A stretch of DNA of 64,000 bases from Labia minor (lineage: Eukaryota; Arthropoda; Insecta; Dermaptera; Spongiphoridae). Positions 1 to 64,000 of this stretch are shown here, one piece after another. Made by a program: the position numbers and the translations under genes. The DNA lies in assembly GCA_963082975.1 (NCBI GenBank), contig OY720350.1, positions 10,386,910-10,450,909 on the forward strand, given 5' to 3'. Each line of letters starts with the position of its first letter. The stretch's first letter is position 1. Under the pieces are notes generated by a model. That model was not told the DNA's origin. It did no database searches and saw nothing but the letters and a program-made list of their open reading frames with translations.

Positions 1-230
1 TTTACTAATAATTCTTTTGATTAAACATGAATATGTTTATTTCTTTAGGATAATAAAATCAGATTAACTAATTAATTATAACGATGAAAAAAAAGAAAAA
101 GAGAGATTAAAAGAGGAAATATTAATTATATATTATTTAAAAAAAAAACACCAAGTAGATTTAGTAGATGGTTATTAGAGACTAAATTCGTTCAAATTTT
201 CGATTAAATAAAGAAAATCTATATTTCGAT
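1..230. other. AT-rich leader, no feature seen
   Basis: A/T-rich sequence with short A runs. No open frame, tRNA-like fold or recognisable repeat end was found. Confidence 0.5.
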
Positions 231-719
231 AATTATTTACAAAAGGTGAAGCTTCAGGGATTTGGATAAAACTTTACCAGTGGATTCCTTTTTTAATTCC
301 AAACAAACTTTCCTTATGAAATATTTCCCTGTCTCTTCTAGTTTACGAAATAAAAATCATTAAAATCCATTGATATTCTATTTAGTTACCATATTTTAAT
401 CATTTGGCCAGCAGAGGAATCCACTAATTGTTTTTTTTTTGTTTGTTTGATTTGGGTATATGAAAATTATAAAATATAAATTATTCTGACTAATTTTCGG
501 ATTGGATAGTGAATTAGTGAATTAGTCAATAAAATATTACATTAATGGGTGAACATTTCGAAGTTCATAACCTGCTAATCTGCCAAACTTAAAAAAAAAT
601 GTAAACTAGAAGAGATCGGGAAATATTTCATTAGGAAAGTTTCTTTGGAATTAAAAAAGGAATCCACTGGTAAAGTTTCATCCAAATCCCTGAAGCTTCA
701 CGTTGTGTTAAACAATTAC
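231..719. repeat. Foldback element, family F, copy 1
   Basis: The two ends are inverted copies of each other over roughly 115-120 bases. The left arm reads inward through GAAGCTTCAGGGATTTGG, and the right arm ends CCAAATCCCTGAAGCTTC followed by a diverged AAACAATTAC terminus. The arms continue through CCAGTGGATTCC and the CTTCTAGTTTACG border into an AT-rich centre that contains CATTTGGCCAGCAGAGG. Two more copies lie at 3151-3550 and 21830-22358. There is no coding capacity. It is most likely a long-TIR MITE of a DNA transposon; I could not assign a superfamily because no clean target duplication is visible. Confidence 0.75.
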
Positions 720-1873
720 TCATATTTCTACTAAGTTAATTAATCTTATATGATATATTTAAGTAGAAGACTAATGATATTTTTATTTAAAAAAGGTGTA
801 AAAATTATTTTATTTATCTAAATAATTGTTTTTTTTTTTTTTTTTTTTTTTGTTATTTATTTTAAATAAATAATTGCTTATTAAAATGTAAATAGAATTT
901 ATCATTAGAATAAAATTAATTATAGGTTATAGAAAAAAAAAAATTCTTTGCATAAGAAATCGTTTGTTTTTTTTTTATAATGTTGTTCTACACGTAGGTA
1001 AGTAATTGAATCGATGTGTGTTTGGAGAAAAGGTGTGAGTTGCTTTTAATAAATTGAGTTGATGTCAAGTACGTTAAGTTAGTTGTTATGATTTATGTCC
1101 TTAGTCGAGAAAAATAGAATTTCAATCGAGTGGATGAATTTAATAGAGGATATGTAGCAAGGTCTCTTATCAAAATGTCGAAGGTTGCTAAATAAGAATC
1201 GTCGAGAGTTGCATTGGAATTTCAATCGTGTTGGCAAAATGAAAAGGGAAATCTGGAGCAGAGAGGGAGTGGATACAAAGAGAGAGAGAGAGAGACATTC
1301 ACCTGTTCCAGGTACAATTTGGGATTTATCTCCAGACAGGATCATCGTTAGACGCTTTTACTTTTAGAAAACGAAATGAACTAATTCCGTTATTCAAAAT
1401 GTCACAGAAATATTTTGTTTTATTTATTTATTTATTTATTTGTATATAATTAAAAATTAATTTGCTTTAAGAATTCTATCAGATTGTTTTATATGTTATA
1501 TAAAATAAAATGTGTGTAGACGATTGATGATGAGCATATGATCATCATAAGAATGATGACTATCACTTTATAAATTAACATTAAATTAGTTATTAGGTAA
1601 ATAATATCGTAATGTTTTATAATTAACTGTAAATTGTAATATAATTAATTAATTATATACACAATCAATTAATTAATAAGGTGTTGAAATAAATATAATC
1701 TTTATTTAAAAGGTTAGATTCTCTCTCTCTCTTTCTTTCTTTCTATCAAATTGAAAAGATTTCGACTATATTTAATTAATTAATTAATTAATTTTAGGAA
1801 GGATTGTTTCAAAATTTAATATCCTTGATATTTGAAAGAACTTTAAATCAAAAATCACTTCAAAGGTAGGAAA
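720..1873. other. AT-rich filler with simple repeats
   Basis: Holds a long T run near 829-851, a short GA-rich patch near 1276-1295, TTTA repeats near 1423-1441, a CT/TTTC patch near 1721-1744 and a TTAA run near 1773-1792. The two overlapping opposite-strand ORFs around 1079-1367 have no recognisable domain and I treat them as chance. Confidence 0.5.
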
Positions 1874-2078
1874 AATAAGCGGGAGTGTCCTCCCCTAGAC
1901 TTTCCCGCATATAAATAGGTATAAAGAGTTGTGAATGAATATTTAGAATGTGTAAACGTGGTATTGATAAAGAGCCAGTTCGTATTAGTTTATTGGTGTC
2001 AAATTTGATATTTGATAACATTTATATATATATAGAATAAAGTGCTACTTCCGGTTAACTGATATTTTCAATGTAAAA

Positions 2079-2474
2079 AATAAGTAAGATGATTTTTCTC
2101 GATGTTAAAACCAATACAAAGTGCATGATTCGTGGTGATATGTAAAAAATCTCCACATGTGAAATTTGGTGTGAAAATAACCCTTCTCTTCCTATCGTCA
2201 ATCGCTAAAACTACCACTTCCGGTTTCCGGATTTGCACCAAAAGTTGATCAATTCATCCTACTGATGTATTAAGTAAATATACCAAATTTCATCAAAATC
2301 CGTTGAGCCGTTCAGGCTGTACACATCTATACGGACGGACGGACGGACAGACATCATGCTAAAAATACTTTTTTCTGTTAAGAAAATGCATGATTCGTGG
2401 AGATATGTACCTAAAAATATCCATAGGTGAAATTTGGTGTGAAAACAATACCTCCCTTACTATCGTCGGTCGGT
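2079..2474 (-). mobile_element. Helentron-like family C, internally deleted, nested in B
   Basis: The reverse-strand 5' end ACCGACCGACGATAG is at 2474 beside an A/T run. The 3' side begins AATAAGT and then jumps straight to the internal GATTTTTCTCGATG segment, so the usual inverted copy, 3' hairpin and CRE pair have been deleted. It contains the (GGAC)n microsatellite, GAAATTTGGT and the CCGGAAAC-type motif. Flanking B sequence is split cleanly, so C arrived after B. Confidence 0.7.
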
Positions 2475-2760
2475 AAAAAAGAAACGCTACTTGTATAGGT
2501 AAAATGTCACTTCCGGTAGTCAGATCATGATGAAATTTGGTATCTGAATTTTTTACATATTTTTAAATCTATATACAAAATAGGAAGCAAACTGGTACTT
2601 TACTTGAAAGGTAAACGCAACCAGTGTAGGTAAAGTACCACTTCCGGTTAACCGATTTTGACGAAATTTTGATAGAAATCTACAAACTGTGAATAATATC
2701 GGTGTACCAAATTTCGAAGTCCTAGCTTGATTAGTTTTTGAGTAAATTTGCTTACAGACA

Positions 2761-2791
<31 letters not shown>

Positions 2792-2824
2792 CATACATAC
2801 ATACATACATACATACACACACAC
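2761..2824. repeat. (TACA)n then (CA)n microsatellite
   Basis: About 13 TACA units followed by ACAC. It sits at the microsatellite position of the surrounding family B element, directly next to the CAGACAT motif. Confidence 0.95.
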
Positions 2825-3150
2825 AGACATAATTCGAAAAATGGTATTTTCCGACTCAGGGAGGTCTAAAACGTCAAGATCTATTGAAATCTCGAAGTCG
2901 AAATTTTTGACGATTCCAATACTTCCCTTATACGAAGTATGCGGGAAAGTAAAAAACCCAGGCAATTTCTTAATAGGTTTAATTTTTATTTTATTTAGAT
3001 AATTTAAATTAATTGATTATAGAATATTTTATATTTATTTTAATTAAAATAAAATCTATCTATTTAGTTAGATTTTTTTTTTATTTTAATTTACTTGAAA
3101 ATTCTTTGATGCAACATTCTCTAATCTTAGCTACATCTTTTCAATTCTTG

Positions 3151-3550
3151 GTAATTGTTTACAAAACGGGAAACTTCAGGGATTTGGATGAAATTTTGTC
3201 AAAAGATTTCTTTTTTTAAGATAAACTAGTTATGAATGAGCAGCCACTTTATTCACTAATTTCCGGGTTATTCGGGTTCGGTTTGGATATTGGAATTAAT
3301 TTTTTAATTTTCATTTATCCAAACCGAACTGAACCCCCTCCAAGAAAATTAGCGGAGCCCTCTGCTGGCCAAATGAATAAAACATGGTAACTAAATAGAA
3401 TGTAAAATGGATTTATATATTCAAATTTTAATAATGTTTAACCCGTAAACTAGAAGAGACCGATTAATATTGTATAAGGAAAGTTTCTTTGGAATTAAAA
3501 AAGGAATCTTTTGGCAATTCTCTGAAGCTTTCCGTTTTGTAAACAATTAC
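3151..3550. repeat. Foldback element, family F, copy 2
   Basis: Left end GGTAATTGTTTACAAAACGG and right end CCGTTTTGTAAACAATTACC are perfect inverted copies over 20 bases. The arms continue with the GGGATTTGGATGAAA and CTAGAAGAGACCG landmarks of the family. The centre contains CCTCTGCTGGCCAAATG. The left arm is shortened compared with copies 1 and 3. No protein. Confidence 0.75.
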
Positions 3551-3970
3551 CCAATTCTCTTTTTCGTCCCCATTAAAATTTCCTGCTGATCGAGTATTTT
3601 TCATTTTGTTAATTTCAAATTAAAATCATTTAATAATAAAATATGGTATTATTTATTATTAAAAAAAGAAGAAGAAAAAAATTTAATATTAATAATTTGA
3701 ATGAGCATCGTTTATCTTTTGATTCGAGTCACTTGGATTATTGATCTCCATATTCTTCAGGTCAATGATATTTATTACGAAGAAAACGAAATATATATAT
3801 CTTTATAATTTATGTAAGAGTAGAAACTGAATCGTGATTATAAACAAAAATTGACATGCTTAATTTAAAATAATGAAACAGGAAGTTTTTATATTAAATA
3901 AATCAAAATTATATACACAGAAATAATATTTACTATATATATATATATATATATATTGTCAATTTTTTAT
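3551..3970. other. AT-rich filler with (TA)n
   Basis: No gene signal. A (TA)n run lies near 3936-3956. Confidence 0.5.
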
Positions 3971-4086
3971 ACTATCTTGCGATCACGAAAATGTTCGATA
4001 TCGAGATTTTGATGTTTTTATACGTTTTGAAGGTTCCTGAATCATTTTCACTAAGGTTGAGAAAAATGTGTGTGTGTGTGTGTGTA
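3971..4086 (+). mobile_element. Helentron-like family A, 5' fragment
   Basis: Starts ACTATCTTGCGATCACG, which lacks the usual internal GCCAGAGATAGTA segment, so the 5' hairpin is lost. It then follows the family through GAGATTTTGATG and GGTTCCTGAATC to a (GT)n tract, where it stops. Confidence 0.75.
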
Positions 4087-4912
4087 ATTTTAATAAATTA
4101 ATTTGAATTATCATATTTTTATTATTAAATTTTTTTAATATGATATTCTATGCAGGCATATTATTACCTCAGTAAGAATATTTTCTGATATTATTCCTTC
4201 TTTTCAATTGTGATATCAGAGTTCGTTGTTTTAAAAACCTCTCCAATTTCTTACTGGCCGGTGAATCATCTGTTTTGTTTAACTGGTGTGAAAAGGTTTC
4301 AGATTACATTGCGTCATTCATTAATTTGTTCCATTCAAAACAAAAAAACAAAGAAAAAGAAAAAAAAAAAAAGTCTGACCAAGTAACCTTCTGGCATTCG
4401 CTTTTACCGTGCGTGTATGCGGGAGGTACGATATGCATGGCAAACAGTAGCGCCTGATTTGGTAATCATTTCAATGGATATTGCACCCTTTCATATAATA
4501 CATGGCCGATTAAATTATATGATAAATAGTGGATTATGTAAATATTGCTATTATAATGATAAAGAACACGTTTTCTCCGACAATTTTTGCATTATCGTAT
4601 TTCACCTTCGTTGGATTTTAATTCACCAGATAATCAAATAATATCGTTATGCCATAAGAGATGCAAATAAAAAAGGTGAAAGTTTGTTAATCATTGACAC
4701 TATATTAAGAAATATTTGCCCTTTAAGTCATATCCAGGGAGAAAGACGTTGGATATATGTTACTTATATTTATTTACACACTATAAAGGAAATGAATAAA
4801 TCACTCGTCATCTCCTCTGATTTTGCGAGATTCTACTCCTATTAATGCGAAATTCAATGAAGCCTCCAATTGGACAAACGAAGAAGGCTTATTTTTCTAT
4901 TTCATAAAAGAA
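4087..4912. other. No gene recognised
   Basis: Two overlapping frames (4275-4457 and 4417-4641) are open but run through an A-rich low-complexity tract or have AT-biased composition without a recognisable motif. I do not call either a gene. Confidence 0.4.
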
Positions 4913-5488
4913 AATAAGTTGGAGTGTCTACACTCGACTATCTCGCAAGTTTAAATTAAATTTAATTAATTATAAATTATAAATTAAAATTAATAAATAA
5001 TATTTATTAAACCAGCGCATGTTTGGCTCTTTGTTAATGGTACGACGTCACGTGTTGGCGCGTGATTTGCAGTGTTAAAAAATTAATTCCGATAATTTCA
5101 GCGATTCATTCAAGCTGAAATTCTATATATAGCAGTTTTATACAATTTTTAATCATGTAAAAAACTATATCTTTATTTTTACGGTCACTTTAGAAGAAAA
5201 AAAATAAAAACGTTGTAGGTAATGACCCTCTTCCGGTCAAAAGTTGATAGAAAACTACAAATTTTGAATAAATCACGTATACCAAATTTCATGATTCTAG
5301 CTCAAACAGTTTTTGCGTAATCTTGTCTACATACACACACACAGAGAGAGAGAGATAGAGACAGACAGACAGACAGACCTTTTTCTCAACTTTAGTGAAA
5401 ATGATTCAGGAACCTTCAAAACGTATAAAAAGATCAAAATCTCGATATCGAAAATTTTCGTGATCGCAATACTATCTGGTGAGATAGT
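4913..5488 (-). mobile_element. Helentron-like family A, near full length
   Basis: Begins AATAAGTTGGAGTGTC (reverse of the 3' end; hairpin stem GAGTG/CACTC with one loop change) followed by GACTATCTCGC, the inner copy of the terminal repeat. It ends at ...GGTGAGATAGT, the 5' end. Internal CACACA, GAGA and CAGA repeats occupy the microsatellite position. The open frame at 5313-5516 is only the microsatellite and its flank. Confidence 0.85.
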
Positions 5489-6407
5489 AAAAATATTGAA
5501 TTGTAAGTTTTGTTAATTAATATTAACTTTAATACTACTAATATAATAGAAATGTTTAAATTGTAAAAAAATTATACTACTACTATTCATAGATCTATAT
5601 TAAAGTTAATTAATATAATTATAATGTATCAAAAAAAATTAGAGGTTTATTAAACGGGAAGAAAATTTAAAAGGGAAAAGGAGTAGAAATAAATAAATAA
5701 ATAAATAAACGTAGAGATAAAGATTGGGAATCCCTGATATATTCATATTAATCCATGCTACATTCTAAATACCGTATAGAAATGTCCATAAAATATTATA
5801 TAAAAGGGAAAAATAAAAGTTTTTAAAAAAAAAAAAAAGATTTAAGGGTGTAAGAACTTTGAGATTCCATAGCGCCACAGATAGACAGACAGACAGACAG
5901 ATAGATAGATAGATTTGTATAAACACAACAAATTTTTCCTTCTGTCCAAAGAATTAATGAGATCCGAATGATTAATTAAGAATGGAATCGACCATATTAA
6001 GAAAAGCATTGTGTAGTAGTACTCTTACAAATAATTATAGTTTATCTTGATTCATTATTGTACTAATTTTGTGTTTATTTATTTATATCTTTAATCCTAT
6101 TACACAATTGTTAAATTTATGCTTTTCAATGGTCATAAATTTTTTTATTCTCTTACGTAAGGGAAATTGTCTAGCGAGGGCAGATTTTTATTTGATATCG
6201 AAACCTCAGGGCCAAATCAATCACGGATTTAGTACTCGAATATGACACTTAAATTCAAATGAGGCTGTAAAATGGAAGATTAGCGGTTTTTTTTTATTTA
6301 ACACTCTATTGAATAGAAAATACAATGTAATAGATAAATAACAATAGAGAAATTAAAATTTTCTGAAATGACTGTTGTTATTATTATTATTTTAATAAAA
6401 TATTTTT
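5489..6407. other. AT-rich filler; (GACA)n/(GATA)n microsatellite
   Basis: A mixed ACAG then ATAG tetranucleotide tract lies near 5879-5915. AATA repeats are near 5688-5708. No exon signal. Confidence 0.5.
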
Positions 6408-6922
6408 ACCGACAGACGAAAGGAAGGGAAGCTATCATTTTAACACCAAATTTCACATGTGGAGATTTTTACATATCTCCACGAATCATGCCTTTTGTTA
6501 ACAGAAAAAAGTATTTCTAGCATGATGTCTGTCCGCCTGTCCATTGTGTGTCGGTTTAGAAGTGTACAGCTCGAACGACTCAACGTATTTTGATAAAATT
6601 TGGAATATTTACTTAATGCATCAGTAGCATATATCATCAACTTTTGGTGTACTATATCCTGAAACCGGAAGTGGTAGTTTACAAAGAATTAATTTTATAT
6701 TCATTGTCGGAAAATTATTTCACTTAAAATATAGTAGTAATCAATAATTGAGTAATTAAACTAAAAATAAAAACCAAGATAATATAATCTAGTCATTTTA
6801 ATTCAAGTTTTAAAAATATTTTTTTTTTTTTTGATACTTTATATATGTATATATAATTTTGTTTGGAAATTAAATTATTTCAAATCGTCGGTCGGTTCTG
6901 TGTCTGGCTACAGCTCATTTTT
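6408..6922 (+). mobile_element. Helentron-like family C, diverged copy
   Basis: The 5' end ACCGACAGACGA follows a T run. Landmarks in order are CACATGTGGAGATTTTTAC, ATGTCTGTCCG, GTGTACAGC and CCGGAAGTGGTAG. The centre is replaced by diverged AT sequence. The 3' end near 6887-6922 keeps CGTCGGTCGGTTC and a decayed hairpin (CTGGCTACAG). The reverse-strand frame at 6440-6640 is a by-product of the repeat. Confidence 0.75.
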
Positions 6923-8643
6923 TAATAATTTAATTTCAAATGAAAATATATTTTAAAAAAATAATAAAAGTTATATTAAAATTATAAATTTATGATTGAA
7001 CTAAATATTTTATTTTTTAATACAATTGTAAATAATTGATTAATTAATTAATCAATTTATTAATGAATTCAAATTTGTTGTATTAATTTCAATATCAAAG
7101 GTTTTTTAAGGTTATATTTAGAAAGTACTTTATACGTATACTGTATAATTAATTATACTCGTATTAAAATATTTCATGAGTTTCTTTATGTTTATTTTTT
7201 CTTTTTAACTATTAATTATTATTTTTTGATTTATATAGAAATAGTAAAGGAATAATTTTAATTTTTTTTTTTTTTCAAATCAAAAATTCAAAAGTCTTTG
7301 ATAAAATTTTTGTAGGATAATTTAAATACCGATTTTTTTTTTCTTAAAGGTGTTTGACAAATTTATTAAATTTATCAGTAATTAGTTAGTACGAGTTTAA
7401 AAAAGAGATAATAATACGAGTTGTGTGACTCTCTCTCTCCCTCTTTTTCTTTCTCGTTCTCTGTTTCTTTTCTTTACCGATTTCGAAATGAAATATGCAA
7501 GAATTCTATTAGTTGAGAATTGAATTCCACCACCTTATCGACCGCGTTGCTTGTTGGAGTTTTAATCAAGTTTGTCTGCAGCAGGCTGCTATCTTAACGA
7601 GCTATTGATGACTGGTTCCAGTTGACTTCAGTTCCCACCTATTTATTTGGTTTGTCTTAAGGTCTCTTTTTATAGGTTCGATTTACAATGGAATGGACCA
7701 CAAACTGCGTCTATTTACAGCCTAATTAATTGAAATCAGAAAAAGAGTGGAAAATTGTTTCTTCGATTTTACGCACGACCCTCAAAAAGATTTTATTTAA
7801 CGCAGAAGGGAGGTTTTGTTGATACTCAGTTTTTTTGTTTTTCAAATTTTTTTATTTATATACGAATATTTATTTATTTATTTATTTATTTTTCTAGAAT
7901 GAATATTTAAATGTTAAATGTTCATTTCTAAAATCCTTTGAAAACGAAACACTTTTAAACAAGTTCAATATTTACATACACTCACTTAAACTTTACTACA
8001 TATAGAATGGTTGGTTCATATTTTACATTCTCTTTTAATATCAATTTTGTATGCTGTCTACCAAAATTATCCAATTTTTAATTTATTCTCTTAGTATAGT
8101 AAAATTTATAATTGAATCGTGTTCTACTATATTTTTTATGATATATCTATTGGAAATTATTCAAAATCATTTAAAAAAAAAATGAAACAGAATTTTAAAG
8201 ACAGAATGATAACAAAACTTTATTATAGATTTTCATGCTAAACTCGTAAATTGTGTGAAAAAAAAGTCTTTAGCTATTACAACTAAATTGAATTTTTCAA
8301 TTAGATCCTTTGTTATGTTTTTCAGTAAATAAAAAATAATAAGTGCAACCAACCATGCTGTACTTTTATCAATATATCTTTATGATTTAAACAATATTAT
8401 ACTGAATAGTATTTATCTATTAATATATTTTGATGAGAGAATTTATAATTTATATTGGGCTATATGAATGTAGTAATCTTAGAAAATATTAATTATTAAT
8501 TATTTATGTTATTTTAGAAATATAAATTTAAATAAAGTTTACTAAAATAGATCAATTATTTATTCGATTTTAATTTTATTTTATATTTAATATAAAAAAA
8601 GTGTCTGTAATGTTAAAATATTTCTTATTTTTCTTATTTTTTT
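6923..8643. other. AT-rich tract with a small GC-richer island
   Basis: Mostly A/T. Bases 7495-7790 are more complex, with CTGCAGCAGGCTGC, CCAGTTGACTTCAG and a purine/pyrimidine edge at 7425-7475. All frames in the island close quickly, so it may be a conserved non-coding or regulatory piece. Confidence 0.4.
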
Positions 8644-9246
8644 ACTATCTCGCCAGAGATAGTATTGCGATCACGAAAATTTTCGATGTTGAGATTTTGA
8701 TGTTTTAATACGTTTTGAAGGTTCCTGAATCATTTTCACTAAGGTTGAGAAAAATGTCTGTGTGTGTGTGTGTGTGTGTATGTAGACAAGATTACGCAAA
8801 AAAGGTTTGAGCTAGAATGATGAAATTTGGTACATGAGCATTATTCAAAATTCGTAGTTTTCTATCAACTTTTGAGAAATGTAGTTCAACCGGAAGAGGG
8901 TCATTACCTACAACGTTTTGATTTTTTTTCCTCTAAAGTGACCGTAAAAATAAAGATATATGTTTGATAATTTTTCACATGATTAAAGATTGTATAAAAC
9001 TGCTATATATAGAATTTCAGCTTGATTGATTCACTGAAATTACCAGAATTAATTTTTTAACACTGCAATTCTCACGCGCCAACATGTGACGTGGTGCCAT
9101 CAACAAAAAGCCAAACATGCGCTGGTTTAATATTTATTATTTATAATTTATAATTAATTAAATTTAATTTAAATATAATATATTATGTTATTTAATCCAA
9201 TTCTCAAATTGCGAGATAGTCGAGTGGAGACACTCCAGCTAATTTT
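8644..9246 (+). mobile_element. Helentron-like family A, tandem copy 1
   Basis: Starts ACTATCTCGCCAGAGATAGT, a perfect 8-bp stem with loop GCCA. A (TG)n lies near 8759-8780. Then come GAAATTTGGTAC and CCGGAAGAGGG. The 3' side carries GCGAGATAGT, the GAGTG-GAGA-CACTC hairpin and CAGCTAATT, one base different from the family end. Copy 2 begins immediately after it. Confidence 0.9.
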
Positions 9247-9376
9247 ACTATCTCGTCAGAGATAGTATTGCGACCACAAAAATTTTCGATGTCGAGATTT
9301 TGATGTTTTTATACGTTTTGAAGGTTCCTGAATCATTTTTACTAAAGTTGAGAAAAATATCTGTGTATATATGTAT

Positions 9377-9408
<32 letters not shown>

Positions 9409-9875
9409 AGACAAGATTATCCAAAATCGGTTTGAGCTAGAATGATGAAATTTGGTATACGGGCATTATTCAAAATTCGCAGTTTTCTATCAACTTTTGA
9501 GAAATGTAGCTCAACCGGAAGAGGGTCATTACCTACAACGTTTTGATTTTTTTCCCCTAAAGTGACCGTAAAAAAAAAATATATATTTGATAGTTTTTCC
9601 ACATGATTAAAAATTGTATAAAACTGATATGTATAGAAATTCAGCTTGATTGAATCGCTGAAAGTACCAATATTATTTTTTTTAAACTACAAATCACGCG
9701 CCAACACGTGACATGGTGTCATCAACAAAGAGCCAAACGTACGCTGGTTTAATAAATATTATTTATTAATTTTAATTTATAATTTATAATTAATCAAATT
9801 TAATTTAAATCAAAAATATGTTATTTAATCCAATTCAAATTCCGAGATAGTCGAGTAGAGACACTCCAGCTTATT
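9247..9875 (+). mobile_element. Helentron-like family A, tandem copy 2
   Basis: Starts ACTATCTCGTCAGAGATAGT right after the TTTT that closes copy 1, in the same orientation. Its (TG)n tract near 9379-9408 is longer than that of copy 1. The 3' end has CCGAGATAGT, a hairpin with one stem or loop change, and CAGCTTATT. The reverse-strand frame at 9417-9602 is only repeat sequence. Confidence 0.9.
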
Positions 9876-10364
9876 TTAATATATAAATATGAATTTCATA
9901 CTTATGGCTTGAACGAACTTAAAAAAAAAATAAATATGTATAGTAAAAACCGATTAAAAAAATATGATGGTAAGTATGAAGGTAATTAATGATTTTCGCA
10001 CAACTATAATTTATGGTAAAGAAACAAAAGGTAATTGAAATTCCAAAAGTAATTAAGGTCGTTTTTTCACAAGTGACAATTTTTGTTTTTAAGGTGGACT
10101 TCTTGTAAAGTTTATTATTTAATTATTATTATTATTATTATTATTTAAAAAAATAAATAAATTTATAGTTTAATGGAAAAAAAGTAAAATTATTGAATAA
10201 TAATAATAATATTAATACTAAATTCAGTCAAAAGTATTGATTGACACATACTTTAGCAAGATATAAAAAAACAAAAAAAAAAAAACTCGGGCTTTGAGTC
10301 ATCCTATACAATCATTTTGATCTTAACCAACTTCCGTTAGTTTTTTCCACCTTTGTAATTACAG
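9876..10364. other. AT-rich, probable intron upstream of exon candidate
   Basis: ATT repeats near 10125-10145 and an A run near 10268-10285. The last 25 bases before 10365 are pyrimidine-rich and end TGTAATTACAG, a good splice acceptor. Confidence 0.4.
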
Positions 10365-10451
10365 GGAATGTCAGACGGGTTGGGGGGATCACCATTCACA
10401 CCACCATTTGGTGGACCCACTCACACAGGGACATCATTCCAAAGTTCTTGA
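10365..10451 (+). CDS. Candidate terminal coding exon, unknown gene
   Basis: After the acceptor TTTTTTCCACCTTTGTAATTACAG the sequence is open in phase 0 for 28 codons and stops at TGA 10449-10451. The peptide starts GMSDGLGGSPF and ends TGTSFQSS. It is rich in Gly, Pro, Ser and Thr, like the disordered C-terminus of a transcription-factor-type protein. Base composition is far less AT-biased than the surroundings, and this continues about 350 bases past the stop as expected of a 3' UTR. I do not recognise the family. The call rests on the splice site, composition and downstream poly(A) signal. The upstream exons are not visible. Confidence 0.4.
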   Translation, partial: GMSDGLGGSPFTPPFGGPTHTGTSFQSS

Positions 10452-10885
10452 CGTTGCTTCTGATTAAACACCGGAACCCGCTTGTTTGGAATTGTCCGAG
10501 AATCTTAGTTAATAAATTTGTTTTCCCAGTTAATTTTCACTTAGTTCATCTTGACTTTTCCGGTAGCTTCAGAACACCGGACACCGCAAAGGATAATTAC
10601 TAATTAACATGGTTTGTGACTTGTGGAGGGTCAAACCAGAGATCCTAGAGAAGAAAACCTTTGTCAAATGCCGCCCTCCACAAATGCTTGATCCAAAATG
10701 TCATCTCATGACTTTTAATGATTTATCCTATCGAAGATTATCCCTGACGGAATCCTGTTAGGAAGATGACCAGCCGAAATAGCCATCTATTCTATTTTAA
10801 TTAATCCATTTCTAAAAACGATACTTATATTAGTTTATATTATTATAGTCTATTGATATAAATAAAAGCAATAAATTTATATAAT
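10452..10885 (+). other. Candidate 3' UTR with poly(A) signal
   Basis: GC-richer unique sequence runs from the stop codon to about 10790 and then becomes AT-rich. AATAAA occurs at 10861-10866, and a second AATAAA follows eight bases later. CCGGACACCGC and CTCCACAAATGC are inside. It could instead be conserved non-coding DNA. Confidence 0.35.
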
Positions 10886-11128
10886 AATAGATCTATGAGG
10901 TGAAATAATTGAGTTTCGAAAAGATCAAAGAATTAGTTTTAATTAAATAAATTTGTATTTAATATTATTAATATTTATCATTAAAGAATTAATTTACTGA
11001 TGATTACCAACCAAATATTATTAATAATATTTTTTTAAATATCAAAAGAATTTAAAACATTTATTAAAGAATTTTATGAATTATTTAATTATTTTTATAA
11101 AATAATTTTTTGTTTAATTTATTAAAAA
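10886..11128. other. AT-rich filler
   Basis: Almost pure A/T with AATATT repeats. No feature seen. Confidence 0.5.
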
Positions 11129-11401
11129 ATAAATCTGGAGTGTCTCCACTCGACTATCTCGCAAAAATTTGATGGCGCATGATTTGCAGTCGTTTTAAAA
11201 AATTAATTCCGGTACTTTCAGCGATTCAATCAAGCTGAAATTCTATATATAGCAGTTTTATACAATTTCTAATCATGTGAAAAATTATCAAACATATATT
11301 TTTATTTTTACGGTAACTTTAGAGGGAAAAAAATCAAAACGTGGTAGGTAATGTCCATCTTCCGGATGAGCTACATTTCTCAAAAGTTGATAGAAAACTA
11401 A
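11129..11401 (-). mobile_element. Helentron-like family A, 3' half
   Basis: Reverse 3' end with TCTGGAGTGTCTCCACTCG (hairpin) and ACTATCTCGC, then GCGATTCAATCAAGCTG and ATATATAGCAG. It breaks off after AAAGTTGATAGAAAACTA at 11401. The 5' half with the microsatellite is missing. Confidence 0.8.
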
Positions 11402-11707
11402 AAGATTATTTAGAAAATTTCTATTTTCAAATTTTTAAGAATTCATTTGTATTCATTTTTTGTTATTTTTTTTATTATTGAAATTATGAAGTTTATTAGC
11501 TTTTTAGAAAATTATCATTTTTAAAAGTTTGGAAGTTAGTTACCATTCATTCATTCATCCATTTTATAAAAAAGTTTAATAAATATCAAAATATTTCATT
11601 CTCTCATCAGGGAAAGAATTGAAATTTTTTTGTGATAAATGCATTTCCTTCTTTCAAAAGTAACACGCTCAGGGAAAACCCAGTTATTTATTTTTTATTT
11701 ATGTCTA

Positions 11708-12331
11708 AATAAGTTGACCTGTGGCCAGGTCCGAACCGACCGACGGTTTGAAATAAATTAATTTCCAGCTACAGAAACAATTTCAAATAATTTTCATATA
11801 TCTATTAATGTAATAAAAAACAGATATGGATACATAAATAATAAATATAAACATTTTTAATTTTATTTTATTTATAATATATATGCAAGACCAGGCTGTG
11901 ACGTCATGAATGGCTGGATGACGTCATATAATTTTAAATCAAGAAAAAACTAATAAATATGATTTTTCTCGAGGATAAAACCAATACAAAGTGCATGATT
12001 CGTGGTGATATATAAAAAAATCTCCTTTGGTGTGAAAATAACCCTTTCCTTCCTATCGTCGATCGCTAATACTACCACTTCCGGTTTCCAGAATTGCACC
12101 AAAAGTTGATCAATTCATCCCACTGATGCATTAAGTAAATATACCAAATTTCATCAAAATCGGTTGAGCCGTTCAGGCTGTACACATCTATACGGACGGA
12201 CAGACGGACAGACATCATGCTAAAAATACTTTTTTCTGTTTAGAAAATGCATGATTCGTGGAGATATGTAAAAATCTCCACATGTGAAATTTGGTGTGAA
12301 AACAATACCTCCCTTACTATCGTCGGTCGGT
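11708..12331 (-). mobile_element. Helentron-like family C, near full length
   Basis: Reads AATAAGTTGACCTGTGGCCAGGTC: the 3' tail and the hairpin GACCTG/CAGGTC. CGAACCGACCGACGG, the inner inverted repeat, follows. Two TGACGTCA sites lie at 11899 and 11919. The CCGGTTTCC motif, the GGAC microsatellite near 12195-12212 and the 5' end CGTCGGTCGGT at 12331 complete it. Confidence 0.9.
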
Positions 12332-12895
12332 AAAAATTTAACTATTGGATCCTTAAGTCGAGATTTGAGTCCTAAATTGAATGAAAAACGTTTTTGAATA
12401 TTTTAATCCAACTACCAAGTGATAAATAATACGAAGTGAATAAAATAATATGAGTATCAACGTTTTATCTATCAATTTTCAATTATCTTTCTTACAATGG
12501 TTTGTATTTATTTTCCACATTTTATTTATAGATGATAATTTCTTTAAGAAAATAACATTTAAAAAGAGTTAACTATTCTATGTATATTTTTCTTAAATAT
12601 ATAAATATAATTTATTTTTATGTAATAATAAATCTTGTATAAAAAGGTGGTAATAATTTACATGTTATCATGAGAATAACGTTTTCATATAATTAAACGT
12701 CTAGTGAGAGTGCGAAGCGTGTGATCCGATGGTAGGAGAGAGAGAAGGTGTGCAAGAAGAGTAGGGAGATTTAAATTCTAAGTGGGGAGAGAGAGAGAGA
12801 AAGAGAGTGAGAGAATGATGGAGAGGGAGAAAAGGTGGAGAGTTGAACTGATGGTTGTTGATGGACTGCCATGTGATAGAGAGTGATTTTCGAAG
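12332..12895. promoter_or_regulatory. Purine-rich upstream region of candidate exon
   Basis: AT-rich to about 12690, then a GA-rich tract (12730-12845) with repeated GAGAGA directly upstream of the GC-rich island. GAGA-type repeats are common near animal promoters, but no TATA box or initiator can be defended. Regulatory role is inference only. Confidence 0.25.
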
Positions 12896-13039
12896 ATGGT
12901 TCCGTCGAATACTGCCGGTGGTCAGTTTTTGTTGTTTGTGCCGGCCGCGGCGAGTGGGATTCCATCCGTGGCTCCGGAGGTGCCGCTGCCCGCCGGAATG
13001 TCCTCGTTAAGAGCCAACCAGGAGGAGGAGGAGGAGAAG
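12896..13039 (+). CDS. Candidate first coding exon, unknown gene
   Basis: ATG at 12896 opens 48 codons up to AAG, followed by a splice donor (AAG then GTACTT at 13040). Without splicing the frame reaches TGA at 13061-13063 (55 aa). The peptide begins MVPSNTAGGQFLLFVPAAAS and ends NQEEEEEK, and it is Ala/Pro/Gly-rich. Third positions favour G/C, unlike any nearby sequence. A second plus-strand frame and a minus-strand frame (Pro-rich) are also open across the same island, so strand and frame are not certain. No family recognised. Confidence 0.35.
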
Positions 13040-13063
13040 GTACTTCTCCTTCCAGCTGCATGA

Positions 13064-13740
13064 CAACATGCGCTATATAAACGACTGGGTGTTTCACAAG
13101 CATTACATTCAAAAAGTATTTACTTTATAAACAATGAACCGTTCATTTAACTTCACACATTATCAAACAATCGATTATTATATAATCAGTAATAATTAGT
13201 GATGAATAGATGTAGTACTATTAATCAAACAAACAAAATAAAGTTTTTCTCGTCTGGTACCATATTGATCAGATTATCTATCTGAAAATACTGCATTATT
13301 ATGGTAGGGTGAGTGGGGTCAGCGACATTGAACTCGATTTTAACTCTTTCCATTCATCGGGATCATTCTTAGTAGACAACAATTGTATTATCCATATTGA
13401 ACTGGCTGAATAGTCAAACATAACTAGTTAATTTCATTAAAAAGTAATAATCATAAGGAAAAAAAAATGTTAAATATAAGAGTATAACTGTATTGTAATT
13501 TACATGAATTTGATTATATTGAAATATTAAAATTTTAATAATTATAGGATATTAATATGAAATAGACAGAGAAAGTGTTGTGTATACTACGTGGCCGTCT
13601 TCGGACTTGTAGACCTGTTTCAGTATATATTTTTACTTGGCAAGAAAAAAAAAAGATTTATTTGTAGAATTCATTTATAATTATTAATTATCGATCTGTC
13701 ATTAAATATTATTCATAAACTGATTAAAAATTTCGAATGA
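13064..13740. other. Probable intron or intergenic, nothing firm
   Basis: Mostly A/T with slightly richer patches at 13300-13390 and 13580-13620. No clear exon. Confidence 0.4.
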
Positions 13741-13950
13741 CATGAAAATATATAGTATTTGTAAAACACCCTGTGCGTCGTTTGAGTACACTTGTACACA
13801 TGCACACGCGATTCAATCATTTTTCACGCGGCTCGTTGGTTGGGCCCGCAGGAGGCTTCTTCCTTCGGTTTGCGTGCGCCCCTTCCAGTCCCCTCTTCTT
13901 CTTTCTCTATCAGTCTCTCCCACTCTCTCTCTCTCTCTCTTTCTCTCTCA
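13741..13950. other. GC-richer island with CT microsatellite
   Basis: Contains GGTTGGGCCCGCAGGAGG and GTGCGCCCCTTCCAG, then a pyrimidine tract that becomes (CT)n at about 13919-13949. Three overlapping frames are open only because of the CT repeat, which gives Ser/Leu runs. I call none of them. Confidence 0.5.
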
Positions 13951-13955
13951 CTCAC

Positions 13956-14049
13956 TCTTGAGGCCCCGCTTAAAATAATCATCCTCGATTATAGTGTTGA
14001 AAGGCTCTGGCACCAGACCTGGATCTGGATGTGTACCTGTACCGGCATT
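13956..14049 (-). CDS. Weak exon candidate, minus strand
   Basis: The reverse strand is open from about 14049 for 33 codons (NAGTGTHPDPGLVPEP..., later IIEDDYFKRGLK) and reaches a strong donor-like GTGAGT at 13955-13950. The donor is formed by the edge of the GA/CT microsatellite and may be accidental. No convincing polypyrimidine tract lies upstream. The plus strand is also open here. Unknown function. Confidence 0.2.
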
Positions 14050-14139
14050 GAAATGTTTTTTTTTGTTTTTAGCAAGCAAAGTAAAATAACATCATTGGGC
14101 AAAGTAAAAGAACAGTTACGCACTTTTTTCAATATTTAA

Positions 14140-16459
14140 TCGAATAGGTAATGAATTGAAATGAAAAAATTAATTTTTTTTTTTTATTATAATTCAATTT
14201 GATATTTGAACATGATAATCTTGATCGAGAAATGAATCAACGTTGATATAAATTGTATTCTGAAAATAATACAATAAATAAGATGAAGCATTTATAATGA
14301 AAAGCATTGGAGACTTTAATGCACGCATAAGAGCAGCGGTTATTTGATCCGTAAGGCCTTGTATCTGTGTGTATTTTAATTCAAGGCAGAACTTTCACCT
14401 CTTCATACAAACTCACTTAAGAAAAGTCAAACTATACAAATAGTAAACAAACTTTATTCTAATAAATAAATCTGTTATTTTTTAACTGTATTTATTATAT
14501 TATTATTTTCATAATTACTATAATTCAGTCCAGTTCTGGTAATAAATTTATAAAAAAAAATGGACCATTTTTAATTATGCTATCATCAGAAGAAGCATAG
14601 AATAATTAAAATGTCGATTAGTAATTTAAACATAAATCACATGCATGATCTTCTAATTGAAATATTACTTATTCAACAGAGTAATAAATAATATTTTATA
14701 ATTAAATCCGAATATATTATTATAAATTTATTCATTTATTCAAAACGCATTAAAATTTACAGAAATCTAATCAATAGAAAATCCTTAAATAGAAAATAAA
14801 AATACCTATAAATACCTAATATAAAGTTTTGATAAGTTCTAAGGAGAAAACGATTAGTAGATAACAAAAAGTAATTATAATTCAAGAGGAAATTAAAAAA
14901 AGTCAATTGTATTCCAAAATCAGAGCATGACAAAATAATCCCATTAAAAAAACGTTAAAAGAAGATTTATTTGAAATCTACTTTATGTTATTATTATTAA
15001 GATAGTACCGTTGATGTAGAGAATGCGAATTGAAAAGAGACAGAAAATATGTATAGAATAGAAAATTTTTATTTCCGTTAACATAACAAAGAAATTGATA
15101 AAAAAAATAAATATTATATTAAAATTAAAAATAAAATAAATTTCTTAATAATAACAATAATGGGTAAATTTTATGAAATTCAAAAATATTTTTTTCAATT
15201 GAGAATGTCCCATAAATAGATTCAAAGAAATTAAGTAAATTAAAATTTTAGTTAAAAAATTCATCAAGTATCAATATTTTATACTAAAATAATAAAATAT
15301 GCAATAGTCAAAGTTTATTATTTTTTAAAAAATATGTAGATTTCAATGAACTGAAAATCATTCGTTGACTATTCTGGTATCTCTTTCAACTTTCTATCGT
15401 CGTCAAATTGTAAAAAATACTTATAAACACTTTCGTTCAAATCTAATTCCTCAATAAATCTAGATTACAAGGGTCAATCGTGACTCTCCATGGATATTTT
15501 ACCTTTCAACAATTCTGTCAATAAAAATAGTTTTAATTGAGAATGTTATATAACTATTTTTTTTAAAAAAAACCTATAATACCTTTGTATTTTCTTTAAA
15601 AGGGAAATGATTAAGAAAATATGAAAAAAATAATAATTTTAATGTTAATTAATTTTATGTAGTATTAGATGGATAATAAAAAAAATTTCAAAATATTTTA
15701 TATTTAATAGTTCTTTAAGTTTAAGTTTCTAACACAAGTGTATTTTCTGTTTGATAAAATTGTAATTTAATTGAATTTTTATAAAACATCAAAGAACTTA
15801 TTTATTATTTTTCTAGTTAACTAAATAAATCATTAATTTACTATTTATCTTAATAAATTAAGAAATCAATTTTTAATTAAGTATAATAAATATTTATATT
15901 ATACTTTTGTTTAATATTAAGGAATTTCTTAGATTTCAAAAAGTAAGTAAATATTTTATTTGAATACTTAGATTATTAAGTAAATTTTTTCTCACTTAAT
16001 ATTACAAAATGTGTTCGGAAATTCAGATCTATTTTTCAGGTTTTAAACATCAAAAAAGAAAAAAAAAAAAAATTGCGCATACAAGTTAAGAAATCGAAAT
16101 TACCCCGATGCCATTCATTCTAATGTCTGGGTATTGCTGAATAATTTTCTAATTATTGTAGTAAACATTCCAATCATTTCTATTTCACAGTAAAATTCTT
16201 TAGTGATGGAGTAAAAGTGAAAATTGGAATTATGAACTTCTCATGTGTACATATGTAAGAGAATGTAATTGTAATTTCCCATCACAATTTCTTGAGAATA
16301 TATTATTTCTGTATAAGGATGCATTTTAATTAAAATTTCCATATTTCTTGTTTGGATACAAATTAAGAGTCGATCAAACCCGTTTGAATTTCTATTCTTT
16401 CAGATTTATATATTTTCAAAATTAAGATATCAAGATTAAATAAATTACGATTACTTTTT
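14140..16459. other. AT desert
   Basis: More than 2 kb of A/T-rich unique-looking sequence. No exon, tRNA, transposon end or tandem array stands out apart from short A and T runs. Confidence 0.6.
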
Positions 16460-17087
16460 ACCGACCGACGATAGTAAGGGAGGTATTGTTTTCACACCAA
16501 ATTTCACATGTGGAGATTTTTACATATCTCCACGAATCATGCATTTTCTTAACAGAAAAAAGTATTTTTAGCATGATGTCTGTCCGTCCGTCCGTCCGTA
16601 TAGATGTGTACAGCCTGAACGGCTCAACCGATTTTGATGAAATTTGGTATATTTACTTAATGCATCAGTGGGATGAATTGATCAACTTTTGGTGAAAATC
16701 CGGAAACCGGAAGTGGTAGTATTAGCGATCGACAATAGGAAGGGAAGGGTTATTTTCACACCAAATTTCACATGAGGAGATTTTTTTACATATCACCACG
16801 AATGTATTGGTTTTATCCTCGGGAAAAATCATCTTCATTACGTTTTTCTTAATTTAAAATTATATGACGTCACCCAGCCCTTCATGACGTCACAGCCTCG
16901 GGTAACGCCGGCTACTTCAGCTATATATTATAAATAAAATAAAATTAAAAATATTTATGTTCTATCCATATCTGTTTTTTATTACATTAATAGATATATT
17001 AAAATTATTTGAAATTGTTTCTGTAGCTGGAAATTAATTTACTTCAAACCGTCGGTCGGTTCGGACCTGGCCACAGGTCAACTTATT
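16460..17087 (+). mobile_element. Helentron-like family C, full length
   Basis: The 5' end ACCGACCGACGATAG follows five T. Then come CACATGTGGAGATTTTT, ATGTCTGTCCGTCCGTCCG, CTGAACGGCTCAACCG, GAAATTTGGTAT, CCGGAAACCGGAAGTGG, two TGACGTCA boxes (16865 and 16885), TAGCTGGAAATT, CCGTCGGTCGGTTC, hairpin GACCTGGCCACAGGTC and AACTTATT. This is the best reference copy in the window. The frame at 16486-16695 is repeat-derived. Confidence 0.92.
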
Positions 17088-18289
17088 TTAATTGTTTTGT
17101 AAGCAAAAGAAATCCATAAGAAAGACGTAACATTGACATAGAGAAGAAGACGAAAATTTTCATTTTATTTTTTTTGGTTTTTTTTTATTACAATGGCCTG
17201 CTATACTTAGCATGTATACCAATAATTATATATCTAGGTATGATGTATTTTGAAGATCATATAAATATATTATTAAATGTTATATGTTACCAAGGAATAT
17301 TTTAAAACAGTTTTCTTGATATATATCAATAATTATAATAAAACTTTTCACGTAATAAAACTAACGTCTAAAAAGTAAAAAATTAAATAAAAAAAAAAAA
17401 TAATGATAATTTTAATAAATTATATTATAAGGATCAAAAGCGGTTCAAATTCTTATCAAGGTAATCTATTAACATGATATAGTATAGAAACTCCTTTTTT
17501 TTGTAATCAGATTCATTCTCAACTTAATTAAATAGTTTTATTTTGTTGTTTTTCTTTTTGTTTTTTACTTGAAAATCCACTTTTTTGTTATACTAACATC
17601 GAAAAGATTGGGATTTATGATAGATTTAATTACTAGAAAAAAATTCAAGATTCCATCGAGATTACTTACATAGGAATTTTCATTCGTTCCTTTTCAGTAT
17701 TAAACAAAAGAGAGGGAACGAGAGAATCTAGTGGAGAGAGAAGAAAAGATAATTTATCTTAGAAATAAAAATAAAGTTAACTACAGTATTAAAATACTAA
17801 ATTCTCTAATAAAATGACGGCTAATGAATTTTCTAAAGTTCTAAATTAGACTCGAAGAATGTCTATTGTATATAAACACACAGGGACAGAATCATAGCAA
17901 CTTTGCGAATTTTTCGTTTTTTGTTTTTTTTTTTTGTCATTTTAATAATTATTATGTAATTTCTTTCAAATGAATATTTTCCAATTAATTATATAATATT
18001 TTATTTACTTATAAAAACATGACAGAAAAGAAAAAAAAGATATAAAAGATTATTTCAATTTTGTTTTTATTTAGTAATTTAAATTGGATTAAATATGAAA
18101 AAGAAAAGATGAACTTTTTACTGGATTATCATTGTGTGTGTTTTTTTTAAATAAAAAGATGAATTCTCAATGTAAACTATTAAAATGTGAATATTAACAA
18201 ATAAATTATAATTGCCTCGTTTCTACTTTAATTTTAAAATTAAAATCAATTTTTTTTTTTATGATTTAATGAAAGAGAAATTATTTATT

Positions 18290-18342
<53 letters not shown>

Positions 18343-18436
18343 GATTTTTCTTATATGATTTATTTATTTATTTTAATATGAGTTGAAAAAATTAATAAAA
18401 GTGTTTACAGTGATGCCGTCAAACTGTAGATATACA
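17088..18436. other. AT-rich filler with long (TA)n
   Basis: No gene signal. Contains a (TA)n run near 18293-18341 and a purine-rich patch near 17708-17750. Confidence 0.55.
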
Positions 18437-18689
18437 TAGGGTGACCATATTTCGATAACACCAAACGGGGACAAACGGTTTACCTTTTTTACTTTTTTTC
18501 TAGAACCAAAATTGAAAAAATTAAGAAAAAGAGTCGGAAATGTTTAAGAGCTTAGTCCAGAAAACGTTTTACCTTTTTTTTAGAACCAAATTGAAAAAAA
18601 AGTACGTAATGTCCTAAATATTAAAAAAACGGGACATTTTTGGGGACGCCGGGACAGAGCACCTAAAAACGGGATGTTTGGTCAACCTA
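18437..18689. mobile_element. hAT-like MITE, gtgacc type
   Basis: Ends TAGGGTGACCATATTTCG and ...GTTTGGTCAACCTA are inverted copies. Inside are GGGACAAACGGTTTACC and GGGACGCCGGGACAGAGC, the signature of this family, which recurs at 44192, 44648, 46361 and 49594. No matching 8-bp target duplication remains here. It lies at the left edge of the block duplicated at 46361. Confidence 0.7.
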
Positions 18690-18787
18690 CTTATTACATC
18701 TCTAAAATTATATAAATTATACTATATATGAATAAAAAGTAATATTTAAAAAATAAAATACATATTCCCATTAATAGAAAATATTTT

Positions 18788-19191
18788 GCCTGGAAGAAGT
18801 TAGCCACCCACTTTTCGATTTTTTCAAATTTCTCCATTATTCTAAATTATGCTATGTTGTGCGGAGTTATGCTAGGCTAGCACTGCTTCAACCAAGAATA
18901 AAGTACTTTTAATATTTGTATTTTCACCAAACTAAACCCAAGGATTTTGTTTTTATCATAATTTCTAAAATTACTATTTTTTCTTAATAATACTTTGTAA
19001 TTATCTTAGCATAACTTAGCACAATTGAAAAAATTCGAAAATCGCAAAGTTGCGATTATCTTCAGTATTTTTTATATTTTATTTTTTCTTAATATATTCG
19101 TGCATAATTCGGCACAAACTTATCACAATTTAATACAATCTAGAAATATAAAAAAAATCGAAAAGTGGGGGGCTAACTTCTTCTACCAGGC
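18788..19191. mobile_element. TIR element with 9-bp target duplication
   Basis: The ends GCCTGGAAGAAGTTAGCC and GGCTAACTTCTTCTACCAGGC are inverted. The similarity continues into CACTTTTCGATTTTTT. The direct repeat AAATATTTT (18779-18787 and 19192-19200) flanks it. A 9-bp duplication is typical of Mutator-like elements; if one base is assigned to the element, it would be the 8 bp of hAT. Non-autonomous. Its left part is duplicated at 46939-47165. Confidence 0.6.
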
Positions 19192-19200
19192 AAATATTTT

Positions 19201-20013
19201 CAATTTCATTTTTATAGCTTCTCACAGGCAGCAACTTCATTTATTTTCCCCCTATAAACATCTATAAATGTCAGTCATTTGTAGCTAAATTAGAAAGTTT
19301 TTTTAATTTTTAATTATAATTTTTAAAACTTTAAGTTTCTAAATAAATTATTTAATTATTTCTTTATATGTATTTTTTAATAGATTTTTTTACATCTCAT
19401 TAAATATTTTTGTCAAAAAAAAAAAAAAAATTTAAGTATAATCGTGAATGTATAAGATGGAATCTAAAAGAAAAAGATGAAATCACTTTTTATAAATTAA
19501 AAAAAAAAAAAATACAAAATACAAAAAAGAATAGAAACTTGTTATTTCATATTATTATATAGTGATAGTCAAATAGCATAGGATTAGAATTTAAGCTCAG
19601 GCTTAGGAATCCACGTCGTGGCCCTTCGATCTTTTAAACAACATATCAGCCTACAATTACACATCGCATGAGAGAATCTCTGAATTCAAATAATTTACAG
19701 TTTATTTTCAAAGTATATATATATATATTTATTGGCATATACCAAAATATCATAAAAAGGTATGATATAAAATCGACCAATGGAATATTATTTTCTAAAC
19801 AAGTCAAATCATTGTGATTTACAAATATATATATATATATATATATACTATTCGATATACATTGATTATCATCATAAGAAAATAGTCAATTCAATATATA
19901 CGTTAAAATTATACATTATAGATATAATGTTTGAGAATTAAAATAAATAAAGGAGAGTTGTTGGATAGATATTCCTTCCTTTTCAGTATTAACGCATTCT
20001 CAACAATAAACAA

Positions 20014-20049
<36 letters not shown>

Positions 20050-20058
20050 AGACTTTCT
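19201..20058. other. AT-rich filler with (TA)n runs
   Basis: (TA)n near 19824-19848 and 20018-20046. The patch at 19595-19680 is less AT-biased but closed in all frames. Confidence 0.5.
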
Positions 20059-20066
20059 CTATAGAC

Positions 20067-20294
20067 CAGTGATTCTCAACCACTGTGTCGCGAGATTATG
20101 ATGCTCTTAAACATTTCTGACTTTTTCTTTTGGTTCTAAAAAAAAGGTAAAACATTTTTGAGACTAGGCTCTTAAAAATTTCCACTTTTTTTTTCAATAT
20201 GGTAAACTTTTATATTTATTTTTTTCTTTGTGTGCCGCCAAATTTTTAAACCAATAAAAGTGTGCCGCGGTAAAAAATAGGTGGAGAATCACTG
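20067..20294. mobile_element. hAT MITE, cagtgattctcaacc type, perfect TSD
   Basis: The termini are CAGTGATTCTCAACC and GGAGAATCACTG. The perfect 8-bp direct repeat CTATAGAC lies at 20059-20066 and 20295-20302. The interior carries GTGTGCCGCCAAATTTTTAA and GTGCCGCGG. The 228-base length has no room for a transposase. The TSD and terminal sequence match the hAT superfamily. Confidence 0.9.
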
Positions 20295-20623
20295 CTATAG
20301 ACTGATATATATATAAATTCCAGGCCGAATAAGTTTATATGTATTAATTAAAATCATGCATAACGAACAAATTTAAAATAGTTGTGAGTTGACTTTTTAC
20401 AAACGATTTTACTAATAGTATGTAGTATCTTAAATTTAATTAATACTCTCATTAGTATAAAAAGTATTAAAAATAGTGGAAATGATGTATTTTTTATTTG
20501 AATAAAAATATTTCTATGAATGTTTATGTAAATTTTATAAAGAAAAATATGTTGATCAGTAGTAGATGCAATTTTATTTACCAAATAATAAACCAAGAAT
20601 GTATATGGAATACAATAATAGAT

Positions 20624-20932
20624 CAGTGATTGTCAACCACTGTGCCTCGGCACTTTTATGTGCCGCGGGATTTTCAAAAGTGTGCGGCGAGATTATCAAA
20701 ATGTGCCGCCAAATTATTACAAATGTAAAGAGGCTCTTAAACATTTCTGACTTTTTTTGTTTGCTAAATTATTTCAATATGGTTCTAAAAATAAAAATAA
20801 AAAAGGTAAACCTTTTTTGGGAATACTTTTTCAAGATGGTAAACTTTTACACATATCTTTTACTTTGTGTGCCGCCAAATTTTTAAACCGTTAAAAGTGT
20901 GCCGCGGTAAAAAAAAAGGTTGAGAATCACTG
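20624..20932. mobile_element. hAT MITE, same family, copy 2
   Basis: CAGTGATTGTCAACC to GTTGAGAATCACTG, with three GTGCCGC-type segments inside. The flanks AATAGAT and TATAGAT resemble a decayed target duplication. It lies only 330 bases from the copy at 20067. Confidence 0.85.
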
Positions 20933-21829
20933 TATAGATAATTTAATTTCTCTCATTTAATATTTTTATGAATTTTCTATGTGACATCCTCGTTTACTCC
21001 AACTTAATAAAATCAATAGATAAATAATAATGATTTACGAGAAGATGTTTCAATTTTATTTGACTGGTAATAAAAATTATAATTATTAGCTTCATTATTT
21101 GCATTAAAAACAAAATAAAATCCAGGCAAAGTCCAAACGAGATAAGCAAATATAAAAAGGGTCTATTAAAATGAAAAGAGTAGATTTCCCAGGGGTGAGG
21201 AGGAATGTGGAGGTGGACACGAGGGAAGAAACTTCAAAGGAGTAATCGTATTCCACCACAATTATCATGCTAATCAAATTAATATAAGGAAAATTATTCC
21301 AAACTCCAGATCCTACGCTGATAAGCTTCAACTGGCAAACAACTTTTCGAATAAATATATTTATTAGCAAACTTCATCTTAGCTGAACTGGTTTTAATGT
21401 GGCATAAATAGATCCGAATTATATATCCAGATCATAGATATTATTTAGGATGATATCAGTAATTTTCTCCAAGCTGTCCTTTTCTCTATGGTAACAAATA
21501 GATTAAGATTAATTTAGACACTGTTTAAACGGTTTAAAGTTTCCAAACACCTTCGTTTACATATTCTAATTTGGTAACTACTCGTTACAAACAAAAAGAA
21601 AAAATATATTCAAAAAAAACTTTTGGGTAAATAAAGTGGATACTGATACTCTAATTATTAAAAGTAATTTATTATCATTGATATTATTTTATGTTAAACA
21701 CAAAACAATAATATTTAATATAATTATGGGAGGTAGGGATTATTGCTAAGGGAGGCGCTCCCCCCAAATTTTTTAATAAAAATTTCATGTTTATACTATT
21801 CTATGTACACATAAATAAAACTTTTTATC
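20933..21829. other. AT-rich, nothing firm
   Basis: The reverse-strand frame at 21104-21370 is open for 88 codons but has no recognisable motif. Composition at 21170-21320 is mildly richer. Not called. Confidence 0.4.
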
Positions 21830-22358
21830 GTAATACAGTTTACAAAACGGGAAGCTTCAGGGGTTCGGATGAAACTTTACCAGTGGAATCCTTTTTTAAT
21901 TACGAAGAAACTTTCCTTCCTGCAATATTTCTCCGTCTCTTCTAGATTACGAGATAATTTTGTTTTAAGTTTGGTAGATTAGCAGGTAATGAACGTCGCA
22001 ATGTTCACCCATTAAGTAATGTTTTATTGACTAAATCACTAATTATTCACTTATTCACTAATTTTCGATTTTTTCGGTTCGAAACATGAAAATTATCTAA
22101 TTAATTAATTTTTATATATTTTATATAATTTTTATATATCCAAACCAAACTAAAAAAAATCCAGAAAATTAGTGGAGCCCTCGGCTGCCCAAATGATTAA
22201 AACATGGAATATCAATGGACTTTATTAATTTTTATCTCGTAAACTAGAAGAAACCGGGAAATATTTCATAAGGAAAGTTTCTTTGCAATTAAAAAAAGAA
22301 TCCACTGGTAAAGTTTCATTCCAAATCTCTTAAGCTTCCCGTTTTGTAAACAATTACC
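21830..22358. repeat. Foldback element, family F, copy 3
   Basis: Left arm GTTTACAAAACGGGAAGC and right arm AAGCTTCCCGTTTTGTAAAC are inverted. The arms carry the ACTTTACCAGTGGAATCC and TTTCCTT landmarks and the centre carries CCCTCGGCTGCCCAAATG. It keeps both full arms, so it is the best reference for family F. Confidence 0.8.
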
Positions 22359-22423
22359 TAAAATTCATTTATTGACAATATAGACTGACAAGCATTAAAA
22401 AGAAGAAAACCGATAGAACTATC

Positions 22424-22569
22424 ATGCGATAGATTTCTAAAATAGAAGTTTCAAAATTAAACTTATTTAAAATGTGTATATTATATCTATTAAGAAATGC
22501 GATAGATTTCTAAAATAGAAGTTTCAAAATTAAACTTATTTAAAATGTGTATATTATATCTATTAAGAA
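22424..22569. repeat. 73-bp tandem duplication
   Basis: Two head-to-tail copies of a 73-base unit beginning ATGCGATAGATTTC, at 22424-22496 and 22497-22569, essentially identical. This implies a recent duplication. Confidence 0.9.
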
Positions 22570-23460
22570 AAAATAAATAAAAGATGGAGGCATACTAGCA
22601 TAAAGATTGGAAACAGCTGCATTAAACATTAATAAGTAATAACATAAAAATTAAAATTATTGTAGCTTCTTGTAGCTTTTTAAACAATATTATTTCTTAT
22701 TCAATAAGCAAATAATAATAATAAAAATATATTTTTATAATAAATATTTTAAAATGTAAAAATATAGAATTTAAAGTTTAAGCTAAATTTAAAATCTTTG
22801 AGATTAATTAGTAAAATATTTAATTTATGTTAATATAAATGAAATCATGTAAATTATTATAAAATTAATTTTGTATTAAAAAACGCAACTTTACTTAGAT
22901 ATTTTAATTCCCCCCCCCCTTTTAATCAAAAAATTCAACTATTAAATCTGTTAAATGTTTTTTCTTAGTTAATTAATGATGAACTTCTCTGAAATTGAAT
23001 TAAAAAAAAAAATAATAAAAAATAATAAAAGAAAGTGTAAATAAGAAAATTAAAACAAAAGGAAAGAAATTATTATTCAATTTGTGGTTTCATGTTAAGA
23101 TAACAAATCAAATCCTGTTATTAATTAGCCATTAAATAAGTGATAATAAAAAGAATAAAATAAGAAAGATTCATTAATTTTAAGAATAAAAAAATTGAAA
23201 ATTATGCAGTAAGAATAAAAAGAAAATTAAAAAATTGTTTATTTTTTTATAATTAAAAATATACATTTGAAACATAATAAACTAATCTATTAGTAATTCA
23301 CTAGTATCACTTAATTAAAGTGAATGAAGAAAATAATTATAAAATATCAATTTTGATGAAAGAATTTTTCCTTACCAAATTAAATGTTTTATTAAAAGTA
23401 TATGAAAATAGAGAATTTCATAATATCCTAATTTTGTAATAAATACTATATAGCTAGTTT
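22570..23460. other. AT desert
   Basis: Nearly pure A/T with a C10 run near 22909-22918. No feature seen. Confidence 0.55.
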
Positions 23461-23739
23461 AGAAAATCAAAACGTTGTAAGTAATAACCCTCTTCCGGTT
23501 GAGCTACATTTCTCAAAAGTTGAGAGAAAACTACGAATTTTGAATAATTCCCGTATACCAAATTTTATGTTTCTAGCTCAAACCGTTTTTGCGTAATCTT
23601 GTCTACATACATATACACACACACAGACAGACATTTTTCTCAACTTTAGTGAAAATAATTCAGGAACCTTCAAAACGTATAAAAACATCAAAATCATAAC
23701 ATCGAAAATTTTCGTGATCGCATGATCTGGCGAGATAGT
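23461..23739 (-). mobile_element. Helentron-like family A, 5' half
   Basis: Reverse orientation. Starts inside the element at ATCAAAACGTTGTAAG, passes CTTCCGGTTGAGC, CAAATTTTATG and a short CACACACACAGACAGACA, and ends GATCTGGCGAGATAGT (5' end) before AAAAATA. The 3' part with the hairpin is missing. Confidence 0.8.
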
Positions 23740-23945
23740 AAAAATAAAAGACCTGGGTTAGAAAAGAAAGAAAATATTACAAAGGGGATGTCCCGTCATT
23801 GGAATCACGATGAAATTTGTTTTGGAATGAGTTTTTGTTTTTTATTTCATTCCCCAAGTTCATAATTAACGAGATGATTTCTGTTCATGTTAATTTTTGC
23901 CTAAACGTGTGCTTTTTTAAGATGTTTCTTTGAAAGATGTATGTA
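23740..23945. other. Spacer, no feature seen
   Basis: A/T-rich between the A fragment and the GC island. Confidence 0.4.
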
Positions 23946-24083
23946 TATGTGTTTGTCAGTTAGTGTTTGTGTGTTGATGTGCAAGGACATGGAGGGGCCG
24001 AGGCTGTTGGCCCCGTGATGGACAAACGAGGGGCCCGGGCCCGCTAACGAGGAACCGCCCGCGGGCCGTCCCCCACCCGGCAA
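23946..24083 (-). CDS. Weak exon candidate in a GC-rich island
   Basis: This is one of the most GC-rich patches in the window. On the reverse strand it is open from 24083: LPGGGRPAGGSSLAGPG..., then SFVHHGANSLGPSMSL, a Gly/Pro/Ser-rich composition like a disordered region of a regulatory protein. The preceding AATAAAG is a poor acceptor and no clear donor follows. The plus strand also has short open frames. It could equally be a CpG-rich regulatory island. Confidence 0.2.
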
Positions 24084-24302
24084 ACCTTTATTATCACATT
24101 TTCCGGCATCAATTTAATACATCAATTTAATTGGTAGAACCGGTAGAGCCAGTGAAGAAAAAAAAATATATATATATGTATCTATACTTTCTATATATAT
24201 ACATATATAACTAAATAGTACTTTATAATATTCACAAAATAAATAAACAAAGAAACTACAAGTTGGGATCCGTTACTGAAAGTCACTTGTTTTTGGTTAA
24301 TC

Positions 24303-24440
24303 TCAATGATTCTCTGTGATAAATCGTGGAACGAAGGGGCCGGTGATGACATTGCCAGCCACAGTCGCCGCCGATTCACCTTGAAAATGAAACAAGTCCC
24401 TAGCAAAGACAACAACAACAAACGCACATATTTCACCTAC
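24303..24440 (-). CDS. Weak terminal-exon candidate
   Basis: The reverse strand is open for 45 codons, ending in stop TGA at 24305-24303. The C-terminal part reads FHFQGESAATVAGNVITGPF then VPRFITENH. A possible acceptor (GAGTAG) sits just upstream. The opposite strand (24306-24530) and a second reverse frame are open over the same bases, so the island is clearly low in AT but its strand and frame are undecided. Confidence 0.2.
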   Translation of the reverse strand, partial: VGEICAFVVVVFARDLFHFQGESAATVAGNVITGPFVPRFITENH

Positions 24441-24460
24441 TCAGATGTAGTTCGATTCAT

Positions 24461-25800
24461 TTCATCCCATCATAGAAAAGTGATAAACACCTGGAAGAAA
24501 TTTTATAAATCAAACGCAATACATTTTTGAAATCGAGAAATTTTTAATGTTTACATAAAGTGGCGCGAATAAGAGAAGAAAGATTTATCTACACAGAAAT
24601 TAATTAACGAATAGAGTAGAGTGAATGAAAGGGAATATATACAAAATAAACGTACATTAGAAGATTGGAAGATGGTCGGAAGTAGTAGTGGTTTGCTTAA
24701 GTATGATATCGTAGCAATAGAGGATCAATGAAAGATAAATAGAGTTTTGAAACTTTTAGATTTAACTATAATATCGAAATATTTTAATATATATATATAT
24801 TCTATAAACTAGAATCAAACTTAAAATATGAATCATAAGAAGAAGAATGTTTATTAGAAAAAACACTCTGAAAAGTTTCAAGTTCTCTTGATTCATTAAT
24901 TTCTTCTATGCGAATTACAAAAATAAAAAATAAATAAAATAATAATTATATAATATATAATAACATAATAAATAAAAAGGAGAAAAATGAAAAAAAAAAA
25001 TACTTTTTGACCACTTTTAAATTTTGACACTAAAAACACTGGATCACTTTCTAAAGTTGGCAAGACTGCTACTAGTATTTATTTAAACTGCTGTAGAGTA
25101 CAATAAAACTCAACTAAGAAGAAGAAATCTGATCTGATGACATCTGTAACATAAAACAACAGAAATGAATTTTAAGCAAATATATATTATAATATCAATC
25201 AACTAGAAACTTCATTGAAAGGTTTTCACAAGAAATTATTTTTATTAAGTTTGATTTTAATTTATAAAATACATATATAAATTCAGATTAATTGATTTTA
25301 TTAAAGATGATAAATATGTTATGAACTGATTATATAGGTATTTACTAATCATTCGTTTTTTATCTAAAATTTGTCTTTTAAAAAGTAAGTAAGTAAGTAA
25401 GTTAATAAAATTTTTTGATATTATTTTAATTGTAATTAATAATGTACATGAAAAAAATCAGTAAATAACATTCTAAGAGGGGTTTGTGTATCAAATTGAT
25501 TTATTAATTTAATTCATGTCAATTTGTCAAGCCTGAAATATTTTCTCGTTTTGTTTATTTATTTATTTTTTTTTTAATCACATTTTCGTTTATAATCGCC
25601 CTTAATAAATAAATAAATAAAATACCAAAATAAAATAAAAAAAAAAATTCGATGAGAGTGAGAAAAGAGAAAAGAGAGAAAAAAAAACAATTGTAATGTT
25701 AAAAATTTAATCAATTTTAATTTCGAGTTGCTGTTGATGATCCGAGACATAATTCTCTCAGTTCATAACTCTTATTCAATTTCTTAATAAGCAAAATTAT
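24461..25800. other. AT-rich filler
   Basis: Contains GTAA repeats near 25384-25402 and (TA)n near 24787-24801. Nothing gene-like. Confidence 0.5.
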
Positions 25801-26132
25801 GATTTGCGGTCCGCTCGATGTTTGATGAAAGATGGTCGACCATCCGGCTCTGCTTTTAATTTTTGTAAGAAAACGTGTTTGTCCAGTCGGGAGCAGCATT
25901 GTGTCGATCGACTCGAGGTTTTGTCCCCCCCCCTCCCCCTCCCCGCACCCTCACCTGTGCACCCAACCCTCCAATCTTACGCCCAGTCAATCGGGTTAAA
26001 TAATCTCGATTAATTGCCAAGCATTTTTGGAAGATTAGCCACCCCCTTCGGAATGTCCACTCACATTATGGCCCCCTTGTATTTTTTTTTTGTTTTTTTT
26101 TTTTTTTTTTGTTTTTTTTGTCACTCACTGGG
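25801..26132. other. GC-richer island then long T runs
   Basis: 25801-26075 is more complex (CCGGCTCTGC, GGGAGCAGC, a C-rich run at 25925-25960). It is open on both strands without a recognisable motif. From 26076 to 26130 it is almost all T. Confidence 0.35.
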
Positions 26133-26306
26133 GTCAAATTAAAAATGATGCTACACATTTGTAACATTAAATATGATAATGCCTAACTAGAACTTGTTTT
26201 CCTATCGGGATACAAGTCTAATTATCTTTTCTTTTTTAATTTATTTCACTGTATAAAAAAAAATTAATTCACTGGATAATAATATAATAATAAATAAAAT
26301 AAAATA

Positions 26307-26614
26307 AATAAGCTGGAGTGTCTCTACTCGACTATCTCGCAAATTTGAATTGGATTAATTAACATATATTATATTTAAATTAAATTTAATTAATTATAAA
26401 TTGTAAATTAAAATAAATAAATAATATTTATTAAATCAGCGCATGTTTGGCTCTTTGTTGATGACATCACGTCATTTGCAGTGTTAAAAAACACCGATCC
26501 ACATCGATTCAAGCTGAAATTCTATATATAGCAGTTTTATACAATTTTTAATCATGTGGAAAAACTATCAAACATATATCTTTATTTTTACGGTCACTTT
26601 AGAGGAGAATATTG

Positions 26615-26689
<75 letters not shown>

Positions 26690-26808
26690 AGAGAGACATT
26701 TTTCTCAACCTTAGTGAAAATGATTCAGGAACCTTCAAAACGTATAAAAACATCAAAATCTCGACATCGAAAATTTTCGTGATCGCAATACTATCTCTGG
26801 CCAGAAGT
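26307..26808 (-). mobile_element. Helentron-like family A with long (CA)n
   Basis: Reverse 3' end AATAAGCTGGAGTGTC, hairpin arm (one change) and ACTATCTCGC. The middle is deleted between the AGAGGAGAA segment and the microsatellite, so the GAAATTTGG and CCGGAAGAGG block is absent. It ends ACTATCTCTGGCCAGAAGT, a slightly altered 5' terminus. Confidence 0.85.
26618..26686. repeat. (AC)n microsatellite
   Basis: About 34 uninterrupted AC units followed by GAGAGAGAGACA, at the fixed microsatellite position of the enclosing A element. Both strands give His/Thr or Val/Cys runs that are not proteins. Confidence 0.97.
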
Positions 26809-27047
26809 AAAAATGGGATGGTCATTTGTTAAACAATTACACAAATTTAATCTAAAAAAAAATATTTATAAACTATTTAGAAATTGATTTTGTTCATTTA
26901 GAATAGGCAATTTAATTAAAATATTACAAGTCTGTTAAAGTAATATTTTTTATTTATTGGAGATGAAAGTTGATTCATTTTTTCTTTTAACTTGTGTAAA
27001 TATATAGAATTTTAATAGAATATTTGCTATATACTACATGGGCTGAA

Positions 27048-27326
27048 GGCGCCACAGGGTGTGATGGCTAGCATCGCTGTCTCACATTCACGTGGACCGG
27101 GCTTGGTAAGGGAATTCCTCTAGCTGGGGTCTATGGGACGGAGTCAACCCAGCCTCCGGGATCAACATTGGGAAGCTACTTGATAAAAAGTATCACCTCC
27201 GATCAAGAAAATCAAGGTAAAGGTTGATAGGACCCGTTCTACTGATCTTAGGATACCTCATTGATATAACCGACTTAATAGGCGTTGTCCTTGCGTTGGA
27301 CGTACAAAAGTCAGAGGTTTTTTTTT
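27048..27326 (+). mobile_element. tRNA-derived SINE, perfect 15-bp TSD
   Basis: Flanked by the direct repeat ACTACATGGGCTGAA (27033-27047 and 27327-27341). The head has a tRNA-like region (GATGGCTAGCATCGCTG, A-box-like; the B-box region is partly deleted). The body runs through AGCTGGGGTCTATGGGACGG and GGCGTTGTCCTTGCG, and the tail is GTCAGAGG plus a T run. It was mobilised by LINE-type target-primed insertion. Other copies: 40467, 53188, 53479 and 58754. Confidence 0.9.
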
Positions 27327-27328
27327 AC

Positions 27329-27450
27329 TACATGGGCTGAAAAGTTCAGGGATTTTTCAATAGGTGACACCACTAGAAAATGAACATGACTCATTTCGAG
27401 AGGCTCATCTGTCACTAGTTTATGTATGAAGTATCATGACATTTCATCCA
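27329..27450. mobile_element. Possible mariner-type end
   Basis: ACATGGGCTGAAAAGTTCAG resembles the terminal repeats of mariner transposons. No second end was located and no transposase remains. Low confidence. Confidence 0.2.
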
Positions 27451-27666
27451 TTCGTTTACAATGTAAATGAGTTTTAAATACTATAATAAAAGAAAAATTT
27501 GCTTATTTCAATTGGTTGAAAAAGAACAAGAAATGATTCATCTGGTGTTGAATTAAATGAGGATCACAGATATAAGATAAAATAAAGAAAGAAAAAAAAA
27601 GAAATGGTCCTCTTTTATTCACTTCTTGTCGTATTTTGTGAAAGTGGTTTTAAATTAACTAGCCTA

Positions 27667-27858
27667 TTAATTGCCAGGTTGATTGGTCAGTAGCTTGGTG
27701 GGAGCCAGGTAACAAGTAAGCTGGACTGACTCCCCATTCAAATGCAGGGCAGCAATTACCTGAGACTGCAGACGAGTGTCATCGGGGCTCGTTTGGAATT
27801 CTGGAGACTCGTTTGAGTCGCTGCCAGCATATCGTCCTGGAAACTGGAAAGTCTCCAT
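27667..27858 (-). CDS. Weak exon candidate
   Basis: On the reverse strand TTTTTTTTTTGTTTTAG, a good acceptor, precedes an open frame of 63 codons beginning METFQFPGRYAGSDSNESPE, with stop after LLTNQPGN. A donor-like CTCAG/GTAATT lies after residue 33, so the exon may be shorter. Two other frames and the plus strand are partly open, so the frame is not certain. No domain recognised. Confidence 0.3.
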   Translation of the reverse strand: METFQFPGRYAGSDSNESPEFQTSPDDTRLQSQVIAALHLNGESVQLTCYLAPTKLLTNQPGN

Positions 27859-28527
27859 GCATATTTACCTAAAACAAAAAAAAAACAACTTTGTAGTTCA
27901 GACATTTTTTTTTATTCCTTTCACATTTACAAGCAACAAATGAGAAGAAATATATAGAAAAAGAATGGAAAATAATTCTATAAAAGTAAACCAGCTAGAA
28001 TATGAACGAAGATGAATGAATTTAAACTGGTTAATTTGAAGTTAATGCCTTTTAGTAAATTAATTAACGATCAACATAGAAAAGTTGGAATTTGTAAATA
28101 TTTGATGAAATTGAGAAAACATTATGGTAAAACAAAATAAACAATTAATTAGATTAATGTACAATATATATAATAAATTCACCACTTTAAATAGAAAGGT
28201 TTAGGGAATTAGATTAAAACAGTTGGTATTAGCAAATATAAGAATTGTGATATAATAATATATAATTAAAATATAATTAGAATTGTTAATATATTAGATA
28301 AAAGTATTTGTTGAGAAAAATTGTAAATTGATAAAATTCCGGATTTATCAACATTAATCGATTTCTTTTTACAGAGAACGGAAATTGATTTAAAGTTATA
28401 CCGAATCCTAAACATTCTTATATATATATTTATTTAAATGAATAAAAATTAAAATTGTTAGTCAATATCTTATTATATTAGAAAAAAATTGTATAAATAT
28501 ATGTATATTTTTGAAATATTAAACTGC
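27859..28527. other. AT-rich filler
   Basis: No feature seen. Confidence 0.5.
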
Positions 28528-28870
28528 TCTAAGGATTTTTTTGAAATTCACACCATAGATAATATTTAGAAATAAAATCAATCTGTATTGGTTTCAGCCT
28601 CAGGAAAAATCATGTTTTTTCTTAATTTAAAATAGTAAATTTAAATGACATCAGCAACTATGTCAGACAGCGCTTTCTTAAATACAAAATATTATAAATA
28701 AAATAAAATTAAAAATATTTATTATGTTATATCTACAGGCCATACTTTTCTGTCTTTTAGTCCATTAATACCTACGTTTAAGAGGTGTATGTTTTATGAC
28801 TTAAGTTCTTTTAAATTATTTCAAATTGTTTCATATATTTTGTCGTTTATTTATTTTAAATAATAATCTT
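28528..28870 (+). repeat. Diverged C-related repeat (variant D)
   Basis: Shares AAGGATTTTTTTGAAATTCACACCATAG with 59252 and the TTGGTTTCAGCCTCAGG to AAAATATTTATTATG stretch with family C. A distorted TGACATCA-like site replaces TGACGTCA. The ends are not clear, so this may be an old relative of C. Confidence 0.5.
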
Positions 28871-29180
28871 AATCTTAAATATTCATAAGGAATATTTTTT
28901 TTAAAGTACCGACCCGCGTCTCGATGTGAAGCAGGTACGATTATTATAAAGGATAGATAATATTATTTAATGATAAATAATAAAAATAAATACACATCAA
29001 ACAAGAAATAGTATTCTTTTACTAATTTTTTTTTTTGATCTTTAATAAATAATAGATTGAAATTTTCTTTAGAGTGGATATGCTTCTGGATTGCATATGC
29101 ACATACTTATAGCCAAAATCATTCTCATCGTCATCATAAAATATATAAATACAATTCCTAATAATGTATTTTAAAAAAAA

Positions 29181-29275
29181 ATCTACTGGGTTTATAGAAA
29201 AGAAGATTTATTTTAATTGAAGTTATAAATTTAAATGACAAATAACAGCCCTTCCATTTACAATTTTTTTAATAA
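29181..29275 (+). repeat. Short duplicated block, copy 1
   Basis: TCTACTGGGTTTATAG through AACAGCCCTTCCATTTACA matches 30661-30990. The second locus has about 240 extra bases in the middle. Confidence 0.65.
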
Positions 29276-30279
29276 ATGATTGACTAGATATTATAATAAG
29301 AAAGGTAATATTTTCACAAAATTAGTGATAGATCCGATTTGAAATCTAAAAAGGGATGATTTGAAAAAATAAGATAAAATAAATAAATAAATATTAATGT
29401 ATATGTATATATATATTTTAAATTTCTTTTGTATTTTTATTATCTAATGAATTAATTAATTAACATAATACTAATAAAATTAATTAATATTCATAATAAT
29501 TAATTTAAATAATATTATATTAACAATTATAATTATATTATTAAAAATCTTAAGAATAAAAAATTATAAAAAATAAACAAATTGAAAGATTTGAACTCGG
29601 ACAAAAAATTTACTAGTCAAAGTACAATCCGATGCGACTGTGTTATCAACTAGTAAAAACATAGGAAAGAAATTCACTTGAAGGCTACGAAAATTCAGCC
29701 CATAAGCAATACATGGCAAAGACTTTATTCATTAAATATTGATTAAACAAAGAAAAATGATCATGGAAATAATTATAATACAAGTAATACAAGAATCAAA
29801 AATAATCTTGTATTGAGAGAAGAGTTATGCTAAGAATAATCATTTAATATAATTAATCCAAAGATTTGACGTCATTCAAAATGGCAGCCGAAATCACATT
29901 GCATCTGTCAAAATTCAATAATTAATATTTAATTAAGGAAGCATCATAAAATTATATAATGCTAGTGAAAATGAATCTACATTGAATAACGAGTATTTTG
30001 ATATGCGTTTTATATATTGTTATCAGAAAATGTTTATTTCAAGTGTAAACATGATACCAAATAAAAATTAATTATAATTTTCATTTATATTTCACTAAAA
30101 ATCCATTTTATTGAAAATCTGGCGAAAATTCTGTTGTATCTTTTTACTTTTATTCATTTTTTATGAAATTTTGTTATTAATTTGTATAAACTGAATCCAA
30201 TTGAATAGAAGTGTTTCTGCTAATTCTCCAAATCGTTCTATAAATATGAGTTCCAAATTTTTACTAATATGAAGCGTAG
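29276..30279. other. AT-rich filler
   Basis: No gene or repeat end recognised. Confidence 0.5.
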
Positions 30280-30296
30280 GAGAGGTAGGACCTCTC
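30280..30296. other. Hairpin 1
   Basis: GAGAGGT-AGG-ACCTCTC, a perfect 7-bp stem with 3-base loop. Confidence 0.7.
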
Positions 30297-30366
30297 AGAG
30301 GCAGTTATATATGTCTCACTCGTGAATATAAAGGGTTTTGCTAGTCGAAAGATTGACGTGATCTGG

Positions 30367-30411
30367 ATATATTTGAATCAACCCCCCTTCGGGGGGTTGA
30401 TTCAAATATAT
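30367..30411. other. Hairpin 2, perfect 21-bp stem
   Basis: Left arm 30367-30387 ends in six C, loop TTC at 30388-30390, right arm 30391-30411 begins with six G. All 21 pairs match. It is striking in an AT-rich background. Confidence 0.95.
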
Positions 30412-30413
30412 AT

Positions 30414-30435
30414 AGGAGACTCTAAAGTGTCTCCT
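30414..30435. other. Hairpin 3
   Basis: AGGAGAC and GTCTCCT form a 7-bp stem around a short AT-rich loop, three bases after hairpin 2. Confidence 0.75.
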
Positions 30436-30660
30436 ATAAGAGACAAGATTTAAGTTTATTTTTTCTTTTTAATGAAGCTATGCTAGATATTCTCCTTCAT
30501 CCAAATAAATCTGATTTTTTGAATGATCAGGGGAGGGGGGGAATGGATGGAAAGGCGTCAATGGGTAAAGGACATGATTCCTCCAGGTAGAAGAGGGATT
30601 TAGAAGAAATCATGAGCTCACGTGAGGGCAGGGACGCCAATCCCTGAAATAGAATTCTTT

Positions 30661-30990
30661 TCTACTGGGATTATAGAAAAGAATCTACTCGCTACCCGGG
30701 ATATTATTTCTAAATTTATTAAAAATTAATTTTAGATCATAATCATCCTATATGTTATTACATCTTTTATATACCATATATTTATATTTTTCTTATACCG
30801 ATAATTTATATACTTTTTATCCAAGGGCTTCCCTTTCTCAAAACACCGTTTAGTCCTAGACTACTCTACTCTACCCAAATTTCGCCTCTACCTCCCCCTC
30901 CTCTCATATCCATTCCAAAATGAAGTATTTATTTTAATTGAAGTTATAAATTTAAATGAAAAATAACAGCCCTTCCATTTAAAATTTTTT
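30661..30990 (+). repeat. Short duplicated block, copy 2, with extra insert
   Basis: The left part (CTACTGGGATTATAG) and right part (TTTATTTTAATTGAAG to AACAGCCCTTCC) match 29181-29275. The roughly 240-base middle contains a C/T-rich stretch (CCTCTACCTCCCCCTCC) not present in the other copy. The left part also forms an ATTCTTTTCTA/TAGAAAAGAAT stem with the sequence just before it. Confidence 0.6.
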
Positions 30991-31232
30991 TATTAATATT
31001 ATTATAATAATTATAAAACTAACATATCTTTCATATATCTAAATCTGCGATATAATGACTTCTTTAATTATCTTCTAAAATTTTAAAATTATTTGCCCAT
31101 ATCCATAGTCGACCGCAGACTATATTTTATTCAAAAAGTAGCCCCTAAAACCTAAGTTTGGCCACACCTGGTATATAGCATAATAGTATTTATACAAATT
31201 ACAAAGTTTTTATCAAATTTTATTATATTTTT

Positions 31233-31862
31233 ACCGACCGACGATAGTAAGGGAGGTATTGTTTTCACACCAAATTTCACATGTGGAGATTTTTACATAT
31301 CTCCACGAATCATGCATTTTCTTAACAGAAAAAAGTATTTTTAGCATGATGTCTGTCCGTCCGTATAGATGTGTACAGCCTGAACGGTTCAACGGATTTT
31401 GATGAAATTTGGTATATATACTTAATGCATCAGTGGGATGAATTGATCAACTTTTGGTGCAAATCCGGAAACCGGAAGTGGTAGTATCAGCGATCGACGA
31501 TAGGAAGGGAAGGGTTATTTTCACACCAAATTTCACATGAGGAGATTTTTTTACATATGACCACGAATGTATTGGTTTTATCCTCGGGAAAAATCATGTT
31601 CATTATGTTTTTCTTAATTTAAAATTATATGACGTCACCCAGCCCTTCATGACGTCACATCCTCGGGTAACGCCGAGCAATGCCGGCTACTTCAGCTATA
31701 TATTATAAATAAAATAAAATTAAAAATATTTATGTTATATCCATATCTGTTTTTTATTACATTAATAGATATATTAAAATTATTTGAAATTGTTTCTGTA
31801 GCTGGAAATTAATTTATTTCAAACCGTCGGTCGGTTCGGACCTGGCCACAGATCAACTTATT
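31233..31862 (+). mobile_element. Helentron-like family C, full length, empty site known
   Basis: ACCGACCGACGATAG to hairpin GACCTGGCCACAGATC (one stem change) and AACTTATT. TGACGTCA at 31630 and 31650. The flanks, TTATTATATTTTT on the left and GTGAATTTGG on the right, are found joined without the element at 33185-33215, with no target duplication. Confidence 0.95.
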
Positions 31863-32126
31863 AAAATGTGAATTTGGTAAAAAATTTATAAAAATTAGAG
31901 ACTATGATACATTGAATAGTGAAAGTCCATCCATTTCTATTATTTCTATCTTCATATTACATATTATACCATATTATTTTGTGTAGAAATAAATAAATAA
32001 ATTAATTAATTAATAAAAAAAGAAAATCAGGTCTATTTTTATTAAAGAAAAATTTAAATTTCTAATTTATCATCATCTTTAATACTTTGGATTCAAATTT
32101 TAAATGTAGATCAAAGGTAAAATAAT
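31863..32126. repeat. Duplicated block, copy 1
   Basis: About 264 bases nearly identical to 33209-33472. The match also extends about 25 bases to the left of the C element (31205-31232). Confidence 0.9.
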
Positions 32127-33171
32127 ATATTCATATTTATTAATGCATTGTAGATGGTATATTACATATAATATGTGTTTGTATAAATAATGAAGGTATG
32201 TCTGGTATTTATTTATTATAATACACATTGATATAAACTTTTTTTTAAAGAAATATATACGAGTAGGTATATTTCAAACATCTCAATGACTCTATCAATT
32301 CAATCAGTGAAAATTATATATCTCACAATAATCTGTTTAAAAGTGTATACAACAAAAGAATAAATAAATAAAATATTATTAACATAAGTAAATGACAAAT
32401 CTCAAAATAGCGAGTGTAAAAAAAAAAAAATCATATCAATGGATCATTTGCATTGAAATCAATAAAAAGGCTGGTGGGTAGTGGATTTATTTATCCGGAC
32501 GAGTGGATAATAATAGAAGCATAATTGGCACCTTCCTTTTTGGACACCCTATTTGTCACTTGCTTTTGTTGCCACAAGCAATAACCCAGTCTCCTAAGCA
32601 AGTTTAATCCATAACGATGTCGTTGCCATGTAACGATATTCATTTAATTTGCAATCCAATTGTACTTCATAGCCACCATCGTCATTAAACTCCACTTCCA
32701 TTTTCTATTGTTATTATATGTTATACTACGATAGGATAGGATAATACACATTAAATAATATAAGAGCTTAGTCAAGTATTCAAGAGCCAAGGTGATTATA
32801 CCTGAAGAGATTTTTAGGGTGGGAGGGACAACCACACTGCCAAGTTCATTTCTAGTATTTCAACCATAAATTCAACCAAAAAAATATTACTATCGAATAT
32901 ATTAACCAATGGATACGATCAAACATGTCACCTGTTTTAGGGTGGTGCAATTAAACCAATTTATTTAGCTTATTTGAATACTCGATTGGGGAGACCAATG
33001 TGTTTTGCATAGGAGATAAGATGTCCACACAAGAGAAAAAGATTCAGTGACAGGCAAATATTTACGATGAATTTATTCCTTTCCTAGAAGGAATTCTTCT
33101 ATAATCAAGAAAAGGATTCAATAGAACACACACACACACACACACACACAAACATAAACACAAAATTAAAA
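32127..33171. other. Spacer between duplicated blocks
   Basis: AT-rich, with a less biased patch at 32460-32720 (CCGGACGAGTGG, CAAGCAATAACCCAG) that stays closed or unrecognised in all frames. A (CA)n lies near 33127-33150. Confidence 0.45.
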
Positions 33172-33472
33172 TTTTTTATTAAATTTTATTATATTTTTAA
33201 AAAAAAGGTGAATTTGGTAAAAAATTTATAAAAATTAGAGACTTGATGAAACATTGAATAGTGAAAGTCCATCTATTTCTATTATTTCTATCTTTATACT
33301 ACATATTATACCATATTATTTTGTGTAGAAATAAATAAATAAATTAATTAATTAATTAATAAAAAAAGAAAATCAGGTCTATTTTTATTAAAGAAAAATT
33401 TAAATTTCTAATTTATCATCATCTTTAATACTTTGGATTCAAATTTTAAATGTAGATCAAAGGTAAAATAAT
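33172..33472. repeat. Duplicated block, copy 2 (unoccupied C site)
   Basis: Matches the two flanks of the C element at 31233-31862 as one continuous sequence. Only a run of A separates the left and right flank halves. Confidence 0.9.
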
Positions 33473-33604
33473 CCAAAATGTCAATACTCTAATAATAAAT
33501 AAATCGAATCTATTCTACTAGTCTTTTAATTTAAATTGATTGAATATATTTCAAAATAGTGAATTTAGCCTTCCCTCCCTCCCCATCCTCCTCAACCTCT
33601 AATG

Positions 33605-34276
33605 CAGTGATTCTCAACCTTTTTTTTACCGCGGCACACTTTTAACGGTTTAAAAATTTGGCGGCACACAAAGAAAAAGATAAGTGTAAAAGTTTACCAT
33701 ATTGAAAAAAGTGGCACCAAAAACGGTTTAGGGTAAAGCATACAGTCGTTGGCCCCCTTAAGCAACTCCTAGCAGTCTTTAATGCATATCTGGGAAAATT
33801 GCAGAACAATCTGTGTCAAATTAGGTTTGCAGAACATAAATACGATGAGTATTTTGATAAATAAAAAAAAATATAATTTTCTCATGACATTTTCAATAAG
33901 CACCTTTTTAAAAAAAAAAATCCTAAAAAATACAGTTATTGGGCCCATGTTATAACTATTGGCCTAAATATTCTTTAGTGATTAAACAATCATACAACAA
34001 ACTATTACATAACCGTAGTTAATAGCGCAATTTTTAAAATAAAAATCTCTTATAATTTGTGTTTTAGTGATAGGGGGCCAATGAAAGCCTCGGGGTCAAC
34101 GACTGTATCCTTTACACTACCTTTATTTTTTTTTGAACCAAATTGAAAAAATTTATAAAAAAAAAGTCGGAAATGTTTAAGAGGCTAATTTGGAGGCACA
34201 TTTTGATAATCTCGCTGCACACTTTTGAAAATCTTGGGGCACACAAAAGTGCCGCGGCACAGTAGTTCAATCACTG
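33605..34276. mobile_element. hAT element, perfect TSD, with nested MITE
   Basis: CAGTGATTCTCAACC to TTCAATCACTG, flanked by CTCTAATG at 33597-33604 and 34277-34284. It carries TTTACCGCGGCACAC and AAGTGCCGCGGCAC near the ends. A separate element fills 33743-34105. No transposase. Confidence 0.92.
33743..34105. mobile_element. Tc1/mariner-type (pogo/Tigger-like) MITE
   Basis: Ends CAGTCGTTGGCCCCC and GGGGTCAACGACTG, flanked by TA on both sides (33741-33742, 34106-34107). The second GGGGGCCAATGAAAGCC segment extends the inverted repeat. It sits inside the hAT, so it is younger than the hAT. Confidence 0.8.
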
Positions 34277-34284
34277 CTCTAATG

Positions 34285-34719
34285 TCATAATTTTATAACC
34301 GTATATGAAGTAATTGTATATTAACGATGGGGAAATTTTCACCACCAAAAATAAATATATTTAATTTTTCAAAAAATTATTTTAATTAAAGTCTCTTTCA
34401 AGAATTTATTATTAAATTTGTTTAGAAAGATACTAAATAATACTAATATATTTTATTAATAAATTATTTCTTGAAAAACTCAATTATATATATATAAGTG
34501 TATATTAATTTATAAACCTATTGCAATAAATAAAAACCTTTTCAATGAAAAACAATAATTTAAGAATAATTCAATGGGTTTATGCAGGTATACACAATTT
34601 GAATAAATAAATAATTTCCTAACAGTTTATTGAAATTAAAAATAAGGAAAAGTAAATTCTTTTTTTTAGTTGGAATTTTATAGTTTATCCAATGGTAATT
34701 AATAAACTGGCGCAATTAC
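34285..34719. other. AT-rich spacer
   Basis: No feature seen before the exon candidate. Confidence 0.4.
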
Positions 34720-34805
34720 CGGTGGCAGCTTCTCTCTTAACCTTTGCATTGACTGCTCGAGCGAGGTCTTGGCTTTGGACTTGCTCTCGTGGTCTTGGCC
34801 TTTCT
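34720..34805 (-). CDS. Candidate internal exon, charged coiled-coil-like
   Basis: The reverse strand has an acceptor GGTGTCTGCAG directly before 34805 and a donor CCG/GTAATT directly after 34720. Between them one frame is open: KGQDHESKSKAKTSLEQ, then SMQRLREKLPP. The charged, Leu-spaced SLEQSMQRLREKL segment looks helical. If the donor is not used, the frame runs six more codons to a stop (VIAPVY). A longer overlapping frame starting MESCLKSKS (34921-34685) is less protein-like. A second acceptor-like CATTCAG lies at about 34836. Family not recognised. Confidence 0.4.
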
Positions 34806-34921
34806 CTGCAGACACCAACTCTACTCCAACTACTACCTGAATGAAAACCATTGACGCCCAACGACCCATCAAAGCTCATGAAGCAAAAGCATGCACTCTT
34901 AGATTTCAGACACGATTCCAT

Positions 34922-35470
34922 CTTCTTCCTATCTGGAAGAATATCTAGCTATTTTTTTTTCCACTCTTCTTTATAAAACAAGGACCAGAAGGAGATACAA
35001 AATTTGATAATATATACTAATCATTCATTTTTCATTATTATAAATAAATATTATTATTATTATTATTATATATAAATAATATTCTATGTTATCATTTTTC
35101 ATGGATGGTGTTAGGATACGGGATTATCTATAAATTGAATTCAATTTATAGTAAAATTGCAAATTCAGTGATTCAAATTAACCAACTTCTAATCCAATCG
35201 GTTTGGAATCTAATTTTATTTTTATTATTTTGGGTCAACTGGATGAATTGTAAAATTTTCAAATTAACGCTTGAAAAACGGTTTGATTATTTATTTAATA
35301 GCATAGAAGATATTGATTTATTCATTGAAATCAACATTTTTAGATGTTATCTGAAACACCTAAAATAAAATAAAACGGTTTGTTGATTTATAAAATAAAA
35401 AAAAAAAATAAGAAACAAAACGGAATATTAATTTGAAAAGATGATAATTAAATATTTTAATAGTATTTTT
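34922..35470. other. AT-rich filler
   Basis: The frame at 35105-35368 is AT-codon-rich (Ile, Asn, Lys, Phe) and looks like chance. Confidence 0.45.
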
Positions 35471-36044
35471 ACTATCTCACCAGAGATAGTATTGCGATCA
35501 CGAAAATTTTCGATGTCGAGATTTTGATGTTTTTATACGTTTTGAAGGTTCCTGAATCATTTTCACTAAGGTTGAGTAAAATGTCTGTCTGTGTGTGTGA
35601 CACGAATATCCAAAAACGGTTTGAGCTAGAATCATGAAATTTGGTATACGGGCATTATTCAAAATTCGTAGTTTTCTATCAACTTTTAAGAAATGTAGCT
35701 CAATCGGAAGAGGGTCATTACCTACAACGTTTTGAGTTTTTTCCTCTAAAGTAACCGTAAAAATAAACATATATTTCGATAATTTTTCACATGATTAAAA
35801 ATTGTATAAAACTGCTATATATAGAATTTCAGCTTGATTGAATCGATGAAAGTACTGAAATTAATTTTTTAACACTGCAAATCACACGCCAACAACAAAG
35901 AGTCAAACATGCGCTGGTTTAATAAATAAATAATTATTTATTAATTTTAATTTATAATTAATTAAATTTAATTTAAATATAATATATGTTAATTAATCCA
36001 ATTCAAATTTGCGAGATAATCGAGTGGAGACACTCCAGCTTATT
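35471..36044 (+). mobile_element. Helentron-like family A, full length
   Basis: ACTATCTCACCAGAGATAGT (8-bp stem) after five T. The microsatellite is reduced to GTCTGTCTGTGTGTGTG. Then GAAATTTGGTAT, GGAAGAGGG, GCGAGATAAT, perfect hairpin GAGTG-GAGA-CACTC and CAGCTTATT. Useful as a near-complete copy with a short microsatellite. Confidence 0.92.
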
Positions 36045-36296
36045 AAAATTAGTTTAAAAGTGTTAATTTTCTTATTTTTTTTAAGCATTTCTATTATATA
36101 ATATAAAATTCTAGTTATAATACTAGAATTGAATAAATAAATTATTTAAAGGTAAAAATATAGGAATTGAAAAATAAATAAATATTGAATTCATATAATT
36201 AAAATATTTTAGATAAATATTATAAAATTTAAATTATTTTCTTTTTCACTTAATATATAATAAAAGAAATAACTACTTTCAATTAATATAATATAC

Positions 36297-36557
36297 CAGA
36301 GGTTCCCAATCTTTTCTGGTTTGCGGCTCCCTAAATAATCGGATTTTTTCCGAGGATCCGGATTTTTATATAAATTTTTTACTTTCTTGAAAAATTGTAA
36401 AACTTTCCTTTCCTTTAACAACGAAAAATTAAAAAGCTTACAAGATTATTGGCGAAAAATTTCAAGTATTAGAAAATTTAATTGAATATTTCGCGGCGCC
36501 CTAATGACGGCATCGCGGCTCCCCGGGGAGCCGCAGCTGACATTTTGGGAATCACTG
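36297..36557. mobile_element. hAT MITE, cagaggttcccaa type, perfect TSD
   Basis: CAGAGGTTCCCAATC to TTTTGGGAATCACTG, flanked by TAATATAC at 36289-36296 and 36558-36565. Inside are GCGGCTCCCTAAATAATCGG and CGGGGAGCCGCAGC. 261 bases, non-coding. Confidence 0.92.
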
Positions 36558-36620
36558 TAATATACTAATACTAATATATTTATTAGAAAAAGTTTTTTTT
36601 TTCTAAATTAAAAGTACAAT

Positions 36621-36700
36621 TTAGATTAATTAAATGCATCTATAAAATTTAGATTAATTAAATGCATCTATAAAATTTAGATTAATTAAATGCATCTATA
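36621..36700. repeat. 28-bp unit, three tandem copies
   Basis: TTAGATTAATTAAATGCATC repeats with period 28 and almost no variation. Confidence 0.9.
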
Positions 36701-37279
36701 ATTATTAAATTTACTTACTTTGATATGATAATGTTTAATGGAAATTCATATTCATTTTAATATTGTAATTGAAAAAAGAAACATTCATTTAATATAATAT
36801 ATGAAGGTATATTATATTAATCAATGATTCATTATGTAAATTCCTAGTCAGACAGTTGATGTCACTCACAGATACGTTTGGTGCGGTTCTTGTTTTTTTT
36901 TCCAACATATCAATTACAAATTAAAAATGTCACTAAATGAAAAAGCGAGCTATTTATGGATTTAATTTATTGATAAATCAAACATCAGTTTTTTTTTTTG
37001 TTTTTTTTAATCAATTTTATTTTTAAATTTTCTCTCAAGTAATGTATTGTATGTTATGTATCGAACATCCAATGTGACGTCATACTAGAAGAATATATTT
37101 GTAGTATTTTATAATAATTATAATGTAATAATAATAATAATTTATTAAATTTTAAAAAGTAATTTGAAAAATTGACAATAAATCAACGAAGATGAATTTG
37201 TTAGGTTTTTATTTTTTTTATTTTTTTTTTTTGTCATTAATGAGATTGAAAGTGAGTTTATTTTTGTAAGGGAGGAAAC
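36701..37279. other. AT-rich filler
   Basis: Contains one TGACGTCA at about 37075. Otherwise nothing. Confidence 0.45.
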
Positions 37280-37490
37280 GAGTGCAATTCCATGAATGGT
37301 GATCTCTTTGGAAACCGGTCAACAGTCAAGTCAGACATGTCAGACCGCGTTCTCCAGTTGAGAGAAGACTTGGTCTTGAAAGCACAGCAGCCAGTTTCAA
37401 CTGACAGCCAAAGGGAGGCATATGCCAGCCAACAGACAGCACCTCGACGTCTTCATTTCAGAAACAAATCGCTTTTTCATTAGATTGACA
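37280..37490. CDS. Coding-like island, strand undecided
   Basis: On the plus strand a frame from 37292 stays open for 63 codons (NGDLFGNRSTVKSDMSDRV..., stop at 37481-37483). On the minus strand the acceptor CCCTTTGGCTGTCAG leads into another frame (ETGCCAFKTKSSLNW..., ending FPPLQK) whose stop overlaps AATAAA. Both look protein-like, so I can only say that the island escapes the AT bias and is open on both strands. No family recognised. Confidence 0.3.
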
Positions 37491-38192
37491 CTCTTCATAA
37501 CACTCATCTACAGGAGGAGTAACTCCAATGATCAGTAAATGTTTTTATTTTGTTAGTTTAACTAACTAATATCACAAATAAGAAAAAAAAATGTATAAAC
37601 AAAACAATTGGGTTTGGCGGAATGAGAAAGAAGTAAAGAGCCGAATCACCGAGGCACAGCCTAACATTTTGGAACTAAACTTTAACAAGATATTTTTAAA
37701 AAGGTTTCATTTTTCATAAATGCTCTTACATAAGAAATTAATCTCCACTTAAATTTCAAAAAGAGAAGATAATTTTAGTATTTATCATATAATTGAAGTT
37801 AGTTTCGTGGTATTTATTTTGTACTCAATTTTAGTTTTAATAGGAAAGTATATTTCTGCAAAAGAGTGACGTTCACTGTATCCTGAATGGACGTTGTATG
37901 AAGCACCCGGAGAGGTTAATCGGATTGCCGACACTCAATAAGGACCTCCACTGATTTAATCGAGGGCTTATCTCTTTCAGCTGTCAGAATCGGCTTCCAA
38001 TATTCCGACCAACTTTGTGACAGATAGAATGAGAGCTTTCATACAATCGGCCAAACATTTGTAGTGAAAGTTTAAGATGAATTTCACCCTTTTCGTCATT
38101 ATTTGTTAGGGATCATCATTAAAAATTCAGGAAGATATACTCGATATTCAATAGTTTGAAAGTATTTAAAACACATTTATTTAAAAAAAAAA
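37491..38192. other. AT-rich with a richer unique patch
   Basis: 37865-38070 is GC-richer (GAAGCACCCGGAGAGG, GGCTTATCTCTTTCAGCTG) but closed in all frames. Possibly conserved non-coding DNA. Confidence 0.4.
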
Positions 38193-38934
38193 AATAAGCT
38201 GGAGTGTCTCCACTCGACTATCTCGCAAATTGGAATTGGATTAATTAACATATATTATATTTAAATTAAATTTAATTAATTATAAATTAAAATTAATAAA
38301 TAATTATTTATTTAATAAATCAGCACATGTTTGGCTCTTTATTGATGGCACCACGTCACATGTTGGCGCCTGATTTGCAGTGTTAAAAAATTAATTCCGG
38401 TACTTTTATCGATTCAATCAAGCTAAAATTCTATATATAGCAGTTTTATACAATTATTAATCATGTGAAAATTATCAAACATATATCTTAATTTTTACGG
38501 TCACTTTAGAGGAAAAAACCCTCTCCCGGTTGAGCTACAATTCTCAAAAGTTGATAGAAAACTACTAATTAATTATAAATTATAAATTAAAATAAATAAA
38601 TAATATTTATTAAACCAGCGCACGTTTGGCTCTTTGTTGATGACACCACGTCACGGGTTGGCGCGAGATTTGCAGTTGTTAAAAAAATAATTCTGGTACT
38701 TTGAGCGTAATGACCCTCTTTCGGTTGAGCTACATTTCTCAAAAGTTGATAGAAAACTACGAATTTTGAATAATGCCCGTATACCAAATTTCATCATTCT
38801 AGCTCAAACCGATTTTGGATAATCTTGTCTACACACACACAGACATTTTTCTCAAACCTTAGTGAAAATGATTCAGGAACCTTCAAAACGTATAAAAACA
38901 TCAAAATCTCAACATCAAAAATTTTCGTGATAGT
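38193..38934 (-). mobile_element. Helentron-like family A, internal duplication
   Basis: Reverse 3' end with intact hairpin. At 38563 the sequence jumps back to the AT segment before CCAGCGCACG and repeats TTTGGCTCTTTGTTGATG and GATTTGCAG. It then continues via TAATGACCCTC and CGAATTTTGAATAATGCCC to a truncated 5' end (TTCGTGATAGT). The copy is therefore chimeric or slippage-rearranged. Confidence 0.85.
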
Positions 38935-40466
38935 AAATAAAAAAATCAATTATATTCAAAATAAAATTTAAATGTGGTGTAATAAATTTTCATAATACAG
39001 TTAAAATTAAGATATTTAATTTTTAAAAATTATATATTAAAAAAAAAACTAATTCTTTTTAGACAATAAATCACTTTAAACTAGTAATAGAATTTATTCG
39101 TTTTTTTTTTTTATTTTTTATACTGATAATAGGATTCCTAAATTGAATGACTGTATATTATTATTAATCTGTTGAAATTTTATTAACCAACAAACAAACA
39201 ATCCCTAAATGGAAACGAGTGTGAGTTCCTAAATTCGGCTTTCAAATATATACCTGGAAAAAAAAAATTTAGAGAAGGTTAAGCCAAATCTGATTAAACG
39301 TTCCGTGACAAATCTCCTGGCAATGCCATTCAAAGAACAAACCAACAACACCCAAAGAAAATTTTCAACCATTTTTTTTTTTTTTTTATTAATTTTATTT
39401 CTTCCAGGTAGAAATATTAATATCGTTAATAAGATTAATAAAATCAAATAAATATACACATTCACCTTGATCTAAAAAATAGATCTACTTCCGTCGCGCT
39501 CTATTAAATCGTTTTGATAGTGGAATTTTATTTAAATCCAAAATAAGTTAAACAAAAATATACATAATAAGAAAGAAAAAATAAAGATAATAAATTTTAT
39601 ATTCGTTTTAATGAATTAAGGCGACTCGTTTGGTTTTCTTTCATTTTTTTTTTATTTTCGTTAAGCCTTTAATATCTTCCTAAGAAAATCCGCTTAAAGT
39701 CATTATACCATATGATAAATAAATAAATATATAAAACAAAAATAATTTAATTAGTATGATAATGGATATTTTAAAATTTTTAGTTCATAATTTTTCTTTT
39801 GGACACATTCCCCCCATATAAAAAGTAAAATATTTATATTAACAATGTTTATATTTATCTTAATATGTTTAGCTTTAGAAATTTATGTGCTACCTTATGA
39901 AGTCTGATTATCTTTTTATCATTTCATTTTATAGATTACAAAATGGAAAATATTTAGAAAGCACCACTCTTTCTCTTTCTATCACACACACACACACACA
40001 CACTCTTAATAAAGATTTCCTATGTTCCTTTCAATCCACTTCTTGTTTAACCTACACATTTTTTTTTTTTTTTTTGTAATTTGATTTTAATACATATATC
40101 GTTTTTTATATTAAAATTCAGGAGTTAATCCTTTGTTTTTTTTTAATCAATCATGATTAAAGAAAATTTTTAGAAAATGTTTTGAAAAAATTGAGCAATA
40201 TTTTTTTTTTATTTTCTATTTTATAAAAAAATAAAGAAAAAAAAAGTTGAAAATGCTATTAAAGTTGGAGTATTTTTTGATGTTCGCTTTAAATAACAAA
40301 AAAAAAGGAAGGAAGTTGAAATTCCTGTAATGGTGTTTGTCTCCGATTAAATGTAATTTTATATAATTATGGATTGTCAAAGAAGTCAATACATCAATAG
40401 GATATTTGAGATTTTAAAACAGGATTGTATTTTTACTTTTTAGAAATTATAATTTGAATATTAATG
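38935..40466. other. AT-rich filler
   Basis: (CA)n near 39983-40003, T runs near 39371-39388 and 40061-40076. The frames here are low-complexity. Confidence 0.5.
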
Positions 40467-40743
40467 GAGGCGTCACAGGGTGGGAGGTAGCGTAGCTGGC
40501 TCACATTCTCCCTGGTATAAGTCCCGGGCCTGGCAAGGGAATTTCTCTATGGGACGGAGTCAACCCAGCCTCCGGGGTCAAAATTGGGAACCTACTTGAT
40601 AAAAAGTAGTGCCTCGGATCAAGAAGATCAAGGTAAAGGTTGAGAGGACCAGTTCTACTGATCATAGGACACTTAATTGATATAACTGACTTGATAGGCG
40701 TTGTCCTTGCGTAGGACGTATAAAAGTCAGAGGTTTTTTTTTT
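40467..40743 (+). mobile_element. tRNA-derived SINE
   Basis: GGCGTCACAGGGTGGGAGG, GTAGCGTAGCTGGCTCACA (A-box-like), GGTATAAGTCCCGGGCC (altered B box), GTCAACCCAGCCTCCGGGG and the tail GTCAGAGG plus nine or more T. The flanks ATATTAAT and ATATTATT may be a decayed target duplication. Confidence 0.8.
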
Positions 40744-40997
40744 ATATTATTAGATGTATATTTTGTGAATTTCAGAGTAGAAGGTCTATTTAAAAGGGTT
40801 ATTTATGAATATATAGGTGAAAAAAAGTTAAAATGAAGAGCATTTCGTCTCTATTGAATCATAAAAAGTGGGATGAAAACGAAAAGTGGGGTTAATATCT
40901 TTTCTCATTTAAAATCCCAATTGGTCAAAACAGACACAAAAACAAGAATATCATATCAAAAGAACTCTTTTGGTTGTTTATAAACATACAAATTTTT

Positions 40998-41605
40998 ACC
41001 GACCGACGATAGTAAGGGAGGTATTGTTTTCACACCATATTTCAGATGTGGAGATTTTTACATATCTCCACGAATCATGCATTGGCTTAACAGAAAAAAG
41101 TATTTTTAGCATGATGTCTGTCCGTCTACTGTGTGTCCGTATAGATGTGTACAGCTTGAACGGCTCAATGGATTTTGATGAAATTTGGTATATTTACTTA
41201 ATGCATCAGTATGATGAATTGATCAACTTTTGGTGTATATCCGGAAACCGGAAGTGGTAGTATTACCGATCGACGATAGGAAGGCAAGGGTTATTTTCAC
41301 ACCAAATTTCACATAAGGAGATTTTTTTTAACATATCTCCACAAATCATGCACTTTGTATTTGTTTTATTCTCGGGAAAACCATCTTCATTAGTTTTTTC
41401 TTAATTTAAAATTATATGACGTCACCCAGTCCTTCATGACGTCACAGCTAGCGCCTCCTTATATATTATAAATAAAATAAAATTAAAAATGTTTTTTATT
41501 TCATTAATAGATATATTAAAATTATTTGAAATTGTTTCTGTAGCTGGAAATTAATTTATTTCAAACCGTCGGTCGGTTCTGCGCCTGGCCACAGGTCAAC
41601 TTATT
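40998..41605 (+). mobile_element. Helentron-like family C, full length
   Basis: ACCGACCGACGATAG after five T. TGACGTCA at 41417 and 41437. CCGTCGGTCGGTTC, hairpin CCTGGCCACAGG (outer pair altered) and AACTTATT. It is shorter than 16460 and 31233 between the CRE pair and the 3' end. The frame at 40970-41260 is repeat-derived and closely resembles that at 16486-16695. Confidence 0.9.
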
Positions 41606-41869
41606 AAAAAGTATTTTTACAAAATTAGATATTGTTTTCTCATCGATACATTCTTTTCATATTAAGTAAATCTTTACATTACCTTAAAATTTTATTAATT
41701 TTTATAAATATTTCTCATTAATTGATTAATTTCTAAAATAATTTTTGTTTTTTTTTAATTTATGATTTATTTTTCAATTAATGGATAAAATGTTTATAAA
41801 CTGGTTAGGAGGATCGTCGAATCGGATGACAATCAACCACGTTTGTTACTAATTAGCAAACATTCATAT

Positions 41870-42004
41870 TCACTGGCTATTTTCGTACAAATTCTTCATG
41901 TTTGCTTTGGTCAAAATGACAGTGTATTGGAATGTTCCAAGTATGGCGTCTATGCATGTTTCCAGATTTCGATAAAAACTCGAGTGCTCAGAAAACGGGT
42001 CCAT
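41870..42004 (-). CDS. Small ORF, weak candidate
   Basis: ATG at 42004 on the reverse strand opens 44 codons (MDPFSEHSSFYRNLE..., ending KNLYENSQ). The plus-strand frame 41843-42049 covers the same bases. Composition is less AT-biased than its surroundings, but there is no splice or domain support. Confidence 0.2.
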   Translation of the reverse strand: MDPFSEHSSFYRNLETCIDAILGTFQYTVILTKANMKNLYENSQ

Positions 42005-42049
42005 GTCAATTGTTTCCAGGCAATAATTCTGATTGGACCATTGAAATGA

Positions 42050-43010
42050 TCAAACAATCCGACTCTGTCATTGATTAAAAATTAAAACATCATCCTGCCT
42101 TTGTTTTGTTATCGTCAACGGTAATATTTTAAAATATACCTACAATATTGATAAGGATAACGAGACATGTGGAATGTTTTTTTCTCTATTTTTTTTTTTT
42201 TTTTTTTTTTTTGTAAAGTGTTATTTGTCTAAAATAAATTCTCCATCCTCTACATTATATATTAAATATAAAATATATAAAATGCAGGTTAAAGTGAATA
42301 GAAGAATTTCTAGATGAAAAAGGATTTGGAGTTCGAAACATGCCAGCATCAAACCAACAATCTTGGAGAGGTGATCATTCCATTCCATTCTAGAAATGGA
42401 ATAAATTTTTAATTAATTTTTTTTTTTGTCTATGATCTCACCGCAACATTAGTTAAAAATGTCAATAAATAATAAAAATATCGATGTCATATAAATAATA
42501 AAAAAAAGTATTCAGGAAGTGAATATAGTAAATACGATAAATATCAATGAAGAACACTTGAAGGAATTTAGGTGATTCTATTTTAGGTTTTAAAATGAAA
42601 TGGCGAATATAAATAATGTAAGGAATATGGCAATAGCAATTATTTCGTTTCATCTAAGTAAAAAATATTAAATAAAAAATAACTACTTATCCAATTTAGG
42701 ATTTTAATTTTATAAATTAAATAAACGGGGACACTTTTAGAGTAAATTGTAAAAAAAAGAATATTTTTTATTTAATATATTGTAATATATAAGCATAAAA
42801 TGCCCTTTAATAGAGAAATATAGTTCAAATACTATAAATATTTAAATACTCAAAGAAACTATTGACATGTATTAAACTCATAAATAATAATAAATTTGAT
42901 GACTTGTTTCTTAAAATTTTAATAGAACAAAAACCGACAAGATAAAAGAAATATTTTCAATTGATGAATTGATGAACAGAAATGTTAATTAGCCTTCTAA
43001 TAGATCGGAG
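42050..43010. other. AT-rich filler with T run
   Basis: T tract near 42189-42213 and a small hairpin ATTCCATT/AATGGAAT near 42382-42402. The frame at 42462-42653 is AT-biased and not called. Confidence 0.45.
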
Positions 43011-43130
43011 TAGAGACAAATCATCCCATAAGTGGATTACAGGCCCAGGAGCAGGCATCACGGCCAACTTCCAACCCCCCTCAGCAGACGCCAGTCCACA
43101 GAAGATGTCGCAATAAAACCTGAAGGACTA
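43011..43130 (+). CDS. Weak terminal-exon candidate
   Basis: After GTGGATTACAG at 43050 the plus strand reads PGAGITANFQPPSADASPQK then MSQ and a stop, followed at once by AATAAA. A second plus frame (GVETNHPISGLQAQEQ...) and the minus strand are also open. The polypyrimidine tract is weak. Only the locally reduced AT bias is certain. Confidence 0.2.
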
Positions 43131-43186
43131 ACTGAAGACTCGAGTCTATATTTGATCCAATTATTCGTATTATCGATAACAGTTAA

Positions 43187-43430
43187 CACACTATGAGCGG
43201 GGCGGGTATTTGTACCCGTTGCGGGGACTGCCACTTATAAGCGGGGCGGGTATTTATATCCGTTGCCACTTATATGAGGGATATATATTAGTTATCGTTT
43301 AAAATAAGTAATTTTAAGTGACGCAAGGGAAAATATATATTATATAAGTGGCAACGGGTATAAATACCCGCCCCGCTTATAAGTGGCAGTCCCCGCAACG
43401 GGTACAAATACCCGCCCCGCTCATAGTGTG
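43187..43430. mobile_element. piggyBac-type MITE with long inverted arms
   Basis: Flanked by TTAA at 43183-43186 and 43431-43434. The outer bases CACACTATGAGCGGGGCGGG are repeated inverted at the right end. The arms are about 89 bases with one mismatch, around an AT-rich centre of about 65 bases. Each arm contains two direct copies of GCGGGGCGGGTATTT followed by a CCGTTGC motif. TTAA targeting is diagnostic of the piggyBac group. No transposase. Confidence 0.9.
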
Positions 43431-43440
43431 TTAAGTGGTC

Positions 43441-44183
43441 GACCATTGCTTCTTAATTACAAAATTTGATATAAGTTATAATATTAAATAAATAATTTTA
43501 CTTTATTATCAATTACCTCTTTATAATTTATTATTATACCAAATCTAATTATGTTAAATTCTTTTATTATTAAATATTAATTTTATCTTAATTTAATATT
43601 TGATTTTTTATTCTGAATGAATACAACTTTACCTTTTCCCTTTCCAACCCACTATTTTCTATTCATAAATACCAGAGTGCTACCAAATTAAATTAAACAT
43701 CAAATTTATTAATTTTAAAACCCATTTTTTTATACTAAATCTTCAATATACGCGACAATATATATGAAAACTAGAATTCATTCAAAACTTACATATGCAA
43801 AAGTTTTTTTTTTTAAGGTATTAGAATAAACATTTAAAATATTATTTTTTTTTTATTATTATAAATACAATTTTAGGCAAATAGGATACTTTCAAATAAA
43901 AAATAAATAATTCTATCAAACAGTATAGTTTTTAGAAACGTGATGAGAATAGAAAACGTTTCTTTTAATCAGTTATATAAATGATAATTCAAACTTATTA
44001 AATTAATCAAATATTTATTAATCAAACAAGTTAGAACAACTTAGAAGTCATAATGAGAATATATATATCCCCATGGAATAAAATAATTAAATTGCTATTA
44101 ATTATTATAAAAAATAGAATAGAAGAATATAATTTCATATAAAGTATACTATTATAATACTTTATTATGTTAATATTATTATG
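43441..44183. other. AT-rich filler
   Basis: No feature seen. Confidence 0.5.
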
Positions 44184-44191
44184 TATATAAA

Positions 44192-44376
44192 TAGGGTGAC
44201 CAAACGTCCCGTTTTTAGGTCCTCTGTCCCGGCGTCCCGAAAAATGTCTTCCGGACAACCCATTGTCCCGTTTTTTTTTAAATATTTAGGGCATTTCCCA
44301 CTTTTTTTTCTAAATTTTTTAAAAAAAAGGTAAACCGTTTGTCCCGGTTTGGTATTTTCGAAATATGGTCACCTTA
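44192..44376. mobile_element. hAT-like MITE, gtgacc type, perfect TSD
   Basis: TAGGGTGACCAAACGTCCCG to ATATGGTCACCTTA, flanked by TATATAAA at 44184-44191 and 44377-44384. 185 bases. The element has CCCGGCGTCCCG and CGTTTGTCCCGG inside. Confidence 0.88.
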
Positions 44377-44647
44377 TATATAAATCCAGAACAGTATGTA
44401 ATTCGTTAATAAAATACAAAATATTTATTATTCATCTAACAAGGAGATGGCAAGAATTATAAAATCGCTTTTTCAATGAGTCATAGTTCATTTAATAGAG
44501 TAGGTTGAGGGATGAAAATGTGTAAAGGGGTTTGACTGAATGGGCCTAAGTTTTCGCGAAAATCGTAAGTAAAGTTTCACTTTTCGCGGACGTTAGTTAA
44601 GTATGCTTGTAACTCCAATAAAAAGTATGAATTGTGTTGTGTAAACA

Positions 44648-44796
44648 GGCTAAATGTCTTCGGGACAGCCTATTGTCCCGTTTTTTGAATATTTAGGACA
44701 TTTCGTACTTTTTTTCAAAATGTTTTCATTGGTTCTAAAAAAAAAGGTAAACCGTTTTTCCCGGTTTGGTGTTTTCGAAATATGGTCACCCTACCC
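44648..44796. mobile_element. hAT-like MITE, gtgacc type, right part
   Basis: Starts within the element at AATGTCTTCGGGACAGCC and ends CGAAATATGGTCACCCTA. The left terminus is missing. Confidence 0.75.
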
Positions 44797-44909
44797 ATTT
44801 TATTCAATTTAGGGAAAAAGTTAATAAAACTCTAATAAATAATATTATTTATTTTTGATGGAAAGTTTAGATCTCAAATTCCTTTTGAATGTAAATCACA
44901 ATGTTTGCT

Positions 44910-44960
44910 GCCGCGGCCTGCAAACGGTGAGAGTTCGAATTTCGGCCAAATACAATTTTT
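44910..44960 (+). other. tRNA-like 3' half, degenerate
   Basis: GAGAGTTCGAATTTC fits a Pol III B box, but the acceptor and D arms cannot be folded. Probably a SINE or tRNA relic. Confidence 0.25.
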
Positions 44961-46360
44961 TTTTTAAGTGTTATATATTTTTTTTTATAAATTTATTAAT
45001 TTTCATTATTTTAAAAGGTAAATTAAACTAATAATTATGTGAATTAATTTTCTGTGCATAAATAAACATATCCTTGTAAATTAATTGTATCGTTTTCAAA
45101 CTATTTTTTTGAGAACAAAATTTTTTTATTCTGTATCTGAATGAATTTTGATTTAAGTTTCAAATTTGGTTTGGAAAATTAGTATATGTGCGTGATTGGT
45201 TGAAACTTTAGAAATTCCTTAAACGGTACTTCCTCTAAATGGATGAGAATCGATCAAGATCAGGATGAAAAATGCCCAGCAGCTTTGGCATCGGGACTAA
45301 TGTAGTCGAGACAAATATGTCAAGAACGAGGAACATGAACATCCATCTTCATATGGAGAATATCTGATAAGCCAGGGAAAAGGGGGCCACATTTTATTTG
45401 ACAAGAGTCAACGGACTTGGGGTTATTAAATCCACCCAGAGGACAACACCGCTTGCTTATCGCACTCCACTGATAGAATATTTTGTAAACATTCAATATT
45501 TATGATTTCCCTCTTTCAGGTTTCATTTATATATATATATATATATATAAATATACGCAACTAAGATAGAGATCTCGTAGATCAAAGGATCTTATAGGCT
45601 AGAATTAAGGGAGAAAAAAACAATTTTTAAGTAAAAAAAAAGATTTAAAAAAAAAATTGTTTAATTTATTTTAAACTAGATTCCCGGATATATATATATA
45701 TATATTTCGACCACACAACGTGAAAAAAAAATTAATTAAATATACAATTGTTAGAGAATATCTATCTAGGATCTATGAATCACATAAAAAAAAAGAAAAA
45801 AAATTTAAAAAAATTGTGATTTACATTCAAAAGGTATTTGAGATCTGAACTTTCCATCAAAAATAAATAATACTAGCTGTTCAGAACGCCGCCCCCTGTA
45901 CCCCCCGAGTGGTACATAGTATTTGGTTGAAAGTAGTAAAAGGTTTTCATCTATTTTGTTACATAAAACATTCATTTCTTTTTGTGCTCTTATTTAAAAT
46001 ATATTTTAATTTAATCAGTAAATGAATTATATATTAGCGGACCAGTGTGAGAGCCCTCACAAGCAAAGATTGAAAAATATTATAAGATATAAGAGGCACT
46101 GGATGTGACGTCACAAATGACGTTAAAAATTATAAAAAGTATGAAAAAAATTATTTTTTTCACTTTTCTCCAAAAGTATTTATTGTTTTCCAATGAATTT
46201 CATGCTATTAATAGATTAGCCTGAGGGCTATCCAATGGCATTGGAATGGCCCAAATCGCAAAAGTCGTTTAAGAGGAGTATAGGATAGAACTGTCTTTTC
46301 AATATATAGATTATTTTTTTAGAATTTTATTAACTTTTTCTCTAAATTTAATCAAATGGA
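44961..46360. other. AT-rich with one richer patch
   Basis: 45225-45480 is unique and less AT-biased (CCCAGCAGCTTTGGCATCGG, CCACCCAGAGGACAACACC) but closed in all frames. (TA)n lies near 45526-45549 and 45691-45704. 45888-46115 has CGCCGCCCCCTGTACCCCCC and TGACGTCA at 46106, possibly a C/D-related relic. Confidence 0.4.
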
Positions 46361-46551
46361 TAGGGTGACCATATTTCGAAAACACCTAACCGGGACAAAC
46401 GGTTTACCTTTTTTTTAGAACCAAATTGAAAAAATTTTGCAAAAAGTAGGAAATGTCCTAAATATTCAAAAAACGGGACAATAGGCTGTCCCGAAGACAT
46501 TTTTGGGGACGCCGGGATAGAGCACCCAAAAACGGGACGTTTGGTCACATT
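46361..46551. mobile_element. hAT-like MITE, gtgacc type
   Basis: TAGGGTGACCATATTTCG to GTTTGGTCACATTA, with GGGGACGCCGGGATAGAGC inside. It is the counterpart of 18437-18689 in the segmental duplication. Confidence 0.8.
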
Positions 46552-46579
46552 ACTTATACATCTCTATACTTATATAAAT

Positions 46580-46866
46580 CAGGGCTTCTTAAACTTTTTT
46601 ATATAGCGACCCCCTTCAAGCTTAGGAAATTTTAAACGACCCCCTCCTCCATATAATGAAATATATATAATATTAACCGTAGATGTAGATGTAATATCGC
46701 ACTATTTTACAATGTAAATAAAATAAGGATTAAAGAATACATACCCATTCATTTCACATATATTTAATTTAATAATTTTAAAATTTTATTTATAATGATT
46801 CAAAAGTATCAGATCTTTGCGACCCCCTTTCCAGGGGGGTCGCGACCCACAGTTTAAGAACCCCTG
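46580..46866. mobile_element. hAT MITE, cagggcttcttaaac type, perfect TSD
   Basis: CAGGGCTTCTTAAAC to GTTTAAGAACCCCTG, flanked by ATATAAAT at 46572-46579 and 46867-46874. The right end has GGGGGGTCGCGACCCAC, typical of animal hAT MITEs. The duplicated locus at about 18708 has the target once and no element. Confidence 0.93.
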
Positions 46867-47165
46867 ATATAAATTATACTATATATGTATAAAAAGTAAT
46901 ATTTAAAAAATAAAATACATATTCCCATTAATAGAAAATATTTTGCCTGGAAGAAGTTAGCCACCCACTTTTCGATTTTTTCAAATTTCTCCATTGTGCT
47001 AAATTATGCTATGTTGTGCGGAGTTATGCTAGGCTAGCACAATTTAAATATCAAATTTTAATACTATGCCGTAATTATATTTTGAGTTTTTAATGAAAAA
47101 TGCCGGTGCGCAATGCTTCAATCAAGAATAAAGTACTTTTAATATTTGAATTTTCACCAAACTAA
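46867..47165. repeat. Continuation of duplicated 18.4-kb block
   Basis: Matches 18708-18937, including GCCTGGAAGAAGTTAGCC and TGCGGAGTTATGCTAGGC. It has about 66 extra bases near 47040-47105 and ends in the left half of the 9-bp-TSD element. Confidence 0.85.
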
Positions 47166-47800
47166 AAGTTGTGAAATGGGACAAATGTTTGTATTCTTTT
47201 TTCATTTACCATCTTTGAGTCAGTATAAATAAAAATACGATATTCATTTATTAACTATAATATATATATATATGAATGAATAAGACGAAACAAACGTTTT
47301 GTTCCAGAATTATGTCTTTTTACACAATGGTGTACATTAATATGTAAAGTTCTTTGTTCGTTTTCAATATCACCGCGGCGGTAAAAGACAATGGGGTGGA
47401 TGCGCGTGAGCGTGTATTTAATGTTTTTAATGAATATGTAAGAAGTGAGCAAAGATCTTGGCCGTAGTGGATGATGTTGATGATGATGATGATGCTTAGC
47501 ATAATGCATTAATCATTGTCAAACGTTGACAAAAAGTCGGTCTGATAATCAATCGCTGGAGTGGACCAATTAGGCACAAACTCTCCTTCTTTGGAGTGCT
47601 CGAGATTAGAGCAACGAACAGGGCGTAATGCCTTTAACACCTTTCACAAAACGACATTCGTTTCATCATTTAGTGGTTCAAATCAGATCATTATTTCCAT
47701 TCTGGGAAGAGCGTCAAAATCCACTCGATTCGGTCATCAATAACAACTCAAAATAGGAAACCATCTTTTGTTTCATGTGGCATTCTAATCTTGTCTTATA
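47166..47800. other. Unique sequence, no firm gene
   Basis: 47380-47760 is less AT-biased. The frame 47561-47743 (DQLGTNSPSLECSRLEQR...) and reverse frames near 47255-47509 (His run from a GAT repeat) are open, but no domain or splice support is visible. Confidence 0.35.
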
Positions 47801-47803
47801 ATA

Positions 47804-48246
47804 CGAAGGTGGGGTGAAAAGTTTACGGCCTGACCAAGAAAAACGATGTTTTTAAATTTTTTTTTTTTTTTTGCTTTATTTTTCAACATTCAAGATAGCT
47901 GAGACCTGTACGATGTCAGCTGAACGTGTGCGAAATATTTTGCACAACCATTTGAATATGGAAAGCTGTGTGGAAACCTGTAAGATCAAAAACTGCTTAG
48001 AAAAAAACCATATCTACCGACAATTTGGCGCTGTAAGAGTAATCCAAACGAATTTTTGTGTAATTCATAACTGTTGATGAGAATTAAATTAAATCAAATT
48101 TAATTAATTAATTAATTAAATTAATTAGAACACCGTTATGATACATGTATCAGTGTTGATGGAGATTATGTTGAAAAATATAGCAAAAAAAAATTTAAAA
48201 ACATCCTTTTTCTTGGTCAGGCCGGAAACTTTCCACCCCACCCTCG
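47804..48246 (+). mobile_element. mariner deletion derivative with transposase relics
   Basis: Inverted ends of about 55 bases with four mismatches (CGAAGGTGGGGTGAAAAG; right end CTTTCCACCCCACCCTCG), flanked by TA at 47802-47803 and 48247-48248. At 47913 a frame reads MSAERVRNILHNHLNME, the second helix-turn-helix region of mariner transposase. Near 48134-48190 RYDTCISVDGDYVEKYSKK is the C-terminal end. The catalytic D,D34D core between them is gone, so the copy is dead. Confidence 0.88.
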
Positions 48247-48248
48247 TA

Positions 48249-48760
48249 ATGTACATATACAAATAATACAATAAATACTTTATATTTATATATATATGTA
48301 GAAAAATATAAATTTATAAATTTTATACATTTTATAAATATCAATTATTCAATTAAATAATAAAAAAAATCGTTAAATAGTTTAAAAACAAATTATCTTA
48401 TTAATTTAAAAAAAAAATTGTAAAAAATAAATAAATTGTAACCGAGAGAGATCTAAAAGACAAATATATTTTATATTTTTGTATTTTTAAATGTATTTTA
48501 TATTTATTTAGAATATTGAAGGTATATTTAGAGATAATAAAGAAAAAAAAAATTAATTATTTTATTGCAGGGAATATTATAATAATTACTTAGGAAACAT
48601 ATATTATAAAATATCAATTATTAAATGGTAGAAGAAACAAGTTCATACTTTCATAACTAAAATTATTTTTAAATAATTTTCGCACAAGCAATGATTAAAA
48701 AATTAATTATGATACTTATATTAAATTATTTATTCAATATTAATAAATTGCATCTATTTA
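48249..48760. other. AT-rich filler
   Basis: No feature seen. Confidence 0.5.
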
Positions 48761-48764
48761 TCTC

Positions 48765-49161
48765 TGTGGCCATACGGAACTCGAAAGTTCTTGGCCGCAG
48801 CAACCACACTTCTCCACACACCCACAGAGTCTTTGGTCATTCAAGCGGACGTTTCCCAATCGGTCTCCCCACCAATATATTTTTCGTCATTCTTTCCTCT
48901 CCCATTCTAGCCACATGCCCTGCCCATCGCTATCATTTCGATTTTATAACCCTAACTAACTATTTCTGGAGATGCATAGAGGTCATGCAATTCCTCGTTA
49001 TGCAGTCTCCGCCATTCCTCGGTGTGACTTCATCTTTCTTTCTCCCATAAATGCTGCAAATACTCTAATCTACTCTCGTCTCCTAGAGTCATAGACCATG
49101 CCTCACACTCAAATAATACAACCTGCAAAATAATTGTTTTATATATTTTAATTTTGAGCCC
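48765..49161 (-). pseudogene. Non-LTR retrotransposon C-terminal relic
   Basis: The reverse strand reads, in shifting frames, IKIYKTIILQVVLFECEAW, then EWRRLHNEELHDLYASP, then RVIKSK (two stops) RWAGHVARMGEERM and NILVGRPIGKRPLE. This is the conserved tail downstream of the reverse transcriptase in RTE/Jockey-type LINEs of arthropods. At least one frameshift and several stops make it non-functional. The catalytic part and 5' end are absent. Confidence 0.88.
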
Positions 49162-49593
49162 CTTTGATAATAATTTTTAATAAATTACATACAAAATAAT
49201 AAATAATACTATTAATTAATAAAACTTTTTCTTAAATTCAACTGATAATGATAAAGATATCAAATGAGAGGTAATTTTTTTTTATTTTATTTTTTTTTTC
49301 TTCAAATGTTCGAAGAAAGTATATTAAGCAGTTCATCGAATCATAAATTATTTTGATTTTATTGGAAATATATGATTATAAATCCTTTTACAAGTTTAAA
49401 AGAACAGTCATACATGATAAATGTCACAAGATTGTTGACAGATTAATGAGATACGTATATTATCATCACAAGTAAATATAGAAACAAATAAAAAGTTTTA
49501 AATTTTAAAAAGTATTTTTTTTAATGCTAAGACAGAGTATTAATAAAATATTTTTTAATAAAAACAATTATTATTAATGAATAATAATATTAT
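49162..49593. other. AT-rich filler
   Basis: No feature seen. Confidence 0.5.
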
Positions 49594-49863
49594 TAAGGTG
49601 ACCAACCGTCCTCCTTTAGGGAAGCCAGTCCTCCATTTGTAAGCTCTGTCCTTTTTACCGACCGACGATAGTAAGGTCGGTTCGGACCTGGCCACAGGTC
49701 AACTTATTTGTAAGTGTCCTCCTAATTGACCTTCTTTTTGATATCTGTCCCGGTTTTTGAAATATTTAGGACAGTTCGTACTTTTTTTTCAAAATTTTTT
49801 CAATTTGCTTCTAAAAAAAAGGTAAAATGTCCTGATTTGGTGTTTTCAAAATATGCTCACCTT
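49594..49863. mobile_element. hAT-like MITE, gtgacc type, perfect TSD
   Basis: TAAGGTGACCAACCGTCC to ATATGCTCACCTT, flanked by AATATTAT (49586-49593 and 49864-49871). It contains the 52-base C element at 49657-49708. Confidence 0.85.
49657..49708 (+). mobile_element. Minimal family C element (two ends only)
   Basis: ACCGACCGACGATAGTAAGG is fused directly to TCGGTTCGGACCTGG and the rest of the 3' hairpin, ending AACTTATT. Five T precede it, and the host hAT continues on both sides. It shows that about 20 bases of the 5' end and 32 of the 3' end can be found as a unit. Confidence 0.9.
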
Positions 49864-49957
49864 AATATTATGAATGAATATATGTTAAAGAAAACGTGGC
49901 TACAATGAAAAAATAAACTAATCCAAGAAGTTTTTTTAATAATAAAGTAATCAATAC

Positions 49958-50018
49958 ATTACATTAATAGATATATTAAAATTATTTGAAATTGTTTCTG
50001 TAGCTGGAAATTAATTTA
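49958..50018 (+). mobile_element. Family C 3' internal fragment
   Basis: ATTACATTAATAGATATATT through GTTTCTGTAGCTGG matches the region upstream of the C 3' repeat. Neither end is present. Confidence 0.7.
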
Positions 50019-50076
50019 ATAAAAATTTCAAGTATTAGTATTTTATTTTTTATTTTTTAACATTATCACTCTATAC

Positions 50077-50370
50077 CAGAGGTTCCCAAATTTGTCTGGT
50101 TTGCAGCTCCCTAAATAATCGCATTTTTTCCGAGGCTCCCTTAATACATCCGATTTTTATATACATTTTTACTCTCTTGAAAAATTGGAAAACTTTTCTT
50201 CCCTCCATCGGAAATGTTTCAGAGCATCGCAAAATCACCTGACCTTTTTTTTAGAAACAAATTGAAATAAATTTAAAAATAATCGAAAATGTTCAAAAGT
50301 TTCCCCACAAAATCATCTTAACTTTTTTTTTAGAACCAAAAATTTCAAGTATTAGAAAAATTTTTCGCGG
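50077..50370. mobile_element. hAT MITE, cagaggttcccaa type, lost right end
   Basis: Left end CAGAGGTTCCCAAATTTG. The interior matches 36297-36557 and is expanded by related segments. The right terminus is missing, yet CTCTATAC occurs both before the left end (50069-50076) and at 50371-50378. Confidence 0.7.
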
Positions 50371-50378
50371 CTCTATAC

Positions 50379-51394
50379 TTAATATACTAAATCCAAAATA
50401 AATAATTAAGAACTCAAATAAACAAAAAAATAAATAAATAAATGTATCTTATCACGAAATTATTGTTTTGTATTTTGTCCAAATGCCATGGGATTCAATT
50501 CAATTGCTTATAAATAAAATGTCCTCCTCTAATCATGTTCTTTTCAATTGAGCCTAATAAAATATATAAACATAAATATATATTTATATAAATGATAAAA
50601 TAATCTACAATAGATGTCGAAAATAAAAAAAAATAAAAAGCAACACTCACCGACCGAGTGACATGGCTATCTTACCTGTATATATACTCATATATATATA
50701 TATATAACTATACATTTCAGTTAATTTATACCGCATATAAACATAACTTCAGCAAATGTGTTTGCGTGCGACATTTACTTGAAGTTTATTTTATTGGCCT
50801 GCATCTTATTCGCTTGGCTTCACTCCTCATTTGGATCTTGTTGCGAATATAAAATATGATATAATAAATGAAATTATAAAAAAAAAAAAAATTATATATA
50901 TAAATAAATAAATAATAAAAATCAAAAAAAAAAAATGTTTTATAGTATTAAATTAAGGAATGGAATAGTTGAAATTATTTTTTATTTATTTATTTTTTTT
51001 TATATATATAAAATAGAATTACCATAAATTTGATTTGAATTTGAGCTCATTAAGATTATGAATTTTTCTACAGTTGAAATTTCTAACTGGATATATAAGA
51101 AACTAATAATAAACTAGGAATAGTTATCTTAATATTTTTACAACTTATATATACCATACGAGCCATATAAATATTTAACATTTTTAATATAAAATTTAAA
51201 AGTTGAAATTTAAAAATTGAAAAAAAATAACAAAAAAAAAACAATAATTAAAAGTTTGTAATTTCATTCCACTTTGAAGTTCTTTATTTCTAGCCTAAAT
51301 TTTGAATATAATATTCGTTTTTCATAAAGACTAACAAAATAATACCTACATGTTTTAACTAATTGATTTTTAATTTTATAAATATTTCGATCAT
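50379..51394. other. AT-rich filler
   Basis: (TA)n patches near 50690-50706 and 51001-51010. Nothing gene-like. Confidence 0.5.
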
Positions 51395-51850
51395 GCTTGT
51401 CTAAAGTTCGGCCCACGGGCCGAATGCGGCCCAAAACCCTTTGAGATGTGGCCCAAACGCAAATTATGAAAATATTTAAATTTGCTAATTTCTACTAAAA
51501 AAAATTAATGTTTGCAATATTTTTCATGTTCATTTATAATTATATACATATGTATATTTAATTCAAATAAAAAAATTATAATAAAAAAAAGTTATATATT
51601 TTATTTTAATAAAACTATATATACAATAAAACCTCTCTATAAGGACATTCTCAAAACACTGTTAAAAACAATGTTTATTGTGACTTAAAATGAATGAAGT
51701 AACTACTAGACGTATCCTTATAGAGAGGTTTTACTGTAATTAATTTGATTTCCATTTGTTGAAAAATATTTATGTGCGGCCCAGCATTTTCTTATTTTTT
51801 TTTTTTTTGCAATGTGGCCCTCGAATGATCATAGTTTAGACTCCCATGAT
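51395..51850. mobile_element. Possible hAT relic (ggcccacgggcc type)
   Basis: CTTGTCTAAAGTTCGGCCC on the left and TAGTTTAGACTCCCATG on the right are partly inverted. CGGCCC/GGCCC-rich motifs sit at both ends (GCGGCCCAAAACC, GTGGCCCTCG), as in hAT families with this theme. No clear target duplication. It contains the MITE at 51624. Confidence 0.5.
51624..51736. mobile_element. Tc1/mariner-type (pogo-like) MITE
   Basis: Ends CAATAAAACCTCTCTATAAG and the inverse of CAGTAAAACCTCTCTATAAG (22 bases, one mismatch), flanked by TA. 113 bases in all, nested in the relic at 51395-51850. Confidence 0.88.
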
Positions 51851-53187
51851 TTAGATAATAGGTATTTGTCAACATAAAAATTACCAAGTTCTAATAATTA
51901 ATTTGATTCAAAATTTGGTTGAAGGATGTAATGAACGTTTGAATAAAAGTAAGACAAATTATCTAACTCCCAGGGGTGAAATGAAAAATTTTCAAATTTT
52001 CAATACATGTTATTTCCAATATATTTTAGAAACGTTTATTCTCTGATTATAATATTAATAATAATATGAAAATAATTTATAAATCTATCGTTAATTGTGA
52101 TTTGTTGCAAGATAAATAGATAATTTTTAACTTTAAAAAAAAAAACAATTCCACAAATAATTAAAAAAGAAGAAGATATGTTTTCCATGCATGTCCTTTT
52201 GTGTTGTTTTTTTTTATCTTCTTATGCCAATTTGATCATAGAATTTAACAAGATTCTTCTTGACATTTTTCCTTTTTGTTTTTTTTTTTTTGTTTTTGTT
52301 ATTTTTTTTTTTTTTGTTTCCATTTATGAATCTATCTCGCTTGCTCAATTCTAGAAATAATAAAAGTAATACGGGGATGATCCCTCTATTCTCTTGATAC
52401 TTTCAGTTTTCATTGTGACTCACTCAATCCTTAAGCCACGCGCTCCGGTTAAGACATCTCATTCACGAACAGGCTATTAATTTTCACATTAGTCTCACTC
52501 CTCTCAGGAAGAGCCTCCAAACATCATCTCTCGTGTCTTTTGAATGTTTACTTCCATTGATTCCATCGAAGGAAACATTAACAAAAATTTGTTTAGATGA
52601 AGAATATTTTCAAAGAAAATTGTCCCCCCTCCCACCCCCCTAGTGTGTGATTATATAATTCTAAGAAATCGTTTTCATGTTACTTACTACTAGTGAAGTA
52701 AATTGATGATTTCGATCATGAATAATGGATCACCAACGCAAATGTATTTCTTTCCATAGTAAAATTTAATTAAACAATAAACATCAATGCAAAAGCGATG
52801 CGATGTTGTCAGTTGATAGAAGAAATCTTCGCCCAAGAGTGTGTGAGTTTGCACTCCCCTCTTATCAAGATCGATTGAAAAAGCAATGACATTCCAATTC
52901 CTTAACGCACTAATTGAACAATCTCATCCTTATCTTATGAAGAAATTTCTTTAATTACTTTAAATGAAAACATATTGGTTAAATGAATTTATCTGACTAG
53001 TCACTACTTTGATTGAGAAGAAGAACCAATCTAGATTATAGTAGTATATAAGAAATGATATACTTATATGTAGGCTAATATTTTTGAATTAATCAAATAC
53101 TAATAATTACCATGATAACAATAAATACATTATAAGAAAATAAACCTGACCATGGATAAATTATTCTATTTTTCTGGAAAATATAAA
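51851..53187. other. AT-rich with one richer unique patch
   Basis: 52370-52560 (GCCACGCGCTCCGG, CAGGAAGAGCCTCC) is closed in all frames and could be conserved non-coding DNA. Long T runs at 52278-52315. Confidence 0.4.
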
Positions 53188-53391
53188 GGCACCACAGGGT
53201 AAGAGGTTAGCGTAGCTGGCTCACATTCTCGTGGTCCCGGGCCTGGCAAGGGAATTTCTCTAGCTGGGGTCTAGGGGCGAAGTCAATCCAGTCTCGGGAT
53301 TACCATTGAGAAAACTAGTTGATAGCGCCTCCGATCAAGAAAATCAAGATAAAGGTCGATAGGGTCCGTTCTACTGATCATAACACCTAAT
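53188..53391 (+). mobile_element. tRNA-derived SINE, 3' truncated
   Basis: GGCACCACAGGGTAAGAGG, TTAGCGTAGCTGGCTCACA, CCCGGGCCTGGCAAGG, then a diverged body ending at CATAACACCTAAT. It lies 290 bases before a second SINE in the same orientation. Confidence 0.8.
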
Positions 53392-53478
53392 CAAAACAAG
53401 TTATTTTTGTTTGTTTTGTTTTTGTTTTTTTCTTTCAAAAAAGACAAATTCATTTTAAAAAAAATATCTATCCATAAG

Positions 53479-53745
53479 GGCGCCATTGGGTGTGTGGGTA
53501 GCGAACCTGCCTCACATTCACATGGTCCCGTGTTCAAGTCCCGGGCCTGACAAAGGAATTTCCCTAGCTGGGGTCAACCCAGCCTCCGAGAACAACATTG
53601 GGGAAAAGCTACTTGTTAGCGCCTCCAATCAAGAAAAACAAGATAAAGGTCGATAGGGTCCGTTCTACTGATCATAACACCTAATTGATATAACCGACTT
53701 GATAGGCGTTGTCCTTGCATAAGACATACAAAGTCAGAGGTTTTT
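53479..53745 (+). mobile_element. tRNA-derived SINE with good A and B boxes
   Basis: TGGGTAGCGAACCTGCC (A-box region) and GTGTTCAAGTCCCGGGCC (B box GTTCAAGTC). The body GTCAACCCAGCCTCC is slightly deleted. Tail GTCAGAGG plus T. About 90 bases of 5' flank are shared with the copy at 58754. Confidence 0.88.
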
Positions 53746-54290
53746 ATTTTGTTTTTTTTTCTGAAAAATATTTTATTACAGAACTCAAAACATCTTAATA
53801 TCACAAGAAATTTCGATTTTTCCAAATTAATATTAAGTTAAGTGTTAATACGTAGTCCAAAGTAATTTTGAAATAAAATTTTATCATTTCATCAATTACA
53901 AATATTGAGAAGATTAATTAAATAAAACTTTAACGTTCTGATGAGACGATATAATTTAATTTCAGATTGTATTTTCGCCTTGAAAACATAATTTATGTAC
54001 CACAACACAATCAATCTACATTTTTACTAACGAAAAAGTTAAAAATAAAATATTTAAAAGATTTGTTTGGTATTAGACAGGTTAAAATAATGAAAAGCAA
54101 CATATTTTTTTATAAATATGTATGCCGAAATCTTTTTATTAATATTTTTCTTAAATAATCAAAATAATTTATATAAGTTAGATTCAATAGTTCATCTGGC
54201 TTTTATATAATAAGTTTATCTAGTCAGTTTTTAAGATTGAAATTTAGAAAAATTCAAAAAGTAATAAATCGTTATGGTTAAAAAAAAAAT
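53746..54290. other. AT-rich filler
   Basis: No feature seen. Confidence 0.5.
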
Positions 54291-54690
54291 TCTAATATGC
54301 AGCACCACGACTATAAATTGACTAAAGAGAGAGATGGGGGGAGGGGGTAGCGAAAGAGAGAGAGGAGATATGTGAAGCCCTTAGGAAGTGATCGTGATGG
54401 GGATCACTTTGCGTGTTGGACTGATGTAACCGCACACCCGCATAGTTCAACTGCGGCTGTTACCAGTTGCCAGTTACCAGTTACCAGTTACTAGTTACCA
54501 TCACCATCTGCACTTGGAGATCACTTTCACTGTTTTCTCGTCCTCGGCAATTTCATTAACGAGTGGTGCACGCAAACCAGAACACGAAGAACGTCAATCA
54601 ACCGAGTGATGCAAAAAGGTCACAGGTCGGGACCATCGCCAATGAATAAACAATTGGTAAATGACGGCGGTATACACAAACTTAGACCTT
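54291..54690. other. GC-richer unique island
   Basis: Purine-rich GAGAGA/GGGGGAGGGGG at 54326-54368, a palindromic GTGATCGTGATGGGGATCAC segment, and a short CCAGTTAC tandem at 54464-54500. All frames are interrupted. A regulatory island is possible. Confidence 0.45.
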
Positions 54691-55102
54691 ACTTTTTTTT
54701 GAATTAACCGAGTAGTGCAATGAAAAAAAAAACAACAGATTATCGCTAAGAATATAAATCTTCAGATAAAAAAAAAACGAGTCAAATTCTTCCTGAAATA
54801 TTCATGATTTATGATTTGGATCAGGCTGTTGTTGAAGTTGTTAGCTGTCTCCTAAAAAACATCGGTTACTAATTAAACTTGGAAATGATTTATTTTTATT
54901 TGAATATACTTTTTCAGCAACTGAATTAGTATTTTATCTTTATATTGGTTAAAAAAAATGTGCTGATATCTTTGAAATTAAATTTGTAAAATCATTTTAT
55001 GTAAGTTTATATACGAGTATATTAAATTTTTCTAATTTATTAGATAGAAATTCCGATATATAGTTGAAAAGTTACTTAATTATAAAATTATATTTTTATA
55101 AT
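54691..55102. other. AT-rich filler
   Basis: No feature seen. Confidence 0.5.
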
Positions 55103-55689
55103 AATAAGCTGGAGTGTCTCCACTCGACTATCTCGAAATTTGAATTGGTTTAAATAACAAATATTAATTTAAATTAAATTTAATTAATCATAAATTATAA
55201 ATTAAAATTAATAAATAATATTTATTAAACCAGCGCATGTTTGGCACCACGTCACGTGTTGGTGCGTGTGATTTGCAATGTTAAAAAATTAATTCCGATA
55301 CTTTCAGCGATTCAATCAAGCTGAAATTCTATATATAGCAGTTTTATACAATTTTTAATCATGTGAAAAATTATCTAACATATATCTTTATTTTTACGGT
55401 CAGTTTAGAGGAAAAAAAAAATCAAAACGTTGTAGGTTGAGCTACATTTCTCAAAAGTTGATAGAAAACTACGAATTTAATGCCCGTATACCAAATTTCA
55501 TGATTCTAGCTTAAACCGTTTATTCGTAATCTTGTCTACATGCATACACTTACACACACACACATACACACACACAGAGAGAGAGAGAGACATTTTTCTC
55601 AACCTTAGTGAAAATGATTCAGGAACCTTCAAAACGTATAAAAACATCAAAATCTCAACATCAAAGTTTTTCGTGATCGCAATACTATA
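55103..55689 (-). mobile_element. Helentron-like family A, lost 5' terminus
   Basis: Reverse 3' end AATAAGCTGGAGTGTC with intact hairpin, then ACTATCTCG. A CACACA/GAGAGA microsatellite sits near 55553-55590. It ends at GATCGCAATACTAT without the outer GCGAGATAGT. Small internal deletions remove the CCGGAAGAGGG motif. Confidence 0.88.
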
Positions 55690-56200
55690 CCCGAATTTCA
55701 ATTTGATGGAAATTGTATTTTTAAAATTCGTTTTTAATTGAAATGAAAATAGAAAAGTATAAAATTTAAACATTATTTTCAATCCTATACATACATAAAT
55801 TCTATATATATCACAAAGAATTTTAATTTTATTTCTATTTTTGACACAATATTAAAAAACTATTTATCAAGATATTTAATCCTGTATACATGTATATATA
55901 CTCGTATATACAATGAACAATTAAAGTAAGACTTAATAAGATCGAAGCTATTATCTTGTACGTATTTATTTATTTATAATAGTGAATCGAATGAAAATTA
56001 ATTAAAATTGAAAAATATAGGGCAGGATCCAATCAGTAGTTAGTATAATCTAAACCGTTAATCGATAGAAATATAAAAATTCATAAAATCAATATAAAAA
56101 GCAATTAATACATCTTATCTTGAAAGAAAACTTTTAAATCTCTTGCCCACTAACACACCATCAAGGTTGTTTTATTATTAAATTTCCCGATTATATTTGT

Positions 56201-56244
<44 letters not shown>

Positions 56245-56674
56245 TCTATATATTATATATATTGTTCTTTATTCCACAATAAGGTCAAAATAAACATGCA
56301 TAATGGTAATTTAAAATTATCTTATTTATTTTATAGAAAATAGAAAAATAGGGCGTCACACCTGCCAATTCTGTGAATTTACAATCACGTAATCACGAAG
56401 TAATTCTCCTGTGATTCTTTTATACTTCACTCACGTTTATAATGCCATTAATCAAACCTTCTTTGGCTAAGTTATAACTTCTGTAATCTCTCAAAAAATA
56501 ATAAATATTAGTTAAACCATTAATATTCCTTAGAAACTTGATTAGTCAAATATTTTCATATTCTTTTTCTAATTTAATTTGAATTTAAGTAATTTCTTAT
56601 TGGTGATTAGAAATAAATAAAATACAATTAAAGGAATCCTTCAATGGTTTAATTTCATTTATGATATTCTAGAC
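55690..56674. other. AT-rich filler with (TA)n
   Basis: (TA)n near 56199-56236. No gene-like sequence. Confidence 0.5.
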
Positions 56675-57657
56675 CTTTCTCAACCTTTTTTACTTTCCCG
56701 CATACTTCATATAAGGGAAGTATTGGAATCGTCAAAAATTTCGACTTCGAGATTTCGATAGATCTTGACGTTTTAGACCTCCCTGAGTCAGAAAATACCA
56801 TTTTTCGAATTATGTCTGTGTGTATGTATGTATGTATGTATGTATGTAATGTCTGTAAGCAAATTTACTCAAAAACTAATCAAGCTAGGACTTCGAAATT
56901 TGGTACACCGATATTATTCACAGTTTGTAGATTTCTATCAAAATTTCGTCAAAATCGGTTAACCGGAAGTGGTACTTTACCTACACTGGTTGCGTTTACC
57001 TTTCAAGTAAAGTACCAGTTTGCTTCGAGATATTTGCTTCATATTTTGTATATAGATTTAAAAATATGAAAAAAATTCAGATACCAAATTTCATCATGAT
57101 CTGAATACCGGAAGTGACATTTTACCTATACAAGTAGCGTTAAGTGTAAATTATAAATATATATAATAGTGTTAAACCATTTTACATTATAATTTAAATT
57201 AATTAGTTTGTTTATTTTTATTGTTGTTAAAACATAATAATAATAACCTAATTACCTATTTATATGCGGGAAAGTCTAGGGGAGGACACTCCCGAATTTT
57301 TTTTACCGCGGCACACTTTTAACGGTTTAAAAATTGGGGGCACACAAATAAAAAGATAATTGTAAAAGTTCTCCACATTGAAAAAAGTGGTCCCAAAAAC
57401 GGTTTACCTTATTTTTTGAACCATATTGAAAGAATTTAGAAAAAAAGTCGGAAATGTTAAAGAACCTAGTCCCAAAAACGTTTTACTTTTTTTTTTAGAA
57501 CTAAAGTGAAAAAATTTAGAAAAAAAAGTCGGAAATGTTTAAGAACCTAGTCCCAAAAACGTTTTACTTTTATTTTTAGAACCAAATTGAAAAAAATTTA
57601 GAAAAAAAAGTTTAAGTTTGAAAATCTCGCGGCACAGTAAAGTGTTGAGAATCACTG
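56675..57657. mobile_element. hAT element split by a B element
   Basis: The left end is decayed (CCTTTCTCAACC) and the right end is GTTGAGAATCACTG. Flanks TTCTAGAC and TTCTAGAA (7 of 8). After the B insertion the hAT resumes at TTTACCGCGGCACAC. Its right half has three similar segments built around CCCAAAAACG and AAAGTCGGAAATG. Confidence 0.8.
56692..57297 (+). mobile_element. Helentron-like family B, near full length
   Basis: ACTTTCCCGCATAC after six T. Then GGAAGTATTGGAATCG, a (TATG)n after ATGTCTGTGTG, GAAATTTGGTACAC, CGGTTAACCGGAAGTGG, TATGCGGGAAAGT, and hairpin GGGAG-GACA-CTCCC. It ends in a T run where GCTTATT has decayed to GAATT. The best reference copy of B. Confidence 0.9.
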
Positions 57658-57665
57658 TTCTAGAA

Positions 57666-57905
57666 TAAAGAAAATGAAAGCAATTCAAAAACAAAGAAAA
57701 CTAATAATAAATAAAAAAATGAAAGATTTGTGAACGGAATTTTTATTAATACAAGTTTGATATAAGTAAATATACTGGTGGGTGTAAAACTGTAATTGTT
57801 TTTATACTAAACTAGTATTTAATTGGACAGATGCATTTGCTCACGTACATACAGATATCATCGTAAAAATGTCAAAAAAGTATACCTGGAGGATTCTAAA
57901 TTGTA

Positions 57906-57938
<33 letters not shown>

Positions 57939-58657
57939 TTTAATAACGGTATTATAACAATATGTATTTTCTTTTATATTCATAAAAATAATACATATTA
58001 TTATTATTAATATATACCATGTATTTATCGCAAAATATTTTTTCTTATACATTATATTTATACATAATGTACTAGTTTTTCCTATTTGAATAGGTTGGAA
58101 TGTATAAATTGAGGTTTCCATTATAAATTCTCATGTTAAACAGAATGTTAGACAGAACATAACAATATTTTGACAAATCATTCATAATCGGTTGAAAATC
58201 AATAGAAAGTTCGAATCATTGAAATAGTTTTCCCGCCTCCTTGCCAATTAACAGTGACCTGGAGATTTTTCACTGATCGTGTTCGTTGTTGAGAAGATGG
58301 ATAGGTTGGAAAAATAATGTCAATAGCGAGTCTGTCTAATTGAATCGAAAATGTTTGGAGTGCCTCGCTTATTCATAGTGCTGTGTCATAAATACAATCT
58401 CAGTTGAAGCGGGAGAGCAGGAGGGGCCAAAAGGCTTTGCTTGATAGATGAGCCCATTGAAAAGGGATCGGTAAGCGCAATGACAGATTTGCAGGTTGTG
58501 ACCTCTCCTGTTCAATTGGCCAGAGCCTCATCCCTCTAGTCGAAATATTGACTCTGTCATTGAGATGGATTGCAGGTTAAATCGATCAGCGAGGTTAGTT
58601 ACCATTCGATCATTTCCATTCGAAACTAAAAGAGTGTGAGTGATGCACTACAATTCA
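57666..58657. other. AT-rich, then a GC-richer unique island
   Basis: (TA)n near 57906-57932. 58225-58630 is clearly less AT-biased (GAAGCGGGAGAGCAGGAGGG, TCAATTGGCCAGAGCC) but closed in all frames. A conserved non-coding element is plausible. Confidence 0.45.
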
Positions 58658-58753
58658 AAACAAGTGATTTTTTTTATTTGTTTTGTGTTTTTGTTTTTGT
58701 TTTTTTCTTTTAAAAAAGACAAATTCATTTTAAAAAAAATATCTATCCATAAG

Positions 58754-59030
58754 GGCGCCATTGGGTGTGTGGGTAGCGAACCTGCCTCACATTCACATGG
58801 TCCCGAGTTCAAGTCCCGGGCCTGACAAGGGAATTTCCCTAGCTGGGGTCTATGGGACGGAGTCAACCCAGCCTCCGGGAACAACATTGGGGAAAAGCTA
58901 CTTGATAGCGCCTCCGATCAAGAAAATCAAGGTAAAGGTTGAGAGGACTCGTTCTACTGATCATAGGACACCTCGTTGCTATAACCGGCTTGATAGGCGT
59001 AGTCCTTGCTTAGGACGTACAAAGTCAGTT
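58754..59030 (+). mobile_element. tRNA-derived SINE, most complete copy
   Basis: TGGGTAGCGAACCTGCC, GAGTTCAAGTCCCGGGCC (B box), GCTGGGGTCTATGGGACGG, CCTCCGGGAACAACATTGGG, GGCGTAGTCCTTGC, GTCAG plus T run. ATCTATCC occurs on both sides, consistent with a target duplication. Confidence 0.9.
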
Positions 59031-59177
59031 TTTTTTTATCTATCCGTTAAATTAATTTATTTAATTAAAATACTTTAGATGTTAAAATTAAAAATCTGGA
59101 GCGAGAATCAAACCATTCTATATCTAGAAAATTTTCTCCAGAAGTTAATCTTATCTTATCTTATTATACTAAGAAAA

Positions 59178-59180
<3 letters not shown>

Positions 59181-59224
<44 letters not shown>
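59181..59224. repeat. (TA)n
   Basis: About 22 TA units, within an AT-rich frame that is not coding. Confidence 0.95.
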
Positions 59225-59227
<3 letters not shown>

Positions 59228-59245
59228 GATTAATTTATTAATTAA

Positions 59246-59400
59246 CAGCTCGAAGGATTTTTTTGAAATTCACACCATAGCTAATATTTATAAATACAAA
59301 TCGATCTGTATTGGTTTCAACCTGGAGAAAAATCATCTTCATTTGTTTTTTCTTAATTTAAATTTATATATGAATGACGTCACAAATGACAACCATTTTG
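59246..59400 (+). repeat. Diverged C-related repeat (variant D)
   Basis: GAAGGATTTTTTTGAAATTC, TTGGTTTCAACCTGGAG and TGACGTCA at 59375. Matches 28528 and part of 61330-61420 (reverse). Confidence 0.5.
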
Positions 59401-61019
59401 AAATTTGTCTCTTGCCAATTTTTTTTTTTAATTGATATTGTATTAATATTTTTTATATTTAAAATATTTAGAAAATTTATTATTTAATTTCGAAATAAAA
59501 TTAAAAATATTTATTTTAATAAAATTTATTAATCTGACAAAAAACAAAACAAATACGGCTTGGTAATTGTTTTGCACATATTTAAGTAGTGTTATTTTTA
59601 TTTTCTAAAATATTTGAGCCGCGTGGTTAAAGCTATCTTAAAGCCGACTCGAGTTCGAAGGATCGGAGCTCGCCAAGTGCATTGATATTTAAAAATAAAA
59701 AATAAAAATAATAAAATGGAGATATCTTCCAAAAAAAGGAAATTTATTAATGTATTGTCGTTAAATTTTTTGAAAATTCTTATAACTTTTGATTAGTTAA
59801 TTTTATATTATTTTTTGTTTATCTATTTTCATGTTTATTTTTTATAAAATTACTAATTTATATTTATTTATTCATTGTTTTTTTATTAATTAATTTTTAG
59901 ATAGTTTTATACTTTTTAATATTTTTTCACTAAAATATTATCTAATATTTATTAATATTATTAATTATTATTATTAAGGACCCCCCCCCCCCCCATTCAT
60001 TTTAATCAGATTGATGCAATGATGTAACATTTGATAATTGTATATCGATATATTTTTTAAAGGGTCGATGGATTGCTCGGTTTTCCAGGTATAATTAATT
60101 ATGATTATCGTATATGTATTTAACCATCTTGTAATACTATTAATTATAAATATCAGTTATCTAAAATAAAAACAAATTAAAATTAACACTTTCCATTAAA
60201 ATTTTTAATTGAGATTTTTAACTCATCACAACACCCTATATAGGTACATACATATATACATATATAATGTAAGTGAAAATAAAAAAAACAACTATAATAA
60301 TAATTATTATTTAATTTAATTAATTTTATATACATTTAATGTTTGTTTCAATAAATAAATAAATTAATAAAGTACACATTAATTATGCAAGTGAAGAAAG
60401 AAATAAAATGTTTTAAATGTCGGTAACGGTATTATTTAATCGATGTTTAATTAATTATAAAAGAGATGAAGAAATCATCCAATAAGAGATTTATAAATTA
60501 ATTGTCAAATAAATAGTGTTTTTAATTAAAATTAAGGAAATTTAAATTAAAATAGTTAATTAAATTATAATTGTATATTTTATTTAATTTTATAAATATA
60601 AGTAATTATAAATATTAAATAAAATGGTAAAATAAATTATCTAAATTATTAATTTAGAAATGAATTTCATTATGATTAAGTATAATTAATCATCATTAAT
60701 TTAAAATTTATAAAAGTAAAATACTTAATATTATAAGAGAGAATCCCTTTTTTTTGTTAATAGCAGCCCGGCCTTTCTCTACATGGTCGCCAATATTAAT
60801 GATTACTCCAAGTGGGGTAAAAACCGAATGAAAACAATTACATTATTGATTGATTTTAAAAATAAGTGAAAGGATCAAGCCAATGGGAAAAACGGACACC
60901 CACTAATTGCTAATTTATATACTCCTTAAACGTATGAATTTATGCACTGAAAGACAGAAAAGTAGACCTGTTGATATAAAATATATATATTTTCGTAAAT
61001 TTGATTTATTTATATGTAT
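59401..61019. other. AT desert with tRNA-like relic and C run
   Basis: 59617-59680 (GTGGTTAAAGC, GAGTTCGAAGG) resembles a degenerate tRNA or SINE head. A C14 run lies near 59981-59994. The rest shows nothing. Confidence 0.4.
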
Positions 61020-61500
61020 ATATAGATAAAAAGGGTTTTCACTGCACATTGCTGTGAATTTAAAATTTTTGCATATCTTCGCGTTTCATGACCTCTAGAA
61101 TCCAAGAGTCACTTAGGAATTTTTTATGACTGTCTGTCTAGAAATTTTGATGATATAGACTCAAAATTTTACAGTTTATTTACGGAGGCGCCGAATGACG
61201 AAATTGAATCTTCTAAACGTTGTGAAACAATTTCAAATAATTTAAATGTATCTATTAATGCAAAAAAAACAAAAAAACAAATATGGATATAATATAAATA
61301 TTGTTAATTTTATTTTAAGAATAGATATATTTACAGACGCTGGCTGTGACGTCATATCTATTTAAATTAAGAAAAAACTAATAAAGATGATTTTTCCCAG
61401 TGATCAATAAAACTCGATTTTTCTTTATAACTACTATCTCTGGTGTGGATATCAAAAAAATCGATCGAGCGGTTTCTGAGAACCCATTTAACTAGCATAA
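61020..61500. repeat. Rearranged C/D-related repeat
   Basis: Left part GACTGTCTGTCTAGAAATTT resembles the microsatellite zone of C. The middle matches reverse C (CAATTTCAAATAATTT). TGACGTCA at 61347. The right part AGCGGTTTCTGAGAACCC is specific to variant D. The mixed orientation suggests a rearranged or composite copy. Confidence 0.45.
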
Positions 61501-62494
61501 TAAGATTAGATTCTTCCCCTTATTATTAATCATCTTTCCTATTCTTTTCATCTATTCTTTTCTTATTTCCTTCCTTTTGCTAATTTAGAAAGTTTAGAAG
61601 TAAGAGAAGTTCTTTCTATTTTTCTCTTTCCTCCTTCCCCTTATAAAGACTAGCCACCCCCCCCCCCCCAAAATTGATGCAATTCGTTGATGACGTCTCT
61701 CCTTACAATATAAAAATTTATATTTGAATTATCAAACACTTATAATAAATTATTATAATAGTGTAGGTATATAATGTGAAATTTAAATTCTGGGTAAAAT
61801 TCAACATTTGAAATTTCTAAATTGTTTTCAGTCAATTTAAAGAAAATTTCAAAGATGTTTGTTAAATTTTATAAAATATATAAAAAAAAAATTCAAAAAT
61901 TTATATAATTTAAATTAACTTGTATAATAATTTATAATTGCAATTATATTTCGAAAAGTTATAAATATATTTTAATTTATAAGAACTGGAATATAATAAT
62001 AATAAGATTAGGTTAAATGATTCATTACTAGAATAATCTGCTAAAAAAAACTATCTTTGCTAACTTTTTAAAGAAAAACTTATAAAAAATAAAATACCTT
62101 CATTAAAATATATATCTTGAAACTTTTAGTCCATTAATAAATATAGACAAAAAAAATATATTATCCTTTAAAAATGAAAAACTTTTCATCCCCCACTTGG
62201 TAATATCAATAAAAAAGGTTTTTATTGTGATTGTATTTTTGTAATGAATGGCAAGCAAATTATATTATTTATGAAATAAAGTAGTAAAAAGTTTTTATTA
62301 TCATCTCATCTTTAGTCATCTCATCCTCTCTCAGTGGAATAGTAATGAGAGCGTTGAAGAGTCGAGGGTTGAAATGATAGATTAGAGGGAATGGAAGTGA
62401 AAATGTAGTCAAGCGGATTATTATAAAAATGCAAAATGTGTGTTCTAATTGAATGAAAATTTAACAATCCTATCCCAATTTATTACAATTATTT
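61501..62494. other. AT-rich filler
   Basis: C12-like run near 61657-61670. No exon. Confidence 0.5.
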
Positions 62495-62607
62495 ACTATC
62501 TCGCAAGAGATAGTATTGCGATCATGAAAATTTTCGATGTTGAGATTTTGATGTTTTTATACGTTTTGAAGGTTCCTGAATCATTTTCACTAAGGTTGAG
62601 ACAAATG

Positions 62608-62642
<35 letters not shown>

Positions 62643-63055
62643 ATGTAGACAAGTTTACGCAAAAACGGTTTAAGCTAGAATCATGAAATTTGGTAAACGG
62701 GCATTATTCAAAATTCCGTAGTTTTCTATCAACTTTTGAGAAATGTAGCTCAACCGGAAGAGGGCCATTACCTACGACGTTTTGATTTTTTCCTCTAAGG
62801 TGATCGTAAAGATATATTTTTAATAGTTTTTCATATAATTAAAGATTGTACAAAACTGCTATATATAGAATTTCAGCTTGATTGAATCGCTGAAAGTACC
62901 GGAATTAATTTTTTAACACTGCAAATCACGCGCTAAATATTATTTATTAATTTTAATTTATAATTTATAATAAATTAAAATTAATTTAAATATAATATAT
63001 GTTATTTAATCCAATTCAAAATTGCGAGATAGTCGAGTGGAGACACTCCAGCTTT
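62495..63055 (+). mobile_element. Helentron-like family A, full length
   Basis: ACTATCTCGCAAGAGATAGT, (CT)n then (GT)n near 62610-62642, GAAATTTGGTAAAC, CCGGAAGAGGG, GCGAGATAGT, intact hairpin, CAGCTTTTT. A segment near the CGCGC motif (CCAGCGCATG block) is deleted. Confidence 0.9.
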
Positions 63056-63349
63056 TTTTTTAAATTGTGTATTAATTTATATTATTTATATTTGTTAATT
63101 ACTAAAGGCATTTGAAGTTGGTTGCTTAAGCGTGAACAACTTGGATACGAGTATAATAATAAAAGAATTTAAATAAACAAAAGAATAATGAATCATTGCT
63201 TAAAGCTAGGCAAAATCGCTGTTAGGAAGTAACTATAGATAAGATCAGATTTGTTTTTTTTTTTGTTTTTTTTTTGGTATAATTCAAAAAAAGTGATAAC
63301 TTCATCTCAGTTTTAAAATAAATAATTGTATATAATGTTTATTAAGTAT
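63056..63349. other. AT-rich filler
   Basis: No feature seen. Confidence 0.4.
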
Positions 63350-63478
63350 TAATATATTTTAGTGAAGTAAGTTTAGTTTATATTTTAGTGTAGTTTAGTT
63401 TATATTTCAGTGAAGTAGGTTTAGTTTATATTTTAGTGAAGTAAGTTTAGTTAAGTATAAATATATTTTAGTGAATTA
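63350..63478. repeat. Irregular tandem repeat, about 25-30 bp units
   Basis: TATTTTAGTGAAGTAAG and TTTAGTTTATATTT recur four to five times with small indels. Confidence 0.8.
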
Positions 63479-64000
63479 GAATGAGAAAGTAAAAGAAAAA
63501 AAAGCTACTTTTTATTTATATTTATTTACTTTAATATGTGTATTAATTTTTTTTTTTATTATTATTATTATAATTTAGGGGTAAGTTTTCTTTGTAGTTA
63601 AGCTTGAATTTAACTTATCTAATTATTATTATTTTTTGTTTATTCTCTCATCATTTTAATAATAGAACTCTCCATGCTCTATGAGTTTAAAATTATTTAT
63701 TTATTCAAAAATATGTTAAATAATTAGCAGAAAACTGCCTGTTTAATATGTAAATCAAGAGTTGTTTTTTGTGAAAGCGAAAATAAAAAAAACTATTCAA
63801 GCCAAGTTAGAATTTAAGAGATTAATTGGGTGTTATTTTACTTCGTTTATATATGGTTATCCGAGTCAGTAATGAGGGGACTAAAAGGGATGAATGAGAG
63901 GAGAGGAAATTAATCAGCATTTCTCAACGTAATTACCTTCAATAAAAATTATGCAGTTTTCAATAGGATGGTTTTTTTTATTATAAATATTTTGTTGTTG
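63479..64000. other. AT-rich tail of window
   Basis: No feature seen. Confidence 0.5.

What the first reader, a model, noticed from the sequence alone, without database searches (positions are those of the whole stretch)
8644..63055. Three repeat families share one Helentron-like architecture
Seen: families A, B and C each begin directly after a T run with a 10-13 base motif (A ACTATCTCGC, B ACTTTCCCGCATA, C ACCGACCGACG). Its inverted copy lies near the 3' end, followed within 1-4 bases by a hairpin with a 4-base loop, and all end CTTATT. Internally all have a GTATTG near the 5' end, ATGTCTGT plus microsatellite, AAATTTGGTA and CCGGAAG. Known: asymmetric terminal inverted repeats plus a 3' stem-loop and insertion at T-rich sites define Helentron/Helitron2 and their DINE-1/HINE derivatives. 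Inference: at least three subfamilies were mobilised by the same replication protein, with ends changed in concert (the 5' repeat and the inner 3' repeat co-vary).
Basis: partly seen in the sequence, partly recalled or inferred. Interest (0 to 1): 0.75.

Follow-up and report, generated by a model that had tools for sequence, protein, structure and literature searches.

The report
Three Helentron families, three matching replicases
Three very abundant repeat families in this animal genome look like cut-down passengers of rolling-circle transposons called Helentrons, and each family's special ends match a different, anciently separated larger element rather than one shared engine.

Summary
In detail: families A, B and C begin after a T-run with a family-specific motif, carry its inverted copy near the 3' end, then a short hairpin. 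"All end CTTATT" is true of 12 of 17 ends in the window. The host genome (604 Mb) holds a 12.2-kb Helentron with A ends on both sides: its first 515 nt are 89.5% and its last 43 nt 100% identical to a window A copy, round a 2181-aa Rep-PIF1-endonuclease frame. A broken second one has B ends on both sides. A third has a C 5' end; its 3' end was not found. Three empty sites show T-run insertion without target duplication. The inference of one shared replication protein is not supported: the three Rep lineages are 51-58% identical, not one clade (AU p 1.3e-5), and B's is 74% identical to a spider protein. So A, B and C are non-autonomous Helentrons of a known kind, at very high copy number, whose ends go with their own Rep lineage. 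Side finding: a Ulp1/SENP-like domain ends the A-type protein.

The parts
8644..9246 (+). Family A, full copy A1; its 3' end abuts A2
   Evidence: nt 1-485 match the autonomous element at 89.5%, nt 561-603 at 100%
9247..9877 (+). Family A, full copy A2, head-to-tail with A1
35471..36044 (+). Family A, full copy
62495..63059 (+). Family A, full copy
4911..5488 (-). Family A, full copy
55103..55688 (-). Family A, match lacks the first 15 nt
26306..26805 (-). Family A, copy with decayed 5' motif
38191..38931 (-). Family A, 5'-truncated, overlapping matches suggest an internal duplication
23463..23739 (-). Family A, 5' part only
11135..11400 (-). Family A, 3' part only
56692..57304 (+). Family B, short form, full copy
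   Evidence: autonomous B element matches nt 1-539 at 95.4% and nt 562-610 at 95.9%
1871..2950 (-). Family B, long form, carrying a 3'-truncated C
2064..2474 (-). 3'-truncated C inside the long B copy
16460..17090 (+). Family C, full copy with duplicated core
31233..31862 (+). Family C, full copy
40998..41605 (+). Family C, full copy
11707..12331 (-). Family C, full copy
6408..6917 (+). Family C, diverged copy
49657..49708 (+). 52-nt C: 20 nt of the 5' end joined to the 3' end, inside another repeat
   Evidence: only copy in the genome (1 match, up to 2 mismatches of 32)

Best explanation
A, B and C are three non-autonomous Helentron families (HINE/DINE-1-like), each an internal-deletion derivative of its own Helentron lineage. 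Most likely mechanism: the lineage's HUH Rep nicks between a T-run and the family-specific 5' motif; the fused PIF1 helicase peels off one strand; the inner 3' copy of the motif plus the hairpin mark the end; the strand, perhaps as a circle, joins into another T-run without target-site duplication. Shown by sequence: matching termini on Rep-encoding elements (A and B at both ends, C at the 5' end only), the protein domains, T-run targets, no duplication at three empty sites, separate Rep lineages. Inferred from known Helitron biology: nicking, strand transfer, any circle, and that each Rep acts mainly on its own ends.
For: PF14214 search of the genome: 104 matches, 0 of 14 control genomes. Autonomous A element, C1 minus strand, 12,173 nt from TTTTT|ACTATCTCGC to CACTCCAGCTAATTTT: first 515 nt 89.5% and last 43 nt 100% identical to window A1. 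Its 2181-aa frame has DUF6570 1.3e-11, Helitron_like_N 1.3e-23, PIF1 1.9e-31 and the motif EFQMRGSPHEH, whose S between G and P is given as diagnostic of Helentrons in PMC4067079 (section read). C-terminal 480 aa: Exo_endo_phos_2 3e-4; the model's best PDB matches are AP-type nucleases, with LINE-1 EN second at 3.5e-10. B: a 5' end (95.4% over 539 nt) and a 3' end (95.9% over 49 nt) 13.8 kb apart round a broken Rep/helicase/endonuclease gene 58% identical to A's. C: C nt 1-521 (88%) plus leader directly upstream of a third gene. Empty sites: two B copies inside A elements (L003, L018) and the 52-nt C, 6 of 6 fetched empty copies agreeing. Direct repeats of 5 nt or more at the ends in 4 of 33 pairings, all low-complexity. 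Rep lineages not one clade: AU p 1.3e-5.
Against: C's full partner is unproven: no C 3' end in the 10.5 kb read beyond the C-type gene, and a 700-nt search with its endonuclease region finds only itself and 100 nt of the B element. The B element is broken by stops and holds a 5'-truncated A-type element. In the A element a 3'-truncated C-type insert lies between the A 5' end and the gene. The Pfam endonuclease score (21.1) is under the cut-off (27.4). The usual SDH of AP endonucleases reads YHKP in all three lineages. The number of terminal Ts is ambiguous by 1-2, and the empty sites of the 52-nt C read TTCTTTT where the filled site has six Ts in all. 5' and 3' C ends differ in number (31,715 v 21,927), only partly explained by C inside long B. 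No transposition was observed.
Confidence: 0.88

Rival explanations
1. One replication protein mobilised all three families; ends drifted in concert under it.
For: Same architecture and T-run target in all three; A and B share a 5' core at about 70% nucleotide identity and similar 3' hairpins; B has far fewer gene hits than copies.
Against: A, B and C ends sit on three different Rep lineages, 51-58% identical, not one clade; B's is nearer to spider and snail proteins and C's to a protein from an unnamed public assembly than to each other.
Confidence: 0.1
2. They are MITEs of a cut-and-paste (DDE) transposon.
For: Short, non-coding, high copy number, with an inverted repeat.
Against: The inverted repeat is asymmetric; empty sites show no duplication; matching ends lie on Rep/helicase elements.
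Confidence: 0.01
3. They belong to canonical Helitrons (5'-TC, 3'-CTRR, inserted between A and T), which are also present and look recent in this genome.
For: Canonical-type Rep genes (GLPHxH) are present, with seven copies 100% identical over 1186 aa.
Against: The A, B and C ends fit neither TC/CTRR nor A|T insertion; no exact A, B or C terminal motif lies within about 1.5 kb of the canonical-type Rep matches fetched, except a C 3' end and a B hairpin near one Rep match in L053, a decayed locus where no HxH motif was read.
Confidence: 0.01

Closest known systems
Helentron / HINE (DINE-1-like) families, Thomas, Vadnagara and Pritham 2014, PMC4067079 (abstract, section 7 and passages seen)
   Same: Inverted subterminal repeats, 3' palindrome, T-rich insertion without target modification, Rep-PIF1-AP-endonuclease protein with GSPHxH, non-autonomous copies as deletion derivatives, several families per genome.
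   Different: Inner 3' repeat ends about 24-27 nt from the 3' end (38-60 nt reported for mite HINEs); A's repeat is 10 nt; here several Rep lineages with different ends are compared in one genome by tree.
DINE-1 / INE-1 of Drosophila (passages of PMC4067079)
   Same: 13-bp-type subTIRs, an inverted repeat inside the 5' end (present in A), core sequence with microsatellite, 3' stem-loop, TT target.
   Different: Sequences not compared here; no Drosophila DNA was at hand.
Helitron2 and Fusarium FoHeli elements, PMC5148889 (passages seen)
   Same: Asymmetric terminal inverted repeats, hairpins; FoHeli1/2 also end ATTTT.
   Different: No endonuclease domain; different target (TNAT).
Helentron proteins with tegument-like (VTD) or OTU deubiquitinase domains, PMC9741609 (passages seen)
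   Same: Helentron protein carrying a ubiquitin-type cysteine protease.
   Different: The A-type protein carries a C-terminal Ulp1/SENP-like domain instead; the word 'ulp' does not occur in that text.

Membership tests
Helentron/HINE | Inverted subterminal repeats, the 3' copy internal (asymmetric) | tested here: met
   A 10 nt, B 13 nt, C 11 nt (the paper's family rule of 11 nt is missed by A by one)
Helentron/HINE | Palindrome/stem-loop near the 3' end | tested here: met
   fold energy support uneven
Helentron/HINE | Insertion in T-rich sequence without target-site modification | tested here: met
   three empty sites; T number ambiguous by 1-2
Helentron/HINE | Matching termini on an autonomous element: family A | tested here: met
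Helentron/HINE | Matching termini on an autonomous element: family B | tested here: met
   that copy is broken and holds an A-type element
Helentron/HINE | Matching termini on an autonomous element: family C | tested here: inconclusive
   5' end only; no 3' end found
Helentron | Rep motif with S between G and P (GSPHxH) | tested here: met
   A; B and the C-type relative at C2:66557900: (that stretch was not in the C1 C-type pieces read)
Helentron | PIF1-type helicase fused to Rep | tested here: met
   A; B and C by alignment to A:
Helentron | C-terminal AP-type endonuclease | tested here: met
   fold; Pfam below cut-off; homologous stretch in B and C:
Helentron | RPA gene (present in some) | not tested
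   only the 2181-aa frame of the A element was scanned
Helentron | Rolling-circle transposition through a single strand | not testable with these tools
   needs an assay
canonical Helitron | 5'-TC, 3'-CTRR, insertion between A and T | tested here: not met
MITE of a DDE transposon | Symmetric terminal inverted repeats and target-site duplication | tested here: not met

The most novel reading that the evidence does not exclude
Helentron ends are a lineage-specific address: at least three anciently separate Rep lineages coexist in one nucleus, each reading its own three-part code (5' motif, its inner 3' copy, and in A and B a partner inside the 5' end), while a 5' non-coding core is kept between lineages (A and B about 70% at the nucleotide level, C weakly) although their proteins are only 51-58% identical. 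The core would then be a shared working part, such as promoter or replication origin, separable from the address.
Probability: 0.3. Interest if true: 0.6.

Novelty: new member of a known kind. Interest (0 to 1): 0.4.

Why it matters
Non-autonomous Helentrons are often filed without their engines. Here three of the most abundant repeats of one genome (5' ends: A about 17,400 places, C about 31,700; B about 3,400 copies by half of 6,796 motif places) are tied by sequence to Rep-encoding elements, and three end-sets can be set beside three Rep lineages in one host. That makes Rep-end specificity of Helentrons directly testable with natural matched and mismatched pairs. It also shows that similar architecture does not imply a shared replicase.

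Tried and rejected
Rejected: one shared Rep; DDE MITE; canonical Helitron. The H1 group (GSPHIH, 1785 aa, four copies 99-100% alike) was tried first as partner: no A, B or C end in 12.9 kb round each of two copies. The gene at C2:66557900 has no A, B or C end in its flanks; it is a 5'-truncated relative (98%) of the C-type gene.

A polarity test of rolling-circle transfer gave no clear answer: among the first 100 exact 5' and 100 exact 3' C ends listed, 55 of 99 and 55 of 98 in the common range are paired within 1 kb (random placement mean 1.5, highest 5 of 200 trials), so orphan 5' and 3' ends are equally common there, although counts with 1 mismatch show more 5' ends. Head-to-tail neighbours (A|A in the window, B|B in L015, A|B in L013) could be read as concatemers, but the A|B case fits insertion into the T-run at another element's 3' end. 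The 52-nt C is unique, so it says nothing of a minimal mobile unit. The 20-nt C start is in no record of genome contigs or viral contigs. Rfam: no match in the window. Host species was not determined.

Papers: PMC4067079 outline, abstract, section 7 and passages; PMC5148889, PMC9741609 and PMC2836005 passages; others only as search listings. That I saw no Helentron with a Ulp1 domain in print rests alone.
Full report
What is there. The window is C9:10386910-10450909 of a 604-Mb, 71-contig genome. Three families with the described architecture are present. A begins ACTATCTCGC, B ACTTTCCCGCATA, C ACCGACCGACG, each after a T-run, each with the inverted motif near the 3' end followed by a hairpin. 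A structural scan that knew no motif found 6 such elements in the window against 0 in 19 and 1 in one of 20 simulated sequences. By blastn the three families cover 10,401 of 64,000 bases. The claim that all end CTTATT holds for 12 of 17 ends.

How common. With one mismatch allowed, the A 5' end (20 nt) has 17,418 places and the C 5' end 31,715; reversed controls have none. The C 3' end has 21,927. B's 13-nt motif, which occurs at both ends, has 6,796 exact places against 5 in the control. B occurs as a short form of about 0.56-0.61 kb and a long form of about 0.9-1.5 kb (20 stretches of the B listing fetched, plus 8 loci with it). Three of three long copies compared (window, L001, L025) carry C nt 1 to 401-529 inside, so a C inserted in B was carried along when B multiplied. 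C itself has two sizes: of 55 paired 5' and 3' ends 12 lie 235-393 nt apart, 42 lie 554-642 nt apart, one 935; the longer form repeats its 5' start and core.

The autonomous partners. PF14214 gives 104 matches in the genome and none in 14 control genomes. Most of the best belong to canonical Helitrons (GLPHxH). A Helentron-type gene at C1:47863894-47870436 (minus) has one open frame of 2181 aa with EFQMRGSPHEH, DUF6570, Helitron_like_N and PIF1. Upstream lies TTTTT|ACTATCTCGCCAGAGATAGTATTG and downstream GCGAGATAGTCGAGTGGAGACACTCCAGCTAATTTT, 12,173 nt apart. Against window A1 the first 515 nt are 89.5% identical and the last 43 nt 100%. A is therefore a deletion derivative of this lineage. Between the A 5' end and the gene lies about 2.1 kb starting exactly at a C 5' end and 90-97% identical to the start of the C-type element: a 3'-truncated C-type insert.

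B. In C1:44692848-44706630 (minus) a B 5' end (95.4% over 539 nt) and a B 3' end (95.9% over 49 nt) enclose a Rep/helicase/endonuclease gene broken by stops. Inside it lies an A-type element, 5'-truncated, whose last 43 nt equal those of window A1. C. At C1:55785337 (plus) C nt 1-521 (88%) and a leader of about 1.2 kb lead directly into a third gene. This copy has a large insert between Rep and helicase and no recognisable end: no C 3' end in the 10.5 kb read beyond it, and the only other match to its endonuclease region is 100 nt of the B element. C's pairing thus rests on the 5' end.

Same Rep or not. Over A-protein residues 400-1720 the A and B proteins are 58% identical (1298 columns), A and C 56% (1148), B and C 51% (1133). 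In a quick maximum-likelihood tree of 42 rows (37 of the homologues found, picked by hand for spread, and five of this genome) B's protein joins a spider (Araneus, 74%) and a snail (Physella), A's is sister to that group, and C's joins an unnamed assembly's protein; one clade of the genome's A, B and C genes is rejected (AU p 1.3e-5). The B and C rows come from broken copies read with X at stops, support is SH-aLRT only, and one row (H1) is a long branch. The nearness of B's gene to proteins of other phyla suggests transfer between species; this was not tested further.

Target sites. Of 33 end pairings in the window and loci (one 3' end used twice), 29 show no direct repeat of 5 nt or more; the other four are TTATT, ATTTTT, TTATTTTT and CTTTTTT. 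Two B copies sit in A elements at a T6 present in 4 of 5 A copies shown; 5+1 and 6+0 Ts flank them if the element ends CTTATT. The 52-nt C sits in a high-copy repeat; 6 of 6 fetched empty copies (of 40 matches) read CCTTCTTTTGTAAG where the filled site has CCTTTTT[C]TGTAAG: no duplication, with one C lost or changed.

Endonuclease and protease. The last 480 aa of the A-type protein match Exo_endo_phos_2 below the cut-off. A model (mean pLDDT 63; 70-90 or more over most of residues 41-240) finds AP-type nucleases, best 2jc4 1.5e-10, LINE-1 EN 3.5e-10. The motif usually SDH reads YHKP in the A-, B- and C-type proteins and in P0001; P0002 and P0003 keep D. Beyond it lies a Ulp1/C48-like segment: PF02902 0.0033 (17.7 bits, cut-off 20.7), SENP8 0.0035, with H, D, Q and C of the family aligned (GHW, FDSL, QSQQNNYDCG). 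The model is poor there (pLDDT about 40-80). Three of 120 listed Helentron relatives carry PF02902 in the precomputed column, but Pfam does not call it in P0001-P0003, where I read similar H-D-CG segments by eye.

Ends and mechanism. The 5' motif and its inner 3' copy are identical within a family and differ between families. In A the 5' motif also pairs with a copy 4 nt on (8-bp hairpin, z -3.6), in B less perfectly, in C hardly. PMC4067079 describes such an inverted repeat for DINE-1. A and B share a 5' core at about 70% (75% between B and the A-type element over 175 nt); C shares less. This mirrors the Rep tree, in which A and B are nearer to each other than to C. The likeliest mechanism is that of Helentrons in general: Rep nicking at T|A, strand peeling, recognition of the inner repeat and hairpin, joining at a T-run. 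None of it was observed here.

Verdict.

Noticed in passing
L063:1402-7944 (minus), residues about 2020-2181 of the 2181-aa frame: Ulp1/SENP-like cysteine protease segment at the C-terminus of the A-type Helentron protein, with the H, D, Q and C residues of the family in place.
   Followed up: partly
A-, B- and C-type Helentron endonuclease domains (L063, L072, L078): The usual SDH of AP-type endonucleases reads YHKP in all three lineages and in P0001; the domain may be altered or inactive.
   Followed up: no
L035-L041 (C9, C10, C1, C2, C5): Seven canonical Helitron copies 100% identical over 1186 aa, most with open frames of about 1650 aa: look recently active.
   Followed up: no
L054-L057 and L059-L062: A GSPHIH Rep/helicase element (1785-aa frame in one copy, which ends shortly after the helicase) in four nearly identical copies, with no A, B or C ends in the two copies read more widely.
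   Followed up: partly
G000:C5:46739897-46792979: Array of five identical-scoring Rep matches spaced 9817, 9817, 5689 and 5687 nt, with stops inside: tandem copies of a decayed Helitron-type element.
   Followed up: no
window 49595-49866: High-copy repeat with AAGGTGA...TCACCTT ends, hAT-MITE-like by eye, at least 40 scored copies; host of the 52-nt C.
   Followed up: partly
window 49958-50018: 61 nt identical to C nt 522-582 lies 250 nt beyond the 52-nt C, outside any C element.
   Followed up: no
HB gene, C1:44692848-44706630: B-type Rep is 74% identical to a spider protein and close to a snail protein, nearer than to the A- or C-type genes of its own genome: possible horizontal transfer.
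   Followed up: partly
genome-wide: More C 5' ends than 3' ends with one mismatch allowed (31,715 v 21,927), though exact ends listed for the first 3.6 Mb of C1 are balanced.
   Followed up: partly
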